A stretch of 50,208 bases of DNA from Clostridiales bacterium (GTDB lineage: Bacteria; Bacillota; Clostridia; Christensenellales; Aristaeellaceae), in the NCBI GenBank assembly GCA_012523405.1, contig JAAYIN010000009.1, positions 1 to 50,208 of the forward strand. Direction: 5' to 3'. The notes under the pieces were generated by a model that saw nothing but the letters and a program-made list of their open reading frames with translations, searched no databases and was not told where the DNA came from. Made by a program: the position numbers and the translations under genes. Positions 1 through 50,208 of the stretch are shown here, one piece after another (position 1 is the stretch's first letter; the number at the start of each line of letters is the position of its first letter).

Positions 1-345
1 CGCCCCAAAATGGGTCAAGACTCCAGACCCTCGCTAGAGAGCTTCACTCTCTTATTTTCCCATAACAGGATCAGGTGAACGCTTCGCTCCCTCACTCGCC
101 CCAAAATGGGTCAAGACTCCAGACCCTTGCTAGAGAGCTTCGCTCTCTTATTTTCCCATAACAGGATCAGGTGAACGCTTCGCTCCCTCACTCGCCCCAA
201 AATGGGTCAAGACTCCAGACCCTCGCAGGGAGCTTCGCTCTCTTATTTTCCAATAACAGGATCAGGCGAACGCTTCGCTCCCTCACTCGCCCCAAAATGG
301 GTCAAGACCCCAGACCCTTGCTAGAGAGCTTCGCTCCTTTATTTC
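1..345. repeat. 96-bp tandem repeat, three full copies plus a partial fourth
   Basis: Units begin at 1, 97, 193 and 288, each opening with CGCCCCAAAATGGGTCAAG. The first two periods are exactly 96 bp and the third is 95 bp. Each unit carries GAGAGCTTCGCTCTC-type and GGGGC/GCCCC-type inverted repeats. The array lies downstream of the leftmost gene (stop at 405, minus strand), so it would be transcribed as its 3' untranslated region. No gene is supported between 1 and 404; the frames that stay open here are repeat artefacts. Confidence 0.9.
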
Positions 346-359
346 CCCCATTATGGGGT

Positions 360-410
360 CAAGGGGGCTTTGTCCCCTTGCAGGGGTGTAGGGGGCAGAG
401 CCCCCTACCT
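360..410. repeat. GC-rich hairpin repeat abutting a stop codon
   Basis: A run of short inverted repeats (GGGGGCTTTGTCCCC, then TAGGGGGCAGAGCCCCCTA) directly follows the 96-bp array and reaches the stop codon of the MacB-like gene at 405. It resembles the first part of the hairpin repeat at 4813-4890. Confidence 0.6.
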
Positions 411-1598
411 CTTCGTTAAACGCCCCCATATGCTGCCTAGGATCAGAGCGCAAGCGCCGCAGCTCCAGGCGATGAGTTCGCGGAAGAACTGAAGACGTAG
501 GAGCTCGGGGGTGCGCCACGCGGCGGCGGTTGCGGGCTTTTGCCATACGTTCCAGAAGGCGTTTTGGATGTCCTTTGGCTCAACGAGTATGGCAGGAATC
601 CACTCGGGGAAGGTGTATACGGGATTGATGAGCAGGACGAAGAGCTGAGCGAGGGCGTAGACGCAGACGACGTACCCGATCAGGAGTATCAAGCCGCGCC
701 AGCCAACCCACCATAGTAGGTTTTTAGCGTAGTTGGTAACGAGCTTAGTCTTGTAGCTGGCGGCAAGCTCCAGGAAAGAACGGTTGAGTAGCCGCAAGAA
801 GAATAAGCCGATCACCATGCCGCAGATGACCAATAAGAGCCTGAGGGGCATGGCGGCGTTCATGCGTTCTTTGGATAGGCTGATGGTTGTGCCGGCCGCG
901 CCGAAGCTTTGAATGCCGTTTTGGAATGCCGCCCAACCGCCTGCACCCTTAATGGGCTCAGCTTCGTAGATCAGCTCGGTGAGGGGCATGGCGCTCTTTT
1001 CAAGGGCGCGGTAGGGCACGTAGAAGGAATACTCCATTTCGTCGCCAACCTGCTTTTTGTTCCTGACGATGCCGATGATGGTATATGCCTGATCGGCGAT
1101 CATGATCTCCTCACCAACGGGCTCGGCGTACTTGAATAGGGCAACGGCGAGCTGCTCGTCAACGAGCGCAACGCGAGTACCCATTTTGAATTCATCGGGA
1201 TAGATAAGGCGCCCTGTGTATAGCAAAATGTCCTTGAGTGCAAGGTAGGTCTGCTCGATGCCCACGAGCCTTGCGCTGACGCTTTCGCCGTCCTCCACCG
1301 ATACGACTGCGGGCTGCCCAATGGCGTATAACGAACCATTTTTGCAGGAGCCGTCAAGCATTTTGGTGACCTCATCGGCGGTCAGGCGCACGTCTTTGAG
1401 CGCGGTGTTGAGTAGCGCTGCGGGCTGGGTTTCGTCCTGGGTATCCTGCTTTTGCTCCACTAAATCGGGGGCGCGGTATGCGAACTGGAAATGCGAATCA
1501 ACGGCGTTGACTTGCAGCCAGGCATAGAGTATCACCGCCGAGAAGATGAGCAGCAGGATCAGCCGCCGCTTGTTTTCATGTAAAGTCGCTTTTAGCAT
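405..1598 (-). CDS. MacB/FtsX-like membrane protein with an extracellular periplasmic-core-type domain
   Basis: This 397-residue protein has one N-terminal membrane helix (about residues 11-31), an extracellular domain (about 35-245) and three C-terminal membrane helices (about 250-270, 300-325 and 372-392). That is the topology of MacB/FtsX-type ABC permeases. The segment around 100-200 ('GTRVALVDEQLAVALF', 'YTIIGIVRNKK', 'YSFYVPYRAL') is typical of the MacB periplasmic-core domain. It is the last gene of a four-gene operon and starts only 3 nt after the adaptor gene's stop. No MacB-type ATPase lies beside it, so its energy source is unclear. It may be an assembly or mechanical partner of the adaptor rather than a complete exporter. 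The family assignment is moderately sure; the substrate is unknown. Confidence 0.7.
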   Translation of the reverse strand: MLKATLHENKRRLILLLIFSAVILYAWLQVNAVDSHFQFAYRAPDLVEQKQDTQDETQPAALLNTALKDVRLTADEVTKMLDGSCKNGSLYAIGQPAVVSVEDGESVSARLVGIEQTYLALKDILLYTGRLIYPDEFKMGTRVALVDEQLAVALFKYAEPVGEEIMIADQAYTIIGIVRNKKQVGDEMEYSFYVPYRALEKSAMPLTELIYEAEPIKGAGGWAAFQNGIQSFGAAGTTISLSKERMNAAMPLRLLLVICGMVIGLFFLRLLNRSFLELAASYKTKLVTNYAKNLLWWVGWRGLILLIGYVVCVYALAQLFVLLINPVYTFPEWIPAILVEPKDIQNAFWNVWQKPATAAAWRTPELLRLQFFRELIAWSCGACALILGSIWGRLTKR

Positions 1599-1601
1599 CT
1601 T

Positions 1602-2963
1602 TTACTCCACATACTCCATTACGGGTTTGCCATCTTCAACAGCGCGGTCTGCACTGTCAATGATGCTCATGTAGTTCATCTCCTCTTGGATGCTCACGGC
1701 GGTATCGCTTCGGTCAATGACGTTCACGGTCATCTTTTTCGCCACCATATTGCTGGAGGAAAGGAATCCGCCGTATTGGTATTCTGCAATAAATATATAC
1801 TCGCTTTCGCCCTCTGAGCGAAGAGCTGAGGCGGGGATGATGGTCGCGGATTTCTTAGCGCGGAATACGATCTTCGCCTCCGTGCTGCCTGCCTGCAGGA
1901 GCTTGCTCATGCCGCCTGCGTTGCGCAGGATATCGCTTGTCAGCTCCATATGCGCATACCTACGGCCGTCGGTTTCGTCAATCACCTCGGTGACGGTGGT
2001 CTTGTAGGTCTCATAGTCGCCTGCCACCTCGACCTTTGCGCCTGCGGCCACGTCCTTTTTCAGGTCGGTGATATCCACGCGCAGGATGGGCGCATCCTCT
2101 TTTTTAGCGATGACAAATGCGCTCTTTGTGCCGTCGTATGGATCGCCTGATTTGAGGTCAAGCTCCACAATATAGCCCTCGCTTGTTGCGGTGACATTGG
2201 TCAGGCTCTGCTTGGCGTCCAGTAGCTCAACCATCTTGTCGCTGATCTCTTCCAGCTCATCGGCGATTTTATTGCGGTCGTTGATGTAGGTGAACACCTC
2301 ATCCTTGACCTTGATCTGGCGATTTTCATAGCTGTCAAAGAAATCCTTGCGAGCGGTGTCAAATGTGCTCTTTGCACTCACAGCGGTGCTGATGAGCGAG
2401 GTAACCTCGTCGCTCGCCTTTTCCTTCTGTGCCTTCGCCGCCCATTGGCTCTGGTCAAAGGTCAGCTCAATGCCTTCCTTCGCTGCGCCAAGGCGTGCGT
2501 CGCTCTCAGCTTTGGAGAGCGCATCCTGCTTTTCGATCATGATGTCATACAGATCGTTTTGTTTGCTCTGTTTGCTGGTCTTGCGATTCTTGATATCAAG
2601 GTCGATAAGCGCCTGCGCCTTCTCATTGTAGTTCTTGAGCAGCTCGGCTTCCTTCGTATCATAGTCGTTGACCTTCGCCGTGAAGATCGTATCGCCCACC
2701 TCCACATACAGGCCCTTTTTGACATAGACCTTGTCGACGGTGACGGGGTAGTCCTTCGCCTTGTTAAGCGTGATCTCCGTTTTCACAGGGAAATGCGGCG
2801 CAGCCTCCACAGAGATTTTCTGCTCGATACGTCCGCTGGTTGACTGCACCAGCTTGACCTTTGGGGTGGTGATGGTTTGTATTGTGCGTGAAAAGTACAT
2901 ACACAGCGACACAATCACCGCCAGGATCAGCAGTGCCTTGAGTGCTTTATTCTTCTTACTCAT
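1602..2963 (-). CDS. HlyD-like membrane fusion (adaptor) protein
   Basis: This 453-residue protein has one N-terminal membrane anchor (about residues 9-29), a short beta/lipoyl-like segment ('VDKVYVKKGLYVEVGDTIF', about 77-95), a long Lys/Glu/Ala-rich coiled coil (about 105-270), a second half-motif ('VTATSEGYIVELDLKSGDPY'), and a C-terminal beta-rich region. This order is the signature of HlyD/MacA-type adaptors, which bridge an inner-membrane transporter to the outside. It sits 14 nt after the upstream permease gene and 3 nt before the MacB-like gene, so adaptor and MacB-like protein very probably work together. Co-transcription with importer-type permeases is unusual. Alternative: a general efflux adaptor unrelated to the SBP family. 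Confidence 0.82.
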   Translation of the reverse strand: MSKKNKALKALLILAVIVSLCMYFSRTIQTITTPKVKLVQSTSGRIEQKISVEAAPHFPVKTEITLNKAKDYPVTVDKVYVKKGLYVEVGDTIFTAKVNDYDTKEAELLKNYNEKAQALIDLDIKNRKTSKQSKQNDLYDIMIEKQDALSKAESDARLGAAKEGIELTFDQSQWAAKAQKEKASDEVTSLISTAVSAKSTFDTARKDFFDSYENRQIKVKDEVFTYINDRNKIADELEEISDKMVELLDAKQSLTNVTATSEGYIVELDLKSGDPYDGTKSAFVIAKKEDAPILRVDITDLKKDVAAGAKVEVAGDYETYKTTVTEVIDETDGRRYAHMELTSDILRNAGGMSKLLQAGSTEAKIVFRAKKSATIIPASALRSEGESEYIFIAEYQYGGFLSSSNMVAKKMTVNVIDRSDTAVSIQEEMNYMSIIDSADRAVEDGKPVMEYVE

Positions 2964-2977
2964 CTATTCGCCCTCCG

Positions 2978-3898
2978 TTATTTCAGCTCACTTAGCTGTA
3001 CGCCAAGGAGGATATCATCTTGGAAATAAATGTAGACCAGCAGCATCGGCAGCAGGTATAGTGCCGCGCCTGCAAATGCGATGCCTGTCGATTCGGTGCT
3101 CATTTGGTTGAACATGACAGACAGAGGCTGCATCGACTGTTTATTCAAGTACACGAGCGGTTGCTCGACCATGTTCCAGCTATCCGCGAAGCTCAGTGCC
3201 GCTGCTGCGCCGATAATGGGGCGGCAAACGGGGATCATCACGTGGAAGAAGCAGCGCAATGATCCTGCGCCATCCATCTGCCCCGCTTCGATGATTTCGT
3301 TTGGAATGCCGACCATGAACTGCCGAATTAGGAACAGGTAAAAGGGCGAGAAGATCATGGGCAGTATAACCGCCCACTGGGTATTGAGAAGCCCCAGCGC
3401 CCTCAGCGTCATGACGCTTGGTGCCATCGTGACCTGAAAGGGCAATATCATCAGCACCAGCACGATGAAGAAGATCAGGTCTCGGCCGCGGAATATGAAT
3501 CTACTGAGCGCGTACGCCGTCAGCGGAATCACAAACGCCTGTCCAAGCAATATCGCCGCGCCGTACATCGCCGAGTTACAAAAGAGCTTGAGGTACTCGG
3601 GCTCTTCAATCAGTATCGTGTAGTACTGCCGCAGGCTCACCTGCGCGGGCGAAAAGAGGATATCCATCCATTTGGTTTGGTCATAGCTATTTCTGCCAGC
3701 CAGATACGTCGTGATCTCGCTCTTGGGGAAGAACGAGTACAGGAACGTGAACACGATCGGTATCAGCATCACCACGGCGATAATCGTCAGGATCACAAAC
3801 GTGAGCGGTCTTGCTCGCTTGATCTGAGCGATGAGATGGCGGATGCGGTTTCGCTTATGCCTACGCTTCCCAATGGGGGTTGTTTCCAGCTTCGTCAT
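2978..3898 (-). CDS. Carbohydrate-type ABC transporter permease (UgpE/LacG family)
   Basis: This 306-residue inner-membrane permease has about six membrane helices after a basic N-terminal tail ('GKRRHKRNRIRH'). The cytoplasmic EAA loop, which docks on the ATPase, is visible at about residues 201-224 ('EIIEAGQMDGAGSLRCFF'). It is the second subunit of a heterodimer with the gene 13 nt upstream. A strong site GGAGGTGATGAC precedes the ATG. Members of this family import sugars or related solutes with an SBP and an ATPase. No ATPase gene is present in the window, which fits the common Bacillota arrangement of one shared MsmX-like ATPase encoded elsewhere. Confidence 0.9.
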   Translation of the reverse strand: MTKLETTPIGKRRHKRNRIRHLIAQIKRARPLTFVILTIIAVVMLIPIVFTFLYSFFPKSEITTYLAGRNSYDQTKWMDILFSPAQVSLRQYYTILIEEPEYLKLFCNSAMYGAAILLGQAFVIPLTAYALSRFIFRGRDLIFFIVLVLMILPFQVTMAPSVMTLRALGLLNTQWAVILPMIFSPFYLFLIRQFMVGIPNEIIEAGQMDGAGSLRCFFHVMIPVCRPIIGAAAALSFADSWNMVEQPLVYLNKQSMQPLSVMFNQMSTESTGIAFAGAALYLLPMLLVYIYFQDDILLGVQLSELK

Positions 3899-3911
3899 GT
3901 CATCACCTCCA

Positions 3912-4763
3912 TCATACAGTGTCGCCCTGACGGACGGCCTTTGTGCTATACATCATCAAAAACAGCGCGATAACAATCACCGCAAACGAATACGCCGCAG
4001 TGGTTACGTCCTGATAGTCAAGCTTTGCGAATTTATTGTTCATGTAATGCTGGAGCGTATAAATACTGATATCGGGGTATGCACCGCCGATGAAGTATAC
4101 CTCCTTGAATATCTTAAATGCATTGACAATCGCGAGCACCAGCACCAAAAATGCCGTCGGCAATATCTGAGGCAGCGTGATGGAGAATTCGCGCCTGAAA
4201 TATCCCGCGCCCTCCAGGCTCGCATACTCATACAGCGACTCCGGCACTGCCTGAAGCGCCGCCGTAAAGATAACCACACTAAAGCCAAGGTTTTTCCAAA
4301 TGTACAGCAGGACGATCGGCACGCGCAGCGCGCTTCCCTCCAGCCAAAACACGCGGTCATAGCCCAGCATCACGACCAGCCGATTGATCACCCCGCCATA
4401 GTCAAACATCAGCAGCCAGATAATCAGCATCGCAGAGGAGGGCATCAGATACGGCATCAGCAGCGCATTGCGGAAAAACCCATCCCCTGCAATGCGCTTT
4501 CTAAGCATAGACGCCAGCACAAACGAAAACACGAAAATAGCCGGCGCACACAGCAGCGACAATTCCAGCGTATTTCTCAGCCCTCTTTGGAATATCTCGT
4601 TTTGCCACACGCGCAGATAGTTATCAAATCCAACAAAATTGTTATTAATCGTGCCGTCAGTCAAGCTAAACCATATCCCCCAACCAAACGGGACAAGGTA
4701 GAACGCCAACAGCCCGATTAGTCCGGGCAGCAAGTAAAGCCAAACCGTCTTCTTTCGAAACAT
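3912..4763 (-). CDS. Carbohydrate-type ABC transporter permease (UgpA/LacF family)
   Basis: This 283-residue permease has six predicted membrane helices and begins with the family-typical 'LYLLPGLIGLLAFYLVPF'. The EAA loop is at about residues 179-198 ('EYASLEGAGYFRREFSITLP'). It pairs with the following permease to form the channel. It is the first gene of the operon running to 405 and lies 457 bp downstream of SBP-1. That gap holds hairpin repeats, so the operon may be fed by readthrough from SBP-1 or by its own weak promoter. Of the 13 binding proteins in the window only SBP-1 is adjacent, which makes it the best candidate partner. Confidence 0.9.
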   Translation of the reverse strand: MFRKKTVWLYLLPGLIGLLAFYLVPFGWGIWFSLTDGTINNNFVGFDNYLRVWQNEIFQRGLRNTLELSLLCAPAIFVFSFVLASMLRKRIAGDGFFRNALLMPYLMPSSAMLIIWLLMFDYGGVINRLVVMLGYDRVFWLEGSALRVPIVLLYIWKNLGFSVVIFTAALQAVPESLYEYASLEGAGYFRREFSITLPQILPTAFLVLVLAIVNAFKIFKEVYFIGGAYPDISIYTLQHYMNNKFAKLDYQDVTTAAYSFAVIVIALFLMMYSTKAVRQGDTV

Positions 4764-4791
4764 TTACTAAAGGCTCCAATCCTTCCATGCC

Positions 4792-4797
4792 ATCATA
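4792..4797 (-). promoter_or_regulatory. Possible extended -10 for the permease operon
   Basis: Read on the minus strand, TGCTATGAT lies about 28 nt upstream of the first permease start. It has an extended -10 (TGnTATGAT) but no recognisable -35. This is weak evidence. Confidence 0.3.
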
Positions 4798-4812
4798 GCA
4801 CGGGAAAAGTGG

Positions 4813-4890
4813 CAGGGGCTTTGCCCCTGCACCCCACCAAAGGGACTAAGCCCCTTTGGAAACCCAAATCTGCGCTTCGCGCAGGGTTGG
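4813..4890. repeat. Dispersed three-hairpin repeat
   Basis: The element carries CAGGGGC-TTT-GCCCCTG (4813-4829), an AAAGGG...CCCTTT stem and TGCGC-TTC-GCGCA (4871-4883). Near-identical copies occur three times at 10553-10850 and once inverted at 47508-47585. Its translated frames ('GLPKGLSPFGG') recur only because the DNA repeats. The rest of the 4764-5220 gap up to about 5035 holds nothing recognisable. Confidence 0.85.
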
Positions 4891-5035
4891 GTGGGAAAGT
4901 GACAAGTGTGTGAGGGGGTGGGTAGGGGGATTTTTATAGGAGCAAGGTGGTTATCGCGCAAGCAAGGATCAGGTAGTGACATTTGCATTGCCCATCCAAG
5001 TACAATATCCAACCCATTAATATCACCCTGCAAAC

Positions 5036-5220
5036 CCCACGGGAGGTATAGGAGGAGGTGCGCCCCCTCCTATCGACAATCCGAAACCAGCGACAATAGA
5101 AAGGCGACAGCCCCGGTGGTTACGGAACTTTGCGTAGCATGGATTCTCTGCGCCAAATTCTGACCATAAGCGTCGCGAACAAGAATTTGGTGCATTAAAA
5201 GGGCGACAGCCCCAGCGGAG
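5036..5220. repeat. SBP 3' structured element, copy 1
   Basis: First of five copies of a dispersed element that lies between an SBP stop codon and the next feature. Shared landmarks are GGAGGTAT at one end, AATCCGAAACCAGCG in the middle, a TGCGTAGCA hairpin, and GGGCGACAGCCCC near the stop codon. Here the distal stem is CCAAATTCT (5153-5161) pairing with AGAATTTGG (5182-5190). The element ends at the stop codon of SBP-1. Confidence 0.85.
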
Positions 5221-7506
5221 CTATTGCTCTTCTAGCTCCATCATTTGAAGTCTGTTGTCAAGTTCTGTGATCATCTGATCAATCTTGATCGCGCCGTCCG
5301 TGTACTTTTGAATCAGCTGACCAATCTCATCCGAAGCAGCGCCGCTTCCGCGATATATCGGGCTTTGCTTTTGAACGTATAGATAGGGCGCGATGTTCGC
5401 GCGATACTCGGCAAGCTCCTCAGCCGCTGCGTCGTAGCGGTTTGCCTCTTCCTCTTCTATGTAATTCTCCCACTGCTCAATATTCGTTTCGATGAATGGC
5501 TTGTTTTCATCGGAAGCCGCTTCCAACAGCTCCTGCGCATTTTCAAGTGCCTCTGTGAATGCGTCCATATTATTCTGATAATAGTCCGCTTCAAGGGGTT
5601 CATTGTGATCGGGGAAGAAGGTGATATTCACCGTTCGCTTGGTCAGATTATCAAGATAGCTCGTCATATAGGCAATCGCCTGATCCACTCGCTTGGTCTT
5701 GGCATTGATGGCCATGACCGTTAGCTGTGCACCAATGAGCGGCTCATCATCGCCAAAGATCGGCAAGAGCATCGGGGTTGCTTCTTCCACATAGCTATTG
5801 TAAAACTGGCCTACGCTGCAATACGTTGAAAACAAGCTGTTTTGCTCGAAATAATAGATGGTTTGCTCTGCCTCATCGCCTGTGGAATACTCGCTGAAGT
5901 CGATCTGTTCAAAGGCCTCCATCAACTGCCGATACTCAGGCGTATCAAAGCGCAGCGCCTCACCCTTGGCATCCTTATACAGTATGTACTGCTCAAGGAC
6001 AGTGTAGAAGAGCATATCCTTAAAAGATTCTTGCTCAAACAGCTGCACGTCAGGAAATTCATCGGCATAATCATACGTCCAGTTCGCCACGAAATCAAGC
6101 AGCTCTATGACCGTCGCGGGCAGATCGTCCTTCGTGAAACCAATCTCTTCCCACCGATTCATATTCACGCCAAACGTATTGCAGTACATATCAATCGGCA
6201 CGCCGTACAGCTTGCCATCCACCAGCAGCGCGTCCCTGAACTGCGGATACATCTTCTCGATACGCGATGTGATTTCTGGATAGCCGCTTAGATCAAGGCA
6301 ATAGCCCTTCTCGATCAGCTTATCAACGGGCATATAGCTCACGCTAAGCTCAAGCACGTCCAGCATTTGGTTCTCGCTGACCATCGCCTGAGCGATCGTC
6401 TCCAGATCAGAGGTTCTGCTGCCGCTGCCGGCAATATCAACCGCTATGTCCGGATGATTGTTGGTAAATATCTTATGTGCGTCATTGCCTTGCTCGCCGT
6501 AAATCACGAGTGCGCCGTCATTGATGTTCTCGCTATCCAGCTTTCGCATGGTGATGCCTTCATACCCATAGGAGACGTAATAGCCGTCTGCATACAGGAC
6601 ATTCACGTTCATGCCGCCATATGGGGTGTCGCCTGTGTAGGCGCTGAGGCGTACCTCGCCAGTTGCCATATCAAGCGCTTTGATGCGCGTGCTATCGCGG
6701 TAATACACCTGACCATCCGCGTAGCAAATGCCGGTGGTGTAGTAGCCGTCCATCGAGTCTTCACTCTGAAGTGTGGTCGACGAAACAATCTTGTTGCTCT
6801 CGGGGTCAAAGACCGCGATCTTTGCCAGATCGTCATCGGAATCCGAACTGCCGCCCATATACATCGAAGTTTCATCATAAATCAGCACGAGGATTTTTCC
6901 GTCGTCATAGGGAGCCAGATCCCTGATTGCTTCAATTTCAAATGCCTTATGCTCGCCCGTCGTCAGGTTGAGGCGGCCAGCCGCTTGCCGCTGCATTTGC
7001 TGGGTGTAGTCCATTCCTGTGTAGTACAGCCAGCCGCCGCTTTGGAATATATGAAGCTGCTGCAAATATTCGGTGTAATCTTCCTGTACTCTTGACATGG
7101 TGGATATATCCAGCTTCACGTCCTGCACCACAGGCGCATATTCGCCCTGCGCATTGACAAGCTCGCATACGCTGCCGTCACCGATATTAAAACCGTAGAG
7201 CATGCCATTGTACTCAAACAGCGAATTAACAACGATCGTCTCGTTATCATCGTCTGCGATAAAACCCGCATACGTCATCACCTCACCCATCAGCGTTTCC
7301 TCGCTTGACAGCGTTGTGCGGGTGGTGAGCTTTCCGGTAGAATCCAGTAGGTACAGCTGCGACCCAACGGCCGCTACCGCTTCGATGTAGCGATTGTCAT
7401 CCACGCTCGAGATTGCCGCTCCATAGATGATTGTTGCCATCGCAGGGGATAGGGTAGCTAGGATCAGCATGAGGGATAGGGCTATTGATAGTAGTCTTTT
7501 TTTCAT
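5221..7506 (-). CDS. SBP-1: secreted solute-binding protein with propeller-like N-terminus (group A)
   Basis: 761 residues. The signal peptide runs about 1-24 and ends PAMA|T, with no cysteine. Residues about 30-325 hold repeated strand pairs ('GSQLYLLDSTGKLTTRTT', 'GMLYGFNIGDGS', 'GGWLYYTGM', 'GQVYYRDSTRIKALD', 'ADGYYVSYGYEG'), as in beta-propellers. The binding-protein core is about 330-630 ('GALVIYGEQGNDAHKIFTNN', 'GYCLDLSGYPEITSRI', 'VDGKLYGVPI'). A Glu-rich helical hairpin follows (about 645-700), then a last helix ending 'NRLQMMELEEQ'. AGGAG precedes the ATG. It is the only SBP beside the permease operon. The ligand is unknown; absence of sugar-enzyme genes gives no hint. Confidence 0.88.
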   Translation of the reverse strand: MKKRLLSIALSLMLILATLSPAMATIIYGAAISSVDDNRYIEAVAAVGSQLYLLDSTGKLTTRTTLSSEETLMGEVMTYAGFIADDDNETIVVNSLFEYNGMLYGFNIGDGSVCELVNAQGEYAPVVQDVKLDISTMSRVQEDYTEYLQQLHIFQSGGWLYYTGMDYTQQMQRQAAGRLNLTTGEHKAFEIEAIRDLAPYDDGKILVLIYDETSMYMGGSSDSDDDLAKIAVFDPESNKIVSSTTLQSEDSMDGYYTTGICYADGQVYYRDSTRIKALDMATGEVRLSAYTGDTPYGGMNVNVLYADGYYVSYGYEGITMRKLDSENINDGALVIYGEQGNDAHKIFTNNHPDIAVDIAGSGSRTSDLETIAQAMVSENQMLDVLELSVSYMPVDKLIEKGYCLDLSGYPEITSRIEKMYPQFRDALLVDGKLYGVPIDMYCNTFGVNMNRWEEIGFTKDDLPATVIELLDFVANWTYDYADEFPDVQLFEQESFKDMLFYTVLEQYILYKDAKGEALRFDTPEYRQLMEAFEQIDFSEYSTGDEAEQTIYYFEQNSLFSTYCSVGQFYNSYVEEATPMLLPIFGDDEPLIGAQLTVMAINAKTKRVDQAIAYMTSYLDNLTKRTVNITFFPDHNEPLEADYYQNNMDAFTEALENAQELLEAASDENKPFIETNIEQWENYIEEEEANRYDAAAEELAEYRANIAPYLYVQKQSPIYRGSGAASDEIGQLIQKYTDGAIKIDQMITELDNRLQMMELEEQ

Positions 7507-7595
7507 GATGTCTCTCCTTTTTGGCTATCTGCACTTAGAATCATTTATATCATCGTCTTTATGTGAAGATTATGCGATCAAATGTACCAACCCAA

Positions 7596-7624
7596 ATGAT
7601 AGGCTGATTCAAAATCGTTGTCAA
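7596..7624 (-). promoter_or_regulatory. SigA-type promoter of SBP-1
   Basis: On the minus strand TTGACA (7619-7624) and TATCAT (7596-7601) are separated by exactly 17 bp, about 90 nt upstream of the SBP-1 ATG. The sequence CGATTTACTTGAC around the -35 is shared with the SBP-2 promoter. From 7625 to about 7828 nothing else was recognised. Confidence 0.8.
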
Positions 7625-7828
7625 GTAAATCGCTAAAGCTCAGGCATGTATTTACGTTTCCGTCATATTTGACCACTATTGGTGTATTTCGGTCCTCTTG
7701 CTGCGTATCTTGCCTTGGTTTGGCAGCAATCTGCATACGCAGGCATAATGATAAGACGATAAAGCCATGGAAAAACGTGCATTTCTTGGAGAAATTGATA
7801 CAACTTTGAAGTGTAATGGGAACGCATC

Positions 7829-7873
7829 AAAAAGCACATCAAGGTTCATGCGCTCTGCATTTGCTTGATGTGC
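7829..7873 (-). terminator. Intrinsic terminator downstream of SBP-2
   Basis: On the minus strand a perfect 10-bp stem (GCACATCAAG at 7834-7843 with CTTGATGTGC at 7864-7873, 20-nt loop) is followed by TTTTT. SBP-2 transcripts would therefore include the 128-bp repeats before ending here. Confidence 0.7.
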
Positions 7874-7912
7874 CTGGGGATTGATTCAATTGTGGGGAAG
7901 GGGTAGCCCATG

Positions 7913-8132
7913 CGGGGGTACATATGCTGTCCGCCAGCATCAAAGCAAGGGGAAACCCTAACGAACTATGCAAGCTGCGCCAGCACCAAAATGGGGCAAA
8001 GCCCCCGCTAGCATCAAAATGGGGCAACGCCCCCCACTCTAGCGGGTACATATGCTGTCCGCCAGCATCAAAGCAAGGGGAAACCCTAACGAACTATGCA
8101 AGCTGCGCCAGCACCAAAATGGGGCAACGCCC
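7913..8132. repeat. 128-bp tandem repeat, two copies, ending at the SBP-2 stop
   Basis: GTACATATGCTGTCCGCCAG recurs at 7918 and 8046. About 90 bp are essentially identical between copies. Each ends with AAAATGGGGCAA(A/C)GCCCC hairpins, and the last hairpin GGGGCAACGCCCC overlaps the SBP-2 stop codon. The unit is unrelated in sequence to the 190-240-bp element but occupies the same position. Confidence 0.88.
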
Positions 8133-10409
8133 CTATTGTGCTTCTAGTTCCATCATTTTGATGCGCTGGTCAAAGTCCTTGATCATCTGGTCAAGGGTGA
8201 TTGCGCCGTCAAGGTACTTGAGTAGGAGCTGATTAACCTCTGTAACCGCTGCGCTTTCTGCGCTGTACAATGCGTTTTGCCCTTGCGCAACGAGTAGCGG
8301 CGCTAGGTTTTCGCGGTAATCTTGGAGCATCTCGGGGGATGCGTCATAGCGGTTGCTTTCTATGAGCTCAAGCTCGTTTTGTAGGTTGGTGAGCTGGTCT
8401 TCAAGCTCTGCTTTGTTTTCCGCGTCTGCATTCTCAAGCTGTGCCTTAGTCTTCTCAATGGCTTCGTTGCAGGATTTCACGCTGGACTGATAATGATCTG
8501 CTTCCAGTGGTTCGTTGTGATCGGGAAATAGCGTGATGTTCGCAGAATTCTTGTCCAGATTGTCCAAGTAGTTGACCACGTATTTGACTGCCTCATCGAT
8601 CCTTGAGGATTTTGGATTGATGATCATCACGCTCAGCAGGGTTGTGATCACCGCGTCCTGACCGTCAAGGAGCGGCAGGGGCAGTGCTTGGATGTTGTTC
8701 ATGCGCATGTTGCCGTAGAACATACCGACCGTTTGGCTCATGGTGAACAACGAATCCTGCATGTAGTAGTAAATCTGCTCGTCGTCTTCGCCGGAGGCAG
8801 ACTCAAGCTCTGAAAAGTCAATCGCTTCAAAAGCTTCCATCACCTCTCTGAACTCAGGCGTATCAAAGCGCAAATCCTCGCCCGTATATGCCGTGTAGGT
8901 CATATACTGCTGGAGAATGAGCGAGAAGAGCAGGTCACCAATTTGGTTGAACTCAAAGAGCTGAACCTCTGAATACTCGTCGCCATAGTCATACGACCAG
9001 TTGGATATGAATTCAAGCAGCCCGCAAACCGACGTAGGCAGATCATCCTCCGTCAGCCCAAGTTCTGCCCAAAGCTCCATGTTCACCCCAAAGGTCGTGC
9101 CATACGCATTGATCGGCACGCCGTAGAGCTTGCCGTCCACCGTGATCGCGTCCACAAACTGCGGATACATCTGCTCAACGCGTGATGTGATCTCGGTATA
9201 CTCGCTCAAATCAAGGCAATAGCCCTTTTGGATCAGCCGATCCACAGGCATATAGGTTGTATACAGCTCAAGGACGTCCAGCGTTTGGTCGCCGCTGACC
9301 ATTGCCTGCGTCAGGGATTCCAAATCGCTAGATGAATTGGTCGTGATATCAACGGGGATTTCAGGGTGGTTTTTCACGAAGCTCTTATGCGAGTCGCCGC
9401 CCATTTCGCCGTAAATCGTGAGCACGCCATCCAAAAGGCTCTCGCTGTCAAGCATCAAGCAGCTCAGCCCTTCGTAGCTATAGTACGCATAATAGCCGTC
9501 CGCATAGAAGGCTCTGGCGTTCATGCCGTCATACGTGCTGCCGCCTGTATATGCGCTGATACGCGATGTGCCCGTTGCCATGTCCATACCCTTGACGCGC
9601 GCGCCATCGCGGTAGAACACGCCTTTATCGCCTGCGCAAAGACCTGCCACGCCATAGCCGCCCATCGATGTTTCGGATGTGATCTCAACCTGGGATACCG
9701 CAGCATCCTTCTGAGGATCAAAAACCATCAGCTGTGCGTTTTGGGACAGAGATTCCGTGGAAATAGAGCCTGAGTACATCGCCGAATCATCATAGATCAG
9801 CGCCAGAAGCATGCCGTCTTGATACGGCACAAGCTCCTTAATCGCTTTGGTTGTAAACTCTTTGCCCTCGCCTGTCTCAAGGTTTATGCGACCCGAGCGC
9901 ATCGAATAGATCTCCGCATAGCTGATCCCTGCATAGTACAGCCAGCCGTCCATCCCAAAAACGCTCTTGAACTGCAAATAGCTGCTATACTCGCCTTCGT
10001 CAAACGCAAAGAGCGATGTATCAAGCGTTACATCCTGCTTCTGCTGAACAAATGTGCCCTGCTCATCCACCAGCAGGTACCACTCACCGCTCTGCACATT
10101 AAACCCATACAGCTTGCCGTCAAGCTCAAACAGCTCCTCAGGCATTAACACCACCGCGGCCGCTACATTGCCGATCACCGTTTCCTCGCCTGATGCCGCG
10201 TCCTGCGCAGTCATATCGCCGTTGCCATACAGTGCATAAATTTTCGAACCCACCGCTACCGCCGACATGATAGTCGTTGATGCGCTATCCTCATCAGATA
10301 CTGCCATTGATGATGAGGTGTGATACACAACCGTCGTTGCCAGCGCGGGTGCCATGACTGAAAAAACCATGATAACCGAGAGGATCAATGCGACCAATTT
10401 ATTCTTCAT
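8133..10409 (-). CDS. SBP-2: secreted solute-binding protein (group A)
   Basis: 758 residues. The signal peptide ends APALA|TT at about residue 24. Strand repeats occupy about 45-320 ('GSKIYALYGNGDMTAQDAA', 'GKLYGFNVQSGEW', 'DGWLYYAGISYA', 'KGVFYRDGARVKGMD'). The binding core runs from about 327 ('GVLTIYGEMGGDSHKSFVKN') through 'GYCLDLSEYTEITSRVEQ' and 'VDGKLYGVPINAYG' to about 630. The helical hairpin (about 640-690, 'ENADAENKAELEDQL') and the end 'QRIKMMELEAQ' are conserved. It has its own promoter and terminator, so it is a single-gene unit. It differs from SBP-1 by a Ser/Thr-rich stretch after the signal peptide (31-47). Confidence 0.88.
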   Translation of the reverse strand: MKNKLVALILSVIMVFSVMAPALATTVVYHTSSSMAVSDEDSASTTIMSAVAVGSKIYALYGNGDMTAQDAASGEETVIGNVAAAVVLMPEELFELDGKLYGFNVQSGEWYLLVDEQGTFVQQKQDVTLDTSLFAFDEGEYSSYLQFKSVFGMDGWLYYAGISYAEIYSMRSGRINLETGEGKEFTTKAIKELVPYQDGMLLALIYDDSAMYSGSISTESLSQNAQLMVFDPQKDAAVSQVEITSETSMGGYGVAGLCAGDKGVFYRDGARVKGMDMATGTSRISAYTGGSTYDGMNARAFYADGYYAYYSYEGLSCLMLDSESLLDGVLTIYGEMGGDSHKSFVKNHPEIPVDITTNSSSDLESLTQAMVSGDQTLDVLELYTTYMPVDRLIQKGYCLDLSEYTEITSRVEQMYPQFVDAITVDGKLYGVPINAYGTTFGVNMELWAELGLTEDDLPTSVCGLLEFISNWSYDYGDEYSEVQLFEFNQIGDLLFSLILQQYMTYTAYTGEDLRFDTPEFREVMEAFEAIDFSELESASGEDDEQIYYYMQDSLFTMSQTVGMFYGNMRMNNIQALPLPLLDGQDAVITTLLSVMIINPKSSRIDEAVKYVVNYLDNLDKNSANITLFPDHNEPLEADHYQSSVKSCNEAIEKTKAQLENADAENKAELEDQLTNLQNELELIESNRYDASPEMLQDYRENLAPLLVAQGQNALYSAESAAVTEVNQLLLKYLDGAITLDQMIKDFDQRIKMMELEAQ

Positions 10410-10476
10410 GTTTCTCTCCTTGACCTTTTTTGTTTTCTATTTGTTAACTATGCTATCGATGTAATCAAACACCTAA

Positions 10477-10505
10477 ATCATAAACGGACGAAAAAAGGAA
10501 GTCAA
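10477..10505 (-). promoter_or_regulatory. SigA-type promoter of SBP-2
   Basis: On the minus strand TTGACT (10500-10505) and TATGAT (10477-10482) are spaced by 17 bp. CGATTTACTTGAC matches the SBP-1 promoter, suggesting recent common ancestry or a shared regulator. Confidence 0.8.
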
Positions 10506-10552
10506 GTAAATCGACAAACGTTTATATCCTGTTTACATTTGCTAGCACGAGA

Positions 10553-10850
10553 CAGGGGCTTTGCCCCTGCACCCCACCAAAGGGACTAAGCCCCTTTGGT
10601 AACCCTGCTCTGCGCTTCGCGCAGGGGATGGGGGGAGGACGAGGACGGATGGGGCTCGAGACTGGGGCTTTGCCCCTGCACCCCACCAAAGGGACTAAGC
10701 CCCTTTGGTAACCCTGCTCTGCGCTTCGCGCAAGGGATGGGGGAAGGACGAGGACGGATGGGCTCGAGACTGGGGCTTTGCCCCTGCACCCTACCAAAGG
10801 GACTAAGCCCCTTTGGTAACCCTGCTCTGCGCTTCGCGCAGGGGATGAGG
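10553..10850. repeat. Three-hairpin repeat in three tandem copies (about 108-110 bp period)
   Basis: Copies of the 4813-4890 repeat recur with GGGACTAAGCCCCTTTGG at about 10581, 10691 and 10799. They are separated by a short GGACGAGGACGGATGGG spacer. The array lies beyond the SBP-3 terminator and upstream of the SBP-2 promoter. Long open frames on both strands here are repeat artefacts. Confidence 0.9.
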
Positions 10851-10876
10851 GGAATAGTGACAAAACAAATTCCAGC

Positions 10877-10901
10877 CAAAAAAAGACCGTTCTCGCGGTC
10901 T
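10877..10901 (-). terminator. Intrinsic terminator downstream of SBP-3
   Basis: On the minus strand AGACCG-CGAGAA-CGGTCT is followed by six to seven T. It sits just beyond structured-element copy 2, so the element belongs to the SBP-3 3' untranslated region. Confidence 0.8.
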
Positions 10902-10908
10902 ATTGGTA

Positions 10909-11089
10909 AATCCCAAGGAGGTATTGGAGGGGGTCGAAGCTCCCTCTGATTGTAATCCGAAACCAGCGACAATAGAAGGGCGACAGCCCCGGTGGTTTGG
11001 GGACCTTGCGTAGCAAAGGTTCTTTACGCCAAATTCTGACCGTAAGCGTCGCGAACAAGAATTTGGTGCATTAAAAGGGCGACAGCCCC
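10909..11089. repeat. SBP 3' structured element, copy 2
   Basis: It contains GGAGGTATTGGAGG, AATCCGAAACCAGCG, CCTTGC-GTA-GCAAAGG, CCAAATTCT (11029-11037) pairing with AGAATTTGG (11058-11066), and GGGCGACAGCCCC. It lies between the SBP-3 stop-adjacent hairpin and the terminator at 10877-10901. Confidence 0.87.
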
Positions 11090-11126
11090 GGTGGAAAAGA
11101 TCGGGCTTTGCCCGATCTTTTCCACC
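11090..11126. other. 17-bp perfect hairpin next to the SBP-3 stop
   Basis: GGTGGAAAAGATCGGGC pairs perfectly with GCCCGATCTTTTCCACC across a TTT loop, 9 nt from the SBP-3 stop. Analogous hairpins with altered stems lie at 13847-13880 and 32287-32320. Confidence 0.85.
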
Positions 11127-11135
11127 GTGAGGAGG

Positions 11136-13382
11136 CTAGTCCTCCATTTCCATCATGATAAGTCTGGCGTCAAGGTCCTTGATCATCTGATCGCTTGTGA
11201 TCACTCCGCCTTTATACTTTGCCATCAGCGTCGTGACCTCCGTTGCCTCTGCGCCATCGCCGCCAAACAACGGATTGCTATGCAGGATGCACAGGAGGGG
11301 CGCGATGTCTGCGCGGTATCCTGCGATATCCTCCGCCGATGCGTCATAGCGATATTCCTCCTGCCACTCGATCTCATTTTCCCACATTTCGACCGCACCC
11401 TTGGCATCTGCTTGCCTTTCCTCAGGCGCGATTTCCAAAAACGCCTTTGCATTCTCAAGGTACTCCGTATATATCTGCACCATTGGCTCATAGTCTGGAT
11501 TTTCAAGGGGTTCGTTATGATCAGGGTACAGGGTGATATAAGCCGAATTTCGATCCAAATTATCAAGGTAGTTGATCAGGTAGGCAATCGACTGATCCAG
11601 CCTCGGGGTCCTTGAATTGATGACCAATACGCCCATATCTGCCCAAATCAGCGGATCATCCTCGCCAAAGAGCGACAGCGGCATCATTTCCATAACTTCG
11701 TCCGTTATGTAGCGCATGAACTCCCCTGTCGTATAGTTTGATATGAACAATGGGTCCGAATCGCTACCATACGATTCGTCTTCCTGAACGCTTGCGAAAA
11801 ACTCTTCAAAATCGATCTGCTCATACGCGTCCATCAGCTGCCTGAACTCAGGTGTATCAAAGCGGAGCGGCTCACCCGCGTGTTCCTTATACAGCATGTA
11901 CTGACGCAGCATGCAGCTGAAAAGCACCTGATCGATCTCATCGCGCTCCAAAAGCTTTAGCTCGGGAAATTCGTCGCTATAATCGTATGCCCAGTTCGCC
12001 ACAAAATCCATCAGTTCCAGCATGGTCGCGGGTACATCCTCCCGGCTCAGCCCGAGCGCTTCCCACGCTACCATATTCACACCGAAAGATGAGCTATACA
12101 GCGTCACAGGCACGCCGCAGAGCCTCCCGTCCACAAGCAGCAAATCCCGATACTGCGGGTACATCCCCTGAACGCGCGATGTGATTTCGGGGTATCCGCT
12201 CAGGTCAACGCAATAGCCCTTTTGGGCAAGCTTATCAACCGGCATAGCAGTAACGTTGAGCAATAGCACATCCAGCATCTGATTCCCGCTCACCATCGAC
12301 TGCGCGAGGGATTCTAAGCTTGAGGACATGTTGCTGTTAATATCAACGGGAATATCGGGGTAGTTTCGCGCGAAGGTCTGATGCATCTCGCTCCCATACT
12401 CGCCATAGATCATGAGCGCGCCGTCCTTCATGCTCTCGCTGTCAAGCTTTCTGGGATAAGCACCATCATATCCATAGAAGATATACCTGTCATCCGTGCC
12501 GCATACCCTCCAGCTCATGCCGCCATGCCTGCTCCTGCCTGTATATGCGCTGATGCGCTTGTGGGATGACGCAAGGTCCATCCCCATGATGCGCGAGCTA
12601 TCCTGATAATACAATTGACCCTCATTGTAGTAAATGCCCGAGATATACGCGGCCGCTAATGTATCCTCCGATTCAAGCGATACGGTATTTTCCACCACAC
12701 CGCTTTTGGGGTCAAGAATGCCGATTTGCGCCCCATTGTCCGTTCCGTCCGATCCTACATACATTTCAGATTCGTCATAGATCAGCGCGAGGAGTTTTCC
12801 CTCCTGATAAGGCGCAAGCTCTATGAGCGATTCGGTTTTAATCGCCTGATACTCGCCTGTTGTCAGGCTGATGCGCCCCGCCGTACGCTGAAGCTGCTCT
12901 ATAGAATTCACTCCCGTAAAGTACAGCCAGCCGTCCTGCACAAACAGGTTTCTAACCTCCAAATAATATAGATGAGCATCCATTATTTCGACCAAGCCTG
13001 ATGTATCCAGCACCAGCTCCTGCTTCACCAGTGCATATTCACCCTGTGCATTCACAATCTCGTACACATTGCCATCCTCTTGGAAAAAGCCATAGAGCTT
13101 CCCTTCGGATTCATACAGCTGACTTAGCAGGATGCTGTCCTCTTGCCTTTCTTCGTCGTCACTGTCCAGCATCACCTCGCCAAGCAGCGTTTCATCGTTT
13201 GACTCGGTGGTGCGCGTGGTGATTCGCCCTTCCTCATCCAGCAGATAAAGCTGCGAACCGATCGCCGCCACCGACAGTATCCTGCGGACAGTTGGGATCG
13301 TGCTTGACTCTGCTATGGCAGGGGCAATCCCCGATAGGATCATCAGTATGGATAGGGCGATGGCAACAAATCTTTTGTACAT
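11136..13382 (-). CDS. SBP-3: secreted solute-binding protein (group A)
   Basis: 748 residues. The signal peptide ends APAIA|ESS. The N-terminal strand-repeat region opens 'GSQLYLLDEEGRITTRTTES', close to SBP-1. The binding core includes 'GALMIYGEYGSEMHQTFARN', 'GYCVDLSGYPEITSRVQG' and 'VDGRLCGVPVTLYSSSFGVN'. The post-core segment has the group A signature 'ITLYPDHNEPLE', and the hairpin is Glu/Ala-rich. The protein ends 'DARLIMMEMED'. A GAGGGGG site precedes the ATG. It has its own promoter upstream and its own terminator downstream, so expression can be set independently of SBP-2. Confidence 0.88.
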   Translation of the reverse strand: MYKRFVAIALSILMILSGIAPAIAESSTIPTVRRILSVAAIGSQLYLLDEEGRITTRTTESNDETLLGEVMLDSDDEERQEDSILLSQLYESEGKLYGFFQEDGNVYEIVNAQGEYALVKQELVLDTSGLVEIMDAHLYYLEVRNLFVQDGWLYFTGVNSIEQLQRTAGRISLTTGEYQAIKTESLIELAPYQEGKLLALIYDESEMYVGSDGTDNGAQIGILDPKSGVVENTVSLESEDTLAAAYISGIYYNEGQLYYQDSSRIMGMDLASSHKRISAYTGRSRHGGMSWRVCGTDDRYIFYGYDGAYPRKLDSESMKDGALMIYGEYGSEMHQTFARNYPDIPVDINSNMSSSLESLAQSMVSGNQMLDVLLLNVTAMPVDKLAQKGYCVDLSGYPEITSRVQGMYPQYRDLLLVDGRLCGVPVTLYSSSFGVNMVAWEALGLSREDVPATMLELMDFVANWAYDYSDEFPELKLLERDEIDQVLFSCMLRQYMLYKEHAGEPLRFDTPEFRQLMDAYEQIDFEEFFASVQEDESYGSDSDPLFISNYTTGEFMRYITDEVMEMMPLSLFGEDDPLIWADMGVLVINSRTPRLDQSIAYLINYLDNLDRNSAYITLYPDHNEPLENPDYEPMVQIYTEYLENAKAFLEIAPEERQADAKGAVEMWENEIEWQEEYRYDASAEDIAGYRADIAPLLCILHSNPLFGGDGAEATEVTTLMAKYKGGVITSDQMIKDLDARLIMMEMED

Positions 13383-13412
13383 ACTATTTTCCCCCTCTGT
13401 CTGTATAGATAA

Positions 13413-13441
13413 ATCATAGGTTACGCTGAAATAGATGTCAA
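13413..13441 (-). promoter_or_regulatory. SigA-type promoter of SBP-3
   Basis: On the minus strand TTGACA (13436-13441) and TATGAT (13413-13418) are separated by 17 bp, about 30 nt upstream of the ATG. The transcript leader would be very short. Confidence 0.82.
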
Positions 13442-13474
13442 GCCAGCAAGCAGAGGTTTAACAAATGCTACGGA

Positions 13475-13582
13475 GGAGCTATCGGGGCTGTCGCCCTTTT
13501 ATTGATCTTCCAGCGATTATCTCTGCTTGGAGCTATCGGGGCTGTCGCCCTTTTATTGATCTTCCAGCGATTATCTCTGCTT
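13475..13582. repeat. 54-bp tandem repeat carrying a captured SBP gene end
   Basis: Two units begin at 13475 and 13529, and the start of a third is visible at 13583. Each contains GGGGCTGTCGCCC and then, read on the minus strand, CTG GAA GAT CAA TAA, which encodes Leu-Glu-Asp-Gln-stop. The same residues end SBP-9. No open gene leads into it, so this is a copied gene terminus. Confidence 0.8.
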
Positions 13583-13598
13583 GGAGCTTGGAGGCATG

Positions 13599-13629
13599 CA
13601 AAAACTCCGCACCCTTTGTGAGCTACGGA
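13599..13629 (-). terminator. Possible weak terminator downstream of SBP-4
   Basis: On the minus strand CTCCG and CGGAG flank a 16-nt loop and are followed by TTTTT. The stem is short. It lies just beyond structured-element copy 3. Confidence 0.4.
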
Positions 13630-13639
13630 GCTCAGGCTA

Positions 13640-13846
13640 TGGAAAAACCCTCGGAGGTATCGGAGGGTCGAGATGAAATGGGCGAAGCCCCCTCTGATTA
13701 CAATCCGAAACCAGCGGAGCTTCGCCCGTCTATTGCGCGGTGGTTTCAAGACCATGCGAAGCATGGATTTCCTACACGTAGCCCTGACCGTGAGTGACGC
13801 TACGCGTCACGAACAAGGGCGCAGTGCATTAAAAGAGCGAAGCTCC
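13640..13846. repeat. SBP 3' structured element, copy 3
   Basis: It contains GGAGGTATCGGAGGG, AATCCGAAACCAGCG, CCATGC-GAA-GCATGG, GTAGCCCTGACCG with the closing partner AGGGC (13816-13820), an inner GTGACG-CTAC-GCGTCAC stem, and GAGCGAAGCTC. The distal stem is GCCCT/AGGGC instead of the AATTCT/AGAATT of copies 1 and 2. Confidence 0.85.
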
Positions 13847-13880
13847 GGTGGAAAAGATCGCGCTAGCGAGCTTTTCCACC
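13847..13880. other. 15-bp hairpin next to the SBP-4 stop
   Basis: GGTGGAAAAGATCGC pairs with GCGAGCTTTTCCACC (one A-G mismatch, GCTA loop). It differs from the 11090 hairpin on both arms, so pairing has been kept. Confidence 0.8.
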
Positions 13881-13889
13881 GCACGTCCG

Positions 13890-16157
13890 TTAGTCCTCTA
13901 GCGTCATCATATTCATTCGCTTATCCAGCTCGCGGATGAAGGTATCCGCGTCGATGGCTTTTTGTCGGTACTGATTGACAAGAGATGTGAAATCCGCCTC
14001 GCCCTCGCCTTGCCAGTTCGTAGTGACGTAGACATAGGGCGTTACCTGCTCCCGATACTGCGCGATTTCATCCTTGGTAATGGATATTTTGAGATTATCG
14101 CTCGCTGCGAGCCTCTCCTGCAGATTCTGGAGCGAATCCTCATATTCCGCTTTGTTTTCATTACTTGCGTTTTGAAGCGCAAGCTCTGTTCTCTCTATGC
14201 TACTTCGGAGTGACTCAACCTCCGTCTCGTAGTCCGGATTGACAACCTCTTCGCTTAGGTCTGGGTAGAGCGCGAAGGAAAGCTCGGCGTTGTAGTTTTT
14301 CATGTACTCTGCCACATACAAAGCCGCCTCATCCATATGCTCGGTCTTCGCATTGACCATCATGATTTGCAGGGAGATGCCCACAAGCGGCTGAATGCCT
14401 TCGTCCAGTGCCAGTATCAGCGGCATATCTGATCGATTGATATCATACGCGTTTGGCGTGCTAGCGTCGTTGGCTATGCGGAAAAGCGATTCTTTGGGGT
14501 AAAAGCTGGCGGACACCTCGGGCATGTCCCATGCCTCCTCGCCATACCGCTCATAAGGATCAAAATCAGCAAAATCAATTTGCTCAAATGCCGTGAGCAG
14601 CTTTCTAAACAGCGGGGTGTCAAAGCGAATCTCCCCCTGATCCCTCAGCTGCACGTCCGTATATTGGTTCATTATCCACCAAATCAAGTAGCTCTTGGAG
14701 GAGATATTGCTAAAGAGGTTGATGTCCTCATGCTCATCGCCGTAATCCGCTTGGAAATTCGCGAGGAAATCCAAGAGCTCGGGGAAGGTTTTGGGCAGAT
14801 CATCCACCGTCAGCCCCAGCAGCTCCACGGTGTTGGGGTCATAACCAAGCCCATTGCTTGACAGATAAATCGGCACGCCATACAGCTTGCCATCCTTCAT
14901 CAATTGATCCGCAATCGGAGGGCTCATCCTTGAAATCATTTCCATGATCTCGGGATAGCCGCTCATGTCGGCTGCATAGCCCTTTGCAAAGACCCTTGAT
15001 AGGGGATTCATGGTACTGTACAGCGCCAGAATATCGACCATATCCCCGCCCGTAATCATGTTGGTAACGATATCGGTAAACGCGAGATCCGTTGCGCTCT
15101 GTGCTATCACGATATCAATCTGTGGATTGTTCCTGATCGCCGCCACGTGCTCATTGACGCCGAAGCCTGAAATGCGGAGTGCACCGCCTTGGATTCCAGC
15201 GGGTTGCAGCTGACGTACAAACACCAGGCTAGAGGCATAGACATACAGGTCATCGCTCACAAGCGCGCCGCGGCTATAGACACCGCCCTGCACAGGCATA
15301 TAGCCGCAGAGCACATAGGGCGCTGCCTGATTTACCAGCGCATAAATCTCAGAGCCCGACATGAAGTAGATATTGTTGGATGTCTCGCCATAGACCACGC
15401 CGCCGTCGTCGCCTGTCTTTGTCTTTGCGATCACCTGCGACTCGTTGGTCTGTAGATCCAAGAGTACAATATCAAGCGGGTTTGTTTCGCCTGTATCGGG
15501 GTCGTATGCACTTTGCGAATCATAGCAGGTCATGAGCAGCTTATGATCCTTGTACGGGGACAGTTTTACCAGCTGATCGCTCAGCACTGTCTGCCCAAGC
15601 AGCTGACCCGATGCGAGGTCATACCACGCGACCAATTGCTTGCCCTCGCGTGTATTGATATTCAGGTAAAGCTCGTCCTCCTGAGCAAATACATGATTGA
15701 CGAATCCGTCTGTATACTTCTCCTCCATAAGGGAATAGAGAATATCCGAAACCGCTACCTCTCCATCCGCATCGATCAGGCGGCGAACAGTCATGGTCAT
15801 TTCATCAAAGGCATAGACCTCATTGCCGTTTGTAAACAGATGATCCAGTGCGATGTCGTCCTCGCTATCGGGCGCACCATCGTGGCCAAATCCATGGACG
15901 ACCACATTGTCTGAAATCAGAATGTCCATTTGGTTCGTCTCTGGTTTCCAGCGGGCAAAGCCCAGATCGTGCATGCGGCTATTGCTCACCAGCGCATAGA
16001 CAGCATCCGCCGTGGTGACCACTCTTGATGCTTCCAGCTCCTTTTCTCCATTCGTGAAAACCACATTGAAGTTTCTGCCCTCGCTTGCCAGCGCAGGCAT
16101 GGTGAATGATGCCAGCATGAGCATCGTGCATAACAATAGGCTGATGATCCTTTTCAT
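13890..16157 (-). CDS. SBP-4: secreted solute-binding protein (group B)
   Basis: 755 residues. The signal peptide ends MPALA|SEG; the cysteine at residue 10 follows Leu, so it is not a lipobox. The strand-rich region (about 30-320) contains the group B motifs 'VRRLIDADGEVAVSDILYSL' and 'NNIYFMSGSEIYAL'. The binding core (about 325-630) includes 'KGYAADMSGYPEIMEM', 'MKDGKLYGVPIYL' and 'GEIRFDTPLFRKLLTAFEQI'. The helical hairpin (about 640-690) has 'NASNENKAEYEDSL'. It ends 'ELDKRMNMMTLED'. GAGGAGG precedes the start. An ECF-like promoter motif lies upstream. Confidence 0.88.
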   Translation of the reverse strand: MKRIISLLLCTMLMLASFTMPALASEGRNFNVVFTNGEKELEASRVVTTADAVYALVSNSRMHDLGFARWKPETNQMDILISDNVVVHGFGHDGAPDSEDDIALDHLFTNGNEVYAFDEMTMTVRRLIDADGEVAVSDILYSLMEEKYTDGFVNHVFAQEDELYLNINTREGKQLVAWYDLASGQLLGQTVLSDQLVKLSPYKDHKLLMTCYDSQSAYDPDTGETNPLDIVLLDLQTNESQVIAKTKTGDDGGVVYGETSNNIYFMSGSEIYALVNQAAPYVLCGYMPVQGGVYSRGALVSDDLYVYASSLVFVRQLQPAGIQGGALRISGFGVNEHVAAIRNNPQIDIVIAQSATDLAFTDIVTNMITGGDMVDILALYSTMNPLSRVFAKGYAADMSGYPEIMEMISRMSPPIADQLMKDGKLYGVPIYLSSNGLGYDPNTVELLGLTVDDLPKTFPELLDFLANFQADYGDEHEDINLFSNISSKSYLIWWIMNQYTDVQLRDQGEIRFDTPLFRKLLTAFEQIDFADFDPYERYGEEAWDMPEVSASFYPKESLFRIANDASTPNAYDINRSDMPLILALDEGIQPLVGISLQIMMVNAKTEHMDEAALYVAEYMKNYNAELSFALYPDLSEEVVNPDYETEVESLRSSIERTELALQNASNENKAEYEDSLQNLQERLAASDNLKISITKDEIAQYREQVTPYVYVTTNWQGEGEADFTSLVNQYRQKAIDADTFIRELDKRMNMMTLED

Positions 16158-16230
16158 TAACGGTACCTCCTCGTTTTAAAAGGTCTGATGTGATCTATAT
16201 CACTAATAAAACAACGCGATTGCGCTGGTA

Positions 16231-16258
16231 AACGATTCATTGTTTGGGGTTTGTTACA
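16231..16258 (-). promoter_or_regulatory. ECF-like promoter motif of SBP-4
   Basis: On the minus strand TGTAAC (16253-16258), an 18-bp spacer, then CGTT (16231-16234), about 73 nt upstream of the ATG. TGTAACAA(A/G)CCCC also occurs upstream of SBP-5. No SigA -35/-10 pair of similar quality was seen. Confidence 0.55.
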
Positions 16259-16301
16259 CATGTGCAATGTGCAAAGGTATGTCGCAATATCCGGGGGGAA
16301 G

Positions 16302-16480
16302 GGCTTCGGAGCTTCGCTCTTTCTTTTTCTGGGAGTGAGGTACATGAAGGAGCCCGGAGCTTCGCCCTTTCCTTATTCCAGTGGCGTAAACAAAGGAGCC
16401 CGGGGCTTCGCCCTTTCCTTATTCCAGTGGCGTAAACGAAGGAGCTCGCGTTGCGAGCCCCTTCGTGTTTTCCATCATAT
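16302..16480. repeat. 46-bp tandem repeat downstream of SBP-5
   Basis: Units begin with GGAGC(C/T)C at 16349, 16395 and 16441, with a degenerate earlier copy from about 16302. The unit holds CCGGGGCTTCGCCC and CTTATTCCAGTGGCGTAAAC. The last unit has GGAGCTCGCGTTGCGAGCCCC. Open frames over this array are artefacts. Confidence 0.85.
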
Positions 16481-16487
16481 TCCTCTT

Positions 16488-18785
16488 TTACTGTTCCTCA
16501 AGCCTGATCATGTTCATCATATTATCAAGCTCTCTGATAAATGTATCCGCATCGATGGCTTTGCTCATATATCGCTCCTTCAGCGAGCTTACGTCATGTG
16601 CTGCGCCGCCTGACCAGTCCGTCAGCGGTGTGAGCGGCTTGGCGTAGAGATAGGGGGTGATCCGCTCATGGAACTGCGCAATTTCATCCTCCGTAATCTC
16701 CATCTTGCGCTTTTCGTTTGCCTCGAAGTCTTCTTGTAGATTGCGAAGTGTATCTTCAAATTCTGCCTTGTTATCAGCACTCGCGTTTTCAATGGCGCGA
16801 TTGATTTTTTCGATATCCGCAGTCAGTCTCACTACAGCAGGCTCGTAGTCGGGATTGGGAATAGGGGTGCTAACATCAGGATAGAGGGTGAAGGAAGTCT
16901 CCACGTCACAGTTTTTCAAAAACTCTGTGAGATAAAGCGCAGCTGCATCAACATTCGTCGATTGTGCATTGACGATCATCACCGTGATATCCACATCCGC
17001 AATGGGCTGCATCCCGTCATCTAGGCTTAGCATCAGCGGTCTGTCTGTGCGCTTCACATCAAAGCCATTGGGGTCACCATAGAATACGGTGTCCGTGAAG
17101 AGCGAATCCTTCTCATAGAAAGATCCATTTTCCTCGCTTTCTGACATTTCATCGCCGTATTGCTCGGATGGATCAAAATCAGCAAAGTTAATCTGTTCAT
17201 AGGCTTGGAGGAGCTTTTGCATGAGGGGGGTATCAAAACGGATGTCCTCGCCGTCCTTTAGCTGCTGGTACACGTATTGATTCTTCATATACGAAAGCAT
17301 CGTGTGTTTACTTCTCATATTGTTAAAGAGATTGATGTCAGGGTGATCATCGCCATAGTCCGCTTGGTAATTCGCCAAGAAGTCAAAGAACTCCACATAG
17401 GTCTTGGGGAGGTCATCGGTGGTCATGCCAAGTAGCTCAAGGGTCTGGGGCACATAGCCCAGCCCCATGCCGTACACGTCTATTGGCACAGCGTATAGCT
17501 TTCCGTCCTGCATCAAGGGCGCTGCGAGCGCAGGATCAATCCTTGAGATCATCTCTACAAGCTCGGGGTATCCACTCAAATCCGCCGCATAGCCCTTGCT
17601 ATAAATGCGATCCAAGGGATTGCTCAACGTATTGAGCGTAATCACATCAGGCATATCATTATTGGTGACAAGCTCCGTAGCGAGGTCTGTGAAGCTGGTG
17701 TTCCTCTCGTCCTCGGTGATCAATAGATCAACCTCGGGATGATTCAAAACAAACGCCCTATGACCTGCTTCATACGAGCTACCTGCAACCCTGAGCAGGC
17801 TTTTCTCAGTCGCCTGATCAACCTGCCGCACGACCAGCATATTGTTTGATAGGCATACATACAGGTCCTTGCCTGCCAGCATACAGGGCGCATACATCAC
17901 ATTGGAAACAGGCAGATAGCCGCTGCGCTGATAGGGCGGGGTCATATTGGGGAACGAATAAAGCTGCGAGCCCGATGCAAAGTAGACGGTATCATTATCC
18001 TTGCAATACACTACGCCGTCGTTGTACTCGCCCACGGTATCGCCGACCTTCACCGTTTCGCGGGTAACGGGGTCATAGATCATCAGCTCATAGGGGAAAG
18101 CGACCCCTGTCTGGCTGTCATAAGGGTTTTGTGGGTCAAACCAGGTAGCGAGCAATTTCCCATCTTGATAGGGGAATAGTCTTTCTAGGTGAGTTTCCTC
18201 CACCACCGAAAGCGTTTGTCCACTCGCAAGATCAATCCGCGCAACCGCTCCGCTACCCGTCATTGAATTGGAAATATCCAGATAGAGCACATTATCCTGC
18301 GTAAACAAGCCACTGGGATACCAATCCTGCGGCAGTTCGGTGTCCAGCGTATAGAGAATATCCGAAACCGCTGCATTGCTATTGGCATCAATGAGCCTGC
18401 GCACGGTCATCCTAATCGCATCAAAGGCATAGACCTCATTGCCACTGGTAAACAAATAAGAGATCGTAATTTCATCCGTTTGCTCGCCTGTGTTGATGTA
18501 ATCATAGCCAAAACCATCTCCACCATATGCAATCTTGCCCATGGTCAAGATCTCGGTTTCATTGGTACTGGATGACCAGCGTCCAATCGTGCCGTTGCTA
18601 TACGCCCCGTCCGTCAGCAGCGCATATACATAGTCGCCCGTACTCGCTACGGACAGGATTTTTTGCTGCACGGAGTCAATGGTAAAGGTGACATTGACAT
18701 TCTGGATTTCGCTCGCCACCGCGGGGATGGTGAGCATCGTAAGCAGTAGCATTGTGCAAAGAAATAGCGTGGTGAATTTTTTCAT
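16488..18785 (-). CDS. SBP-5: secreted solute-binding protein (group B)
   Basis: 765 residues. The signal peptide ends IPAVA|SEI; the only cysteine in it follows Leu and is not a lipobox. Strand repeats include 'GDYVYALLTDGAYSNGTIG', 'VRRLIDANSNAAVSDILYTL' and 'NDTVYFASGSQLYSF'. The core has 'GHRAFVLNHPEVDLLI', 'KGYAADLSGYPELVEMIS', 'MQDGKLYAVPIDVYG' and 'IRFDTPLMQKLLQAYEQI'. The hairpin segment is 'NASADNKAEFEDTLRNL'. It ends 'ELDNMMNMIRLEEQ', so the usual Arg of 'R(L/M)xMM' is Met. TTAGGAGGTACG precedes the ATG. Confidence 0.88.
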   Translation of the reverse strand: MKKFTTLFLCTMLLLTMLTIPAVASEIQNVNVTFTIDSVQQKILSVASTGDYVYALLTDGAYSNGTIGRWSSSTNETEILTMGKIAYGGDGFGYDYINTGEQTDEITISYLFTSGNEVYAFDAIRMTVRRLIDANSNAAVSDILYTLDTELPQDWYPSGLFTQDNVLYLDISNSMTGSGAVARIDLASGQTLSVVEETHLERLFPYQDGKLLATWFDPQNPYDSQTGVAFPYELMIYDPVTRETVKVGDTVGEYNDGVVYCKDNDTVYFASGSQLYSFPNMTPPYQRSGYLPVSNVMYAPCMLAGKDLYVCLSNNMLVVRQVDQATEKSLLRVAGSSYEAGHRAFVLNHPEVDLLITEDERNTSFTDLATELVTNNDMPDVITLNTLSNPLDRIYSKGYAADLSGYPELVEMISRIDPALAAPLMQDGKLYAVPIDVYGMGLGYVPQTLELLGMTTDDLPKTYVEFFDFLANYQADYGDDHPDINLFNNMRSKHTMLSYMKNQYVYQQLKDGEDIRFDTPLMQKLLQAYEQINFADFDPSEQYGDEMSESEENGSFYEKDSLFTDTVFYGDPNGFDVKRTDRPLMLSLDDGMQPIADVDITVMIVNAQSTNVDAAALYLTEFLKNCDVETSFTLYPDVSTPIPNPDYEPAVVRLTADIEKINRAIENASADNKAEFEDTLRNLQEDFEANEKRKMEITEDEIAQFHERITPYLYAKPLTPLTDWSGGAAHDVSSLKERYMSKAIDADTFIRELDNMMNMIRLEEQ

Positions 18786-18840
18786 ATCGTACCTCCTAAT
18801 TTTGCATACAGTATTTGTGTTTTAGGTAGCTACTTACTGA

Positions 18841-18867
18841 TACGACAAGGCTTCAAAAAGCGTTGCA
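18841..18867 (-). promoter_or_regulatory. ECF-like promoter motif of SBP-5
   Basis: On the minus strand TGCAAC (18862-18867), a 17-bp spacer and CGTA (18841-18844), about 55 nt upstream of the start. A second TGTAACAAGCCCC lies just upstream at 18875-18887. Confidence 0.55.
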
Positions 18868-18910
18868 ATATGTAGGGGCTTGTTACAGATAATAAGGAAG
18901 GGGGATGTGT

Positions 18911-18971
18911 CAAATCAGAGGGCAACAGCCCCGAGCTTTTTTGACGCGCTGAGGCGACGTCACTGGTTCTC
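18911..18971. repeat. 61-bp direct repeat, distal copy, carrying the SBP-6 gene end
   Basis: This segment is nearly identical to 19160-19221. The proximal copy runs into the last codons of SBP-6; the distal copy retains GTCACTGGTTCTC, which reads Glu-Asn-Gln-stop on the minus strand. The pair brackets structured-element copy 4, with a period of about 249 bp. Confidence 0.85.
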
Positions 18972-19209
18972 AATGAACTCCAAAGAGGTATCGGAGGGGC
19001 GCAAAATCAACGAGCGAAGCTCCTCTGATCAACAATCCGAAAGCAGCGGAGCTTCGCTCGTCTATTGCGCGGTGGTTTGGGGATCTTGCGTAGCAAGGGT
19101 TCCCTACACGTAGCCCTGACCGTAAGCCTCACGTAGCGATGCGCACAAGGACGAAGTGCAAAATCAGAGGGCGACAGCCCCGAGCTTTTTTGACGCACTG
19201 AGGGCAACG
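18972..19209. repeat. SBP 3' structured element, copy 4
   Basis: It contains GAGGTATCGGAGGGG, AATCCGAAAGCAGCG (one change from the other copies), CTTGC-GTA-GCAAG, CTACACGTAGCCCTGACCG, a weakened distal stem (CCT/AGG), and GGGCGACAGCCCC. It reaches the SBP-6 stop codon through the proximal copy of the 61-bp repeat. Confidence 0.82.
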
Positions 19210-21312
19210 TCACTGGTTCTCCAGCTGTATCATTTGGCATACTTTATCCATTTCCAAAATGAATTGCTCATCAGGCGTATGGCTCCCGATGTATTGCATG
19301 ATAGCCGATTCAAAGGCAAACTGATCATGTACCGTTACGTTCATCATGCTCGCATTAGGCACAAACAAATACGGCGTGATTTCCGTCTTGTAGAATGCTA
19401 TATCTTCAGGCGATATATCGTATTTTTCGGGGGCTAAGGCTTCCCTATTTTCCATATGCATATTAAGCTGATCCTGGATCGCAGTACTTTCAGCATCATC
19501 TGTAACGCTAGTTAATCTCGTCTCCAATTCCTCTTTTTCCACTTCCCATGAGTCAATATAGTCAGCGTAATTCTGGCTAATGATAGGCTCGGTATACTGC
19601 GGATAAAGCTGCAAACGCTGCTGCTGCGTATAGGCCGCAACGCAAGACTCGATATACGATTGAGCCAATGCTTTGTTCGTGCTCATGGGATTGATGATGT
19701 AGAAATCCATTTCCACCGCAACCACAGGATCGGTAGCCGCTTCAAAGGAAAGCGCGAGCAAATGACGGTCGATAATATTCGTTGATCCCATTTCAAACAT
19801 GAGGTAGCCGACTACGTCCTCCTCTTCGACGACCAAAGCAGCCTCTTTGCATTTTTGCAGCAGATTTCTAAATGGCATCGAATCAAAGGAAATGTCACGT
19901 TCCTCGCTTGCACAACAGGCAATATTCGCCTTCAAAAGCTCCTTCAAAAACAAAGAGAAAACCTCTCCGTGTTCAACTGAGAACAGGGAAAACTCGTCCC
20001 CAGCATCCGCAGGGTTTCCGCCGTCCCACTCTGCAATAAAATCATAAAACGCCTGATAATCGTGGGGAATGCCGGATTCATCTACACCCGCCAGCGCAAA
20101 ATTGTCAGCATAGTATGTGATAAAGTTGCCAGCAATGCTGCAAGGAATGGCGTAAAGCCGCTCATCATAGAATGCGGCTTTGGTGATTTGTGGCTCCATC
20201 TGCGAAACCGCCTCAAACAATGCTGCATTCCCTGTTAAATCCTCCAAATAACCCTTTGCCGCAAGCGTTTCCAGATCAAAATCAGAAGAGTTGATTTTAA
20301 ACACGTCATAGGTTAACTCGCCTGTCAGTAGTTTTTGAGCCAGCTCAATGGTATCGGGATATTCATCTAGTTGGGAGAACTGAACTTCAACTTCGGGGAA
20401 TGACTGTGCAAATTCTGTATATCCAGTCGTTGTGGCATTGTCGTTTAGCACAAGCAGCGTTGATGTCCCTGCGCTAGCCTGCTCGAGGCTGCCAAGGGCA
20501 AGCTGGGATGAAAACGCGGCCGTCAGCGTATCCCCATTGATCAGCACGCTATTGATACGGCTATCATTTGGGATTGGCATGCGCATGATCGTCTCCACGC
20601 TCATATCCGCCTTCCAAACCATCACTTCACCGCTCGCATTAAAAAGCAAGTCTTCGCCACTGAGCACAAATCCATTGGCGCCTTGTGGTAGGACTGTGCT
20701 ATTGGTCAGCTTTTGATCTTCCCAATCATAGGAAGACAGAATCCTACCGTCCATACCGAGCTGCACAATGAGCAATGTCCCGTCATCGCGTACGCAGAAG
20801 CTATGCAATGAATCGATCGTACGGCACGACAGTTCTTTGCTGCTGAAATCATATTTGCACAGCAATGCCTCATCTGAATAATCTACATTCATCATCCAAA
20901 AGAGCCCATGGCTTGTGTTCTTCATGCAAAAAGGTGTCCAAATATCAGTTGCCTTTGTGCGTTCTTCAAAGTTTTCAATCTGCATGTCATGAAATGAAGA
21001 GCTGGTATTTCTCGCGATAATCCGTATAAATTTCCTTTCGTCTTTCTTTATGGTGTAGAGATTATGATCGGCGACAAAAAGTCCGCCATACTCCGTATTT
21101 GGGAAGCCTGTTTCAAGCAAAGTTGGGGTTTCATCACCCATTGTATAGCCGTATATCTCTCCTGCTTCTGTTCTGAAAAAGATGGTACTGCCATCATCGG
21201 CTATATCCATCATTCTCGCGTTGGGTACAGTCAGCACCTCGGCTTGGCTATACGCAGCAAAACCAATCATACAAACCAGTAGCAGCACTGCCGTATATAA
21301 AATGCGCTTCAT
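19210..21312 (-). CDS. SBP-6: divergent secreted solute-binding protein
   Basis: 700 residues, the shortest and most divergent member. The signal peptide ends YSQA|EVLT; Cys14 follows Val and is not a lipobox. It keeps the overall plan: strand-rich region ('GSTIFFRTEAGEIYGYTMGD', 'LLFNASGEVMVWKAD'), core ('GYTEFAQSFPEVEVQF', 'KGYLEDLTGNAALFEAV', 'YDERLYAIPCSIAGN'), hairpin ('WEVEKEELETRLTSVTDDA') and final helix ('EMDKVCQMIQLENQ'). The normally invariant 'SGYPE' is 'TGNAA'. It starts 42 nt after the SBP-7 stop with a GAGGAGG site and no separate promoter, so it is probably co-transcribed with SBP-7. It may have a different ligand or role. Confidence 0.82.
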   Translation of the reverse strand: MKRILYTAVLLLVCMIGFAAYSQAEVLTVPNARMMDIADDGSTIFFRTEAGEIYGYTMGDETPTLLETGFPNTEYGGLFVADHNLYTIKKDERKFIRIIARNTSSSFHDMQIENFEERTKATDIWTPFCMKNTSHGLFWMMNVDYSDEALLCKYDFSSKELSCRTIDSLHSFCVRDDGTLLIVQLGMDGRILSSYDWEDQKLTNSTVLPQGANGFVLSGEDLLFNASGEVMVWKADMSVETIMRMPIPNDSRINSVLINGDTLTAAFSSQLALGSLEQASAGTSTLLVLNDNATTTGYTEFAQSFPEVEVQFSQLDEYPDTIELAQKLLTGELTYDVFKINSSDFDLETLAAKGYLEDLTGNAALFEAVSQMEPQITKAAFYDERLYAIPCSIAGNFITYYADNFALAGVDESGIPHDYQAFYDFIAEWDGGNPADAGDEFSLFSVEHGEVFSLFLKELLKANIACCASEERDISFDSMPFRNLLQKCKEAALVVEEEDVVGYLMFEMGSTNIIDRHLLALSFEAATDPVVAVEMDFYIINPMSTNKALAQSYIESCVAAYTQQQRLQLYPQYTEPIISQNYADYIDSWEVEKEELETRLTSVTDDAESTAIQDQLNMHMENREALAPEKYDISPEDIAFYKTEITPYLFVPNASMMNVTVHDQFAFESAIMQYIGSHTPDEQFILEMDKVCQMIQLENQ

Positions 21313-21354
21313 CGTATTTCCTCCTCATCAAATTCGCGTGCTGTAAGGGCTTGT

Positions 21355-23622
21355 CTAGTCCTCCAACCGCATCATGTTCATGCGCTTGTCCAGCTCGCGA
21401 ATGAAGGTATCCGCGTCAATCGCCTTTTGCAAATACTGCTCCCTGAGCATGTCAATATCCTCATCCGCATTTTCCATCCAATCCTGCTTGACACAGAAGT
21501 AAGGTGAGGATATTTCTCTAAACAGCGCGATTTCATCCTCTGAAATGAGCATTTTACGGCTACCTGTCGCTGCCAACTTCTCTTCCAGATTGCGCAGCGC
21601 ATCCTCATACTCCGCTTTGTTTTCCGCGCTGGCACTTTCAAGCGAACGCTTGGTTTTTTCAATGTCACTCTTGATCTCCTCGACCTCTTCCTCGTAGTTG
21701 GGATTCGGGGCGGGGGTATTTTGGTCTGGGTAGAGGATGATGGACAATTCAGCACCATAGTTCTTCATGTACTCTGTGATATAGAAAGCTGCATCCTCCA
21801 TGTGCCCAGATTGCGCATTGACCATCATCACCTCAATCTGAATATCCGTGAGAGGCTCCTTGCCTTCCTCCACTGCGAGAATCAGCGGCATTCGATCAGA
21901 GCTGGCGTCAAAACCATTTGGAGAGGCATGATCCGCATTGAAGAAAAATAGTTCTTTCATCTGATTCGTTGACTCTAGCACTTCGGGCATGTCGTATGCT
22001 GCCTCTCCGTACCGCTCGTATGGGTCAAACTCCGCAAAGCCAATCTGCGCATGTGCCGCCAGCAGCGATCTAAACAGCGGGGTATCAAAGCGAATGTCCT
22101 CCGCGTCCCTCAGCTGCTGGTTGACATAAAGCGTCATCATGCGGCTAAGCAGGTAATTTCTAATGCCAAAGTGGTCGAAAACGGTGACATCCTCATGTTC
22201 ATCGCCATAGTCAGCTTGAAAATTCGCTACAAACTCCAGTAGCTCGAGCATAGTCTTTGGCAGATCATCCTCCGTCATCCCAAGCTGCCTAATGACGCTT
22301 GGCGTATAACCCAGCCCAAAGCCCGAAACTCTGATTGGCACAGCATAGAGCTTGCCATCCTGCATGAGGGCAGATGTGATCGCGGGGTTCATCCTTGAGG
22401 CCATCTCCATGATCTCGGGATAGGCGCTCAAATCTGCCGCATATCCCTTTTTGAAGACTCGCGCTATCGGTTCCTTCTCCGCATTGAGCGTCATGATATC
22501 AATTGCATTCTCCCCAATGAGTATTTTTGTAGCAATGTCGCCAAAATCAAGAATATCATGGCTTTCTGAGTTCACAATATTCAGCTGTGGATTTTGCCTG
22601 ATCACTGCCATATGCTCATCACTATAAGTAGCGCCGCCATACATCGTTAGCGCAGAGCTTGTGGTCCCCGCGGGATTAAGCTGGCGCGCCATGAGCATCC
22701 CACCTGATACCGATATATATAAATCCGCGCCCATCAGCATTGTGTTAAAATAGCTGTCACCACCATACCCACTAAGCACGTATGAAGAAGCACCACTAGG
22801 AATCGCATAGATTTCCGAGTTCGATGAGAAAAAGATGGTATCCATTTCCTTGCTGTAGACAATACCGCCATCTTCTCCGCGCTTGGTCATCGTCAGCTTT
22901 TCGCTCTCGCCTGTGATTGGATCATATACGGCAAGCTCATGGGGTTGAATCTCACCAGTATCGGGATCAAATTGCTTCTCAGGATCAAAGAAAGTCATTA
23001 AAAGTTTCCCATCCTTATAGGGGTACATTTGGGCCATATTGCTCACCAGCGTTTGTCCAAGCACCTCGCCCGTAGCCAAATCAACCCTTGGCACCGCATG
23101 CTTTCCCTGGGATGTATAGATATTTAGGTAAAGGATCCCCTCCTGCGCAAACGCGCCATTGAAGTACGACCCCTCCTGCATCAGATCAATCAGTGAGTAG
23201 AGAATGCCAGAAACCGCCACATTTCCGTCCGCGTCCACAAGGCGGCGCACGCTCATGTCAATATTATCAAAGGCGTAGAGCTCATTACTGTCTGTAAAAA
23301 TACTGTAGATGCCTATCTCGTCCTCCACGGCCGCTTCACCCCTATAGCCATTCCCGTGGTACACCACATTGCCGGAGATCAGTATCTCGGTTTCGCCAGT
23401 CGCTGGTGTCCAGCGACCAATGGCGGCATTACTTGTGTAGTCGCTATAGCGCAGTAACGTGTAGACTACATCGTCCGCCGCCGCCGCGTCCAGAACATCA
23501 AGGGTCTTTTCGCCGTCTGTAAATAGGATGTTGGCATCTCGGCTTTCACTTGCCAGCGCGGGAATGCAAAGCGTGGTGAGCAGTAACATCATGCAAAGAA
23601 ATAGACTGATGATCTTTTTCAT
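21355..23622 (-). CDS. SBP-7: secreted solute-binding protein (group B)
   Basis: 755 residues, very similar along its whole length to the neighbouring SBP-8 (for example 'ESRDANILFTDGE', 'YTSNAAIGRWTPATGETEILI', 'RKMLISEDEIALFRE'). This indicates a recent tandem duplication. The signal peptide ends IPALA|SES; Cys10 and Cys19 follow Leu and are not lipobox cysteines. The core has 'KGYAADLSAYPEIMEMAS', 'MQDGKLYAVPIRVSG' and 'DIRFDTPLFRSLLAAHAQI'. The hairpin has 'SASAENKAEYEDALRNLEEKL'. GAGGAGGAAG precedes the ATG. It is the first gene of a two-gene unit with SBP-6. Confidence 0.88.
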   Translation of the reverse strand: MKKIISLFLCMMLLLTTLCIPALASESRDANILFTDGEKTLDVLDAAAADDVVYTLLRYSDYTSNAAIGRWTPATGETEILISGNVVYHGNGYRGEAAVEDEIGIYSIFTDSNELYAFDNIDMSVRRLVDADGNVAVSGILYSLIDLMQEGSYFNGAFAQEGILYLNIYTSQGKHAVPRVDLATGEVLGQTLVSNMAQMYPYKDGKLLMTFFDPEKQFDPDTGEIQPHELAVYDPITGESEKLTMTKRGEDGGIVYSKEMDTIFFSSNSEIYAIPSGASSYVLSGYGGDSYFNTMLMGADLYISVSGGMLMARQLNPAGTTSSALTMYGGATYSDEHMAVIRQNPQLNIVNSESHDILDFGDIATKILIGENAIDIMTLNAEKEPIARVFKKGYAADLSAYPEIMEMASRMNPAITSALMQDGKLYAVPIRVSGFGLGYTPSVIRQLGMTEDDLPKTMLELLEFVANFQADYGDEHEDVTVFDHFGIRNYLLSRMMTLYVNQQLRDAEDIRFDTPLFRSLLAAHAQIGFAEFDPYERYGEAAYDMPEVLESTNQMKELFFFNADHASPNGFDASSDRMPLILAVEEGKEPLTDIQIEVMMVNAQSGHMEDAAFYITEYMKNYGAELSIILYPDQNTPAPNPNYEEEVEEIKSDIEKTKRSLESASAENKAEYEDALRNLEEKLAATGSRKMLISEDEIALFREISSPYFCVKQDWMENADEDIDMLREQYLQKAIDADTFIRELDKRMNMMRLED

Positions 23623-23686
23623 GTTCTTCCTCCTCGTCTTGGTTTCAAATTCTTTGAGTTACTGTTTATACGCCATGGATTTGGAA

Positions 23687-23714
23687 AACGTCGCATAAAT
23701 AGAATGTTGTTGCA
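23687..23714 (-). promoter_or_regulatory. ECF-like promoter motif of SBP-7
   Basis: On the minus strand TGCAAC (23709-23714), an 18-bp spacer and CGTT (23687-23690), about 64 nt upstream of the ATG and directly after the SBP-8 terminator. Confidence 0.55.
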
Positions 23715-23719
23715 GGTGT

Positions 23720-23750
23720 AAAGGGTCGATGGATTTTCATCCATCGACCC
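23720..23750 (-). terminator. Intrinsic terminator downstream of SBP-8
   Basis: GGGTCGATGGAT (23723-23734) pairs perfectly with ATCCATCGACCC (23739-23750) across a 4-nt loop. On the minus strand only TTT follows, so the U-tract is short. SBP-8 is one of the few members with a simple terminator instead of a GC-rich repeat. Confidence 0.65.
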
Positions 23751-23783
23751 TTCGGGGTTTTATTTAATCTTATAGAATTCTAT

Positions 23784-26051
23784 TTAGTCCTCCAGCCGCA
23801 TCATATTCATTCGCTTGTCCAGCTCGCGAATCAAAGCATCCGCGTCAATCGCCTTTTGCGAATACTGATCTAGCAGTGCGCTAATATCCTCTTGCCCACT
23901 TTCCATCCAATCCAGCATCACACAGAAGTAAGGCGATGCTTTCTCTCTAAATAGCGCGATTTCGTCCTCTGAGATGAGCATTTTGCGGCTGCCTGTCGCT
24001 GCCAGCTTTTCTTCCAAGTTGCGCAACGTGTCCTCATATCCTGCCTTGTTTTCCGCGCTCGCACTTTCAAGTAAGCGCTTGGTTTTTTCGATGTCACTGG
24101 TGATTTGCTGAGCCTCGTCCTCATAGTCGGGGTTCGCTACGGGGGTATTGTGATCTGGGTAAAGCGCTATGGACAACTCGTCGCCGTAGTTCCGCATGTA
24201 CTCTGTCAGGTAGGAAATCGCCTCGTCCATGTGCCCAGATTGCGAGTTGACCATTAGCATCTCAATTTGAAGACCCGCAAGCGGTTCTTTACCTTCCTCC
24301 ACTGCCAAAATCAGCGGCATTTGATCAGAGCTGGCATCAAAGCCGTTTGGACTGCCATAGTCCACATAGGTGGAGAAAAGGCTTTCCATCTGGTTCATCG
24401 AATCAAGCACTTCGGGCATGTCATATACTGCCTCGCCGTACTGCTCGTATGGATCAAACTCCGCGAAATCAATCTGCGCAAGTGCCTGCATAAGCGATCT
24501 AAACAGCGGGGTATCAAAATGGATGTCCTCCGCGTCCCTCAGCTGCTGGCTGGCGTATAGCGTCAACATGTGGCTGAGCAGGTAATTTCTTGTGCCCCAG
24601 CTGAAAACGGTGACATCCTCATGTTCATCGCCATAGTCAGCTTGGAAATTCGCTGCAAGCTCGAGTAACTCCAGCAGCGTCTCTGGCAAATCCTCCTGCG
24701 TCATCCCAAGCTGCTCAAGCACGTTTTTGCTATAGCCCAGCCCATAGCCCATGATGGATGTTGGCACAGCATAGAGCTTGCCATCCTGCGTGAGGGCAGA
24801 GGTGAATGCGGGATTCATCGCAGAAGCCATCTCCATGATTTCGGGGTAAGCGCTCAAATCTGCCGCATATCCCTTTTTGAAGGCTCGCCGAATCGGTGCG
24901 TTGACCGAATCGAGCGTGATGATATCACTCGGATCTTCGCCGGTGATGATCTTCGCCGCAACGTCGGTAAACTCTTGAATATAATTGCTGCTTGAGTTCA
25001 AAACATCAAGCTGTGGATTTTGGCTGATCACTGCCATATGCTCATCGCTATAGCCATTGCCATAAATCGTTAGCGCGCTCCTTGTGATTCCTGCGGGATC
25101 TAGCTGCCTAGCCATCAACATTCCGCGTGACAGCGCGATGTACAAGTCCTCGCCCATCAGCAATGCAGTAGAATAGCTGCTGCCCCCAAGAGGCATATAC
25201 CCACTGAGCACGCATGCAGACGCATCGCTAGCAATCGCATAGACTTCCGAATCCGATGTGAAATAGATGGTGTCCGTTGCCTTGCTATAGACCACGCCGC
25301 CGTCATTGTCACCTTTGGTCGTCGCGACCTTTTCGCTCTCGCCTGTGATGGGATCATATACCACAAGCTCAAGTGCCAGCATTTCGCCTGCTTCAGTATC
25401 ATATTGGTTTTGCCTATCATAGCGGGTCATCAAAAGTTTCCCGTCCTGATAGGGGTACACATTCGCCATATCGTTTGCCAATGTTTGGGACATCAGCTCA
25501 CCCGTAGCCAAATCAACGCTTGCCACCGCAGGCTTTCCTTCGGGTGTATAGATACTTAGGTAGAGCATACCCTCCTGCGCAAACGCGCCATTGAAGTACG
25601 AACCCTCCGCCATGATATCCATGAGCGAGTAGAGGATGTCCGAAACTGCCACGTTTCCGTCCGCGTCCACAAGGCGGCGTACGCTCATATCGATCTCATC
25701 CAAGGCGTAGAGCACATTGCTGTCCGTAAAAATGCGGTTGATGCCGATTTCATCCTCCGCATCCTCCACACCGCTATACCGATAGCCATGGTAAATCAGC
25801 TTACCATCGATCAGTATCTCGGTTTCGCCAGTCGCCGGTGTCCAGCGGCCAATGGCGGCATTGCTTGTGTAGTCGCTATGGCGCAGTAACGTGTAGACTA
25901 CATCGTCCGTGGCGGTAGCGTCCGCAACCTTTAGGGTTCTCTCGCCGTCTGTAAATAGGATGTTGGCATCTCGGCTTTCGCTTGCCAGCGCAGGAATAGA
26001 AAGCGTGGTGAGCAGCAATGCTGCCAGACATAAACTGATGATCCTTTTCAT
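23784..26051 (-). CDS. SBP-8: secreted solute-binding protein (group B)
   Basis: 755 residues, the close sister of SBP-7. The signal peptide ends IPALA|SES; Cys8 is early and not in a lipobox. Differences from SBP-7 concentrate in the surface-like part of the core ('SGYMPLGGSSYSTALLMGED', 'ITGEDPSDIITLDSVNAPIRR', 'TSIMGYGLGYSKNVLEQLG'), while framework motifs ('KGYAADLSAYPEIMEMAS', 'DGKLYAVPT', 'DKRMNMMRLED') are unchanged. This pattern would fit ligand-specificity change after duplication. CTAGGAGGTAAAAC precedes the ATG. Confidence 0.88.
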   Translation of the reverse strand: MKRIISLCLAALLLTTLSIPALASESRDANILFTDGERTLKVADATATDDVVYTLLRHSDYTSNAAIGRWTPATGETEILIDGKLIYHGYRYSGVEDAEDEIGINRIFTDSNVLYALDEIDMSVRRLVDADGNVAVSDILYSLMDIMAEGSYFNGAFAQEGMLYLSIYTPEGKPAVASVDLATGELMSQTLANDMANVYPYQDGKLLMTRYDRQNQYDTEAGEMLALELVVYDPITGESEKVATTKGDNDGGVVYSKATDTIYFTSDSEVYAIASDASACVLSGYMPLGGSSYSTALLMGEDLYIALSRGMLMARQLDPAGITRSALTIYGNGYSDEHMAVISQNPQLDVLNSSSNYIQEFTDVAAKIITGEDPSDIITLDSVNAPIRRAFKKGYAADLSAYPEIMEMASAMNPAFTSALTQDGKLYAVPTSIMGYGLGYSKNVLEQLGMTQEDLPETLLELLELAANFQADYGDEHEDVTVFSWGTRNYLLSHMLTLYASQQLRDAEDIHFDTPLFRSLMQALAQIDFAEFDPYEQYGEAVYDMPEVLDSMNQMESLFSTYVDYGSPNGFDASSDQMPLILAVEEGKEPLAGLQIEMLMVNSQSGHMDEAISYLTEYMRNYGDELSIALYPDHNTPVANPDYEDEAQQITSDIEKTKRLLESASAENKAGYEDTLRNLEEKLAATGSRKMLISEDEIALFREKASPYFCVMLDWMESGQEDISALLDQYSQKAIDADALIRELDKRMNMMRLED

Positions 26052-26125
26052 GTTTTACCTCCTAGTCATGTACAAGGTGTTCAGTTCCAACGTGTATTAC
26101 CCATAAAACTCCATTTATGGGGATT

Positions 26126-26153
26126 ATCGTGCATTTAACAGGATAGATTTACA
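26126..26153 (-). promoter_or_regulatory. Degenerate ECF-like motif of SBP-8
   Basis: On the minus strand TGTAAA (26148-26153), an 18-bp spacer and CGAT (26126-26129), about 74 nt upstream of the ATG. It departs from the CGT core, so this is the weakest case with an intact upstream half. Confidence 0.35.
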
Positions 26154-26266
26154 CATAGTAACAACGTGGTGAAGATGGCGCAAAGGCAGTGATTTTCAGT
26201 TTTTAAGGCATGCCTTCCAAAGAATATTCTCAGCAAGCAAGGATATTTGAGATATTTGGGGAAAGG

Positions 26267-26272
26267 TATAAT
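26267..26272 (+). promoter_or_regulatory. Possible -10 for the macrodomain/sirtuin pair
   Basis: TATAAT about 80 nt upstream of the macrodomain start. The nearest -35-like TTGAGA (26247-26252) is only 14 bp away, so the promoter is uncertain. Confidence 0.3.
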
Positions 26273-26275
26273 CAG

Positions 26276-26330
26276 GGGCTTCGCCCTTTTGTTTGTCGCC
26301 CCTCCGATACCTCCATAAGTACCCCCCATT
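26276..26330. repeat. Fragment of the SBP 3' structured element, inverted
   Basis: GGGGCTTCGCCC followed by CGCCCCTCCGATACCTCC matches, in reverse complement, the GGAGGTATCGGAGGGGCG end of the dispersed element. It lies just upstream of a plus-strand gene, the only inverted trace of the element in the window. Confidence 0.65.
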
Positions 26331-26352
26331 TTTAAATGTAAGCGGTGATTTG

Positions 26353-27126
26353 ATGAATCAAGAACAAAAACTAGACTACCTGATCACATCCCTCCTCCAA
26401 GAGCAAGCGCGCTATGAGGGCATGGGAATCCCAGATGACCTAAACGAAAAGAAGCGTTTGTTTCGCTCACTTGTCAATGTGCGCGCTGCGGTATCAGTGG
26501 ATGCCGAATTTTTAGCGGTGCAGGATAGCTATTTACAGCAGGAGCTTAAGGAGTCGAGCGTAGCAAAGCTCAGCGAGCTTGAGGAGATGCAGCCCCATTT
26601 ATTCCTGTGGCAGGGGGATATCACAAAGCTTGAAGTCGATGGCATTGTCAATGCTGCCAACAACGCGATGCTGGGCTGCTTTTATCCATGTCATGGGTGC
26701 ATCGATAATGCGATTCATACCTTTGCGGGGGTGCAGCTAAGGCTCAAATGCCATGAGATGATGCTGATCCAAGGGCATGAGGAGGAAACAGGGACAGCCA
26801 AGATCACGTCTGCGTATAATCTGCCAAGCCGCTATGTGCTGCACACGGTCGGCCCGATCATAGGCCATCAGCCCACGCAGGCGCAGCAAGGTGAGCTGGC
26901 GAGCTGCTACCGCGCATGCTTTGAGCTGGCGGATCAAAACAACCTCCAAAGCCTTGCGTATTGCTGTATCTCCACAGGGGAATTCCGCTTCCCTAACCAG
27001 CTGGCAGCGGAAATCGCCATCCGTACAGTCAATGAATGCTTGAAATCGGCAAAGAGTATCAAACAGGTCGTATTCAATGTATACAAAGATGAGGATCGTG
27101 ACATCTATGCAAAATTACTCAGATAA
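26353..27126 (+). CDS. Zn-dependent macrodomain protein (protein ADP-ribosyl hydrolase)
   Basis: 257 residues from ATG 26353; an in-frame ATG at 26293 lies inside the repeat fragment and lacks a ribosome site, so the later start was chosen. Macrodomain landmarks are 'GDIT' (88-91), 'NAANN' (100-104), 'TVGP' (165-168) and 'STGEFRFPN' (207-215). The insert 'CFYPCHGCIDNAIH' (109-122) supplies the Cys/His zinc ligands of the Zn-macro subfamily, which removes ADP-ribose from proteins and is typically encoded next to SirTM sirtuins. It overlaps the sirtuin gene by 20 nt, so the two are translationally coupled. It probably reverses the modification made by its partner. Confidence 0.9.
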   Translation: MNQEQKLDYLITSLLQEQARYEGMGIPDDLNEKKRLFRSLVNVRAAVSVDAEFLAVQDSYLQQELKESSVAKLSELEEMQPHLFLWQGDITKLEVDGIVNAANNAMLGCFYPCHGCIDNAIHTFAGVQLRLKCHEMMLIQGHEEETGTAKITSAYNLPSRYVLHTVGPIIGHQPTQAQQGELASCYRACFELADQNNLQSLAYCCISTGEFRFPNQLAAEIAIRTVNECLKSAKSIKQVVFNVYKDEDRDIYAKLLR

Positions 27127-27958
27127 AATCGCCAAGGCGAAGGAACTGATTCGGCAGGCGGATCGAGTGATCATAGGGATTGGCGCTGGGCTGAGCGCAG
27201 CCGGCGGGCTTTGCTACGGCGACCCTGCGCTTGGGCTGAAATGGTATCCCGAGTATCACGGCATGGGGCTTAAAACCATTGGGCAGATCATGGGCAACTA
27301 CTGGGATTTACGGCAGTGCAAAGCGGAATCGTACTGGGGCTTTTGGGGGCAGCATATCTGGCATATGCGCTATGAAGCGGAGGCAACTGCGCCCTATCTT
27401 GATCTGCATAGGATCGTCAGCGAGAAGGACTACTTCATCTGCACCACCAATGTGGACAGCCAAGTGGAAAAAGCGGGCTTTGACCTCGCCAGAATCTTCG
27501 CGCCGCAAGGGAACTATGGCTACTTCCAATGCTCCGAGCCATGCAGCAACGATCTGTATGACAATCAGGACATGATCCATACCATGCTAAGGAACATGCC
27601 AAACCCCTTTGATATCCGCGCAGAGGATATCCCCCTATGCCCGCGCTGCGAGCGTCCGCTGATCCCAAACCTGCGCTCGGATCAGCGATTCGTAGAAAAG
27701 CCGCATCTGCTGCTTGCCCCCGAGTATGAGGATTTTGTGATGCAGGGGCAAAACGAAAACACGCTCTTCCTAGAGCTGGGCGTAGGGTATAACACGCCCG
27801 TGATCATTCGCTTCCCCTTTGAAACCCTGACCAATCATTTTGCAAACGCCCACCTGATTAGAATCAATAACTCGGATGGCGATGTCCCCAAGGAAATTGC
27901 ATCCAAATCAATCTGCATCCAGGAAGATTTAGCCAAAGCGCTGCATGATTTGATCTGA
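27107..27958 (+). CDS. SirTM-type (class M) sirtuin, protein ADP-ribosyltransferase
   Basis: 283 residues from ATG 27107. NAD-binding motifs are 'GAGLSAAGG' (26-34) and 'TTNVD' (113-117). The catalytic histidine of deacetylase sirtuins is absent: the site reads 'FAPQGNYGYFQC' with Gln134, as in SirTM enzymes, which transfer ADP-ribose instead of deacetylating. Asn115, Gln134 and a conserved Arg (about 190) match residues I recall as important in that class. Zinc cysteines are Cys142, Cys146, Cys178 and Cys181. Family members usually modify a lipoylated GcvH-like carrier encoded alongside. Neither that carrier nor a lipoate ligase is here, so the target is unknown. An upstream in-frame ATG at 27077 is possible but less likely. 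Confidence 0.9.
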   Translation: MQNYSDKIAKAKELIRQADRVIIGIGAGLSAAGGLCYGDPALGLKWYPEYHGMGLKTIGQIMGNYWDLRQCKAESYWGFWGQHIWHMRYEAEATAPYLDLHRIVSEKDYFICTTNVDSQVEKAGFDLARIFAPQGNYGYFQCSEPCSNDLYDNQDMIHTMLRNMPNPFDIRAEDIPLCPRCERPLIPNLRSDQRFVEKPHLLLAPEYEDFVMQGQNENTLFLELGVGYNTPVIIRFPFETLTNHFANAHLIRINNSDGDVPKEIASKSICIQEDLAKALHDLI

Positions 27959-27962
27959 AAAG

Positions 27963-28015
27963 AACCCCCAAAGCGTGGTATAGTAACGATACCGCGCCTT
28001 GGGGGTTTTGTTTTG
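27963..28015 (+). terminator. Intrinsic terminator after the sirtuin gene
   Basis: AACCCCCAA pairs with TTGGGGGTT around an inner GGTAT/ATACC stem, followed by a T-rich tract. It separates the macrodomain/sirtuin unit from the BlaI unit. Confidence 0.85.
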
Positions 28016-28031
28016 TTGTTACAGATATTAC

Positions 28032-28061
28032 TTGACAAAGGTTGGTAGACGCGTGTATACT
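28032..28061 (+). promoter_or_regulatory. Promoter of the BlaI-BlaR1 operon
   Basis: TTGACA (28032-28037) and TATACT (28056-28061) are separated by 18 bp, just upstream of the repressor gene. The -10 lies inside the first operator-like dyad, so repressor binding would block polymerase. Confidence 0.85.
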
Positions 28062-28080
28062 CAAGTAGACAATTGTCCAC
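28045..28080 (+). promoter_or_regulatory. Two BlaI-type operator dyads in tandem
   Basis: Two 16-bp dyads, GTAGAC-GCGT-GTATAC (28045-28060) and GTAGAC-AATT-GTCCAC (28065-28080), are 20 bp apart centre to centre. Each has one mismatched base pair. They cover the -10 and the transcription start, as expected for autoregulation by the BlaI-type dimer encoded just downstream. Confidence 0.75.
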
Positions 28081-28096
28081 GGAAGGAGAAATTCAC

Positions 28097-28468
28097 GTGA
28101 CCGTACAATGCACAGAGGCAGAATGGAAGATCATGGAGGTTTTATGGGATGAAAGCCCGAGAACCATGCCTGAAATCACCAAGGCACTAGAGCCTGAAAC
28201 GGGCTGGACAAGGCATACCGTGATCACATTACTCAAGCGCATGATCGAAAAGGGCAGCATCACGATTGACGAATCAGGGCCGCTCAAAAAGTATTCCTAT
28301 AAAGTCACCCGTGACAAAGCTTCCACTGACCAAACCAAGAAATTCCTATCCCATGTATTCTCGGGCAAAGCCTCGCTGCTAATCAACAACTTAGTATCAT
28401 CAGGCGAAGTGACTGTCGATGAAATGGAAACGATGCTTGATATGATCCGCACAGAAGGCAAAGGGTAA
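28097..28468 (+). CDS. BlaI/MecI/CopY-family transcriptional repressor
   Basis: 123 residues from GTG 28097, chosen because AGGAG (28084-28088) lies 8 nt upstream; a TTG at 28073 would fall inside the operator. The winged-helix domain fills about residues 1-75 ('EAEWKIMEVLWDESPRTMPEITKAL', with 'GWTRHTVITLLKRMIEKG' as recognition region), and the C-terminal part dimerises. Such repressors are released when a BlaR1-like sensor protease is activated. The sensor gene follows 15 nt downstream. No beta-lactamase or penicillin-binding protein gene is linked, so antibiotic resistance should not be assumed. Confidence 0.92.
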   Translation: MTVQCTEAEWKIMEVLWDESPRTMPEITKALEPETGWTRHTVITLLKRMIEKGSITIDESGPLKKYSYKVTRDKASTDQTKKFLSHVFSGKASLLINNLVSSGEVTVDEMETMLDMIRTEGKG

Positions 28469-28483
28469 AAAGGAGGTATTAAG

Positions 28484-30088
28484 ATGCGTACCGCAACGAT
28501 CTACAATTTCCTGATAGAGGCCACCATCATCGCCAGTATCGCCATCTTACTCATGATTTTCATCCGTAAATTCCTCAGAAAACAGCTCGGTAATACCGTC
28601 ATCTATTTCGCATGGTTATTAATCGCTATTCGGCTCCTGTGCCCCATCGCGTTTTCTAACCCGCTGATCAACGATATCAGACCCGCTTACCAGCAAGATC
28701 AAGCGATTCGCCCCATCGCGGGACAAATTCAGATACGCATGTCAGATGCGGCGCAGGCCGCTAGGTGGCGCGCGGAGGATCAAAGCGCAGATCCAGATAA
28801 TGATGCGGTGGTTGAAAAGCTCAACGATTTGGTTGATCTCTCCTTCAACGGCCTGCTCTCGCGCTATGTGATGCAGCTGTATCTTGCAGGTATGGCGCTT
28901 GTTGCGCTGTATTTCATCACTGCCAATGTTCTGTTTCGCTATCGGCTTAGGTCAGACCGGATCGAGAAGCTTACGGGCGAGCTGCTCGACCAGTACAACG
29001 CCCTTTGCTACGAGCGCGGGATCAAGCCTTTGCCCGTCTACTTCACCGATCCCCTAGCGAGCGCATGCCTTGTGGGTGTTGTTCATCCCTACATCGCCAT
29101 GCCGCTTACCGCCACCCCTCAAGAGGTGACGCAGGTGCTGGCGCATGAAATTTGCCACTACCAAGGCAAGGATCATATCTGGGGCGCTTTGCGGCTGCTC
29201 TGCTGCCTCGTCCATTGGTTCAATCCGCTGGTTTGGCTTGGCGCAAGCATGAGCAAAACGGATACGGAACTCGCGTGCGATGACCGCGTGATCAGGCCGC
29301 TGGATTCCAAGGAGCGCCTAAGCTACGCCAATGTGTTGGTGCTCGCTGCCTCCAAACGCACCGCACCCGGCACAGCCATTTTGGCCACAAACATGACCAT
29401 GACAGGCAAGAAGCTGAAAACCCGCGTCGATGGGATCATCCATCAACGCAATATCACCAAGGCACTTTCCATCGCCTTTGTATCGCTTGCGGGCATCGCG
29501 CTGCTGCTGTCCTTTGCGACGGCTGAATACGTATACCCCATCCGCGTGCCAAGCATTGTGGGGAGCTACGCCGTCGGTCAGCCAACGATCACAAGCGAAG
29601 AGGATTCCATTGCCTACCTCAAGGCAGTTGCCGCCACGCCTTATCTCAATGCGGAGGTATCAGAGGCTGACTATCAAGCAAACGTTTCCTATGGGACGTA
29701 TACCCTCCATGCCACCACAGACACCCAAAGCAACTTGACAATGACAGTTGGTCCCCAAGGCCGCATCAGCTCCCTCATCAATCACGCAGTCGATGCTTAT
29801 GGCAATTACCACAATGCATTTTTTAATGAAACAGAGTATGTTGATGATGCCAAGAACGCTGAGATCGTCACGTATATCAAGGGCTTCATGCGGGATATTC
29901 AGCCTGATGCGCTGCCCGCCATGAGCGAACCCACGCTATACCGCGAGTGGACGGAAAACGGCGGCAAGCCAAGCTTTGTCAGTTACAATGCATACAGTGC
30001 ATCGGGCAGTGAAAAATACTTCTTCTGTGTGCAGCTCCTCCCGACCGTGCAGCTCGCTGAGTACACAGTCAGCACGGTTCAGCCCTAA
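28484..30088 (+). CDS. BlaR1-family (M56) sensor metalloprotease
   Basis: 534 residues with several N-terminal membrane helices (about 10-30, 38-58, 130-150 and 328-348). The cytoplasmic protease domain carries the zinc motif HEICH (221-225) with 'TELACD' (Glu262) as probable third ligand. The region after the last helix (about 350-534) is extracellular and Thr/Ser/Tyr-rich, and is not recognisable as a penicillin-binding sensor, so the inducer is unknown. GGAGG precedes the ATG. It is co-transcribed with the repressor and followed 38 nt later by a secreted SH3 protein, the most likely regulated output. Confidence 0.9.
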   Translation: MRTATIYNFLIEATIIASIAILLMIFIRKFLRKQLGNTVIYFAWLLIAIRLLCPIAFSNPLINDIRPAYQQDQAIRPIAGQIQIRMSDAAQAARWRAEDQSADPDNDAVVEKLNDLVDLSFNGLLSRYVMQLYLAGMALVALYFITANVLFRYRLRSDRIEKLTGELLDQYNALCYERGIKPLPVYFTDPLASACLVGVVHPYIAMPLTATPQEVTQVLAHEICHYQGKDHIWGALRLLCCLVHWFNPLVWLGASMSKTDTELACDDRVIRPLDSKERLSYANVLVLAASKRTAPGTAILATNMTMTGKKLKTRVDGIIHQRNITKALSIAFVSLAGIALLLSFATAEYVYPIRVPSIVGSYAVGQPTITSEEDSIAYLKAVAATPYLNAEVSEADYQANVSYGTYTLHATTDTQSNLTMTVGPQGRISSLINHAVDAYGNYHNAFFNETEYVDDAKNAEIVTYIKGFMRDIQPDALPAMSEPTLYREWTENGGKPSFVSYNAYSASGSEKYFFCVQLLPTVQLAEYTVSTVQP

Positions 30089-30126
30089 AATCCATTATTT
30101 TACGCTAACAAAGGAGGCTTCCCCTT

Positions 30127-31908
30127 ATGAAGCGAACCCTATCATTGCTCACACTCATCATGATATTATTCCTGCCAATGACCACATCCCTCGCATCCTT
30201 TGATGAAATCAAAACCTCGGCTATGAGTTATCTCACTGAGGTATACGGCTATCTTTATGATGAACTTGATGATTTCGTTTATGAGGATACCCAAACGGAC
30301 GAGGTATGGGGGGTATCGTATTGGCCAAAGGATCACCCCGAGTGGGTATACACGTTAACCGTCAATAAAACCACACCTGATATTCGCACTGGCGGCTCTC
30401 CATTTGACACACCTCTGGGTTGGGCGTGCGGGGAAAGCGGCGTACGTGACATACTGTCTGCCGCCAAGGAAGGTTCATGGTTCACAAACTGGACTAAGCC
30501 CAACCAAGCCGCATTTATGCAGTGCTTGGAGGATAATAATGTTGACCCGACCACCGCCCTATCAACGGGTATTGCCAATGGCAGCATCACAGCGGACAAA
30601 GCGATATACGAGTTTTTCACATCCTGCTTTGGAGAGGACATCACATGGAAGGATGCGACCAAGCAATGGCGCGAGTTTATACTCACCTCCAATGGTCTCA
30701 CCTCATCCGCCTCCGTCAGCACGCCCATCAAGGGCGTGCGCACCTACCTTGCCAAAGTGGATGAGGAAACGAGCGTCCTATATACAGATTTTTATCAAGA
30801 AGTGCCCGCTGAATTAGCGGGCGCATTTGGTCAGCAGCAGTTTAGCGGCTGGACATGCATCGCAGGCGCCATACGCACGGTCAGCGGCTCAACATCGCTT
30901 CACAATTTCAACGAAACCGGTCTTGCCATTTTTGAGAAAGAGGGTGCACGTCAGCTGGTGATGGTGTACCGCGCGTTATCAACAGACGCATGGCAAACCT
31001 TTTCTGTGGGAGAGGACATGCTGTATACGGACCGCGATGTGATGATCCTATGCGATCAAGAGAATAGGAATATGCAGCGGTTCACCATTGAATACCCCGT
31101 GTCGGATACCAAGACGGAAATCTTTGAAGTCATGCCAAGAATCAGTCTGGATCGCGATATGCCTTTTGCTCAATTGCAGTTTCTTCGCTACAGCGCCACC
31201 GACCGCCAAACAAGCGAAGGCGTAATCATTGAAAAATCCCGCACCAGCGATGCAACAGACACGAGGTATATCAGCGTTACTACCAAAACAGCTGGTTCGC
31301 CTGCGGTGCAGGAGGACATCAAGGGAAAGCTTCCCGATTATTTCAACGATGCGGATATGGCAACCTTCCCAACCAATGCGGAGGAATGCTTGGCGTTTTC
31401 CAAGATTCTAGGTGATGTCCTTCCTGATGGCTACGGGCTTTGCAGCTCGGTGCACCTGCGCGCTAAGACCTCCTCTCGTTCCAAGGATTTAGGGCTGTAT
31501 AACAGCGGCACGATGGTCAAGGTGCTTGAGGTTCTTCCCGGCAATCCAGAAGCATGGATCAAGGTTCAGATCGGGTCTGTAATCGGCTATATGAGCGGCT
31601 CGTACGTGAGCTACACAGGGACAGGATACCGCGCAAGTTTGGAAATTCAAGCCGAATTACCTGCCGCAAGCGCGAATAAAGACACAGTGATAAAAAAGGG
31701 AATAACGCTGCTATCGGGCAAGGTAGCGGATATAAAAGCGGGCGCAAAAATGCATGTGCTGGCAACACGCGGCAAATGGCTGCATGTATCGATCCCAAGT
31801 GAGGGCATGGAAAGCAACGATATGGACATCAACGGAACGTATGGCTATATCTGGGCAGAGGATGTCACGCTAGCCCCCTCAATGAAACAGCTGACTTGGG
31901 CAGAGTAA
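30127..31908 (+). CDS. Secreted protein with C-terminal bacterial SH3 domains
   Basis: 593 residues. The signal peptide is about 1-23, ending TTSLA|S. About 400 residues of unassigned sequence follow, starting with 'SYLTEVYGYLYDELDDFVYE'. An SH3-type domain is at about 433-497 ('VHLRAKTSSRSKDLGLYNSG', 'WIKVQIGSVIGYMSGSYVSY'). A second, weaker one is near the C-terminus ('GAKMHVLATRGKWLHVSI', 'GTYGYIWAEDVTL'). Bacterial SH3 domains often bind peptidoglycan, so the protein may act at the wall. GGAGG precedes the ATG. It completes a repressor-protease-effector operon ending at the terminator at 31927. Confidence 0.82.
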   Translation: MKRTLSLLTLIMILFLPMTTSLASFDEIKTSAMSYLTEVYGYLYDELDDFVYEDTQTDEVWGVSYWPKDHPEWVYTLTVNKTTPDIRTGGSPFDTPLGWACGESGVRDILSAAKEGSWFTNWTKPNQAAFMQCLEDNNVDPTTALSTGIANGSITADKAIYEFFTSCFGEDITWKDATKQWREFILTSNGLTSSASVSTPIKGVRTYLAKVDEETSVLYTDFYQEVPAELAGAFGQQQFSGWTCIAGAIRTVSGSTSLHNFNETGLAIFEKEGARQLVMVYRALSTDAWQTFSVGEDMLYTDRDVMILCDQENRNMQRFTIEYPVSDTKTEIFEVMPRISLDRDMPFAQLQFLRYSATDRQTSEGVIIEKSRTSDATDTRYISVTTKTAGSPAVQEDIKGKLPDYFNDADMATFPTNAEECLAFSKILGDVLPDGYGLCSSVHLRAKTSSRSKDLGLYNSGTMVKVLEVLPGNPEAWIKVQIGSVIGYMSGSYVSYTGTGYRASLEIQAELPAASANKDTVIKKGITLLSGKVADIKAGAKMHVLATRGKWLHVSIPSEGMESNDMDINGTYGYIWAEDVTLAPSMKQLTWAE

Positions 31909-31926
31909 TGAAAAACATATGCAACA

Positions 31927-31963
31927 AAAGCGAAGGAATGCACCACCATTCCTTCGCTTTTTG
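31927..31963 (+). terminator. Intrinsic terminator of the BlaI operon
   Basis: AAAGCGAAGGAATG (31927-31940) pairs perfectly with CATTCCTTCGCTTT (31947-31960) and is followed by T residues. Confidence 0.9.
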
Positions 31964-32043
31964 CTGTGTATATGCTGGTAGGGGAAGGATCGGTAGCTGT
32001 GGTGGTGACGTTTGGGCACATAGCAAACGAAAAATTCGTATGA

Positions 32044-32080
32044 AAAAAGGCGGGAGACCACATTCTGTGATCTCCCGCCC
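32044..32080 (-). terminator. Intrinsic terminator downstream of SBP-9
   Basis: On the minus strand GGCGGGAGATCACA...TGTGGTCTCCCGCC is followed by TTTTTT. It lies beyond structured-element copy 5, so that element is transcribed with SBP-9. Confidence 0.85.
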
Positions 32081-32099
32081 AATAATCGGATGCTAGCAT

Positions 32100-32286
32100 C
32101 CTTGGGAGGTATTGGAGGGGCGAAAAGAAATGGGCGAAGCCCCCTCCGATCAATCATCCGAAACCAGCGACAATAGAAGGGCGAAGCCCCGGTGGTTTCA
32201 AGACCATGCGTAGCATGGATTCCCTACACGTAGCCCTGACCGTAAGTGACTCGTAGCGTCGCGAACAAGGGCGAAGTGCAAAACAA
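32100..32286. repeat. SBP 3' structured element, copy 5
   Basis: It contains GGGAGGTATTGGAGGGG, CATCCGAAACCAGCG, GGGCGAAGCCCC, CCATGC-GTA-GCATGG, CTACACGTAGCCCTGACCG with closing AGGGC (32268-32272), and an inner GTGAC...GTCGC pairing. It lies between the SBP-9 stop-adjacent hairpin and the terminator. Confidence 0.85.
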
Positions 32287-32320
32287 GGGGGAAAGATCAC
32301 CCGAAGGTGAGCTTTCCCCC
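32287..32320. other. 15-bp hairpin next to the SBP-9 stop
   Basis: GGGGGAAAGATCACC pairs with GGTGAGCTTTCCCCC (one A-G mismatch, CGAA loop). Both arms differ from the 11090 and 13847 hairpins, yet pairing is maintained. Confidence 0.82.
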
Positions 32321-32334
32321 TTAAGCGCAAGCGC

Positions 32335-34647
32335 CTATTGGTCTTCCAGCATCATCATCCTCAAGCGGTTGTCAAACTCGCGGATCAATGTGTCGCTGTC
32401 AATGGCTTTTTGCAGATACTGCTGGATAATCGTGTTCAGATCGGAAGCCGCTCCGCCTGCATAGTTGGTTAGCGGGGTTTGGAGCTTGGTGAAGTAGTAA
32501 GGCGTTGCTACCTCCCTAAAGCGCGTGAGTTGCTCCTCGCTAACGGTCATTTTCCAGTTATCGCTATGCGCCAGCGAATCCTCGTAATAGCCAATCGTTT
32601 CCTGAATGCCAGCTTTCCTTTCAGGCTCTGCGTTTTCCAGCTGAATTTTGAGCTTTTCCAACTCGTCTTGCATGGTTTTCACCTGCATTTCATAGGTGAG
32701 ATTGGCCATAGGCTCGTTGTTATCGGGGAAGAGGGCATAGGATACGTAATAATCATAGTGCTTCATGTATTCGCTGAGGTAGATGACTGCCTGATCCATA
32801 CGCGTTGTACGCGGATTGACAATCAAGACAGTAGGCGAAACCGCGAGCAGCGGCGCAATCCCTTCATCCAGCGGCAAAGCCATGATGGTGCAGTAGTTGT
32901 CAGGGCCAAAGGACGAGGGCGAAGTATAGTTGCCATAATTGACAAAGAGCGCGTCCTTGGAATAGATTTCGTTGACGGCATCATTATCGTTCCAAATATC
33001 CTCACCGTATTGCTCGTATGGGTCAAGCTCAGTAAAATCGATCTGCTCAAAGGCTGCCATGAGCTTTCTAAACAGCGGCGTGTCAAAGGCTACGGTTTCA
33101 CTATCTCGAAGCTGTACGTCCATATAGGTGGACATCATGGAACTCATAATGACTGATTTCATATCCAGCTCACCAATGAGGGTTATTTCCGGATGATCCT
33201 CGCCATAATCGTATTGCCAATTGGCAAAGAACTCAAGAAGCTGGACAAAGGTGGTGGGGAGATCATCCTCGGTCATCCCAACCGCTTCCAGTGTTTCGGG
33301 CATGTAGCCAAGGCCATTGCCATCGAGGCCGATCGGAATGCCGTAGAGCTTCCCATCCCTCATCAAGCAGGAGGTGAGGGATGGGTCCATTGTAGAAATC
33401 ACATCCATGATCTCAGGATATGCGCTCAGGTCTGCTGCATAGCCCTTATCGATGATGCGCGCCAATGGGCTGTATTCACCGTTAATGGAGATGATATCCA
33501 GCGAATCCTCACCGCTGACCATGGCATTGGCCAGCGAGGTAAAGTCCTCTGTGGAGAGGTCGTTGTTAAATTCGATATCGATCTCGGGATGATTCTGTAC
33601 AAAGGCTCTGTGGGAGCTGCTATAGCTGTCGCCTGAAACGGTGAGCACACCATCTTGTAGCGCGGGATCATCCATTTCCCTAGCGTAGATCATGTTATCT
33701 TGGATAATCACAAAAAGATTATCGTTGAGCATGGCTTGGTTATTATTGTTCCAGCTCTGCACGGGCATGTATGCGCTGAGCTTAGCGGGGCCTGTCATAT
33801 TGGGCAGGGACATCACCTTGGAGCCATCGACATAGAATATGGTGTTGCTGGACTCAACATAGACAGCACTTGCCGCATTGTAGTCGATTTCGCCGACCGA
33901 CTCCTTGGCTTTGGTTTTGGGATCAAGGATCACGAGTTCACAGGGCCTCATTTCGCCAGTTTCCTCATCATATCCATTTTCCATATCAAAGGTAATCATC
34001 AGCATCTTTCCATCTTTATAGGGAAAGACATACTGCATATCATTCTCTTCCAGTTCACCAAGTTCCTCGCCTGTTGCGATATCATACATGCAAATCTTGC
34101 GAGTGGTATTTCCCCCATATAACACCTTGCACACATAGAGGACACCCTCTGACGCGCAGATCGAATTGATGAATTCATCGCGCTGCTCACCAGCGTCAGT
34201 ATCTATCGGTGTGCCAATGGTGTAGAGGACTTCGCTGGGCGATATCGCAGCGCCGCTCTCATCAATCAGCTTGCGTACACTCATGGTCGCTTGATTGAGG
34301 GCGTAGACTGCTTCGCCCTCTGTAAACAAGTCCGTGATATTGGTTTCCAGCGGCTCGCCTTTTTCATCATTCTCATACCATGTGAATGTATCCGTATCCA
34401 TTTTCTCGGATGTTTCCATGCCGTCGCGCCAGTAGTGCAAATCGACTGTATTCTCGTATATTTGATATACAAGCAAATACAAGGTGTCCTTTGTCGACGC
34501 GTTGGCAATGATCGAATCGGTGTTGATATTTGTATCTGGATTTCCGATCACGACGTTTTGGTTTTTACTCTCGCTTGCCAAAGCCCCTGCGGATAATGTG
34601 GTAAGCATCAGCAGTACGCATAGGAATAAACTAATCAGTTTTTTCAA
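32335..34647 (-). CDS. SBP-9: secreted solute-binding protein (group B), TTG start
   Basis: 770 residues from TTG 34647. The start was chosen because GAGGAGG lies 8 nt upstream and the protein then opens with a normal signal peptide ('KKLISLFLCVLLMLTTLSAGALAS'). The longer ATG frame from 34695 would prepend an unlikely 16 residues. The Cys in the signal follows Leu and is not a lipobox. The core has 'SHRAFVQNHPEIDIEF', 'KGYAADLSAYPEIMDVIS', 'MRDGKLYGIPIGLDGNGLGY' and 'VAFDTPLFRKLMAAFEQI'. The hairpin has 'ENAEPERKAGIQETIGYYEDSL'. It ends 'NRLRMMMLEDQ'. It is the nearest relative of the gene end copied in the repeat at 13475-13582. Confidence 0.87.
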   Translation of the reverse strand: MKKLISLFLCVLLMLTTLSAGALASESKNQNVVIGNPDTNINTDSIIANASTKDTLYLLVYQIYENTVDLHYWRDGMETSEKMDTDTFTWYENDEKGEPLETNITDLFTEGEAVYALNQATMSVRKLIDESGAAISPSEVLYTIGTPIDTDAGEQRDEFINSICASEGVLYVCKVLYGGNTTRKICMYDIATGEELGELEENDMQYVFPYKDGKMLMITFDMENGYDEETGEMRPCELVILDPKTKAKESVGEIDYNAASAVYVESSNTIFYVDGSKVMSLPNMTGPAKLSAYMPVQSWNNNNQAMLNDNLFVIIQDNMIYAREMDDPALQDGVLTVSGDSYSSSHRAFVQNHPEIDIEFNNDLSTEDFTSLANAMVSGEDSLDIISINGEYSPLARIIDKGYAADLSAYPEIMDVISTMDPSLTSCLMRDGKLYGIPIGLDGNGLGYMPETLEAVGMTEDDLPTTFVQLLEFFANWQYDYGEDHPEITLIGELDMKSVIMSSMMSTYMDVQLRDSETVAFDTPLFRKLMAAFEQIDFTELDPYEQYGEDIWNDNDAVNEIYSKDALFVNYGNYTSPSSFGPDNYCTIMALPLDEGIAPLLAVSPTVLIVNPRTTRMDQAVIYLSEYMKHYDYYVSYALFPDNNEPMANLTYEMQVKTMQDELEKLKIQLENAEPERKAGIQETIGYYEDSLAHSDNWKMTVSEEQLTRFREVATPYYFTKLQTPLTNYAGGAASDLNTIIQQYLQKAIDSDTLIREFDNRLRMMMLEDQ

Positions 34648-34710
34648 TTCTTGTTCCTCCTCATTGATATTGAAAAGCAATTGCATGGAGTTCATTTATT
34701 CACTATAAAG

Positions 34711-34736
34711 AACGATTCATATTGGAAAATCCTGCA
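34711..34736 (-). promoter_or_regulatory. ECF-like promoter motif of SBP-9
   Basis: On the minus strand TGCAGG (34731-34736), a 16-bp spacer and CGTT (34711-34714). The stretch TATGAATCGTTCTTTATA closely resembles the equivalent part of the SBP-13 motif. Confidence 0.5.
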
Positions 34737-34757
34737 ATCTCATGCTATTTTACACAA

Positions 34758-34826
34758 AAAAGAATGCCTGCGCAATGAAATTGTCATATATTTACAATAT
34801 ATGTGCTCATTGGCAGGCATTCTTTT
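34758..34826 (-). terminator. Long-stem terminator of the flippase gene
   Basis: AAAAGAATGCCTG (34758-34770) pairs with CAGGCATTCTTTT (34814-34826), with inner AATGA/TCATT and CATATA/TATATG pairing. On the minus strand a T-run follows. It sits 3 nt after the flippase stop codon. Confidence 0.8.
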
Positions 34827-34828
34827 GA

Positions 34829-35794
34829 TTACGCGGTCATATTGTTTCCCTTGTTCCAGTTGCGCCATACGGGAAAGGCGAAAACCAGCCCCATCACCAT
34901 GTAGACGATCATCACGGCGACGCGATGGAGCAGCGATAGCGCAACACCGTCAGGAAATGACATGCCCATCAGCTGCATCGCAATGCCCATCATGCCCTCC
35001 TTGATGCCGATATTGCCCGGCACAATCGCAACGATGCTGGAAAGCCAGCTCACGCTGTTGTAGAACATCGCTTCGTAGAACATCACTTCAATCCCGATGG
35101 CTTCAAAGCAAACCATGTACAAAAACAGCTGAACGATATTGTTGATCGTGAGGCATAGGAGCAGTTGCCAAAGCAACGAGCGGTTTTTCAGCAGGGCATT
35201 AAAGCCGTCCACCACATCGCTCACAAGCTTGTACTTGGTGAGGAATGCGGGTTTTTTATCGCCAAAGAACAGCGAGATAAAGATGAAGGTGATCGTGCCC
35301 GCTGCGCCGATGCTCCAAATCAGCCAGAGCATGCTGGACCACACGCCGTCTATCAGGCCCGTGCATAGCAATGCGATCAGCATTTGAAGGAGCGCGAAGA
35401 TCACGCCAAAGACGATATTGCCCGCGGCCATGCTCACGCTTTTGACATACGCCAGCCCCTTTGTGCGCTTGTAGTACGCGGCTGAAAATAGCAGGTCGGC
35501 GCGCATGGGCAGCACGTACGCCATGGCGTTGCTCACAAATACAACGCCCATCCAATCCACAAGGGAGAGGGGAATGCGGTAGGTGCTCAGGATCACGCGG
35601 TGGTAGACGCAGTTCATTATGCAGCCGCCAAGCGCAAGCAGCAAAAGCCTTGCGATGGTTGAGCGCTCCAGCTCGATGAGTTTTTTCATGTCCTCGCGGT
35701 TGTCATATACATAAATGCAGAGCACCGCTATTAATGCGATGAACAGCACGGTGGAAATGATCTTCTTTAGGTCGCGTCCTTTAGGAGTGGTCAA
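34829..35794 (-). CDS. LPG-synthase-TM / YbhN-type flippase-like membrane protein
   Basis: 321 residues from TTG 35794, with GGAGGG 8 nt upstream. About seven to eight membrane helices are visible. Family motifs are 'YVLPMRADLLFSAAYYKR' (about 93-110) and 'VAIVPGNIGIKEGMMG' (about 255-270), characteristic of the integral-membrane domain that moves lipids or glycolipids across the membrane. The soluble synthetase half found in MprF is absent. It has its own terminator and sits between SBP-9 and SBP-10 with no obvious operon partner. Its lipid is unknown. Confidence 0.85.
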   Translation of the reverse strand: MTTPKGRDLKKIISTVLFIALIAVLCIYVYDNREDMKKLIELERSTIARLLLLALGGCIMNCVYHRVILSTYRIPLSLVDWMGVVFVSNAMAYVLPMRADLLFSAAYYKRTKGLAYVKSVSMAAGNIVFGVIFALLQMLIALLCTGLIDGVWSSMLWLIWSIGAAGTITFIFISLFFGDKKPAFLTKYKLVSDVVDGFNALLKNRSLLWQLLLCLTINNIVQLFLYMVCFEAIGIEVMFYEAMFYNSVSWLSSIVAIVPGNIGIKEGMMGIAMQLMGMSFPDGVALSLLHRVAVMIVYMVMGLVFAFPVWRNWNKGNNMTA

Positions 35795-35887
35795 ATGCCG
35801 ATCCCTCCGATATCTGTTGATGGGTTATCTACGCTATGATAGTCTCAGGAGCGCATGAAGTCAAGAGGAGAGGGAAAACGACAAATA

Positions 35888-35903
35888 TGTTTCATGTGAA
35901 ACA
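35888..35903. other. parS-like 16-bp site
   Basis: TGTTTCATGTGAAACA differs at one position from the widely conserved ParB-binding sequence TGTTTCACGTGAAACA. It is intergenic, 18 bp from the SBP-10 stop codon. If functional, the window lies on the chromosome within the origin domain. Confidence 0.6.
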
Positions 35904-35920
35904 TTATCAGCGGTTTTTCC

Positions 35921-38134
35921 TCATTCGTCCTCCAGCACCATCATCCTCACGCGCGAATCCATCTCGCGGATGAAGGTATCCGCATCGATGACCTTTTGCA
36001 GGTAGCGATTGCTGATCGGGCTTAGGTCATAGGGGGTATCCTCTAAGTCCTGATTAAGCAGAGGTCTTGGCGATACATAAAAGTAGGGCGATGCCTTCTC
36101 CCGATACGCCTTGATCTGCTCCTCGCTGATGGTGAATTTGCGCGCATCTTTTTGCGAGAGCGATTCCTGCAAATAGGCAATCGTATCTTCAAGCGCGGCT
36201 TTGCTCTGTGCATCGGCGGATAGCAGCCGCTTCTCCGCGTCCTCAAGCTCGGTTTCGGTGCGGCTTAGCCATGAATCATAGTTCTTGTTCACAAGGGGCG
36301 CGTTGTTATTTGGATAGAGCGCATACCCCTCGATCTGCGGGTTGTAGGACTTGATGCGCTCGGTTAGATAGAAAACCGCCTCGTCCATGTGGTTGGTGCG
36401 CGAGCTCACGACCATCACAGCAAGGCTGACAGGGGCTAAGGGGGTCAGCCCTTCGTCCAGCGGCAGAATGATCGGGATATATGTGCCGCTCGAGCTGAAC
36501 TCATAAGGCGTGCTGTAGCTGCCATGCTGGGATATGAAAAGCGCCTGCTTGCTGTAAAAGTCGTCCATTTCCTCGCTTTCATCCCAAATGCCTTCGCCAT
36601 AGCGCTCGTAGGGGTCAATGTCCGCAAAGTCAATCGCTTCAAAGGCGGCAATGAGCTTGCGAAATAGCGGCGTGTCAAAGGTCAGCATGTCGCCGCTTCT
36701 CGCCATTTCGGATGTGTATTGCTCAATGATGATTTCAAATAGATCGGATTTCACGTCAAAGTCCTCAAAGAGCTTGATATCGTCGTGAGCTTCGCCATAG
36801 TCAGAGGCGAAATTCGCTATGAAATCCAGCAGCTCGATATAGGTTTTGGGCAGCTCGCCTTGGCTGATCCCAAGCTCCGCCAGCACCTCTTTGTCATAGT
36901 TCATGCCGTAGTCCAGCAGCTGAATCGGTACGCCATATAGCTTTCCGTCCCGCATGAGGAAGCTTAGCAGCGCCTGATCCATTTGGCTGACGGATTCCAT
37001 AATAGCAGGGTATCCGCTGAGGTCTGCCGCATAGCCCTTGTCAATGATCTGCTGGATCGGGCTGTAGCCTGTATCCAAAGTGATGATATCGATGGCATCC
37101 TCTCCGCTGATCATCGAGGTGGCGATTTGGCTGAAGTCAGTCGTCGCGCCGCCTTGCATGGACAGAGCGAAGGATGGATTGCGGGTCATGATCTCCTCAT
37201 GGGGAGAGTTGTCAATATCGCCCATGACGGTCAGCACGCCTCTGGATAAATCGATCTGGTCAAGCTGGCGCACGATGAGCGAGCCCCCGTTTGTATCCAA
37301 ATAGGCATAAAGATCAGTGCCAAGGGTCATGCAGGAGAACCAGTCGTTGACCTCCTCAGGGGTATAGGCGCTGAGGTGACAGGGAGATTGCATGTCCCCA
37401 AAGGCATATATTTGCGCGCCCGATGTGAAGTAGAGCGTATTGCGGCTCTCGCTGTAGGCAAAACCTGAATCGCGGCTCGTTTCCGTCTGCGCGATTTTCT
37501 CGTAGGTATCCGAAAGAGGATCGTATACAAGCACGTCGTAGTGATCGCCGGTTTCTGCGCTCATGGTGGCAAGCAGCTTGCCGTCCTTGTAGGGGATGAT
37601 GTGGTCAAACGCATCGACCTTCACTTCGGTGATTTTCTCGCCTGTTTCAAGGCTGCATAATTGAAGGGTTTTCACGTCGCCACTTTCGGTGAATACGGTT
37701 TGCAGGAGGTAGATGATCTGATTTTGCGCAAAGATAAGGTCAAGGGCGGCATCCGCTTCCTCGGTGTCAAGCGTGATCACGGTATTGCTTTGGGGCAATA
37801 TCCCAGCGATGCTGCGGGGATTTTCGGCATATCCATAGATATTTGTGCCGTCGGAAAAAATATGGTCGCTGAGGTTTAGCTGGTTAGCCCCAGCGTCGCC
37901 GTTGATGTATTCGCTTGGCTCTTGCATTCCATCTGCCCAGTAGTAGAGCTGTTTTCTTGGTATCCTGTCATCACTTAGCGTCAACACATAGACCGTCTCA
38001 TCTGTGGCGGCCAGAGAAAGGACTCGGTGATCAAAGTGGATTTCAGCGTTTTTGGATTCGGCCGCAAAGGCTGGCGCGGAGGCAGGGAATAGACCTAGTA
38101 CGATGGATAGGATGATGCTTATCAGCCTGATCAT
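35921..38134 (-). CDS. SBP-10: secreted solute-binding protein (group B)
   Basis: 737 residues, the shortest group B member. The signal peptide ends APAFA|AES with no cysteine. The N-terminal region includes 'DETVYVLTLSDDRIPRKQLYYW' and 'NTLYFTSGAQIYAFGD' but lacks the usual 'RRLIDADG' motif, where it reads 'GILPQSNTVITLD', accounting for part of the shortening. The core has 'PHEEIMTRNPSFALSM', 'KGYAADLSGYPAIMESVS' and 'MRDGKLYGVPIQLLDYG'. The hairpin is 'LSADAQSKAALEDTIAYLQESL'. It ends 'EMDSRVRMMVLEDE'. A GGGGG site precedes the ATG. No GC-rich repeat follows its stop; instead there is a parS-like site. Confidence 0.87.
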   Translation of the reverse strand: MIRLISIILSIVLGLFPASAPAFAAESKNAEIHFDHRVLSLAATDETVYVLTLSDDRIPRKQLYYWADGMQEPSEYINGDAGANQLNLSDHIFSDGTNIYGYAENPRSIAGILPQSNTVITLDTEEADAALDLIFAQNQIIYLLQTVFTESGDVKTLQLCSLETGEKITEVKVDAFDHIIPYKDGKLLATMSAETGDHYDVLVYDPLSDTYEKIAQTETSRDSGFAYSESRNTLYFTSGAQIYAFGDMQSPCHLSAYTPEEVNDWFSCMTLGTDLYAYLDTNGGSLIVRQLDQIDLSRGVLTVMGDIDNSPHEEIMTRNPSFALSMQGGATTDFSQIATSMISGEDAIDIITLDTGYSPIQQIIDKGYAADLSGYPAIMESVSQMDQALLSFLMRDGKLYGVPIQLLDYGMNYDKEVLAELGISQGELPKTYIELLDFIANFASDYGEAHDDIKLFEDFDVKSDLFEIIIEQYTSEMARSGDMLTFDTPLFRKLIAAFEAIDFADIDPYERYGEGIWDESEEMDDFYSKQALFISQHGSYSTPYEFSSSGTYIPIILPLDEGLTPLAPVSLAVMVVSSRTNHMDEAVFYLTERIKSYNPQIEGYALYPNNNAPLVNKNYDSWLSRTETELEDAEKRLLSADAQSKAALEDTIAYLQESLSQKDARKFTISEEQIKAYREKASPYFYVSPRPLLNQDLEDTPYDLSPISNRYLQKVIDADTFIREMDSRVRMMVLEDE

Positions 38135-38178
38135 GATGAAACCCCCTAAGTATTACTGTTTCTGAGTATATATAGAAC

Positions 38179-38205
38179 AACGATGGAATGTTGAATTATT
38201 GGCTG
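38179..38205 (-). promoter_or_regulatory. Partial ECF-like motif of SBP-10
   Basis: On the minus strand CAACATTCCATCGTT is identical over 15 nt to the SBP-11 promoter region. The upstream half at the expected position is CAGCCA, a poor match. CGTT is at 38179-38182, about 45 nt upstream of the ATG. Confidence 0.45.
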
Positions 38206-38250
38206 TTTATTTTCCCCAATATGGGGTCAAGGGAGCGAATAGGTGGGGAC

Positions 38251-38620
38251 GAAAATGTTGGGTACCATTAAAAGGGCGAAGCCCCCCCTTTGTGGGGGAG
38301 AAAATGTTGGGTACCATTAAATGGGCGAAGCCCTCCCTTGTGGGGGAGAAAATGTTGGGTACCATTAAATGGGCGAAGCCCCCCTTTGCGGGGGAGAAAA
38401 TGTTGGGTACCATTAAATGGGCGAAGCCCCCCTTGTGGAGGAGAAAATGTTGAGTACCATTAAAAGGGCGAAGCCCCTCCTTGTGGGGACGAAAATGTTG
38501 GGTACCATTAAAAGGGCGAAGCCCTCCCTTGCGGGGGAGAAAATGTTGGGTACCATTAAATGGGCGAAGCCCCCCTTGTGGAGGAGAAAATGTTGGGTAC
38601 CATTAAATGGGCGAAGCCCC
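38251..38620. repeat. 48-bp tandem repeat, eight copies, ending at the SBP-11 stop
   Basis: GAAAATGTTG(G/A)GTACC recurs at 38251, 38300, 38348, 38396, 38443, 38491, 38539 and 38586 (period 47-49 bp). Each unit ends with ATTAAA(A/T)GGGCGAAGCCC. There are no variable spacers, so this is not a CRISPR array. The last GGGCGAAGCCCC overlaps the SBP-11 stop codon. A related 42-45-bp unit lies downstream of SBP-12. Confidence 0.92.
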
Positions 38621-40923
38621 TAGTCTTCCAGACGCATCATGGTGAGGCGATTGTCCATCTCTTGGATGTACTGATCGAGGGTGATGGCTTTGTATAGGTA
38701 TTGACTCTTGAGGGTGCTAAGCTCCTGAGCGGAGTCGCCAGACCTGTCGCTGATGGGGGTTATGGGGGTAACGTAGAAATAGGGGGATGCTTTTTCTCTG
38801 AAGGCCTTGATGGCGTCCTGTGAAACCAGCATCTTCCATGCGTCACTTTCGCTAAGCGATTCCTTCGAACGCTCAAGCGTGCCTTCAATACCCGCTTTTT
38901 CCTCGGGATTTGCAGTAGCGAGACGCTTTTCGAGCACGTCGATGTCGTTTTGTATCTCTTGAACCATCGCCTCATAATCGGGGTTTTCAATGGGCTGATT
39001 GTTGGTTGAATCAAAGGCATAGCTGTTTTGAATCCCGTAGTTCTTGATGTACTCCGCCATGTATAGCGCGGCGATATCCTTGCGGGTGGAGTGGGGATTT
39101 ACAACCATGATGGTCATGATCATCTCGCCGATGGGCTCTAGGCCTTCGTCCAGCGGCAAAATCAATGGGGTGTAATATGCATTGCTGCTGTAGGCGGTTG
39201 GATCGTTGAATTGGGTGTTGTCGCTGAGGAGAGTGGGGCTTTCATAAAACTCACTCAAGAGGGCATCGTTGTTCCATATCTCCTCGCCGTATTGCTCGTG
39301 TGGATCAATCTCGGCAAAATCAATCTTTTCATAGGCAGCCATGAGCTTGCGGAAAAGCGGGGTGTCCATGGTGACGACTTCGCCAGCCCTCAGCTGATTC
39401 GCCGTATAGAGCGAAATGATGTCATTCATCAAGCTTTCACGCATGTCCATGTTCTCAAATAGCTTCACTTCAGGATGCGATTCGCCGTAGTTCTCTTGGA
39501 AGTTCGCCATAAACTCCAAAAGCTCCACAAAGGTCTTTGGCATATCATCGGGCGTAAGGTCAAGCAAATTAAGGGTTTCGTTGATGTAGGCATAGCCCTC
39601 GGTTTCAGCTAAGGCAGGTACGCCGTAAAGTTTGTCATCCTTCATGATGACATCCTTGACGGCACTTGGCATGGACGCGGTTAATGCCATCAGCTCAGGG
39701 TATCCGCTGAGATCAGCTGCATAACCCTTTTGGATGAGCTTGCCAATCGGGGTTATGGTCGATATGAAATTCATGATATCAATCGTTGTATCTCCGCTGA
39801 TCATCATCGTATAGTAATCATTGATTCCGCGATAACGGATATCAGCACGTGTGATAGCTACTTGGGGATGCGCAGTGATAAAGGCATAGTGCTCCTCGCC
39901 GTCCAGATCGCCAAAGAGGGTGAGCGCGCCGCCGGAAAGCTCCGGCGAATCCAGCTCGCGAATAGCGATCATGTTGTTGTTTGTTTTGATGGCAAACAAG
40001 CCGCCTTCCAGCGCTGCACCATAGGAGTCTCTGTACATATAGGACGGCATATAGGCGCTGCGCTGATAGTCGCCTGTCATGTCCTTGTAGGCATATACGC
40101 TGGTGCCTGAAGCAAAATAAATGGTGTTGTTTTCCGCCAAATAGCTCACACAGCTGTCGTAGGGATCCTTTGTATAACCAATTCCCTCGCTCTCGCCTGT
40201 GACCATATCACGGATCACAAGGCCAGCGGGCTCATACATCCCTGTTTCCGCGTTGTAGGCATTTTCGTAATCTGCCTGCACGAGGAGGAGCTTGTTGTTC
40301 CCAATGGGGGCGTAGTACCTAGTGAGCGGAAGATCAGCCTGCGAAATGACATCGCCGGTTTTGATATCAAAGCAGGTGACGCGCTTGTAGTCGCGGTTGT
40401 CCTTGTTAATGGACATACCTGCGTAGAGCACATCGTCCTTTGCCAGAACCTCGTCAAAATAAAGCGGATATTCGTTATCGCTCTGTGCTTCCTCCTCCGA
40501 ACCGATATAGTAGAGAATATCGGTAGAGGTAGGGTTTCCGTCTGCATCAATGAGCTTTCTGACGCTGAAGGATTCATCGTGATAGCCGTATAGCTCATTG
40601 TCGTTGACAAAAATTTTGACAATATTGGTTGCGGTGCGGTCCTCGCCCTGCTCGTCATTGGCGTACATGGTGAGCACCTCGGTGATCAGCGGCATGGATT
40701 CGTCCATACCAGCCTTCCACATGTGGATTTCGCAATTGTTTGTGGAGCTGTCATGAAGCAGGGCATAGACGGTGTCGTCTGTGGACGCGATCATTTCCAG
40801 ATATAAGCCCTGTTTGAAGGTGATGTTTATGTTCCTAGTCTCGGCGGCAGTTGCGATAGCGGCAGGGCATAGGGCGGTGATCACTAAAAGCATGGTTAGC
40901 ATTGCACTGAGTAAGCGTTTCAT
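38620..40923 (-). CDS. SBP-11: secreted solute-binding protein (group B)
   Basis: 767 residues from ATG 40923, chosen because GAGGAGGAC lies just upstream; the frame extends five codons further through the ribosome site. The signal peptide opens 'MKRLLSAMLTMLLVITALCPAA'. Its Cys follows Leu and is not a lipobox. It is closely related to SBP-12 ('AENNTIYFASGTSVYAYKDM', 'RAGEVVTMDTPLFRKLMAAYE'). The core has 'HYAFITAHPQVAITRADI', 'KGYAADLSGYPELMALTA' and 'MKDDKLYGVPALAE'. The hairpin is 'ATANPEEKAGIEGTLERSKESL'. It ends 'EMDNRLTMMRLED'. Confidence 0.88.
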   Translation of the reverse strand: MKRLLSAMLTMLLVITALCPAAIATAAETRNINITFKQGLYLEMIASTDDTVYALLHDSSTNNCEIHMWKAGMDESMPLITEVLTMYANDEQGEDRTATNIVKIFVNDNELYGYHDESFSVRKLIDADGNPTSTDILYYIGSEEEAQSDNEYPLYFDEVLAKDDVLYAGMSINKDNRDYKRVTCFDIKTGDVISQADLPLTRYYAPIGNNKLLLVQADYENAYNAETGMYEPAGLVIRDMVTGESEGIGYTKDPYDSCVSYLAENNTIYFASGTSVYAYKDMTGDYQRSAYMPSYMYRDSYGAALEGGLFAIKTNNNMIAIRELDSPELSGGALTLFGDLDGEEHYAFITAHPQVAITRADIRYRGINDYYTMMISGDTTIDIMNFISTITPIGKLIQKGYAADLSGYPELMALTASMPSAVKDVIMKDDKLYGVPALAETEGYAYINETLNLLDLTPDDMPKTFVELLEFMANFQENYGESHPEVKLFENMDMRESLMNDIISLYTANQLRAGEVVTMDTPLFRKLMAAYEKIDFAEIDPHEQYGEEIWNNDALLSEFYESPTLLSDNTQFNDPTAYSSNAYYTPLILPLDEGLEPIGEMIMTIMVVNPHSTRKDIAALYMAEYIKNYGIQNSYAFDSTNNQPIENPDYEAMVQEIQNDIDVLEKRLATANPEEKAGIEGTLERSKESLSESDAWKMLVSQDAIKAFREKASPYFYVTPITPISDRSGDSAQELSTLKSQYLYKAITLDQYIQEMDNRLTMMRLED

Positions 40924-40979
40924 TTTTGTCCTCCTCATCGGTGTTGGATATATCTTACATATTTGTTGTTATTATAAGA

Positions 40980-41006
40980 AACGATGGAATGTTGGTAATT
41001 CTTGCA
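40980..41006 (-). promoter_or_regulatory. ECF-like promoter motif of SBP-11
   Basis: On the minus strand TGCAAG (41001-41006), a 17-bp spacer and CGTT (40980-40983), about 57 nt upstream of the ATG. Confidence 0.55.
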
Positions 41007-41132
41007 TGCGGGTTACTGAGGTGTTGGATGAAGAATTCGTGCTTTTGAAAAAAACCAAATCATCTATAGTAAGAAGGAATTGTGCGTTCCATATGTTGAT
41101 ATATAAAGCGCACAAAACTTTTTTGGTTGGAA

Positions 41133-41162
41133 TATAATCTGATTGTAAAACGTTGTTATAAT
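41133..41162 (+). promoter_or_regulatory. Possible promoter of the four-SH3 gene
   Basis: Two TATAAT hexamers (41133-41138 and 41157-41162) lie 47 to 76 nt upstream of the ATG in an AT-rich stretch. Neither has a clear -35. Confidence 0.35.
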
Positions 41163-41208
41163 ATGGAACAATTGATCATTTGACTCATCTACTAAAGGAG
41201 AAACCCTT

Positions 41209-42309
41209 ATGCATACTCGGTTCATTGCTATTCTTTTATCTGTGATGCTTGTAGTATCGCTTGCATCAAGCGCAGCGGCAGGCGATAGTTATTATTTGGC
41301 ACCACCCGAAAATTCCGCGACAGTCAATAACCCTGATCCTGCCGATAGGCTAAACCTTAGAACACGGCCTAGCGGGGATGCACCTACACTGGGGAAATAT
41401 TACAACGGCACCTTTGTTGATATTGCTGGCGAGGAGAAAGACGGCTGGATAAAGGTTCGGTTCTGCAATCTGGAAGGATATATGCAGGCGAAATATTTAG
41501 CGTTCGGTCAGGATCGATTTGAGGTCACATTGGCAATCCCTAGCGTGACAATCAATAATACGGGCGGCACGGGTTTGAATTTGCGCGAAACACAATCATT
41601 GAATTCGTTCTCCCTTGGTCTATACAAGAATGGCGAAAGTGCGCTGGTATATGGCGTGGGCGAAACTTGGTGTCATGTGCAAATCGGTGAACAAATTGGA
41701 TTCATGCTTCGAGAAAAGCTTTCGCCCGTGCTTGATTTTGGCAATGGAACGAGTACATCGGGTAGCACAAACGGGAGTGGTACAGGAACAGCACAAGTGA
41801 ACAACCCAAATCCTGAAGATAGGCTCAACCTGAGGACAGCGCCCAATGGGAGCGCCTCCACATTGGGTAAATATTACAATGGTGTTCAGGTCAAACTGCT
41901 GGGCGCTGAAAAGAACGGTTGGGTACAAGTGAAGATTGGAAACCTCACTGGGTATATGCAAGCCGATTTTTTAGATTTTGACTATAACCATCCTATACAT
42001 TCAGTATCGCCGCTTTTTATCATCAATAACACCGCGGGCACAGGGCTAAATCTGCGGGAATCGCAGTCCACGCAGTCAAACTCACTTGGCTTCTATTCAA
42101 ACGGTGAGATCGGTTGGGTGCATGGTGTTGGTGAGACATGGTGTCACGTCTTAGCGCCTGACGGGAAAGTTGGGTTCATGCTAAGGGAGCACCTGTCACC
42201 GGCTCCCGAAATTGACCCATATACGTTTGTCGATCCTCGCGAAGGCACCACGGTAGGCGAGCCAGGAGATGAAATCACAGATGATTATATGCCCGGCGGG
42301 AATGGCTAA
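41209..42309 (+). CDS. Secreted protein with four SH3 domains in two repeated pairs
   Basis: 366 residues. The signal peptide is about 1-24, ending SSAAA|GD. SH3-type domains are at about 40-98, 112-171, 197-257 and 272-331. Domain 1 matches 3 ('DRLNLRT', 'LGKYYNG', 'GYMQA') and domain 2 matches 4 ('GTGLNLRE', 'GVGETWCHV', 'GFMLRE'), so the protein arose by duplication of a two-domain block. The halves are joined by a Gly/Ser/Thr linker (178-195). An acidic tail ends 'DDYMPGGNG'. GGAG precedes the ATG. It sits divergently from SBP-11. A cell-wall-binding role is likely from the domain type; the ligand is unknown. Confidence 0.85.
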   Translation: MHTRFIAILLSVMLVVSLASSAAAGDSYYLAPPENSATVNNPDPADRLNLRTRPSGDAPTLGKYYNGTFVDIAGEEKDGWIKVRFCNLEGYMQAKYLAFGQDRFEVTLAIPSVTINNTGGTGLNLRETQSLNSFSLGLYKNGESALVYGVGETWCHVQIGEQIGFMLREKLSPVLDFGNGTSTSGSTNGSGTGTAQVNNPNPEDRLNLRTAPNGSASTLGKYYNGVQVKLLGAEKNGWVQVKIGNLTGYMQADFLDFDYNHPIHSVSPLFIINNTAGTGLNLRESQSTQSNSLGFYSNGEIGWVHGVGETWCHVLAPDGKVGFMLREHLSPAPEIDPYTFVDPREGTTVGEPGDEITDDYMPGGNG

Positions 42310-42334
42310 CTTCCTCAATGACATGCAGTGATAT

Positions 42335-42420
42335 CAAATCATTCTACAGGCACGGGTCTCAATCTGCGTGCATTACAGTCCATGGAGTTAACTCACTTGG
42401 CTTTTATTCAGCTGACTCTT
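42335..42420 (+). pseudogene. Decayed SH3-domain remnant downstream of the four-SH3 gene
   Basis: The DNA reads ACAGGCACGGGTCTCAATCT, then GCGTGCATTACAGTCC, encoding 'TGTGLNLRALQS', which matches 'TGTGLNLRESQS' of domain 4. A frameshift follows, after which 'NSLGFYS'-like coding resumes in another frame. It is a broken copy of an SH3 domain just past the stop codon. Confidence 0.7.
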
Positions 42421-42451
42421 AAGGATATACTTCAAAAAATTATATACCAAT

Positions 42452-42481
42452 AAAGCCGTGGCGATAAGTCGTCACGGCTTT
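42452..42481. terminator. Bidirectional hairpin between convergent genes
   Basis: AAAGCCGTG (42452-42460) pairs with CACGGCTTT (42473-42481). It lies between the SH3 gene (+) and SBP-12 (-). T-tracts are short on both strands, so efficiency is uncertain. Confidence 0.6.
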
Positions 42482-42496
42482 AGAGCGTCAAAAAAG

Positions 42497-42590
42497 CTCG
42501 GGGCTTCGAAATGCTGGGTTTCATTAAGAGGGCGAAGCCCCTGTTAGTCTTCGAAATGTTGGGTTTCATTAAGAGAGCGAAGCTCCTAGT
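42497..42590. repeat. 45-bp repeat carrying a captured SBP-12 gene end
   Basis: CTTCGAAATG(C/T)TGGGTTTCATT recurs at 42504 and 42549. The second unit includes TTAGTCTTCGA, which on the minus strand reads Phe-Glu-Asp-stop, parallel to the true SBP-12 terminus Leu-Glu-Asp-stop at 42586. Each unit ends in an (A/G)GCGAAGC(C/T) hairpin. Confidence 0.85.
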
Positions 42591-44883
42591 CTTCGAGGCG
42601 CATCATGGTGAGGCGCTTGTCCATTTCTTGGATGTAGCCGTCAAGGGTGATGGCTTTATCCAAGTACTGGCTGCTTAGGGTGCCAAATTCCTGAGCGGAG
42701 GTTCCTGACCAGTCTCTGAGGGGAGTCATGGGCGTAGCGTAGAAATAAGGGAATATGTTCTCTCGGTAGGCTTTGATCCCCTCCTCTGAGACAAGCATCT
42801 TCCATTGTTCGCTTTTGCTGAGCGATTCCTTGGCTAGCTTGAGCGTGTCCTCGATAACCGCTTTTTCCTCAGCGCCTACGATGTTGAGGCGATTTTCCAT
42901 CATTTCGATGTCGCTTTCCATCGACCGAACCGTTGACTCATAAAAGGGGTTCTCGGCGGTCTCATTGTAGTCAGACCTAAAGGCATAGCTGCTTCGAATC
43001 GAGTAGTTCTTCATGTACTCTGCCATGTATAGGGCGGCGGTATCCTTGTGGGTGGAGTGGGGATTTAAAACCAAAATGGTCATGGTCAGCTCACCAATAG
43101 GCTCGAGCCCTTCGTCAAGCGGCAAGACGAGCGGGGTGTAATTTGCACTCGGGTTGTAGGTGGTTGGGCTGTTGAATTCAACGTAATTGCTCAGGAGCGC
43201 GGATTTTTGATAAAACTCATTCATGAGGGTTTCGTTGCTCCATATCTCGTCGCCATATTCCCCGTATGGATCAATCTCAGCAAAATCAATGGATTCGTAG
43301 GCAGCCATGAGCTTGCGGAAAAGCGGGGTGTCCATGGTGACGACTTCGCCAGCCCTCATCTGATGAGCGATATAGAGCGAGGTGAGATCGCTGAGCACGC
43401 TGGCGCTCATGTCCATGTTTTCAAATAGCATCACGTCAGGATGCGATTCGCCGTAGTTCTCCTGAAAGCTTGCCATGAACTCCAAAAGCTCCAAAAAGGT
43501 CTTGGGCATATCATCATGGGTGAGCCCAAGCAGCTCGAGGGTTTCGTTGATATAGCCATAGCCCTGGGCTGCCGCCATTGTGGGCACACCGTAGAGCTTG
43601 CCGTCCTTCATGATCATATCCTTGACGGTATCAGGCATGGCGGCCGTTAGTTCCATCAGCTCGGGGTATCCGCTTAGATCAGCAGCATAGCCCTTTTGGA
43701 TGAGCCTGCCAATGGGGGTCGTGTATGAGGTGAAGTTCACGATATCAACCGATGCATCTGCGCTGACCATCATGGTGTAGTAGTCATTGACTCCCTCAAA
43801 ATTGATATCAGCATTTGCGACGGCAATTTCGGGATGCGCATTGATAAAGGCAAAATGCTCATCGCCTTGCATCACGGCATACATGGTGAGCGCGCCCTCA
43901 GAGAGCGTGGGCGAATCAAGCTCGCGCACGGTGATGGTGTTGTTGTCTGACATGCTGACAAACAGCCCGCCCGCAAGCGCTGCGCCGTAGGAATACCTTG
44001 ATACAAAGGATGGCATGTAGGCACTGAGCTGATAGTCGCCTGTCATGTCCTTGTAGGCATATACGCTGGTGCCAGAAGCAAAATAAATGGTGTTGTTTTC
44101 GGCCAAATAGCTTATGCAGGTATCGTTAATGTCCTTTGTATAACCAATGCCCTCGCTCTCGCCTGTGGTCATATCGCGATATACAAGGCCGGCGGGCTCA
44201 TACTCGCCTGTTTCTGCGTTGTAGGCATTTTCATGATCAGCCTGTACGAGGATGAGCTTGTTGTACCCAATGGGGGTAAAGTATTGGGTGAGGGGAAGAT
44301 CGGCCTGCGAAATGACTTCGCCTGAGTTGATATTACGGCTGACGACCCGCATGCTGCCGCGGTTGTCCACGTAAACGTACTGACCCGTGTAGAGCACATC
44401 ATCCTTTGCCACAATCACATCAAAATGAATCTGATTGGCGTCCTCGCCTTCCGCCTTTGTATCCACGATATAGTAAAGAATATCGGTGGATGTTGGGTTT
44501 CCGTCTGCATCAATGAGCTTTCGGATGCTGGAGGACTCACTGTCATAGCCGTAAAGCTCATCGTCGTTGGCGATAATATCGGTCATATTGGTTGTGAGGC
44601 TCTTGCCCATATCGTCATAAGCGTACATGGTGAGACCTTCTGTGATCACCGGTACAGCTTCGTCCGTGCCAACCTTCCAAGCATGGATTTGGTTGTTCCC
44701 TGTGATGCTTTCGCGCAGCATGGCATAGACGGTGTCACTTGTGGACGCGATCATCGTGAGGGACAATTCCTGACTGAAGGTAATGTTTTTGTTCCTAGTC
44801 ACGCCCTCGGTTGCCATGGCGGCGGGGCATAGGGCGGTGATAATCAAAAGCATCGTTAAAACTGTGCTCAGTAAGCGTTTCAT
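42586..44883 (-). CDS. SBP-12: secreted solute-binding protein (group B)
   Basis: 765 residues from ATG 44883, which has GAGGAGGACC just upstream and a normal signal peptide ('MKRLLSTVLTMLLIITALCPAA'). An upstream ATG would add 68 residues read through the promoter. It is a close paralogue of SBP-11. The core has 'HFAFINAHPEIAVANADI', 'KGYAADLSGYPELMELTA' and 'MKDGKLYGVPTMAA'. The hairpin is 'NIVGAEEKAVIEDTLKLAKESL'. It ends 'EMDKRLTMMRLED'. The Cys in the signal follows Leu, not a lipobox. SBP-11 and SBP-12 now flank the four-SH3 gene, so that gene may have been inserted into a tandem pair. Confidence 0.88.
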   Translation of the reverse strand: MKRLLSTVLTMLLIITALCPAAMATEGVTRNKNITFSQELSLTMIASTSDTVYAMLRESITGNNQIHAWKVGTDEAVPVITEGLTMYAYDDMGKSLTTNMTDIIANDDELYGYDSESSSIRKLIDADGNPTSTDILYYIVDTKAEGEDANQIHFDVIVAKDDVLYTGQYVYVDNRGSMRVVSRNINSGEVISQADLPLTQYFTPIGYNKLILVQADHENAYNAETGEYEPAGLVYRDMTTGESEGIGYTKDINDTCISYLAENNTIYFASGTSVYAYKDMTGDYQLSAYMPSFVSRYSYGAALAGGLFVSMSDNNTITVRELDSPTLSEGALTMYAVMQGDEHFAFINAHPEIAVANADINFEGVNDYYTMMVSADASVDIVNFTSYTTPIGRLIQKGYAADLSGYPELMELTAAMPDTVKDMIMKDGKLYGVPTMAAAQGYGYINETLELLGLTHDDMPKTFLELLEFMASFQENYGESHPDVMLFENMDMSASVLSDLTSLYIAHQMRAGEVVTMDTPLFRKLMAAYESIDFAEIDPYGEYGDEIWSNETLMNEFYQKSALLSNYVEFNSPTTYNPSANYTPLVLPLDEGLEPIGELTMTILVLNPHSTHKDTAALYMAEYMKNYSIRSSYAFRSDYNETAENPFYESTVRSMESDIEMMENRLNIVGAEEKAVIEDTLKLAKESLSKSEQWKMLVSEEGIKAYRENIFPYFYATPMTPLRDWSGTSAQEFGTLSSQYLDKAITLDGYIQEMDKRLTMMRLED

Positions 44884-44937
44884 ATTGGTCCTCCTCATTG
44901 ATTCATGCGTATTTTGGTAGTTTGTAGCTACTAGATA

Positions 44938-44964
44938 AACGAAGGCTGTTGGGTAAATCTTGCA
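44938..44964 (-). promoter_or_regulatory. ECF-like promoter motif of SBP-12
   Basis: On the minus strand TGCAAG (44959-44964), a 17-bp spacer and CGTT (44938-44941), about 55 nt upstream of the ATG. Confidence 0.55.
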
Positions 44965-44976
44965 TTGAGCAGATTT

Positions 44977-45029
44977 TATGGGTCGTGAGCTCAGAATGCA
45001 AATGCAATAGCCATCAAAAACGACCCATA
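44977..45029 (-). terminator. Possible terminator downstream of the PHP gene
   Basis: TATGGGTCGT (44977-44986) pairs perfectly with ACGACCCATA (45020-45029) around a 33-nt loop. On the minus strand only AAAATC follows, so it may instead be a regulatory dyad upstream of SBP-12. Confidence 0.4.
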
Positions 45030-45118
45030 GCAAGAAACACCAAGCGCCGCGTTTTTGCAAACAACGAGAAAGGGATTTCATAGCCATGAGCCATTGTGTT
45101 GATGAACATCAAAAGCGA

Positions 45119-46003
45119 TTATAGGAACTTAGTGACCCAGTTTTCAATCAAATCCATTGGGATATGCAGGTTGCCATATCCCTTTCCGATCTTCCGAACC
45201 CTGCCCTTTTCGCCGTGTGAGTCCGATCCGCCTGACATGGGCAGATGATTTTTCAGGCAATAATCAATGAGGGTATGGCTCTGTTCCTGCGTAAACGTGG
45301 AATGGTATACCTCTGCACCATTGATGATTCCATCCTTTAGCATACTTTTAGTAAACTCTATATGATGGCTGAGACCGTATTGATAAACATGTGCTAGAAA
45401 GACCATTCCGCCTGCTTTTTTGATTGTTTCGGAGGCTTCCTTTGCGGATGGAACCATATCACTGTATTCTATAAAGAAGATCGAATCTCGATTTGTAGTC
45501 GCTGTTCTGAAAAACAAATCGAAGCTGTTCCATTCTTCCTTTCGCATGAAGGCTTGATTGTCATCATGCTTCCTGATTCCATTATATATGGCGGTGTGGG
45601 GTAATCCCAGCTGCGGGTCCCATATTTCGGGCAGGTCATTTCTGATATTGTTGTTGGTTAGTACCTCAAATAATCTGGCATATTCCTGATTGCGAAACGC
45701 CCTATCCTTTTCTTTGGAGAAATGATCATCGCACCATTGCTGTATGCCCTCAAAATCCGTCATTCCATATCCCAGCACTTCGATCTTCGCATTGTCATAC
45801 ATGCAGTTGATCTCTATACCGCTGATCGTTTTTATATCGTACGTTTCCTCTGTATTGATCCCTTTGAGTTCCTCATAAGCACCCACTGTATTATGGTCGG
45901 TGATCGATAAAAGCGTGACATGATTCTTTTTTGCTTCTTCCAGCACTTCCCGCACGGTATAAGTTCCGTCTGAATATACGGAATGGATATGTAAATCAAT
46001 CAT
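45119..46003 (-). CDS. PHP-domain metal-dependent phosphoesterase
   Basis: 294 residues. The metal-binding motifs of the PHP family are clear: 'DLHIHSVYSDG' (3-13), 'ITDHN' (34-38), 'SGIEIN' (about 61-66), 'FLAHVYQYG' (about 203) and 'GGSDSHGEKG' (about 260). PHP proteins hydrolyse phosphoester bonds in nucleotides, nucleic acids or small phosphates. The overall layout resembles stand-alone PHP phosphoesterases rather than polymerase-associated domains. It has a GGGGG ribosome site. It is 87 nt downstream of the P-loop gene on the same strand. The substrate cannot be predicted. Confidence 0.87.
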   Translation of the reverse strand: MIDLHIHSVYSDGTYTVREVLEEAKKNHVTLLSITDHNTVGAYEELKGINTEETYDIKTISGIEINCMYDNAKIEVLGYGMTDFEGIQQWCDDHFSKEKDRAFRNQEYARLFEVLTNNNIRNDLPEIWDPQLGLPHTAIYNGIRKHDDNQAFMRKEEWNSFDLFFRTATTNRDSIFFIEYSDMVPSAKEASETIKKAGGMVFLAHVYQYGLSHHIEFTKSMLKDGIINGAEVYHSTFTQEQSHTLIDYCLKNHLPMSGGSDSHGEKGRVRKIGKGYGNLHIPMDLIENWVTKFL

Positions 46004-46090
46004 GTGAATACCCCCGTCTTTTTGCGTATAGCCAAGGCTTCTTTGGTGATTGATGAGTCATACAGCAATATATCGATGACATCAAAGAAT

Positions 46091-46648
46091 TTAGGATATT
46101 GACGAATTGATTAGTATTTCTTCTATGATTTTACAATTCTTTTCTAATTCATCTGCGCCATTTAGTTTGATTTGTTTGCACTGTAATAGTTTTTCCCACT
46201 CATCATGTTCTGCTTTGCTTCGCATGTCAATACCGCCGGTATCATATGCTTTAGCCCATTGCAAAAACGCTGCATGCTGTTGATACATATCCCCATTTGG
46301 CTCTATGCGTTCACCTAATATTTCTTTTTCTCTTTTTTGTAATCTCTCGATACGAATAGCTGTATCTGTTTCCAGTCTAACCGCTAATGTAAACAGAGGA
46401 ATCAGCTCATTTCCCCAGTCGGCAAGCGCCCCTGATACCACGGCATTTTCTGCTTCCATCATATCATCTTTCATCATGGCTAATCGCTCCCGCCTGTCAC
46501 GCTTGGCACTATACGGTGGATTTATTGGCAGCCAAAAATAGTCATCTGTATCCATGAATGTATATCCTAAGGTATCAGATATTCTTCTGCCAAGAGTGGA
46601 TGTGCCGGCACCTGCAGCACCAAATATATGAATGACATTTTTTCGCAT
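46091..46648 (-). CDS. Small P-loop NTPase / nucleotide-kinase-like protein
   Basis: 185 residues. The N-terminus has a beta-strand and a glycine loop 'FGAAGAGTSTLG' (about 9-20), followed by 'DTDDYFW' (about 34-40), the layout of shikimate- and adenylate-kinase-like proteins. The normal Walker A lysine is replaced by Thr (GAGTST). Related 'GASGSGTTTLG' proteins exist, so this is probably a subfamily feature rather than damage. The segment 'RLQKREKEILGERIEPNGDM' (about 119-138) could be the lid. Substrate and activity are unknown. GAGGCAGG precedes the ATG. Confidence 0.75.
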   Translation of the reverse strand: MRKNVIHIFGAAGAGTSTLGRRISDTLGYTFMDTDDYFWLPINPPYSAKRDRRERLAMMKDDMMEAENAVVSGALADWGNELIPLFTLAVRLETDTAIRIERLQKREKEILGERIEPNGDMYQQHAAFLQWAKAYDTGGIDMRSKAEHDEWEKLLQCKQIKLNGADELEKNCKIIEEILINSSIS

Positions 46649-46782
46649 AGTCCTGCCTCGCCTTTCATTTCCTTTGATATCAACATATCAATCATTTTAT
46701 CATCTGGATTTGAAATGTCAATTTTACTATTGCCTATATTTTTCTTAGCATTTGCCGCACTTGTCTTGACGATTAGCGAGAC

Positions 46783-46815
46783 AAAAAAACCGCCTGCGAA
46801 GAGGCGGTTTTTGTT
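46783..46815 (-). terminator. Intrinsic terminator of the GtrA gene
   Basis: AAACCGCCT (46787-46795) pairs with AGGCGGTTT (46802-46810). T-tracts occur on both strands, so it can also stop plus-strand transcription. Confidence 0.88.
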
Positions 46816-46835
46816 GATGTTTTTGTTGCTTATGA

Positions 46836-47273
46836 TTAGGCGTTTTCCTTGGCACGCTTGGCGATATCGTTGGTATCGATATTGTCACGATAGACCACAA
46901 AACGCTGAAAAAGGAACTCGGTGATGAAGTTGAGGATCATGCAAATGGCGAGTACGAGGTACTCATGCCAGCCAGCAGTTACCAGGGATGCGTCCAGCCA
47001 TGTGGAAAGCGGCGTGAAGACCAGATAATAAAGCGCGACAAGTGCCATCGCTTTGGGGATATTCGCATCGGACCTAAAGGTGTAGCGGCGGTTGAAGGTA
47101 AAGTTCCAGACGACGCTTAGCACCAGCGAAATCAGATACGAGACCGTGTTGGATAGATGAAGAACGTCAAACAGCAACGCATAGCTCACGATTTGAATAA
47201 TGCCTGCACTAATAGAAAATAATGTGAACTTGATGACTTGCCATGTTTCGCTCGACTTAAAATCTTTTTTCAA
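46836..47273 (-). CDS. GtrA-family membrane protein
   Basis: 145 residues from TTG 47273, with AAAGGAG a suitable distance upstream. Four membrane helices are visible. The family motif 'SLVLSVVWNFTFNRRYTFRS' (about 49-68) is clear. GtrA-like proteins are thought to move lipid-linked sugars across the membrane for wall or surface glycosylation. No glycosyltransferase gene is adjacent, although these are often partners. It is a single-gene unit bounded by the terminator at 46783-46815. Confidence 0.9.
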   Translation of the reverse strand: MKKDFKSSETWQVIKFTLFSISAGIIQIVSYALLFDVLHLSNTVSYLISLVLSVVWNFTFNRRYTFRSDANIPKAMALVALYYLVFTPLSTWLDASLVTAGWHEYLVLAICMILNFITEFLFQRFVVYRDNIDTNDIAKRAKENA

Positions 47274-47507
47274 TTAATTTTCTCCTTTCTTTGAAGCATC
47301 GGAAGTAATGGATAGCATGTCTCCATGCGATCCAAGTTGAATATTATACCTTTTTGTGGATTCTGTCCATTGATTTTGGAATTTCTAATCATTGGGTGGT
47401 CAGAGGGCGTGCAATAACTCAGCTGCGAACGTACTGGCCACGTGCCCTGCTATGCTTTGCATAAACCGTCATCAGCCTATGCTGTCCCCTCCATCCGCGC
47501 ACACCCC

Positions 47508-47585
47508 TGCCCTCTGCGCAAAGCGCAGATACGGGTTTCCAAAGGGATTCTATCCCTTTGGTGGGGTACAGGGGCAAAGCCCCTG
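47508..47585. repeat. Dispersed three-hairpin repeat, inverted copy
   Basis: Inverted copy of the 4813-4890 repeat (TGCGCA-AAGCGCA, CCAAAGGG...CCCTTTGG, CAGGGGC-AAA-GCCCCTG). It lies upstream of SBP-13 and stops about 30 nt short of its promoter. The remainder of 47274-47700 holds the promoter described below and nothing else recognised. Confidence 0.85.
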
Positions 47586-47612
47586 TAAAGCCTCTGTAAT
47601 TCTCTTGGAAAA

Positions 47613-47646
47613 TGCAGGGACATTCATGTGTGAATCGTGTTATACT
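47613..47646 (+). promoter_or_regulatory. Promoter region of SBP-13 with ECF-like motif
   Basis: TGCAGG (47613-47618), a 17-bp spacer and CGTG (47636-47639) match the SBP-9 motif closely (both share TGAATCGT). TATACT (47641-47646) overlaps and could act as a SigA -10, with GGGACA (47617-47622) as a poor -35. Confidence 0.55.
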
Positions 47647-47700
47647 TAAGGCAAATTGTAGGTAGATTGAACACAAGTACATAAGAAAAAGGAGAAAAAG

Positions 47701-49947
47701 ATGAAAAAGCGTTTGATAGCGGTGGCAATGTCGATAATGATGATGATGTCTGTTTCTATGCCTGCAGTGGCGGTGAGTGCTGAGACAGGCTCTCATTTCG
47801 TGGGTAGTGAGAACCGATTCGTCCAGTCAGTTGCTGTGATTGGAGCGCAGCTGTATATTCTAGATATAGATGGAAACATCACCACACGCACGGCGCCGTC
47901 AAGGGATGAAACGCTGCTTGGCATCGTCAATCAGTACGTCATGGATGGCGATGAGTTAACCATGGACGTCCTGATCTCCCAATTGTTTGGGTATGAGGGC
48001 AAGCTGTATGGCCTTAACGCGGATGACGGCACATTGTTTGTGCTTGCAAACGAACTAGGCGAATATGCCCCTGTGCGGCAGGACTTGGTGCTGGATGCAT
48101 CTGGCCTCTCCTATGATATGGGCGAATATTCGAGTATGCTGAATATCAAAAACCTATTTACGCAGGATACTTGGCTGTATTATACGGGAGAGTTGTATGG
48201 TGAAGGGCAAGAGTATAAGGCAGGACGCATCAGTCTGGAAACGGGCGAGCATAAAGCATTTTCGTCCGTAGGGCTCAAGGAGCTTGCGCCTTACAAGGAT
48301 GGAAACGTACTGGCATTGATCTTTGACGAGAATGCGACCAATACCAGCTCTTTATCGGGCTATGCCGAGAATTTGGCACAGATTGCAGTCTTTAATCCGC
48401 AAAATGAATCGCTGCAAAATCCCATCGTGCTTGAAACCGATACTACGATGGGCGGCCTGTACACCTCAAACCTTTGCTCCGCAGGGGATCAGGCGTATTA
48501 CTTTGATGGCGCACGTATCAAGGGGCTGGATCTTGAGACGGGGGACATTCGCATCAGCGCATATACAGGCGATGGCGAATACAGCGGCATGAGCCTGAAA
48601 AGCTGCTATGTGGATGGCTACTTATTTTCCTACGACTATTACGGCATGACTTCCCGCAAGCTGGATCACGACAACCTCAAGGACGGTGCGCTCGTAATCT
48701 TTGGCGATGGCGGTAGTGAACCGCATAAGACCTTTTCCAAAAACTATCCTGATATCCCCGTTGATCTGTCTAGCAGCAACTCCACGGATTTGGATTTTCT
48801 CACACAGGCGATGATCAGTGAGAATCAAATGCTGGACGTGCTGGTGCTTAATTTGTCGAATTACCCTGTGGATAAGCTCATGGAGAAGGGCTATTGCCTT
48901 GACCTGAGCGGATATCCCGAAATCACCTCACGCATTGAGACGATGGATTCGCAGCTTCTGGACACGATGATCGTGGATGGCAAGCTATACGGTGTGCCTG
49001 TGGGGCTATACGCCACATCATTCGCCGTGAACATGAAAACTTTGGATGAGCTTGAGCTCACCATGGATGACATGCCTACCTCCGTCCTTGAACTGCTGGA
49101 TTTTGTAGTAAATTGGACGCAGGACTATGGCGATGAGCATCCGGATATAGAGCTTTTTGAATTTACGCTGATGAAGGATATCTTCTTCAGCAATATCCTT
49201 TCACAGTATAATATTTATATGCGGCAAAAAGGCGAGCAGCTTTCGTATGATACCCCTGAATTCAGGCAGATTATGGACGCCTTTGAACAGATCGACTTTA
49301 GGGAGTTTTCAGGCGGCGATGACGCAGATTTCTCCTGGGGTCATGAATCGCTATTTCTGATGTCACACTCGGTAGCGAATTTCCAGACATTCGCATCACC
49401 AGACGGTTCAAATCAACGCATTGAGCCTATGCCCCTATCGCTTCTGGGCGGTGATGATCGCTTGATCGATGCGGCCGTCACCGTGATGGTCATCAATCCA
49501 AAAACCAAAAGGCTCGAGCAGTCACTTACCTATCTGACAAACTACCTTGACAACCTTTTTATCTACGCCGAACATATCACCTTATTTACCGATCACAACG
49601 ATCCGGTTGAGACACAGGATTATCAGGCGAATTTCAAAGTCTACTCAGACTTACTTGCAGATACAAAGCAACGCTTAACCTCCGCTACGCAGGAGTACCA
49701 TGCAATGCTCAAAGCTGATATCGAAATGTATGAAAATGATCTGGCTTTGCTGGAAGAAAACCGCTACGAGGTAACCGCCCAAGAGATCCTTACCTACCGT
49801 GAATCCATTGCGCCCTTGCTTTGCATACAGCAATATCAAGCGAATTATGGCAATCTATTCACCAAATATATGGATGGCACAAGCACCGTCGATGAAATGA
49901 TCAAAGACGCAGACGCACGCCTGAGAATGATGGAGCTGGAGGAGTAG
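47701..49947 (+). CDS. SBP-13: secreted solute-binding protein (group A), plus strand
   Basis: 748 residues and the only family member on the plus strand. The signal peptide is Met-rich and ends MPAVA|VSAE, with no cysteine. Strand repeats include 'GAQLYILDIDGNITTRTA', 'GKLYGLNADDGTLFVL' and 'DTWLYYTGELYG'. The core has 'GALVIFGDGGSEPHKTFSKN', 'GYCLDLSGYPEITSRIET' and 'VDGKLYGVPVGLYATSFAVN'. The hairpin is 'TSATQEYHAMLKADIEMYENDL'. It ends 'DARLRMMELEE'. Protein relationship is to SBP-1/SBP-3, but the promoter resembles group B. GGAG precedes the ATG. Confidence 0.88.
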   Translation: MKKRLIAVAMSIMMMMSVSMPAVAVSAETGSHFVGSENRFVQSVAVIGAQLYILDIDGNITTRTAPSRDETLLGIVNQYVMDGDELTMDVLISQLFGYEGKLYGLNADDGTLFVLANELGEYAPVRQDLVLDASGLSYDMGEYSSMLNIKNLFTQDTWLYYTGELYGEGQEYKAGRISLETGEHKAFSSVGLKELAPYKDGNVLALIFDENATNTSSLSGYAENLAQIAVFNPQNESLQNPIVLETDTTMGGLYTSNLCSAGDQAYYFDGARIKGLDLETGDIRISAYTGDGEYSGMSLKSCYVDGYLFSYDYYGMTSRKLDHDNLKDGALVIFGDGGSEPHKTFSKNYPDIPVDLSSSNSTDLDFLTQAMISENQMLDVLVLNLSNYPVDKLMEKGYCLDLSGYPEITSRIETMDSQLLDTMIVDGKLYGVPVGLYATSFAVNMKTLDELELTMDDMPTSVLELLDFVVNWTQDYGDEHPDIELFEFTLMKDIFFSNILSQYNIYMRQKGEQLSYDTPEFRQIMDAFEQIDFREFSGGDDADFSWGHESLFLMSHSVANFQTFASPDGSNQRIEPMPLSLLGGDDRLIDAAVTVMVINPKTKRLEQSLTYLTNYLDNLFIYAEHITLFTDHNDPVETQDYQANFKVYSDLLADTKQRLTSATQEYHAMLKADIEMYENDLALLEENRYEVTAQEILTYRESIAPLLCIQQYQANYGNLFTKYMDGTSTVDEMIKDADARLRMMELEE

Positions 49948-49975
49948 GGGACGGGGGACGCGAGGAGAGGGAACG

Positions 49976-49995
49976 ATAGGGGCTGCCGCCCCTAT
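49976..49995 (+). repeat. Short GC hairpin downstream of SBP-13
   Basis: ATAGGGGC pairs with GCCCCTAT across TGCC, 29 nt after the SBP-13 stop codon. GGGAGCTTCGCTC follows. This is the same kind of GGGGC-hairpin found after the other SBP genes, on the plus strand here. There is no T-tract. Confidence 0.55.
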
Positions 49996-50084
49996 AACCC
50001 TGCGCATGGGAGCTTCGCTCGTTTAATTGCCCTGAACCCTTTATTTGGTTTTATATTTTATGATAGCTTTAACACACACCTTGG

Positions 50085-50208
50085 GGCTGTTGCAAAACAG
50101 CCGTTATCTTACAAAATAGTAGTAAATACACACAAAAATCCACCTGCGAATCAAGTAATTCGCAGGTGGATTTTGTTGCTATTGTCTTTTGAAAAGACTT
50201 CTGCAACA
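50085..50208. mobile_element. Possible end of a MITE or insertion sequence
   Basis: GGGGCTGTTGCAAAAC at 50085 is the sort of terminus seen in several IS families. The window ends in CTGCAACA, complementary to TGTTGCAG, so an inverted-repeat partner may continue past the edge. Inside is a terminator hairpin and no coding sequence. The element cannot be confirmed because the window stops here. Confidence 0.3.
50135..50178. terminator. Bidirectional intrinsic terminator at the right edge
   Basis: AAAATCCACCTGCGAAT (50135-50151) pairs perfectly with ATTCGCAGGTGGATTTT (50158-50174) across a 6-nt loop, with T-rich flanks on both strands. Confidence 0.88.

Follow-up and report, generated by a model that had tools for sequence, protein, structure and literature searches.

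CUT1-type oligosaccharide importers (MalEFG/UgpABE-like) can use a shared ATPase of the MsmX type, MsmX being an ATPase shared between importers, and the solute-binding proteins (SBPs) of Gram-positive bacteria are typically lipoproteins. Several SBPs can serve one transporter system: Borrelia Opp is described with five binding proteins that are independently regulated (PMC5736914), and Pseudomonas with five DppA proteins (DppA1-A5) on one DppBCDF (PMC4206461). SBPs of the Bug/TTT type are expanded in Bordetella and in Rhodoplanes, the latter with 434 TTT SBP genes and one nine-gene tandem array (PMC5994714). The extracytoplasmic propeller AztD hands zinc to the SBP AztC (PMC6689063). An earlier note on the DNA analysed here took one binding protein per permease set as the norm for import systems; many-SBP-one-permease systems are already on record (PMC5736914, PMC4206461, PMC5994714).

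Here, we analysed a stretch of 50,208 bases (the window) from the draft genome of a gut-type Clostridia bacterium (3.56 Mb in 130 contigs, 96% complete). The window is an entire contig (C54), so that both of its sides are cut by the assembly. Its gene array consists of 13 intact paralogous ORFs of 700-833 aa (Table 1; genes are named by their first coordinate), twelve on the minus strand and only 47701 on the plus strand, with a total of 29,658 bases or 59% of the window, in agreement with the earlier estimate that about 60% encodes one protein family. The 13 proteins align end to end, with 24 invariant columns and 18-50% identity to the first member (5221), and a profile built from them recovered all 13 in the genome with a weakest E-value of 4e-195, far beyond chance, the 13 being the profile's own members. 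The earlier observation of a single family of 13 paralogs is confirmed; one member, 19210, is divergent. The shared plan that had been described (signal peptide, strand-repeat N-terminus, binding-protein core, helical hairpin and conserved last helix) was recovered in all its elements; the permease pair (2978-4763), around which the array had been placed, lies outside it, at the left end. The true starts of three genes (42586, 38620 and 32335) are probably internal, at the places in Table 1 where signal peptides begin.

Table 1. Annotated features of the window, with position, strand and basis or remark.
Feature	Position	Strand	Basis or remark
MacB-PCD-like membrane protein, 397 aa, last operon gene	405..1598	-	Pfam MacB_PCD 3e-12; orthologs in same operon place
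HlyD/MacA-like adaptor, 453 aa	1602..2963	-	weak RND_mfp / NHLM_micro_HlyD matches far below cut-off
perm2, MalG/UgpE-like permease	2978..3898	-	BPD_transp_1 1.4e-11; UgpE-like 1.6e-22, below that model's cut-off
perm1, MalF/UgpA-like permease	3912..4763	-	BPD_transp_1 2e-16; UgpA-like 6e-31, below that model's cut-off
receptor A1 (propeller + SBP), permease-proximal	5221..7506	-	clade A
N-terminal beta-propeller of 5221 (residues 36-331)	6514..7401	-	AlphaFold2 model; Foldseek propellers
receptor A2	8133..10409	-	clade A
receptor A3	11136..13382	-	clade A
receptor B1	13890..16157	-	clade B
receptor B2	16488..18785	-	clade B
divergent receptor, 700 aa	19210..21312	-	tree: groups with scattered family members, neither A nor B
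receptor B3	21355..23622	-	clade B
receptor B4, nearest paralog 21355, dN/dS 0.30	23784..26051	-	clade B
receptor B5, likely start near 34644	32335..34695	-	clade B
receptor B6	35921..38134	-	clade B
receptor B7, likely start near 40923	38620..40938	-	clade B
receptor B8, likely start near 44883, nearest paralog 38620, dN/dS 0.38	42586..45087	-	clade B
receptor A4, sole plus-strand member	47701..49947	+	clade A

A model of 5221 computed from a 13-sequence alignment (pLDDT 79.6, pTM 0.79) comprises a strand-rich N-terminus, a binding-protein core (~333-640), a helical hairpin (643-663/669-688) and terminal helices. When the N-terminal domain was modelled alone with AlphaFold2 from 47 sequences (out of 69 available domains), the model reached a pLDDT of 91.4 and a pTM of 0.91 and displayed about six four-strand blades, counted by eye. 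Foldseek with this propeller model returned 625 PDB matches at E<=0.001, and no close family was found among the best 50 of 625, which, by their descriptions, we take to be propeller-containing proteins (WD40, kelch, designed, BtuG and others). Pfam gave no family above cut-off in the propeller domains scanned (the best, a COPA/B propeller, at 1.6e-05 with 25 bits versus 57), and the lack of a named domain for this part agrees with the earlier view that its fusion to an SBP core is uncommon. Foldseek with the core, taken from the single 5221 model, retrieved CUT1-type solute-binding proteins (best E 5e-12) with TM-scores by target mostly of 0.5-0.65, rmsd values of 6-12 A in alignments spanning two domains; the 50 core matches listed were mostly oligosaccharide SBPs, with dinucleotide-binding proteins too. 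Among PDB sequences the profile had 26 matches, at profile positions of about 340-509; going by their names, two are designed esterases and the others sugar- or solute-binding proteins. Pfam SBP_bac_8 was above cut-off in 8/13 receptors, below cut-off in 11136 and absent from 19210, 21355, 32335 and 35921, and a search of the genome with PF00496 (peptide SBPs) gave no match in the window. Foldseek, sequence matches and SBP_bac_8 thus concur on the oligosaccharide-type SBP fold of CUT1-type importers, presumably a cluster D-like one, and the profile and structure comparison proposed in the earlier note yielded an N-terminal part modelled as a beta-propeller on a CUT1-like core.

Downstream of 5221, on the same strand and at the left contig end, lies an operon encoding two permeases (perm1 and perm2), an HlyD/MacA-like adaptor and a MacB-like protein, the latter two conserved and absent from the earlier note. 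Both permeases match BPD_transp_1, as do those of CUT1 importers, and the EAA-type loop, inspected in perm2 only, reads EAG..DGAG and is for the most part conserved across 9 sequences. The HlyD-like protein (1602..2963) has no Pfam match and is single-copy in its genome; orthologs, likewise single-copy, occur in 7/17 genus genomes with 62-75% identity in the other six. All MacB-like orthologs (8/8) match MacB_PCD and nothing else, with no ABC_tran, whereas a MacAB exporter pairs its adaptor with a MacB that has its own ATPase domain, and no ATPase was recognised in the operon by a motif scan of the loci or by Pfam for the window genes. The MalK-type OB domain (OB_MalK) had one match over cut-off in the genome (on C87) and one below, and a match outside the operon fits a shared ATPase of the MsmX kind.

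To compare operon structure, we used 44 annotated loci besides the window (36 from relatives and 8 from the same genome), picked for holding the family and not as a census. The 39 loci of the initial set carry the labels Clostridia, Clostridiales, Eubacteriales, Christensenellaceae, Bacillota/Firmicutes or Candidatus names; 20 were used unchanged, 8 gave way to refetched stretches of the same contigs and 11 were left out of the operon count (L047, L062, L063, L068, L069, L071-L076). The order receptor-perm1-perm2-HlyD-MacB was complete in 15/44 and partial in 5/44 loci, several being cut by the locus end. Under a 1.5-kb chaining rule, one to three receptors were chained to perm1 in 19 of the 20 operon-bearing loci; the exception is L053, whose two receptors lie ~5.8 kb upstream, and in L147 (G192) two of the four in-line receptors lie beyond a 3.2-kb gap. 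The single permease pair noticed earlier is indeed the only one in the window, there is one HlyD-type partner in the whole genome, and the arrangement named beforehand as refuting, a separate permease pair for every SBP, was seen in none of the annotated loci. Upstream of the operon in L041 and L055, seven proteins (an Hsp33, a TPR, an HD and a chitobiase-C/TPR protein, a RecQ-type helicase, a pyruvate kinase and one unmatched) gave no hint of a substrate.

Searches beyond the array traced the family through its taxonomic family, with a match at E<=1e-40 in 133/300 genomes and 33/50 genera (three candidates scored per genome, which caps the copy counts). Of 391 genomes from across the class, 2 matched at E<=1e-30 (two candidates scored per genome), the present genome and one other of its family. 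Within the genus, 8/17 genomes had a match at E<=1e-20, G014 a distant one only, and the seven genomes with close receptors are the same seven that have the HlyD ortholog; a plasmid collection searched with receptor 5221 gave no match. Ten further, more distant complete members are found in the same genome away from such an operon, and many likewise in relatives, so that the fold is not tied to this permease. To relate linkage to protein length in the 85 complete members, we defined linkage by a distance rule and took a length of >=650 aa to mean that the propeller is present: 40/40 members chained to perm1 are at least 650 aa long, versus 30/45 unlinked ones (Fisher p 2e-5), and without the window the linked members are 32/32 (p 2e-4), both p values being overstated because the rows share ancestry. 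All 15 members shorter than 650 aa are unlinked. Counted as unlinked were five window members (other genes intervene) and two in L152 (the contig ends), and the short L158 may be a broken gene. Judged by sequence length, operon-linked members appear all to keep the propeller.

Several family members stand in other surroundings. Contig C3 of G040 (L142 4225-14037, and L143) holds eight members in about 25 kb, several without the propeller; the perm1 and perm2 profiles detected no permease at this array, and in L142 members flank a gene pair encoding a weakly FtsX-like protein and an ABC-ATPase. Kinship of this FtsX-like protein with the window's MacB-like protein was considered and rejected (hhalign probability 0.4%). 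L148 (G024 contig C86) has a tandem of four similar members that lack the propeller and alternate with ORFs of 126 aa or similar, one of which, a 126-aa ORF, was scanned and had no Pfam match. The genome of the window holds three more such places: in L078 (C116, 4705-10010), six ORFs of 280-323 aa precede a distant family member, and Pfam matched none of the three that were scanned; in L081 (C36, 2649-3650), a 333-aa ORF without Pfam match adjoins a full member and matches the propeller part of the profile only, possibly as a stand-alone propeller; and in L086 (C34, 7410-9620), a fourteenth close copy with a late in-frame stop lies near an ordinary SBP and permease pair.

Within the array itself, positions 28073-31908 encode a BlaI-like repressor, a BlaR1-type M56 peptidase and an SH3 protein, and at 26293-27958 the gene for a Macro-domain protein overlaps a 293-aa ORF that has no Pfam match and that, from its motif as judged by eye, we take to resemble a sirtuin-type deacylase. 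An anti-phage reading of these intervening genes was dropped, as 6 proteins gave no PADLOC match.

None of the 13 array receptors has a lipobox (0/13), which sets them apart from CUT1-type SBPs that are lipoproteins. The lipobox pattern matches 10/77 family members with a readable N-terminus, including all four of L147 (G192 contig C1), whose receptors stand in line with the operon and in this respect are unlike the 13. Among the ordinary SBP_bac_1 proteins of the same genome (44 matches), 4/20 examined (L159-L178) match the pattern, and by eye one of these four is a clear lipoprotein, one is doubtful and two have the motif upstream of the real start. The ordinary SBPs examined thus mostly lack a lipobox too, so that non-lipidated SBPs look common in this genome and are not special to the array. 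An Omp85/BamA search of the genome (96% complete) gave no match, with control matches in 7/14; an outer membrane, which tripartite MacAB-type exporters presuppose, was thus not detected by this marker.

To determine the origin of the array, we built a tree from closed family ORFs of >420 aa that reach profile position 756 (n=85), dropping L158 (n=84) and leaving out the C34 copy with its in-frame stop. Receptors 5221, 8133, 11136 and 47701 form an own-lineage clade A (100/99), and 13890, 16488, 21355, 23784, 32335, 35921, 38620 and 42586 an own-lineage clade B (100/99), and 19210 belongs to a different clade (96/96), together with scattered members from this and other genomes. In 7/8 loci from the genus and a sister genus (L149-L152, L154, L156, L157), there are two receptors, a distal B and an A nearer the permeases, so one SBP per permease set is not the usual state of this operon; the contig of L152 stops short of the permeases, and in the departing locus, L155, the proximal copy groups with B with weak support (90/17), the distal copy being cut by the contig end. 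Since the A and B clades are own-lineage clades, among the genomes compared this lineage took A from one copy to four and B from one copy to eight, and the array resembles a lineage-specific increase in that part of one transporter which catches the ligand. Core identity averages 53% among the A paralogs of the window, about the level of A orthologs between species (51%), and for B the values are 46% and 42%; for perm2, the identity to three genus orthologs is 71-80%.

Neighbouring receptors in the window are separated by gaps of up to 726 nt, while in the seven two-receptor loci the gap is <100 nt or an overlap in five and ~385 nt in L156 and L157. REP-like palindromes (GGGGC-N-GCCC) gave 39 strand matches across 392-49992, 37 of them outside the gene list, and the gaps also hold longer direct repeats and tandem repeats (such as 48-nt units at 38245-38620 and 109-nt units at 10548-10854), possible substrates for duplication. 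Promoter-like sites with 10-11 of 12 matches lie just upstream of 5221, 8133 and 11136; overall such sites are not above shuffles (23 vs 24.2). A comparison of two chosen cleft loops went either way, loop 1 being slightly more and loop 2 slightly less variable in paralogs than in orthologs: for B, identities are 29% in paralogs and 36% in orthologs (loop 1) and 31% and 27% (loop 2), and for A, 48% and 53% (loop 1) and 39% and 37% (loop 2). This specificity signal is mixed, and we do not use it as evidence of new specificities.

From these data, the array can be read as a multi-receptor ABC importer, in which many receptors serve one permease pair, the ATPase acts in trans, the propeller docks and the receptors arose by repeated duplication; we give this a probability of about 0.5. 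Of the possibilities raised in the earlier note, the one that fits best is that many receptors feed a single transporter, the ligands and the coupling being what we infer. The product of each of the 13 genes would be a secreted receptor in which a beta-propeller is joined to a CUT1-like binding core. The ligands captured may differ from receptor to receptor yet be related, and are probably oligosaccharides or fragments of glycoconjugates. All would deliver to the one shared MalF/MalG-like pair perm1/perm2, energised in trans by the MalK/MsmX-type ATPase of the genome. The propeller would probably dock the non-lipidated receptor on the HlyD-like and MacB-PCD-like partners at the membrane, a step that is our guess. 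An ancestral B-A pair may have been duplicated repeatedly on this lineage, perhaps helped by the intergenic repeats. A tentative extension, which we hold less probable than the importer as such, is a hybrid envelope machine of a kind new to the literature, in which a CUT1-type core is physically joined to an ATPase-less HlyD/MacB-like scaffold and served by 13 swappable, propeller-tagged, non-lipidated receptors.

Several of the observations above would also suit orphan receptors, most of them secreted scavengers or sensors as proposed for Bug/TTT orphans, with only the proximal A feeding the importer: many family members lie off the operon in this genome and in relatives, the array has gaps of up to 726 nt and some genes with their own promoter-like sites, the 13 lack a lipobox, and the 15 members below 650 aa are all unlinked. 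However, the A/B expansion adjoins the operon and has a common origin with the pair of receptors that is linked to the operon in relatives, the genus genomes with close receptors are precisely those that keep the HlyD partner, and no sensor kinase domain was seen in the window proteins scanned with Pfam, which leaves this account doubtful. The recurrence of HlyD and MacB-PCD genes in an operon with no recognised ATPase, together with the FtsX-like and ABC-ATPase genes flanked by members in G040 (L142), would be expected if the operon were not mainly an importer but one envelope machine for export or for wall or glycan handling, with the receptors as exchangeable substrate or docking adaptors. 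This is unlikely, as both permeases are of the importer type, perm2 having an EAA-type loop, the receptor core has a sugar-SBP fold and no relationship between the FtsX-like protein and the MacB-like protein of the window was detectable (0.4%).

A diversifying surface antigen or adhesin set, another possibility of the earlier note, would account for the many secreted paralogs and for intergenic repeats that could recombine, but positive selection among the copies was not seen in the two window pairs. Pairwise dN/dS is 0.30 for 21355/23784 and 0.38 for 38620/42586, the closest window pairs, and 0.12-0.38 across ten pairs from the window and relatives, with no domain >0.54, some dS values being high and one undefined in these pairwise estimates. 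The tested pairs are under purifying selection, perhaps relaxed in the window. Since, moreover, the SBP motifs are conserved, all 13 frames are open and Pfam matched no wall anchor at E 0.01, we regard an antigen set as highly improbable. If the multi-receptor importer is right, a bacterium without a recognised outer-membrane assembly gene would have widened its range of ligands through extra copies of just one importer part, the receptor, and a conserved unnamed operon in many genomes of one Clostridia family would gain a role. A link between the propeller and HlyD/MacB would bear on how non-lipidated binding proteins are retained at such a cell surface.

Compared with known systems, the locus resembles CUT1 importers in SBP core fold and motifs, two permeases, the EAA-type loop in perm2 and the lack of a recognised ATPase in the operon, and differs from them in the N-terminal propeller and C-terminal hairpin of the window SBPs, the lack of a lipobox in the 13, the presence of up to 13 SBPs and the added HlyD and MacB-like genes. 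With Borrelia Opp and Pseudomonas Dpp it shares several SBP paralogs for one transporter system, but those are peptide SBPs in five copies, and the parts of the reports used here mention neither a propeller nor HlyD/MacB partners. The Bug/TTT systems are alike in a lineage-specific SBP expansion far beyond the membrane components and in tandem arrays, the nine-gene array having identities mostly <50% as in the window; they belong to another transporter family, in Proteobacteria, and their SBPs are TctC-type, whereas the Pfam and PDB matches of the array are SBP_bac_8 and sugar SBPs. AztD and, from the Foldseek matches, BtuG are likewise extracytoplasmic propellers linked with uptake, but are separate proteins with other ligands, while the array propeller is fused to the SBP. 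A literature search, with most subscription journals outside its scope, did not find a propeller-SBP fusion, an HlyD/MacB-linked operon of this kind or a 13-member array described. Many SBPs on one permease are themselves already known; what is new here is the propeller fusion, the HlyD/MacB partners and the copy number. An importer whose receptor set has been multiplied is the most economical account of the locus, and one with firm precedents.
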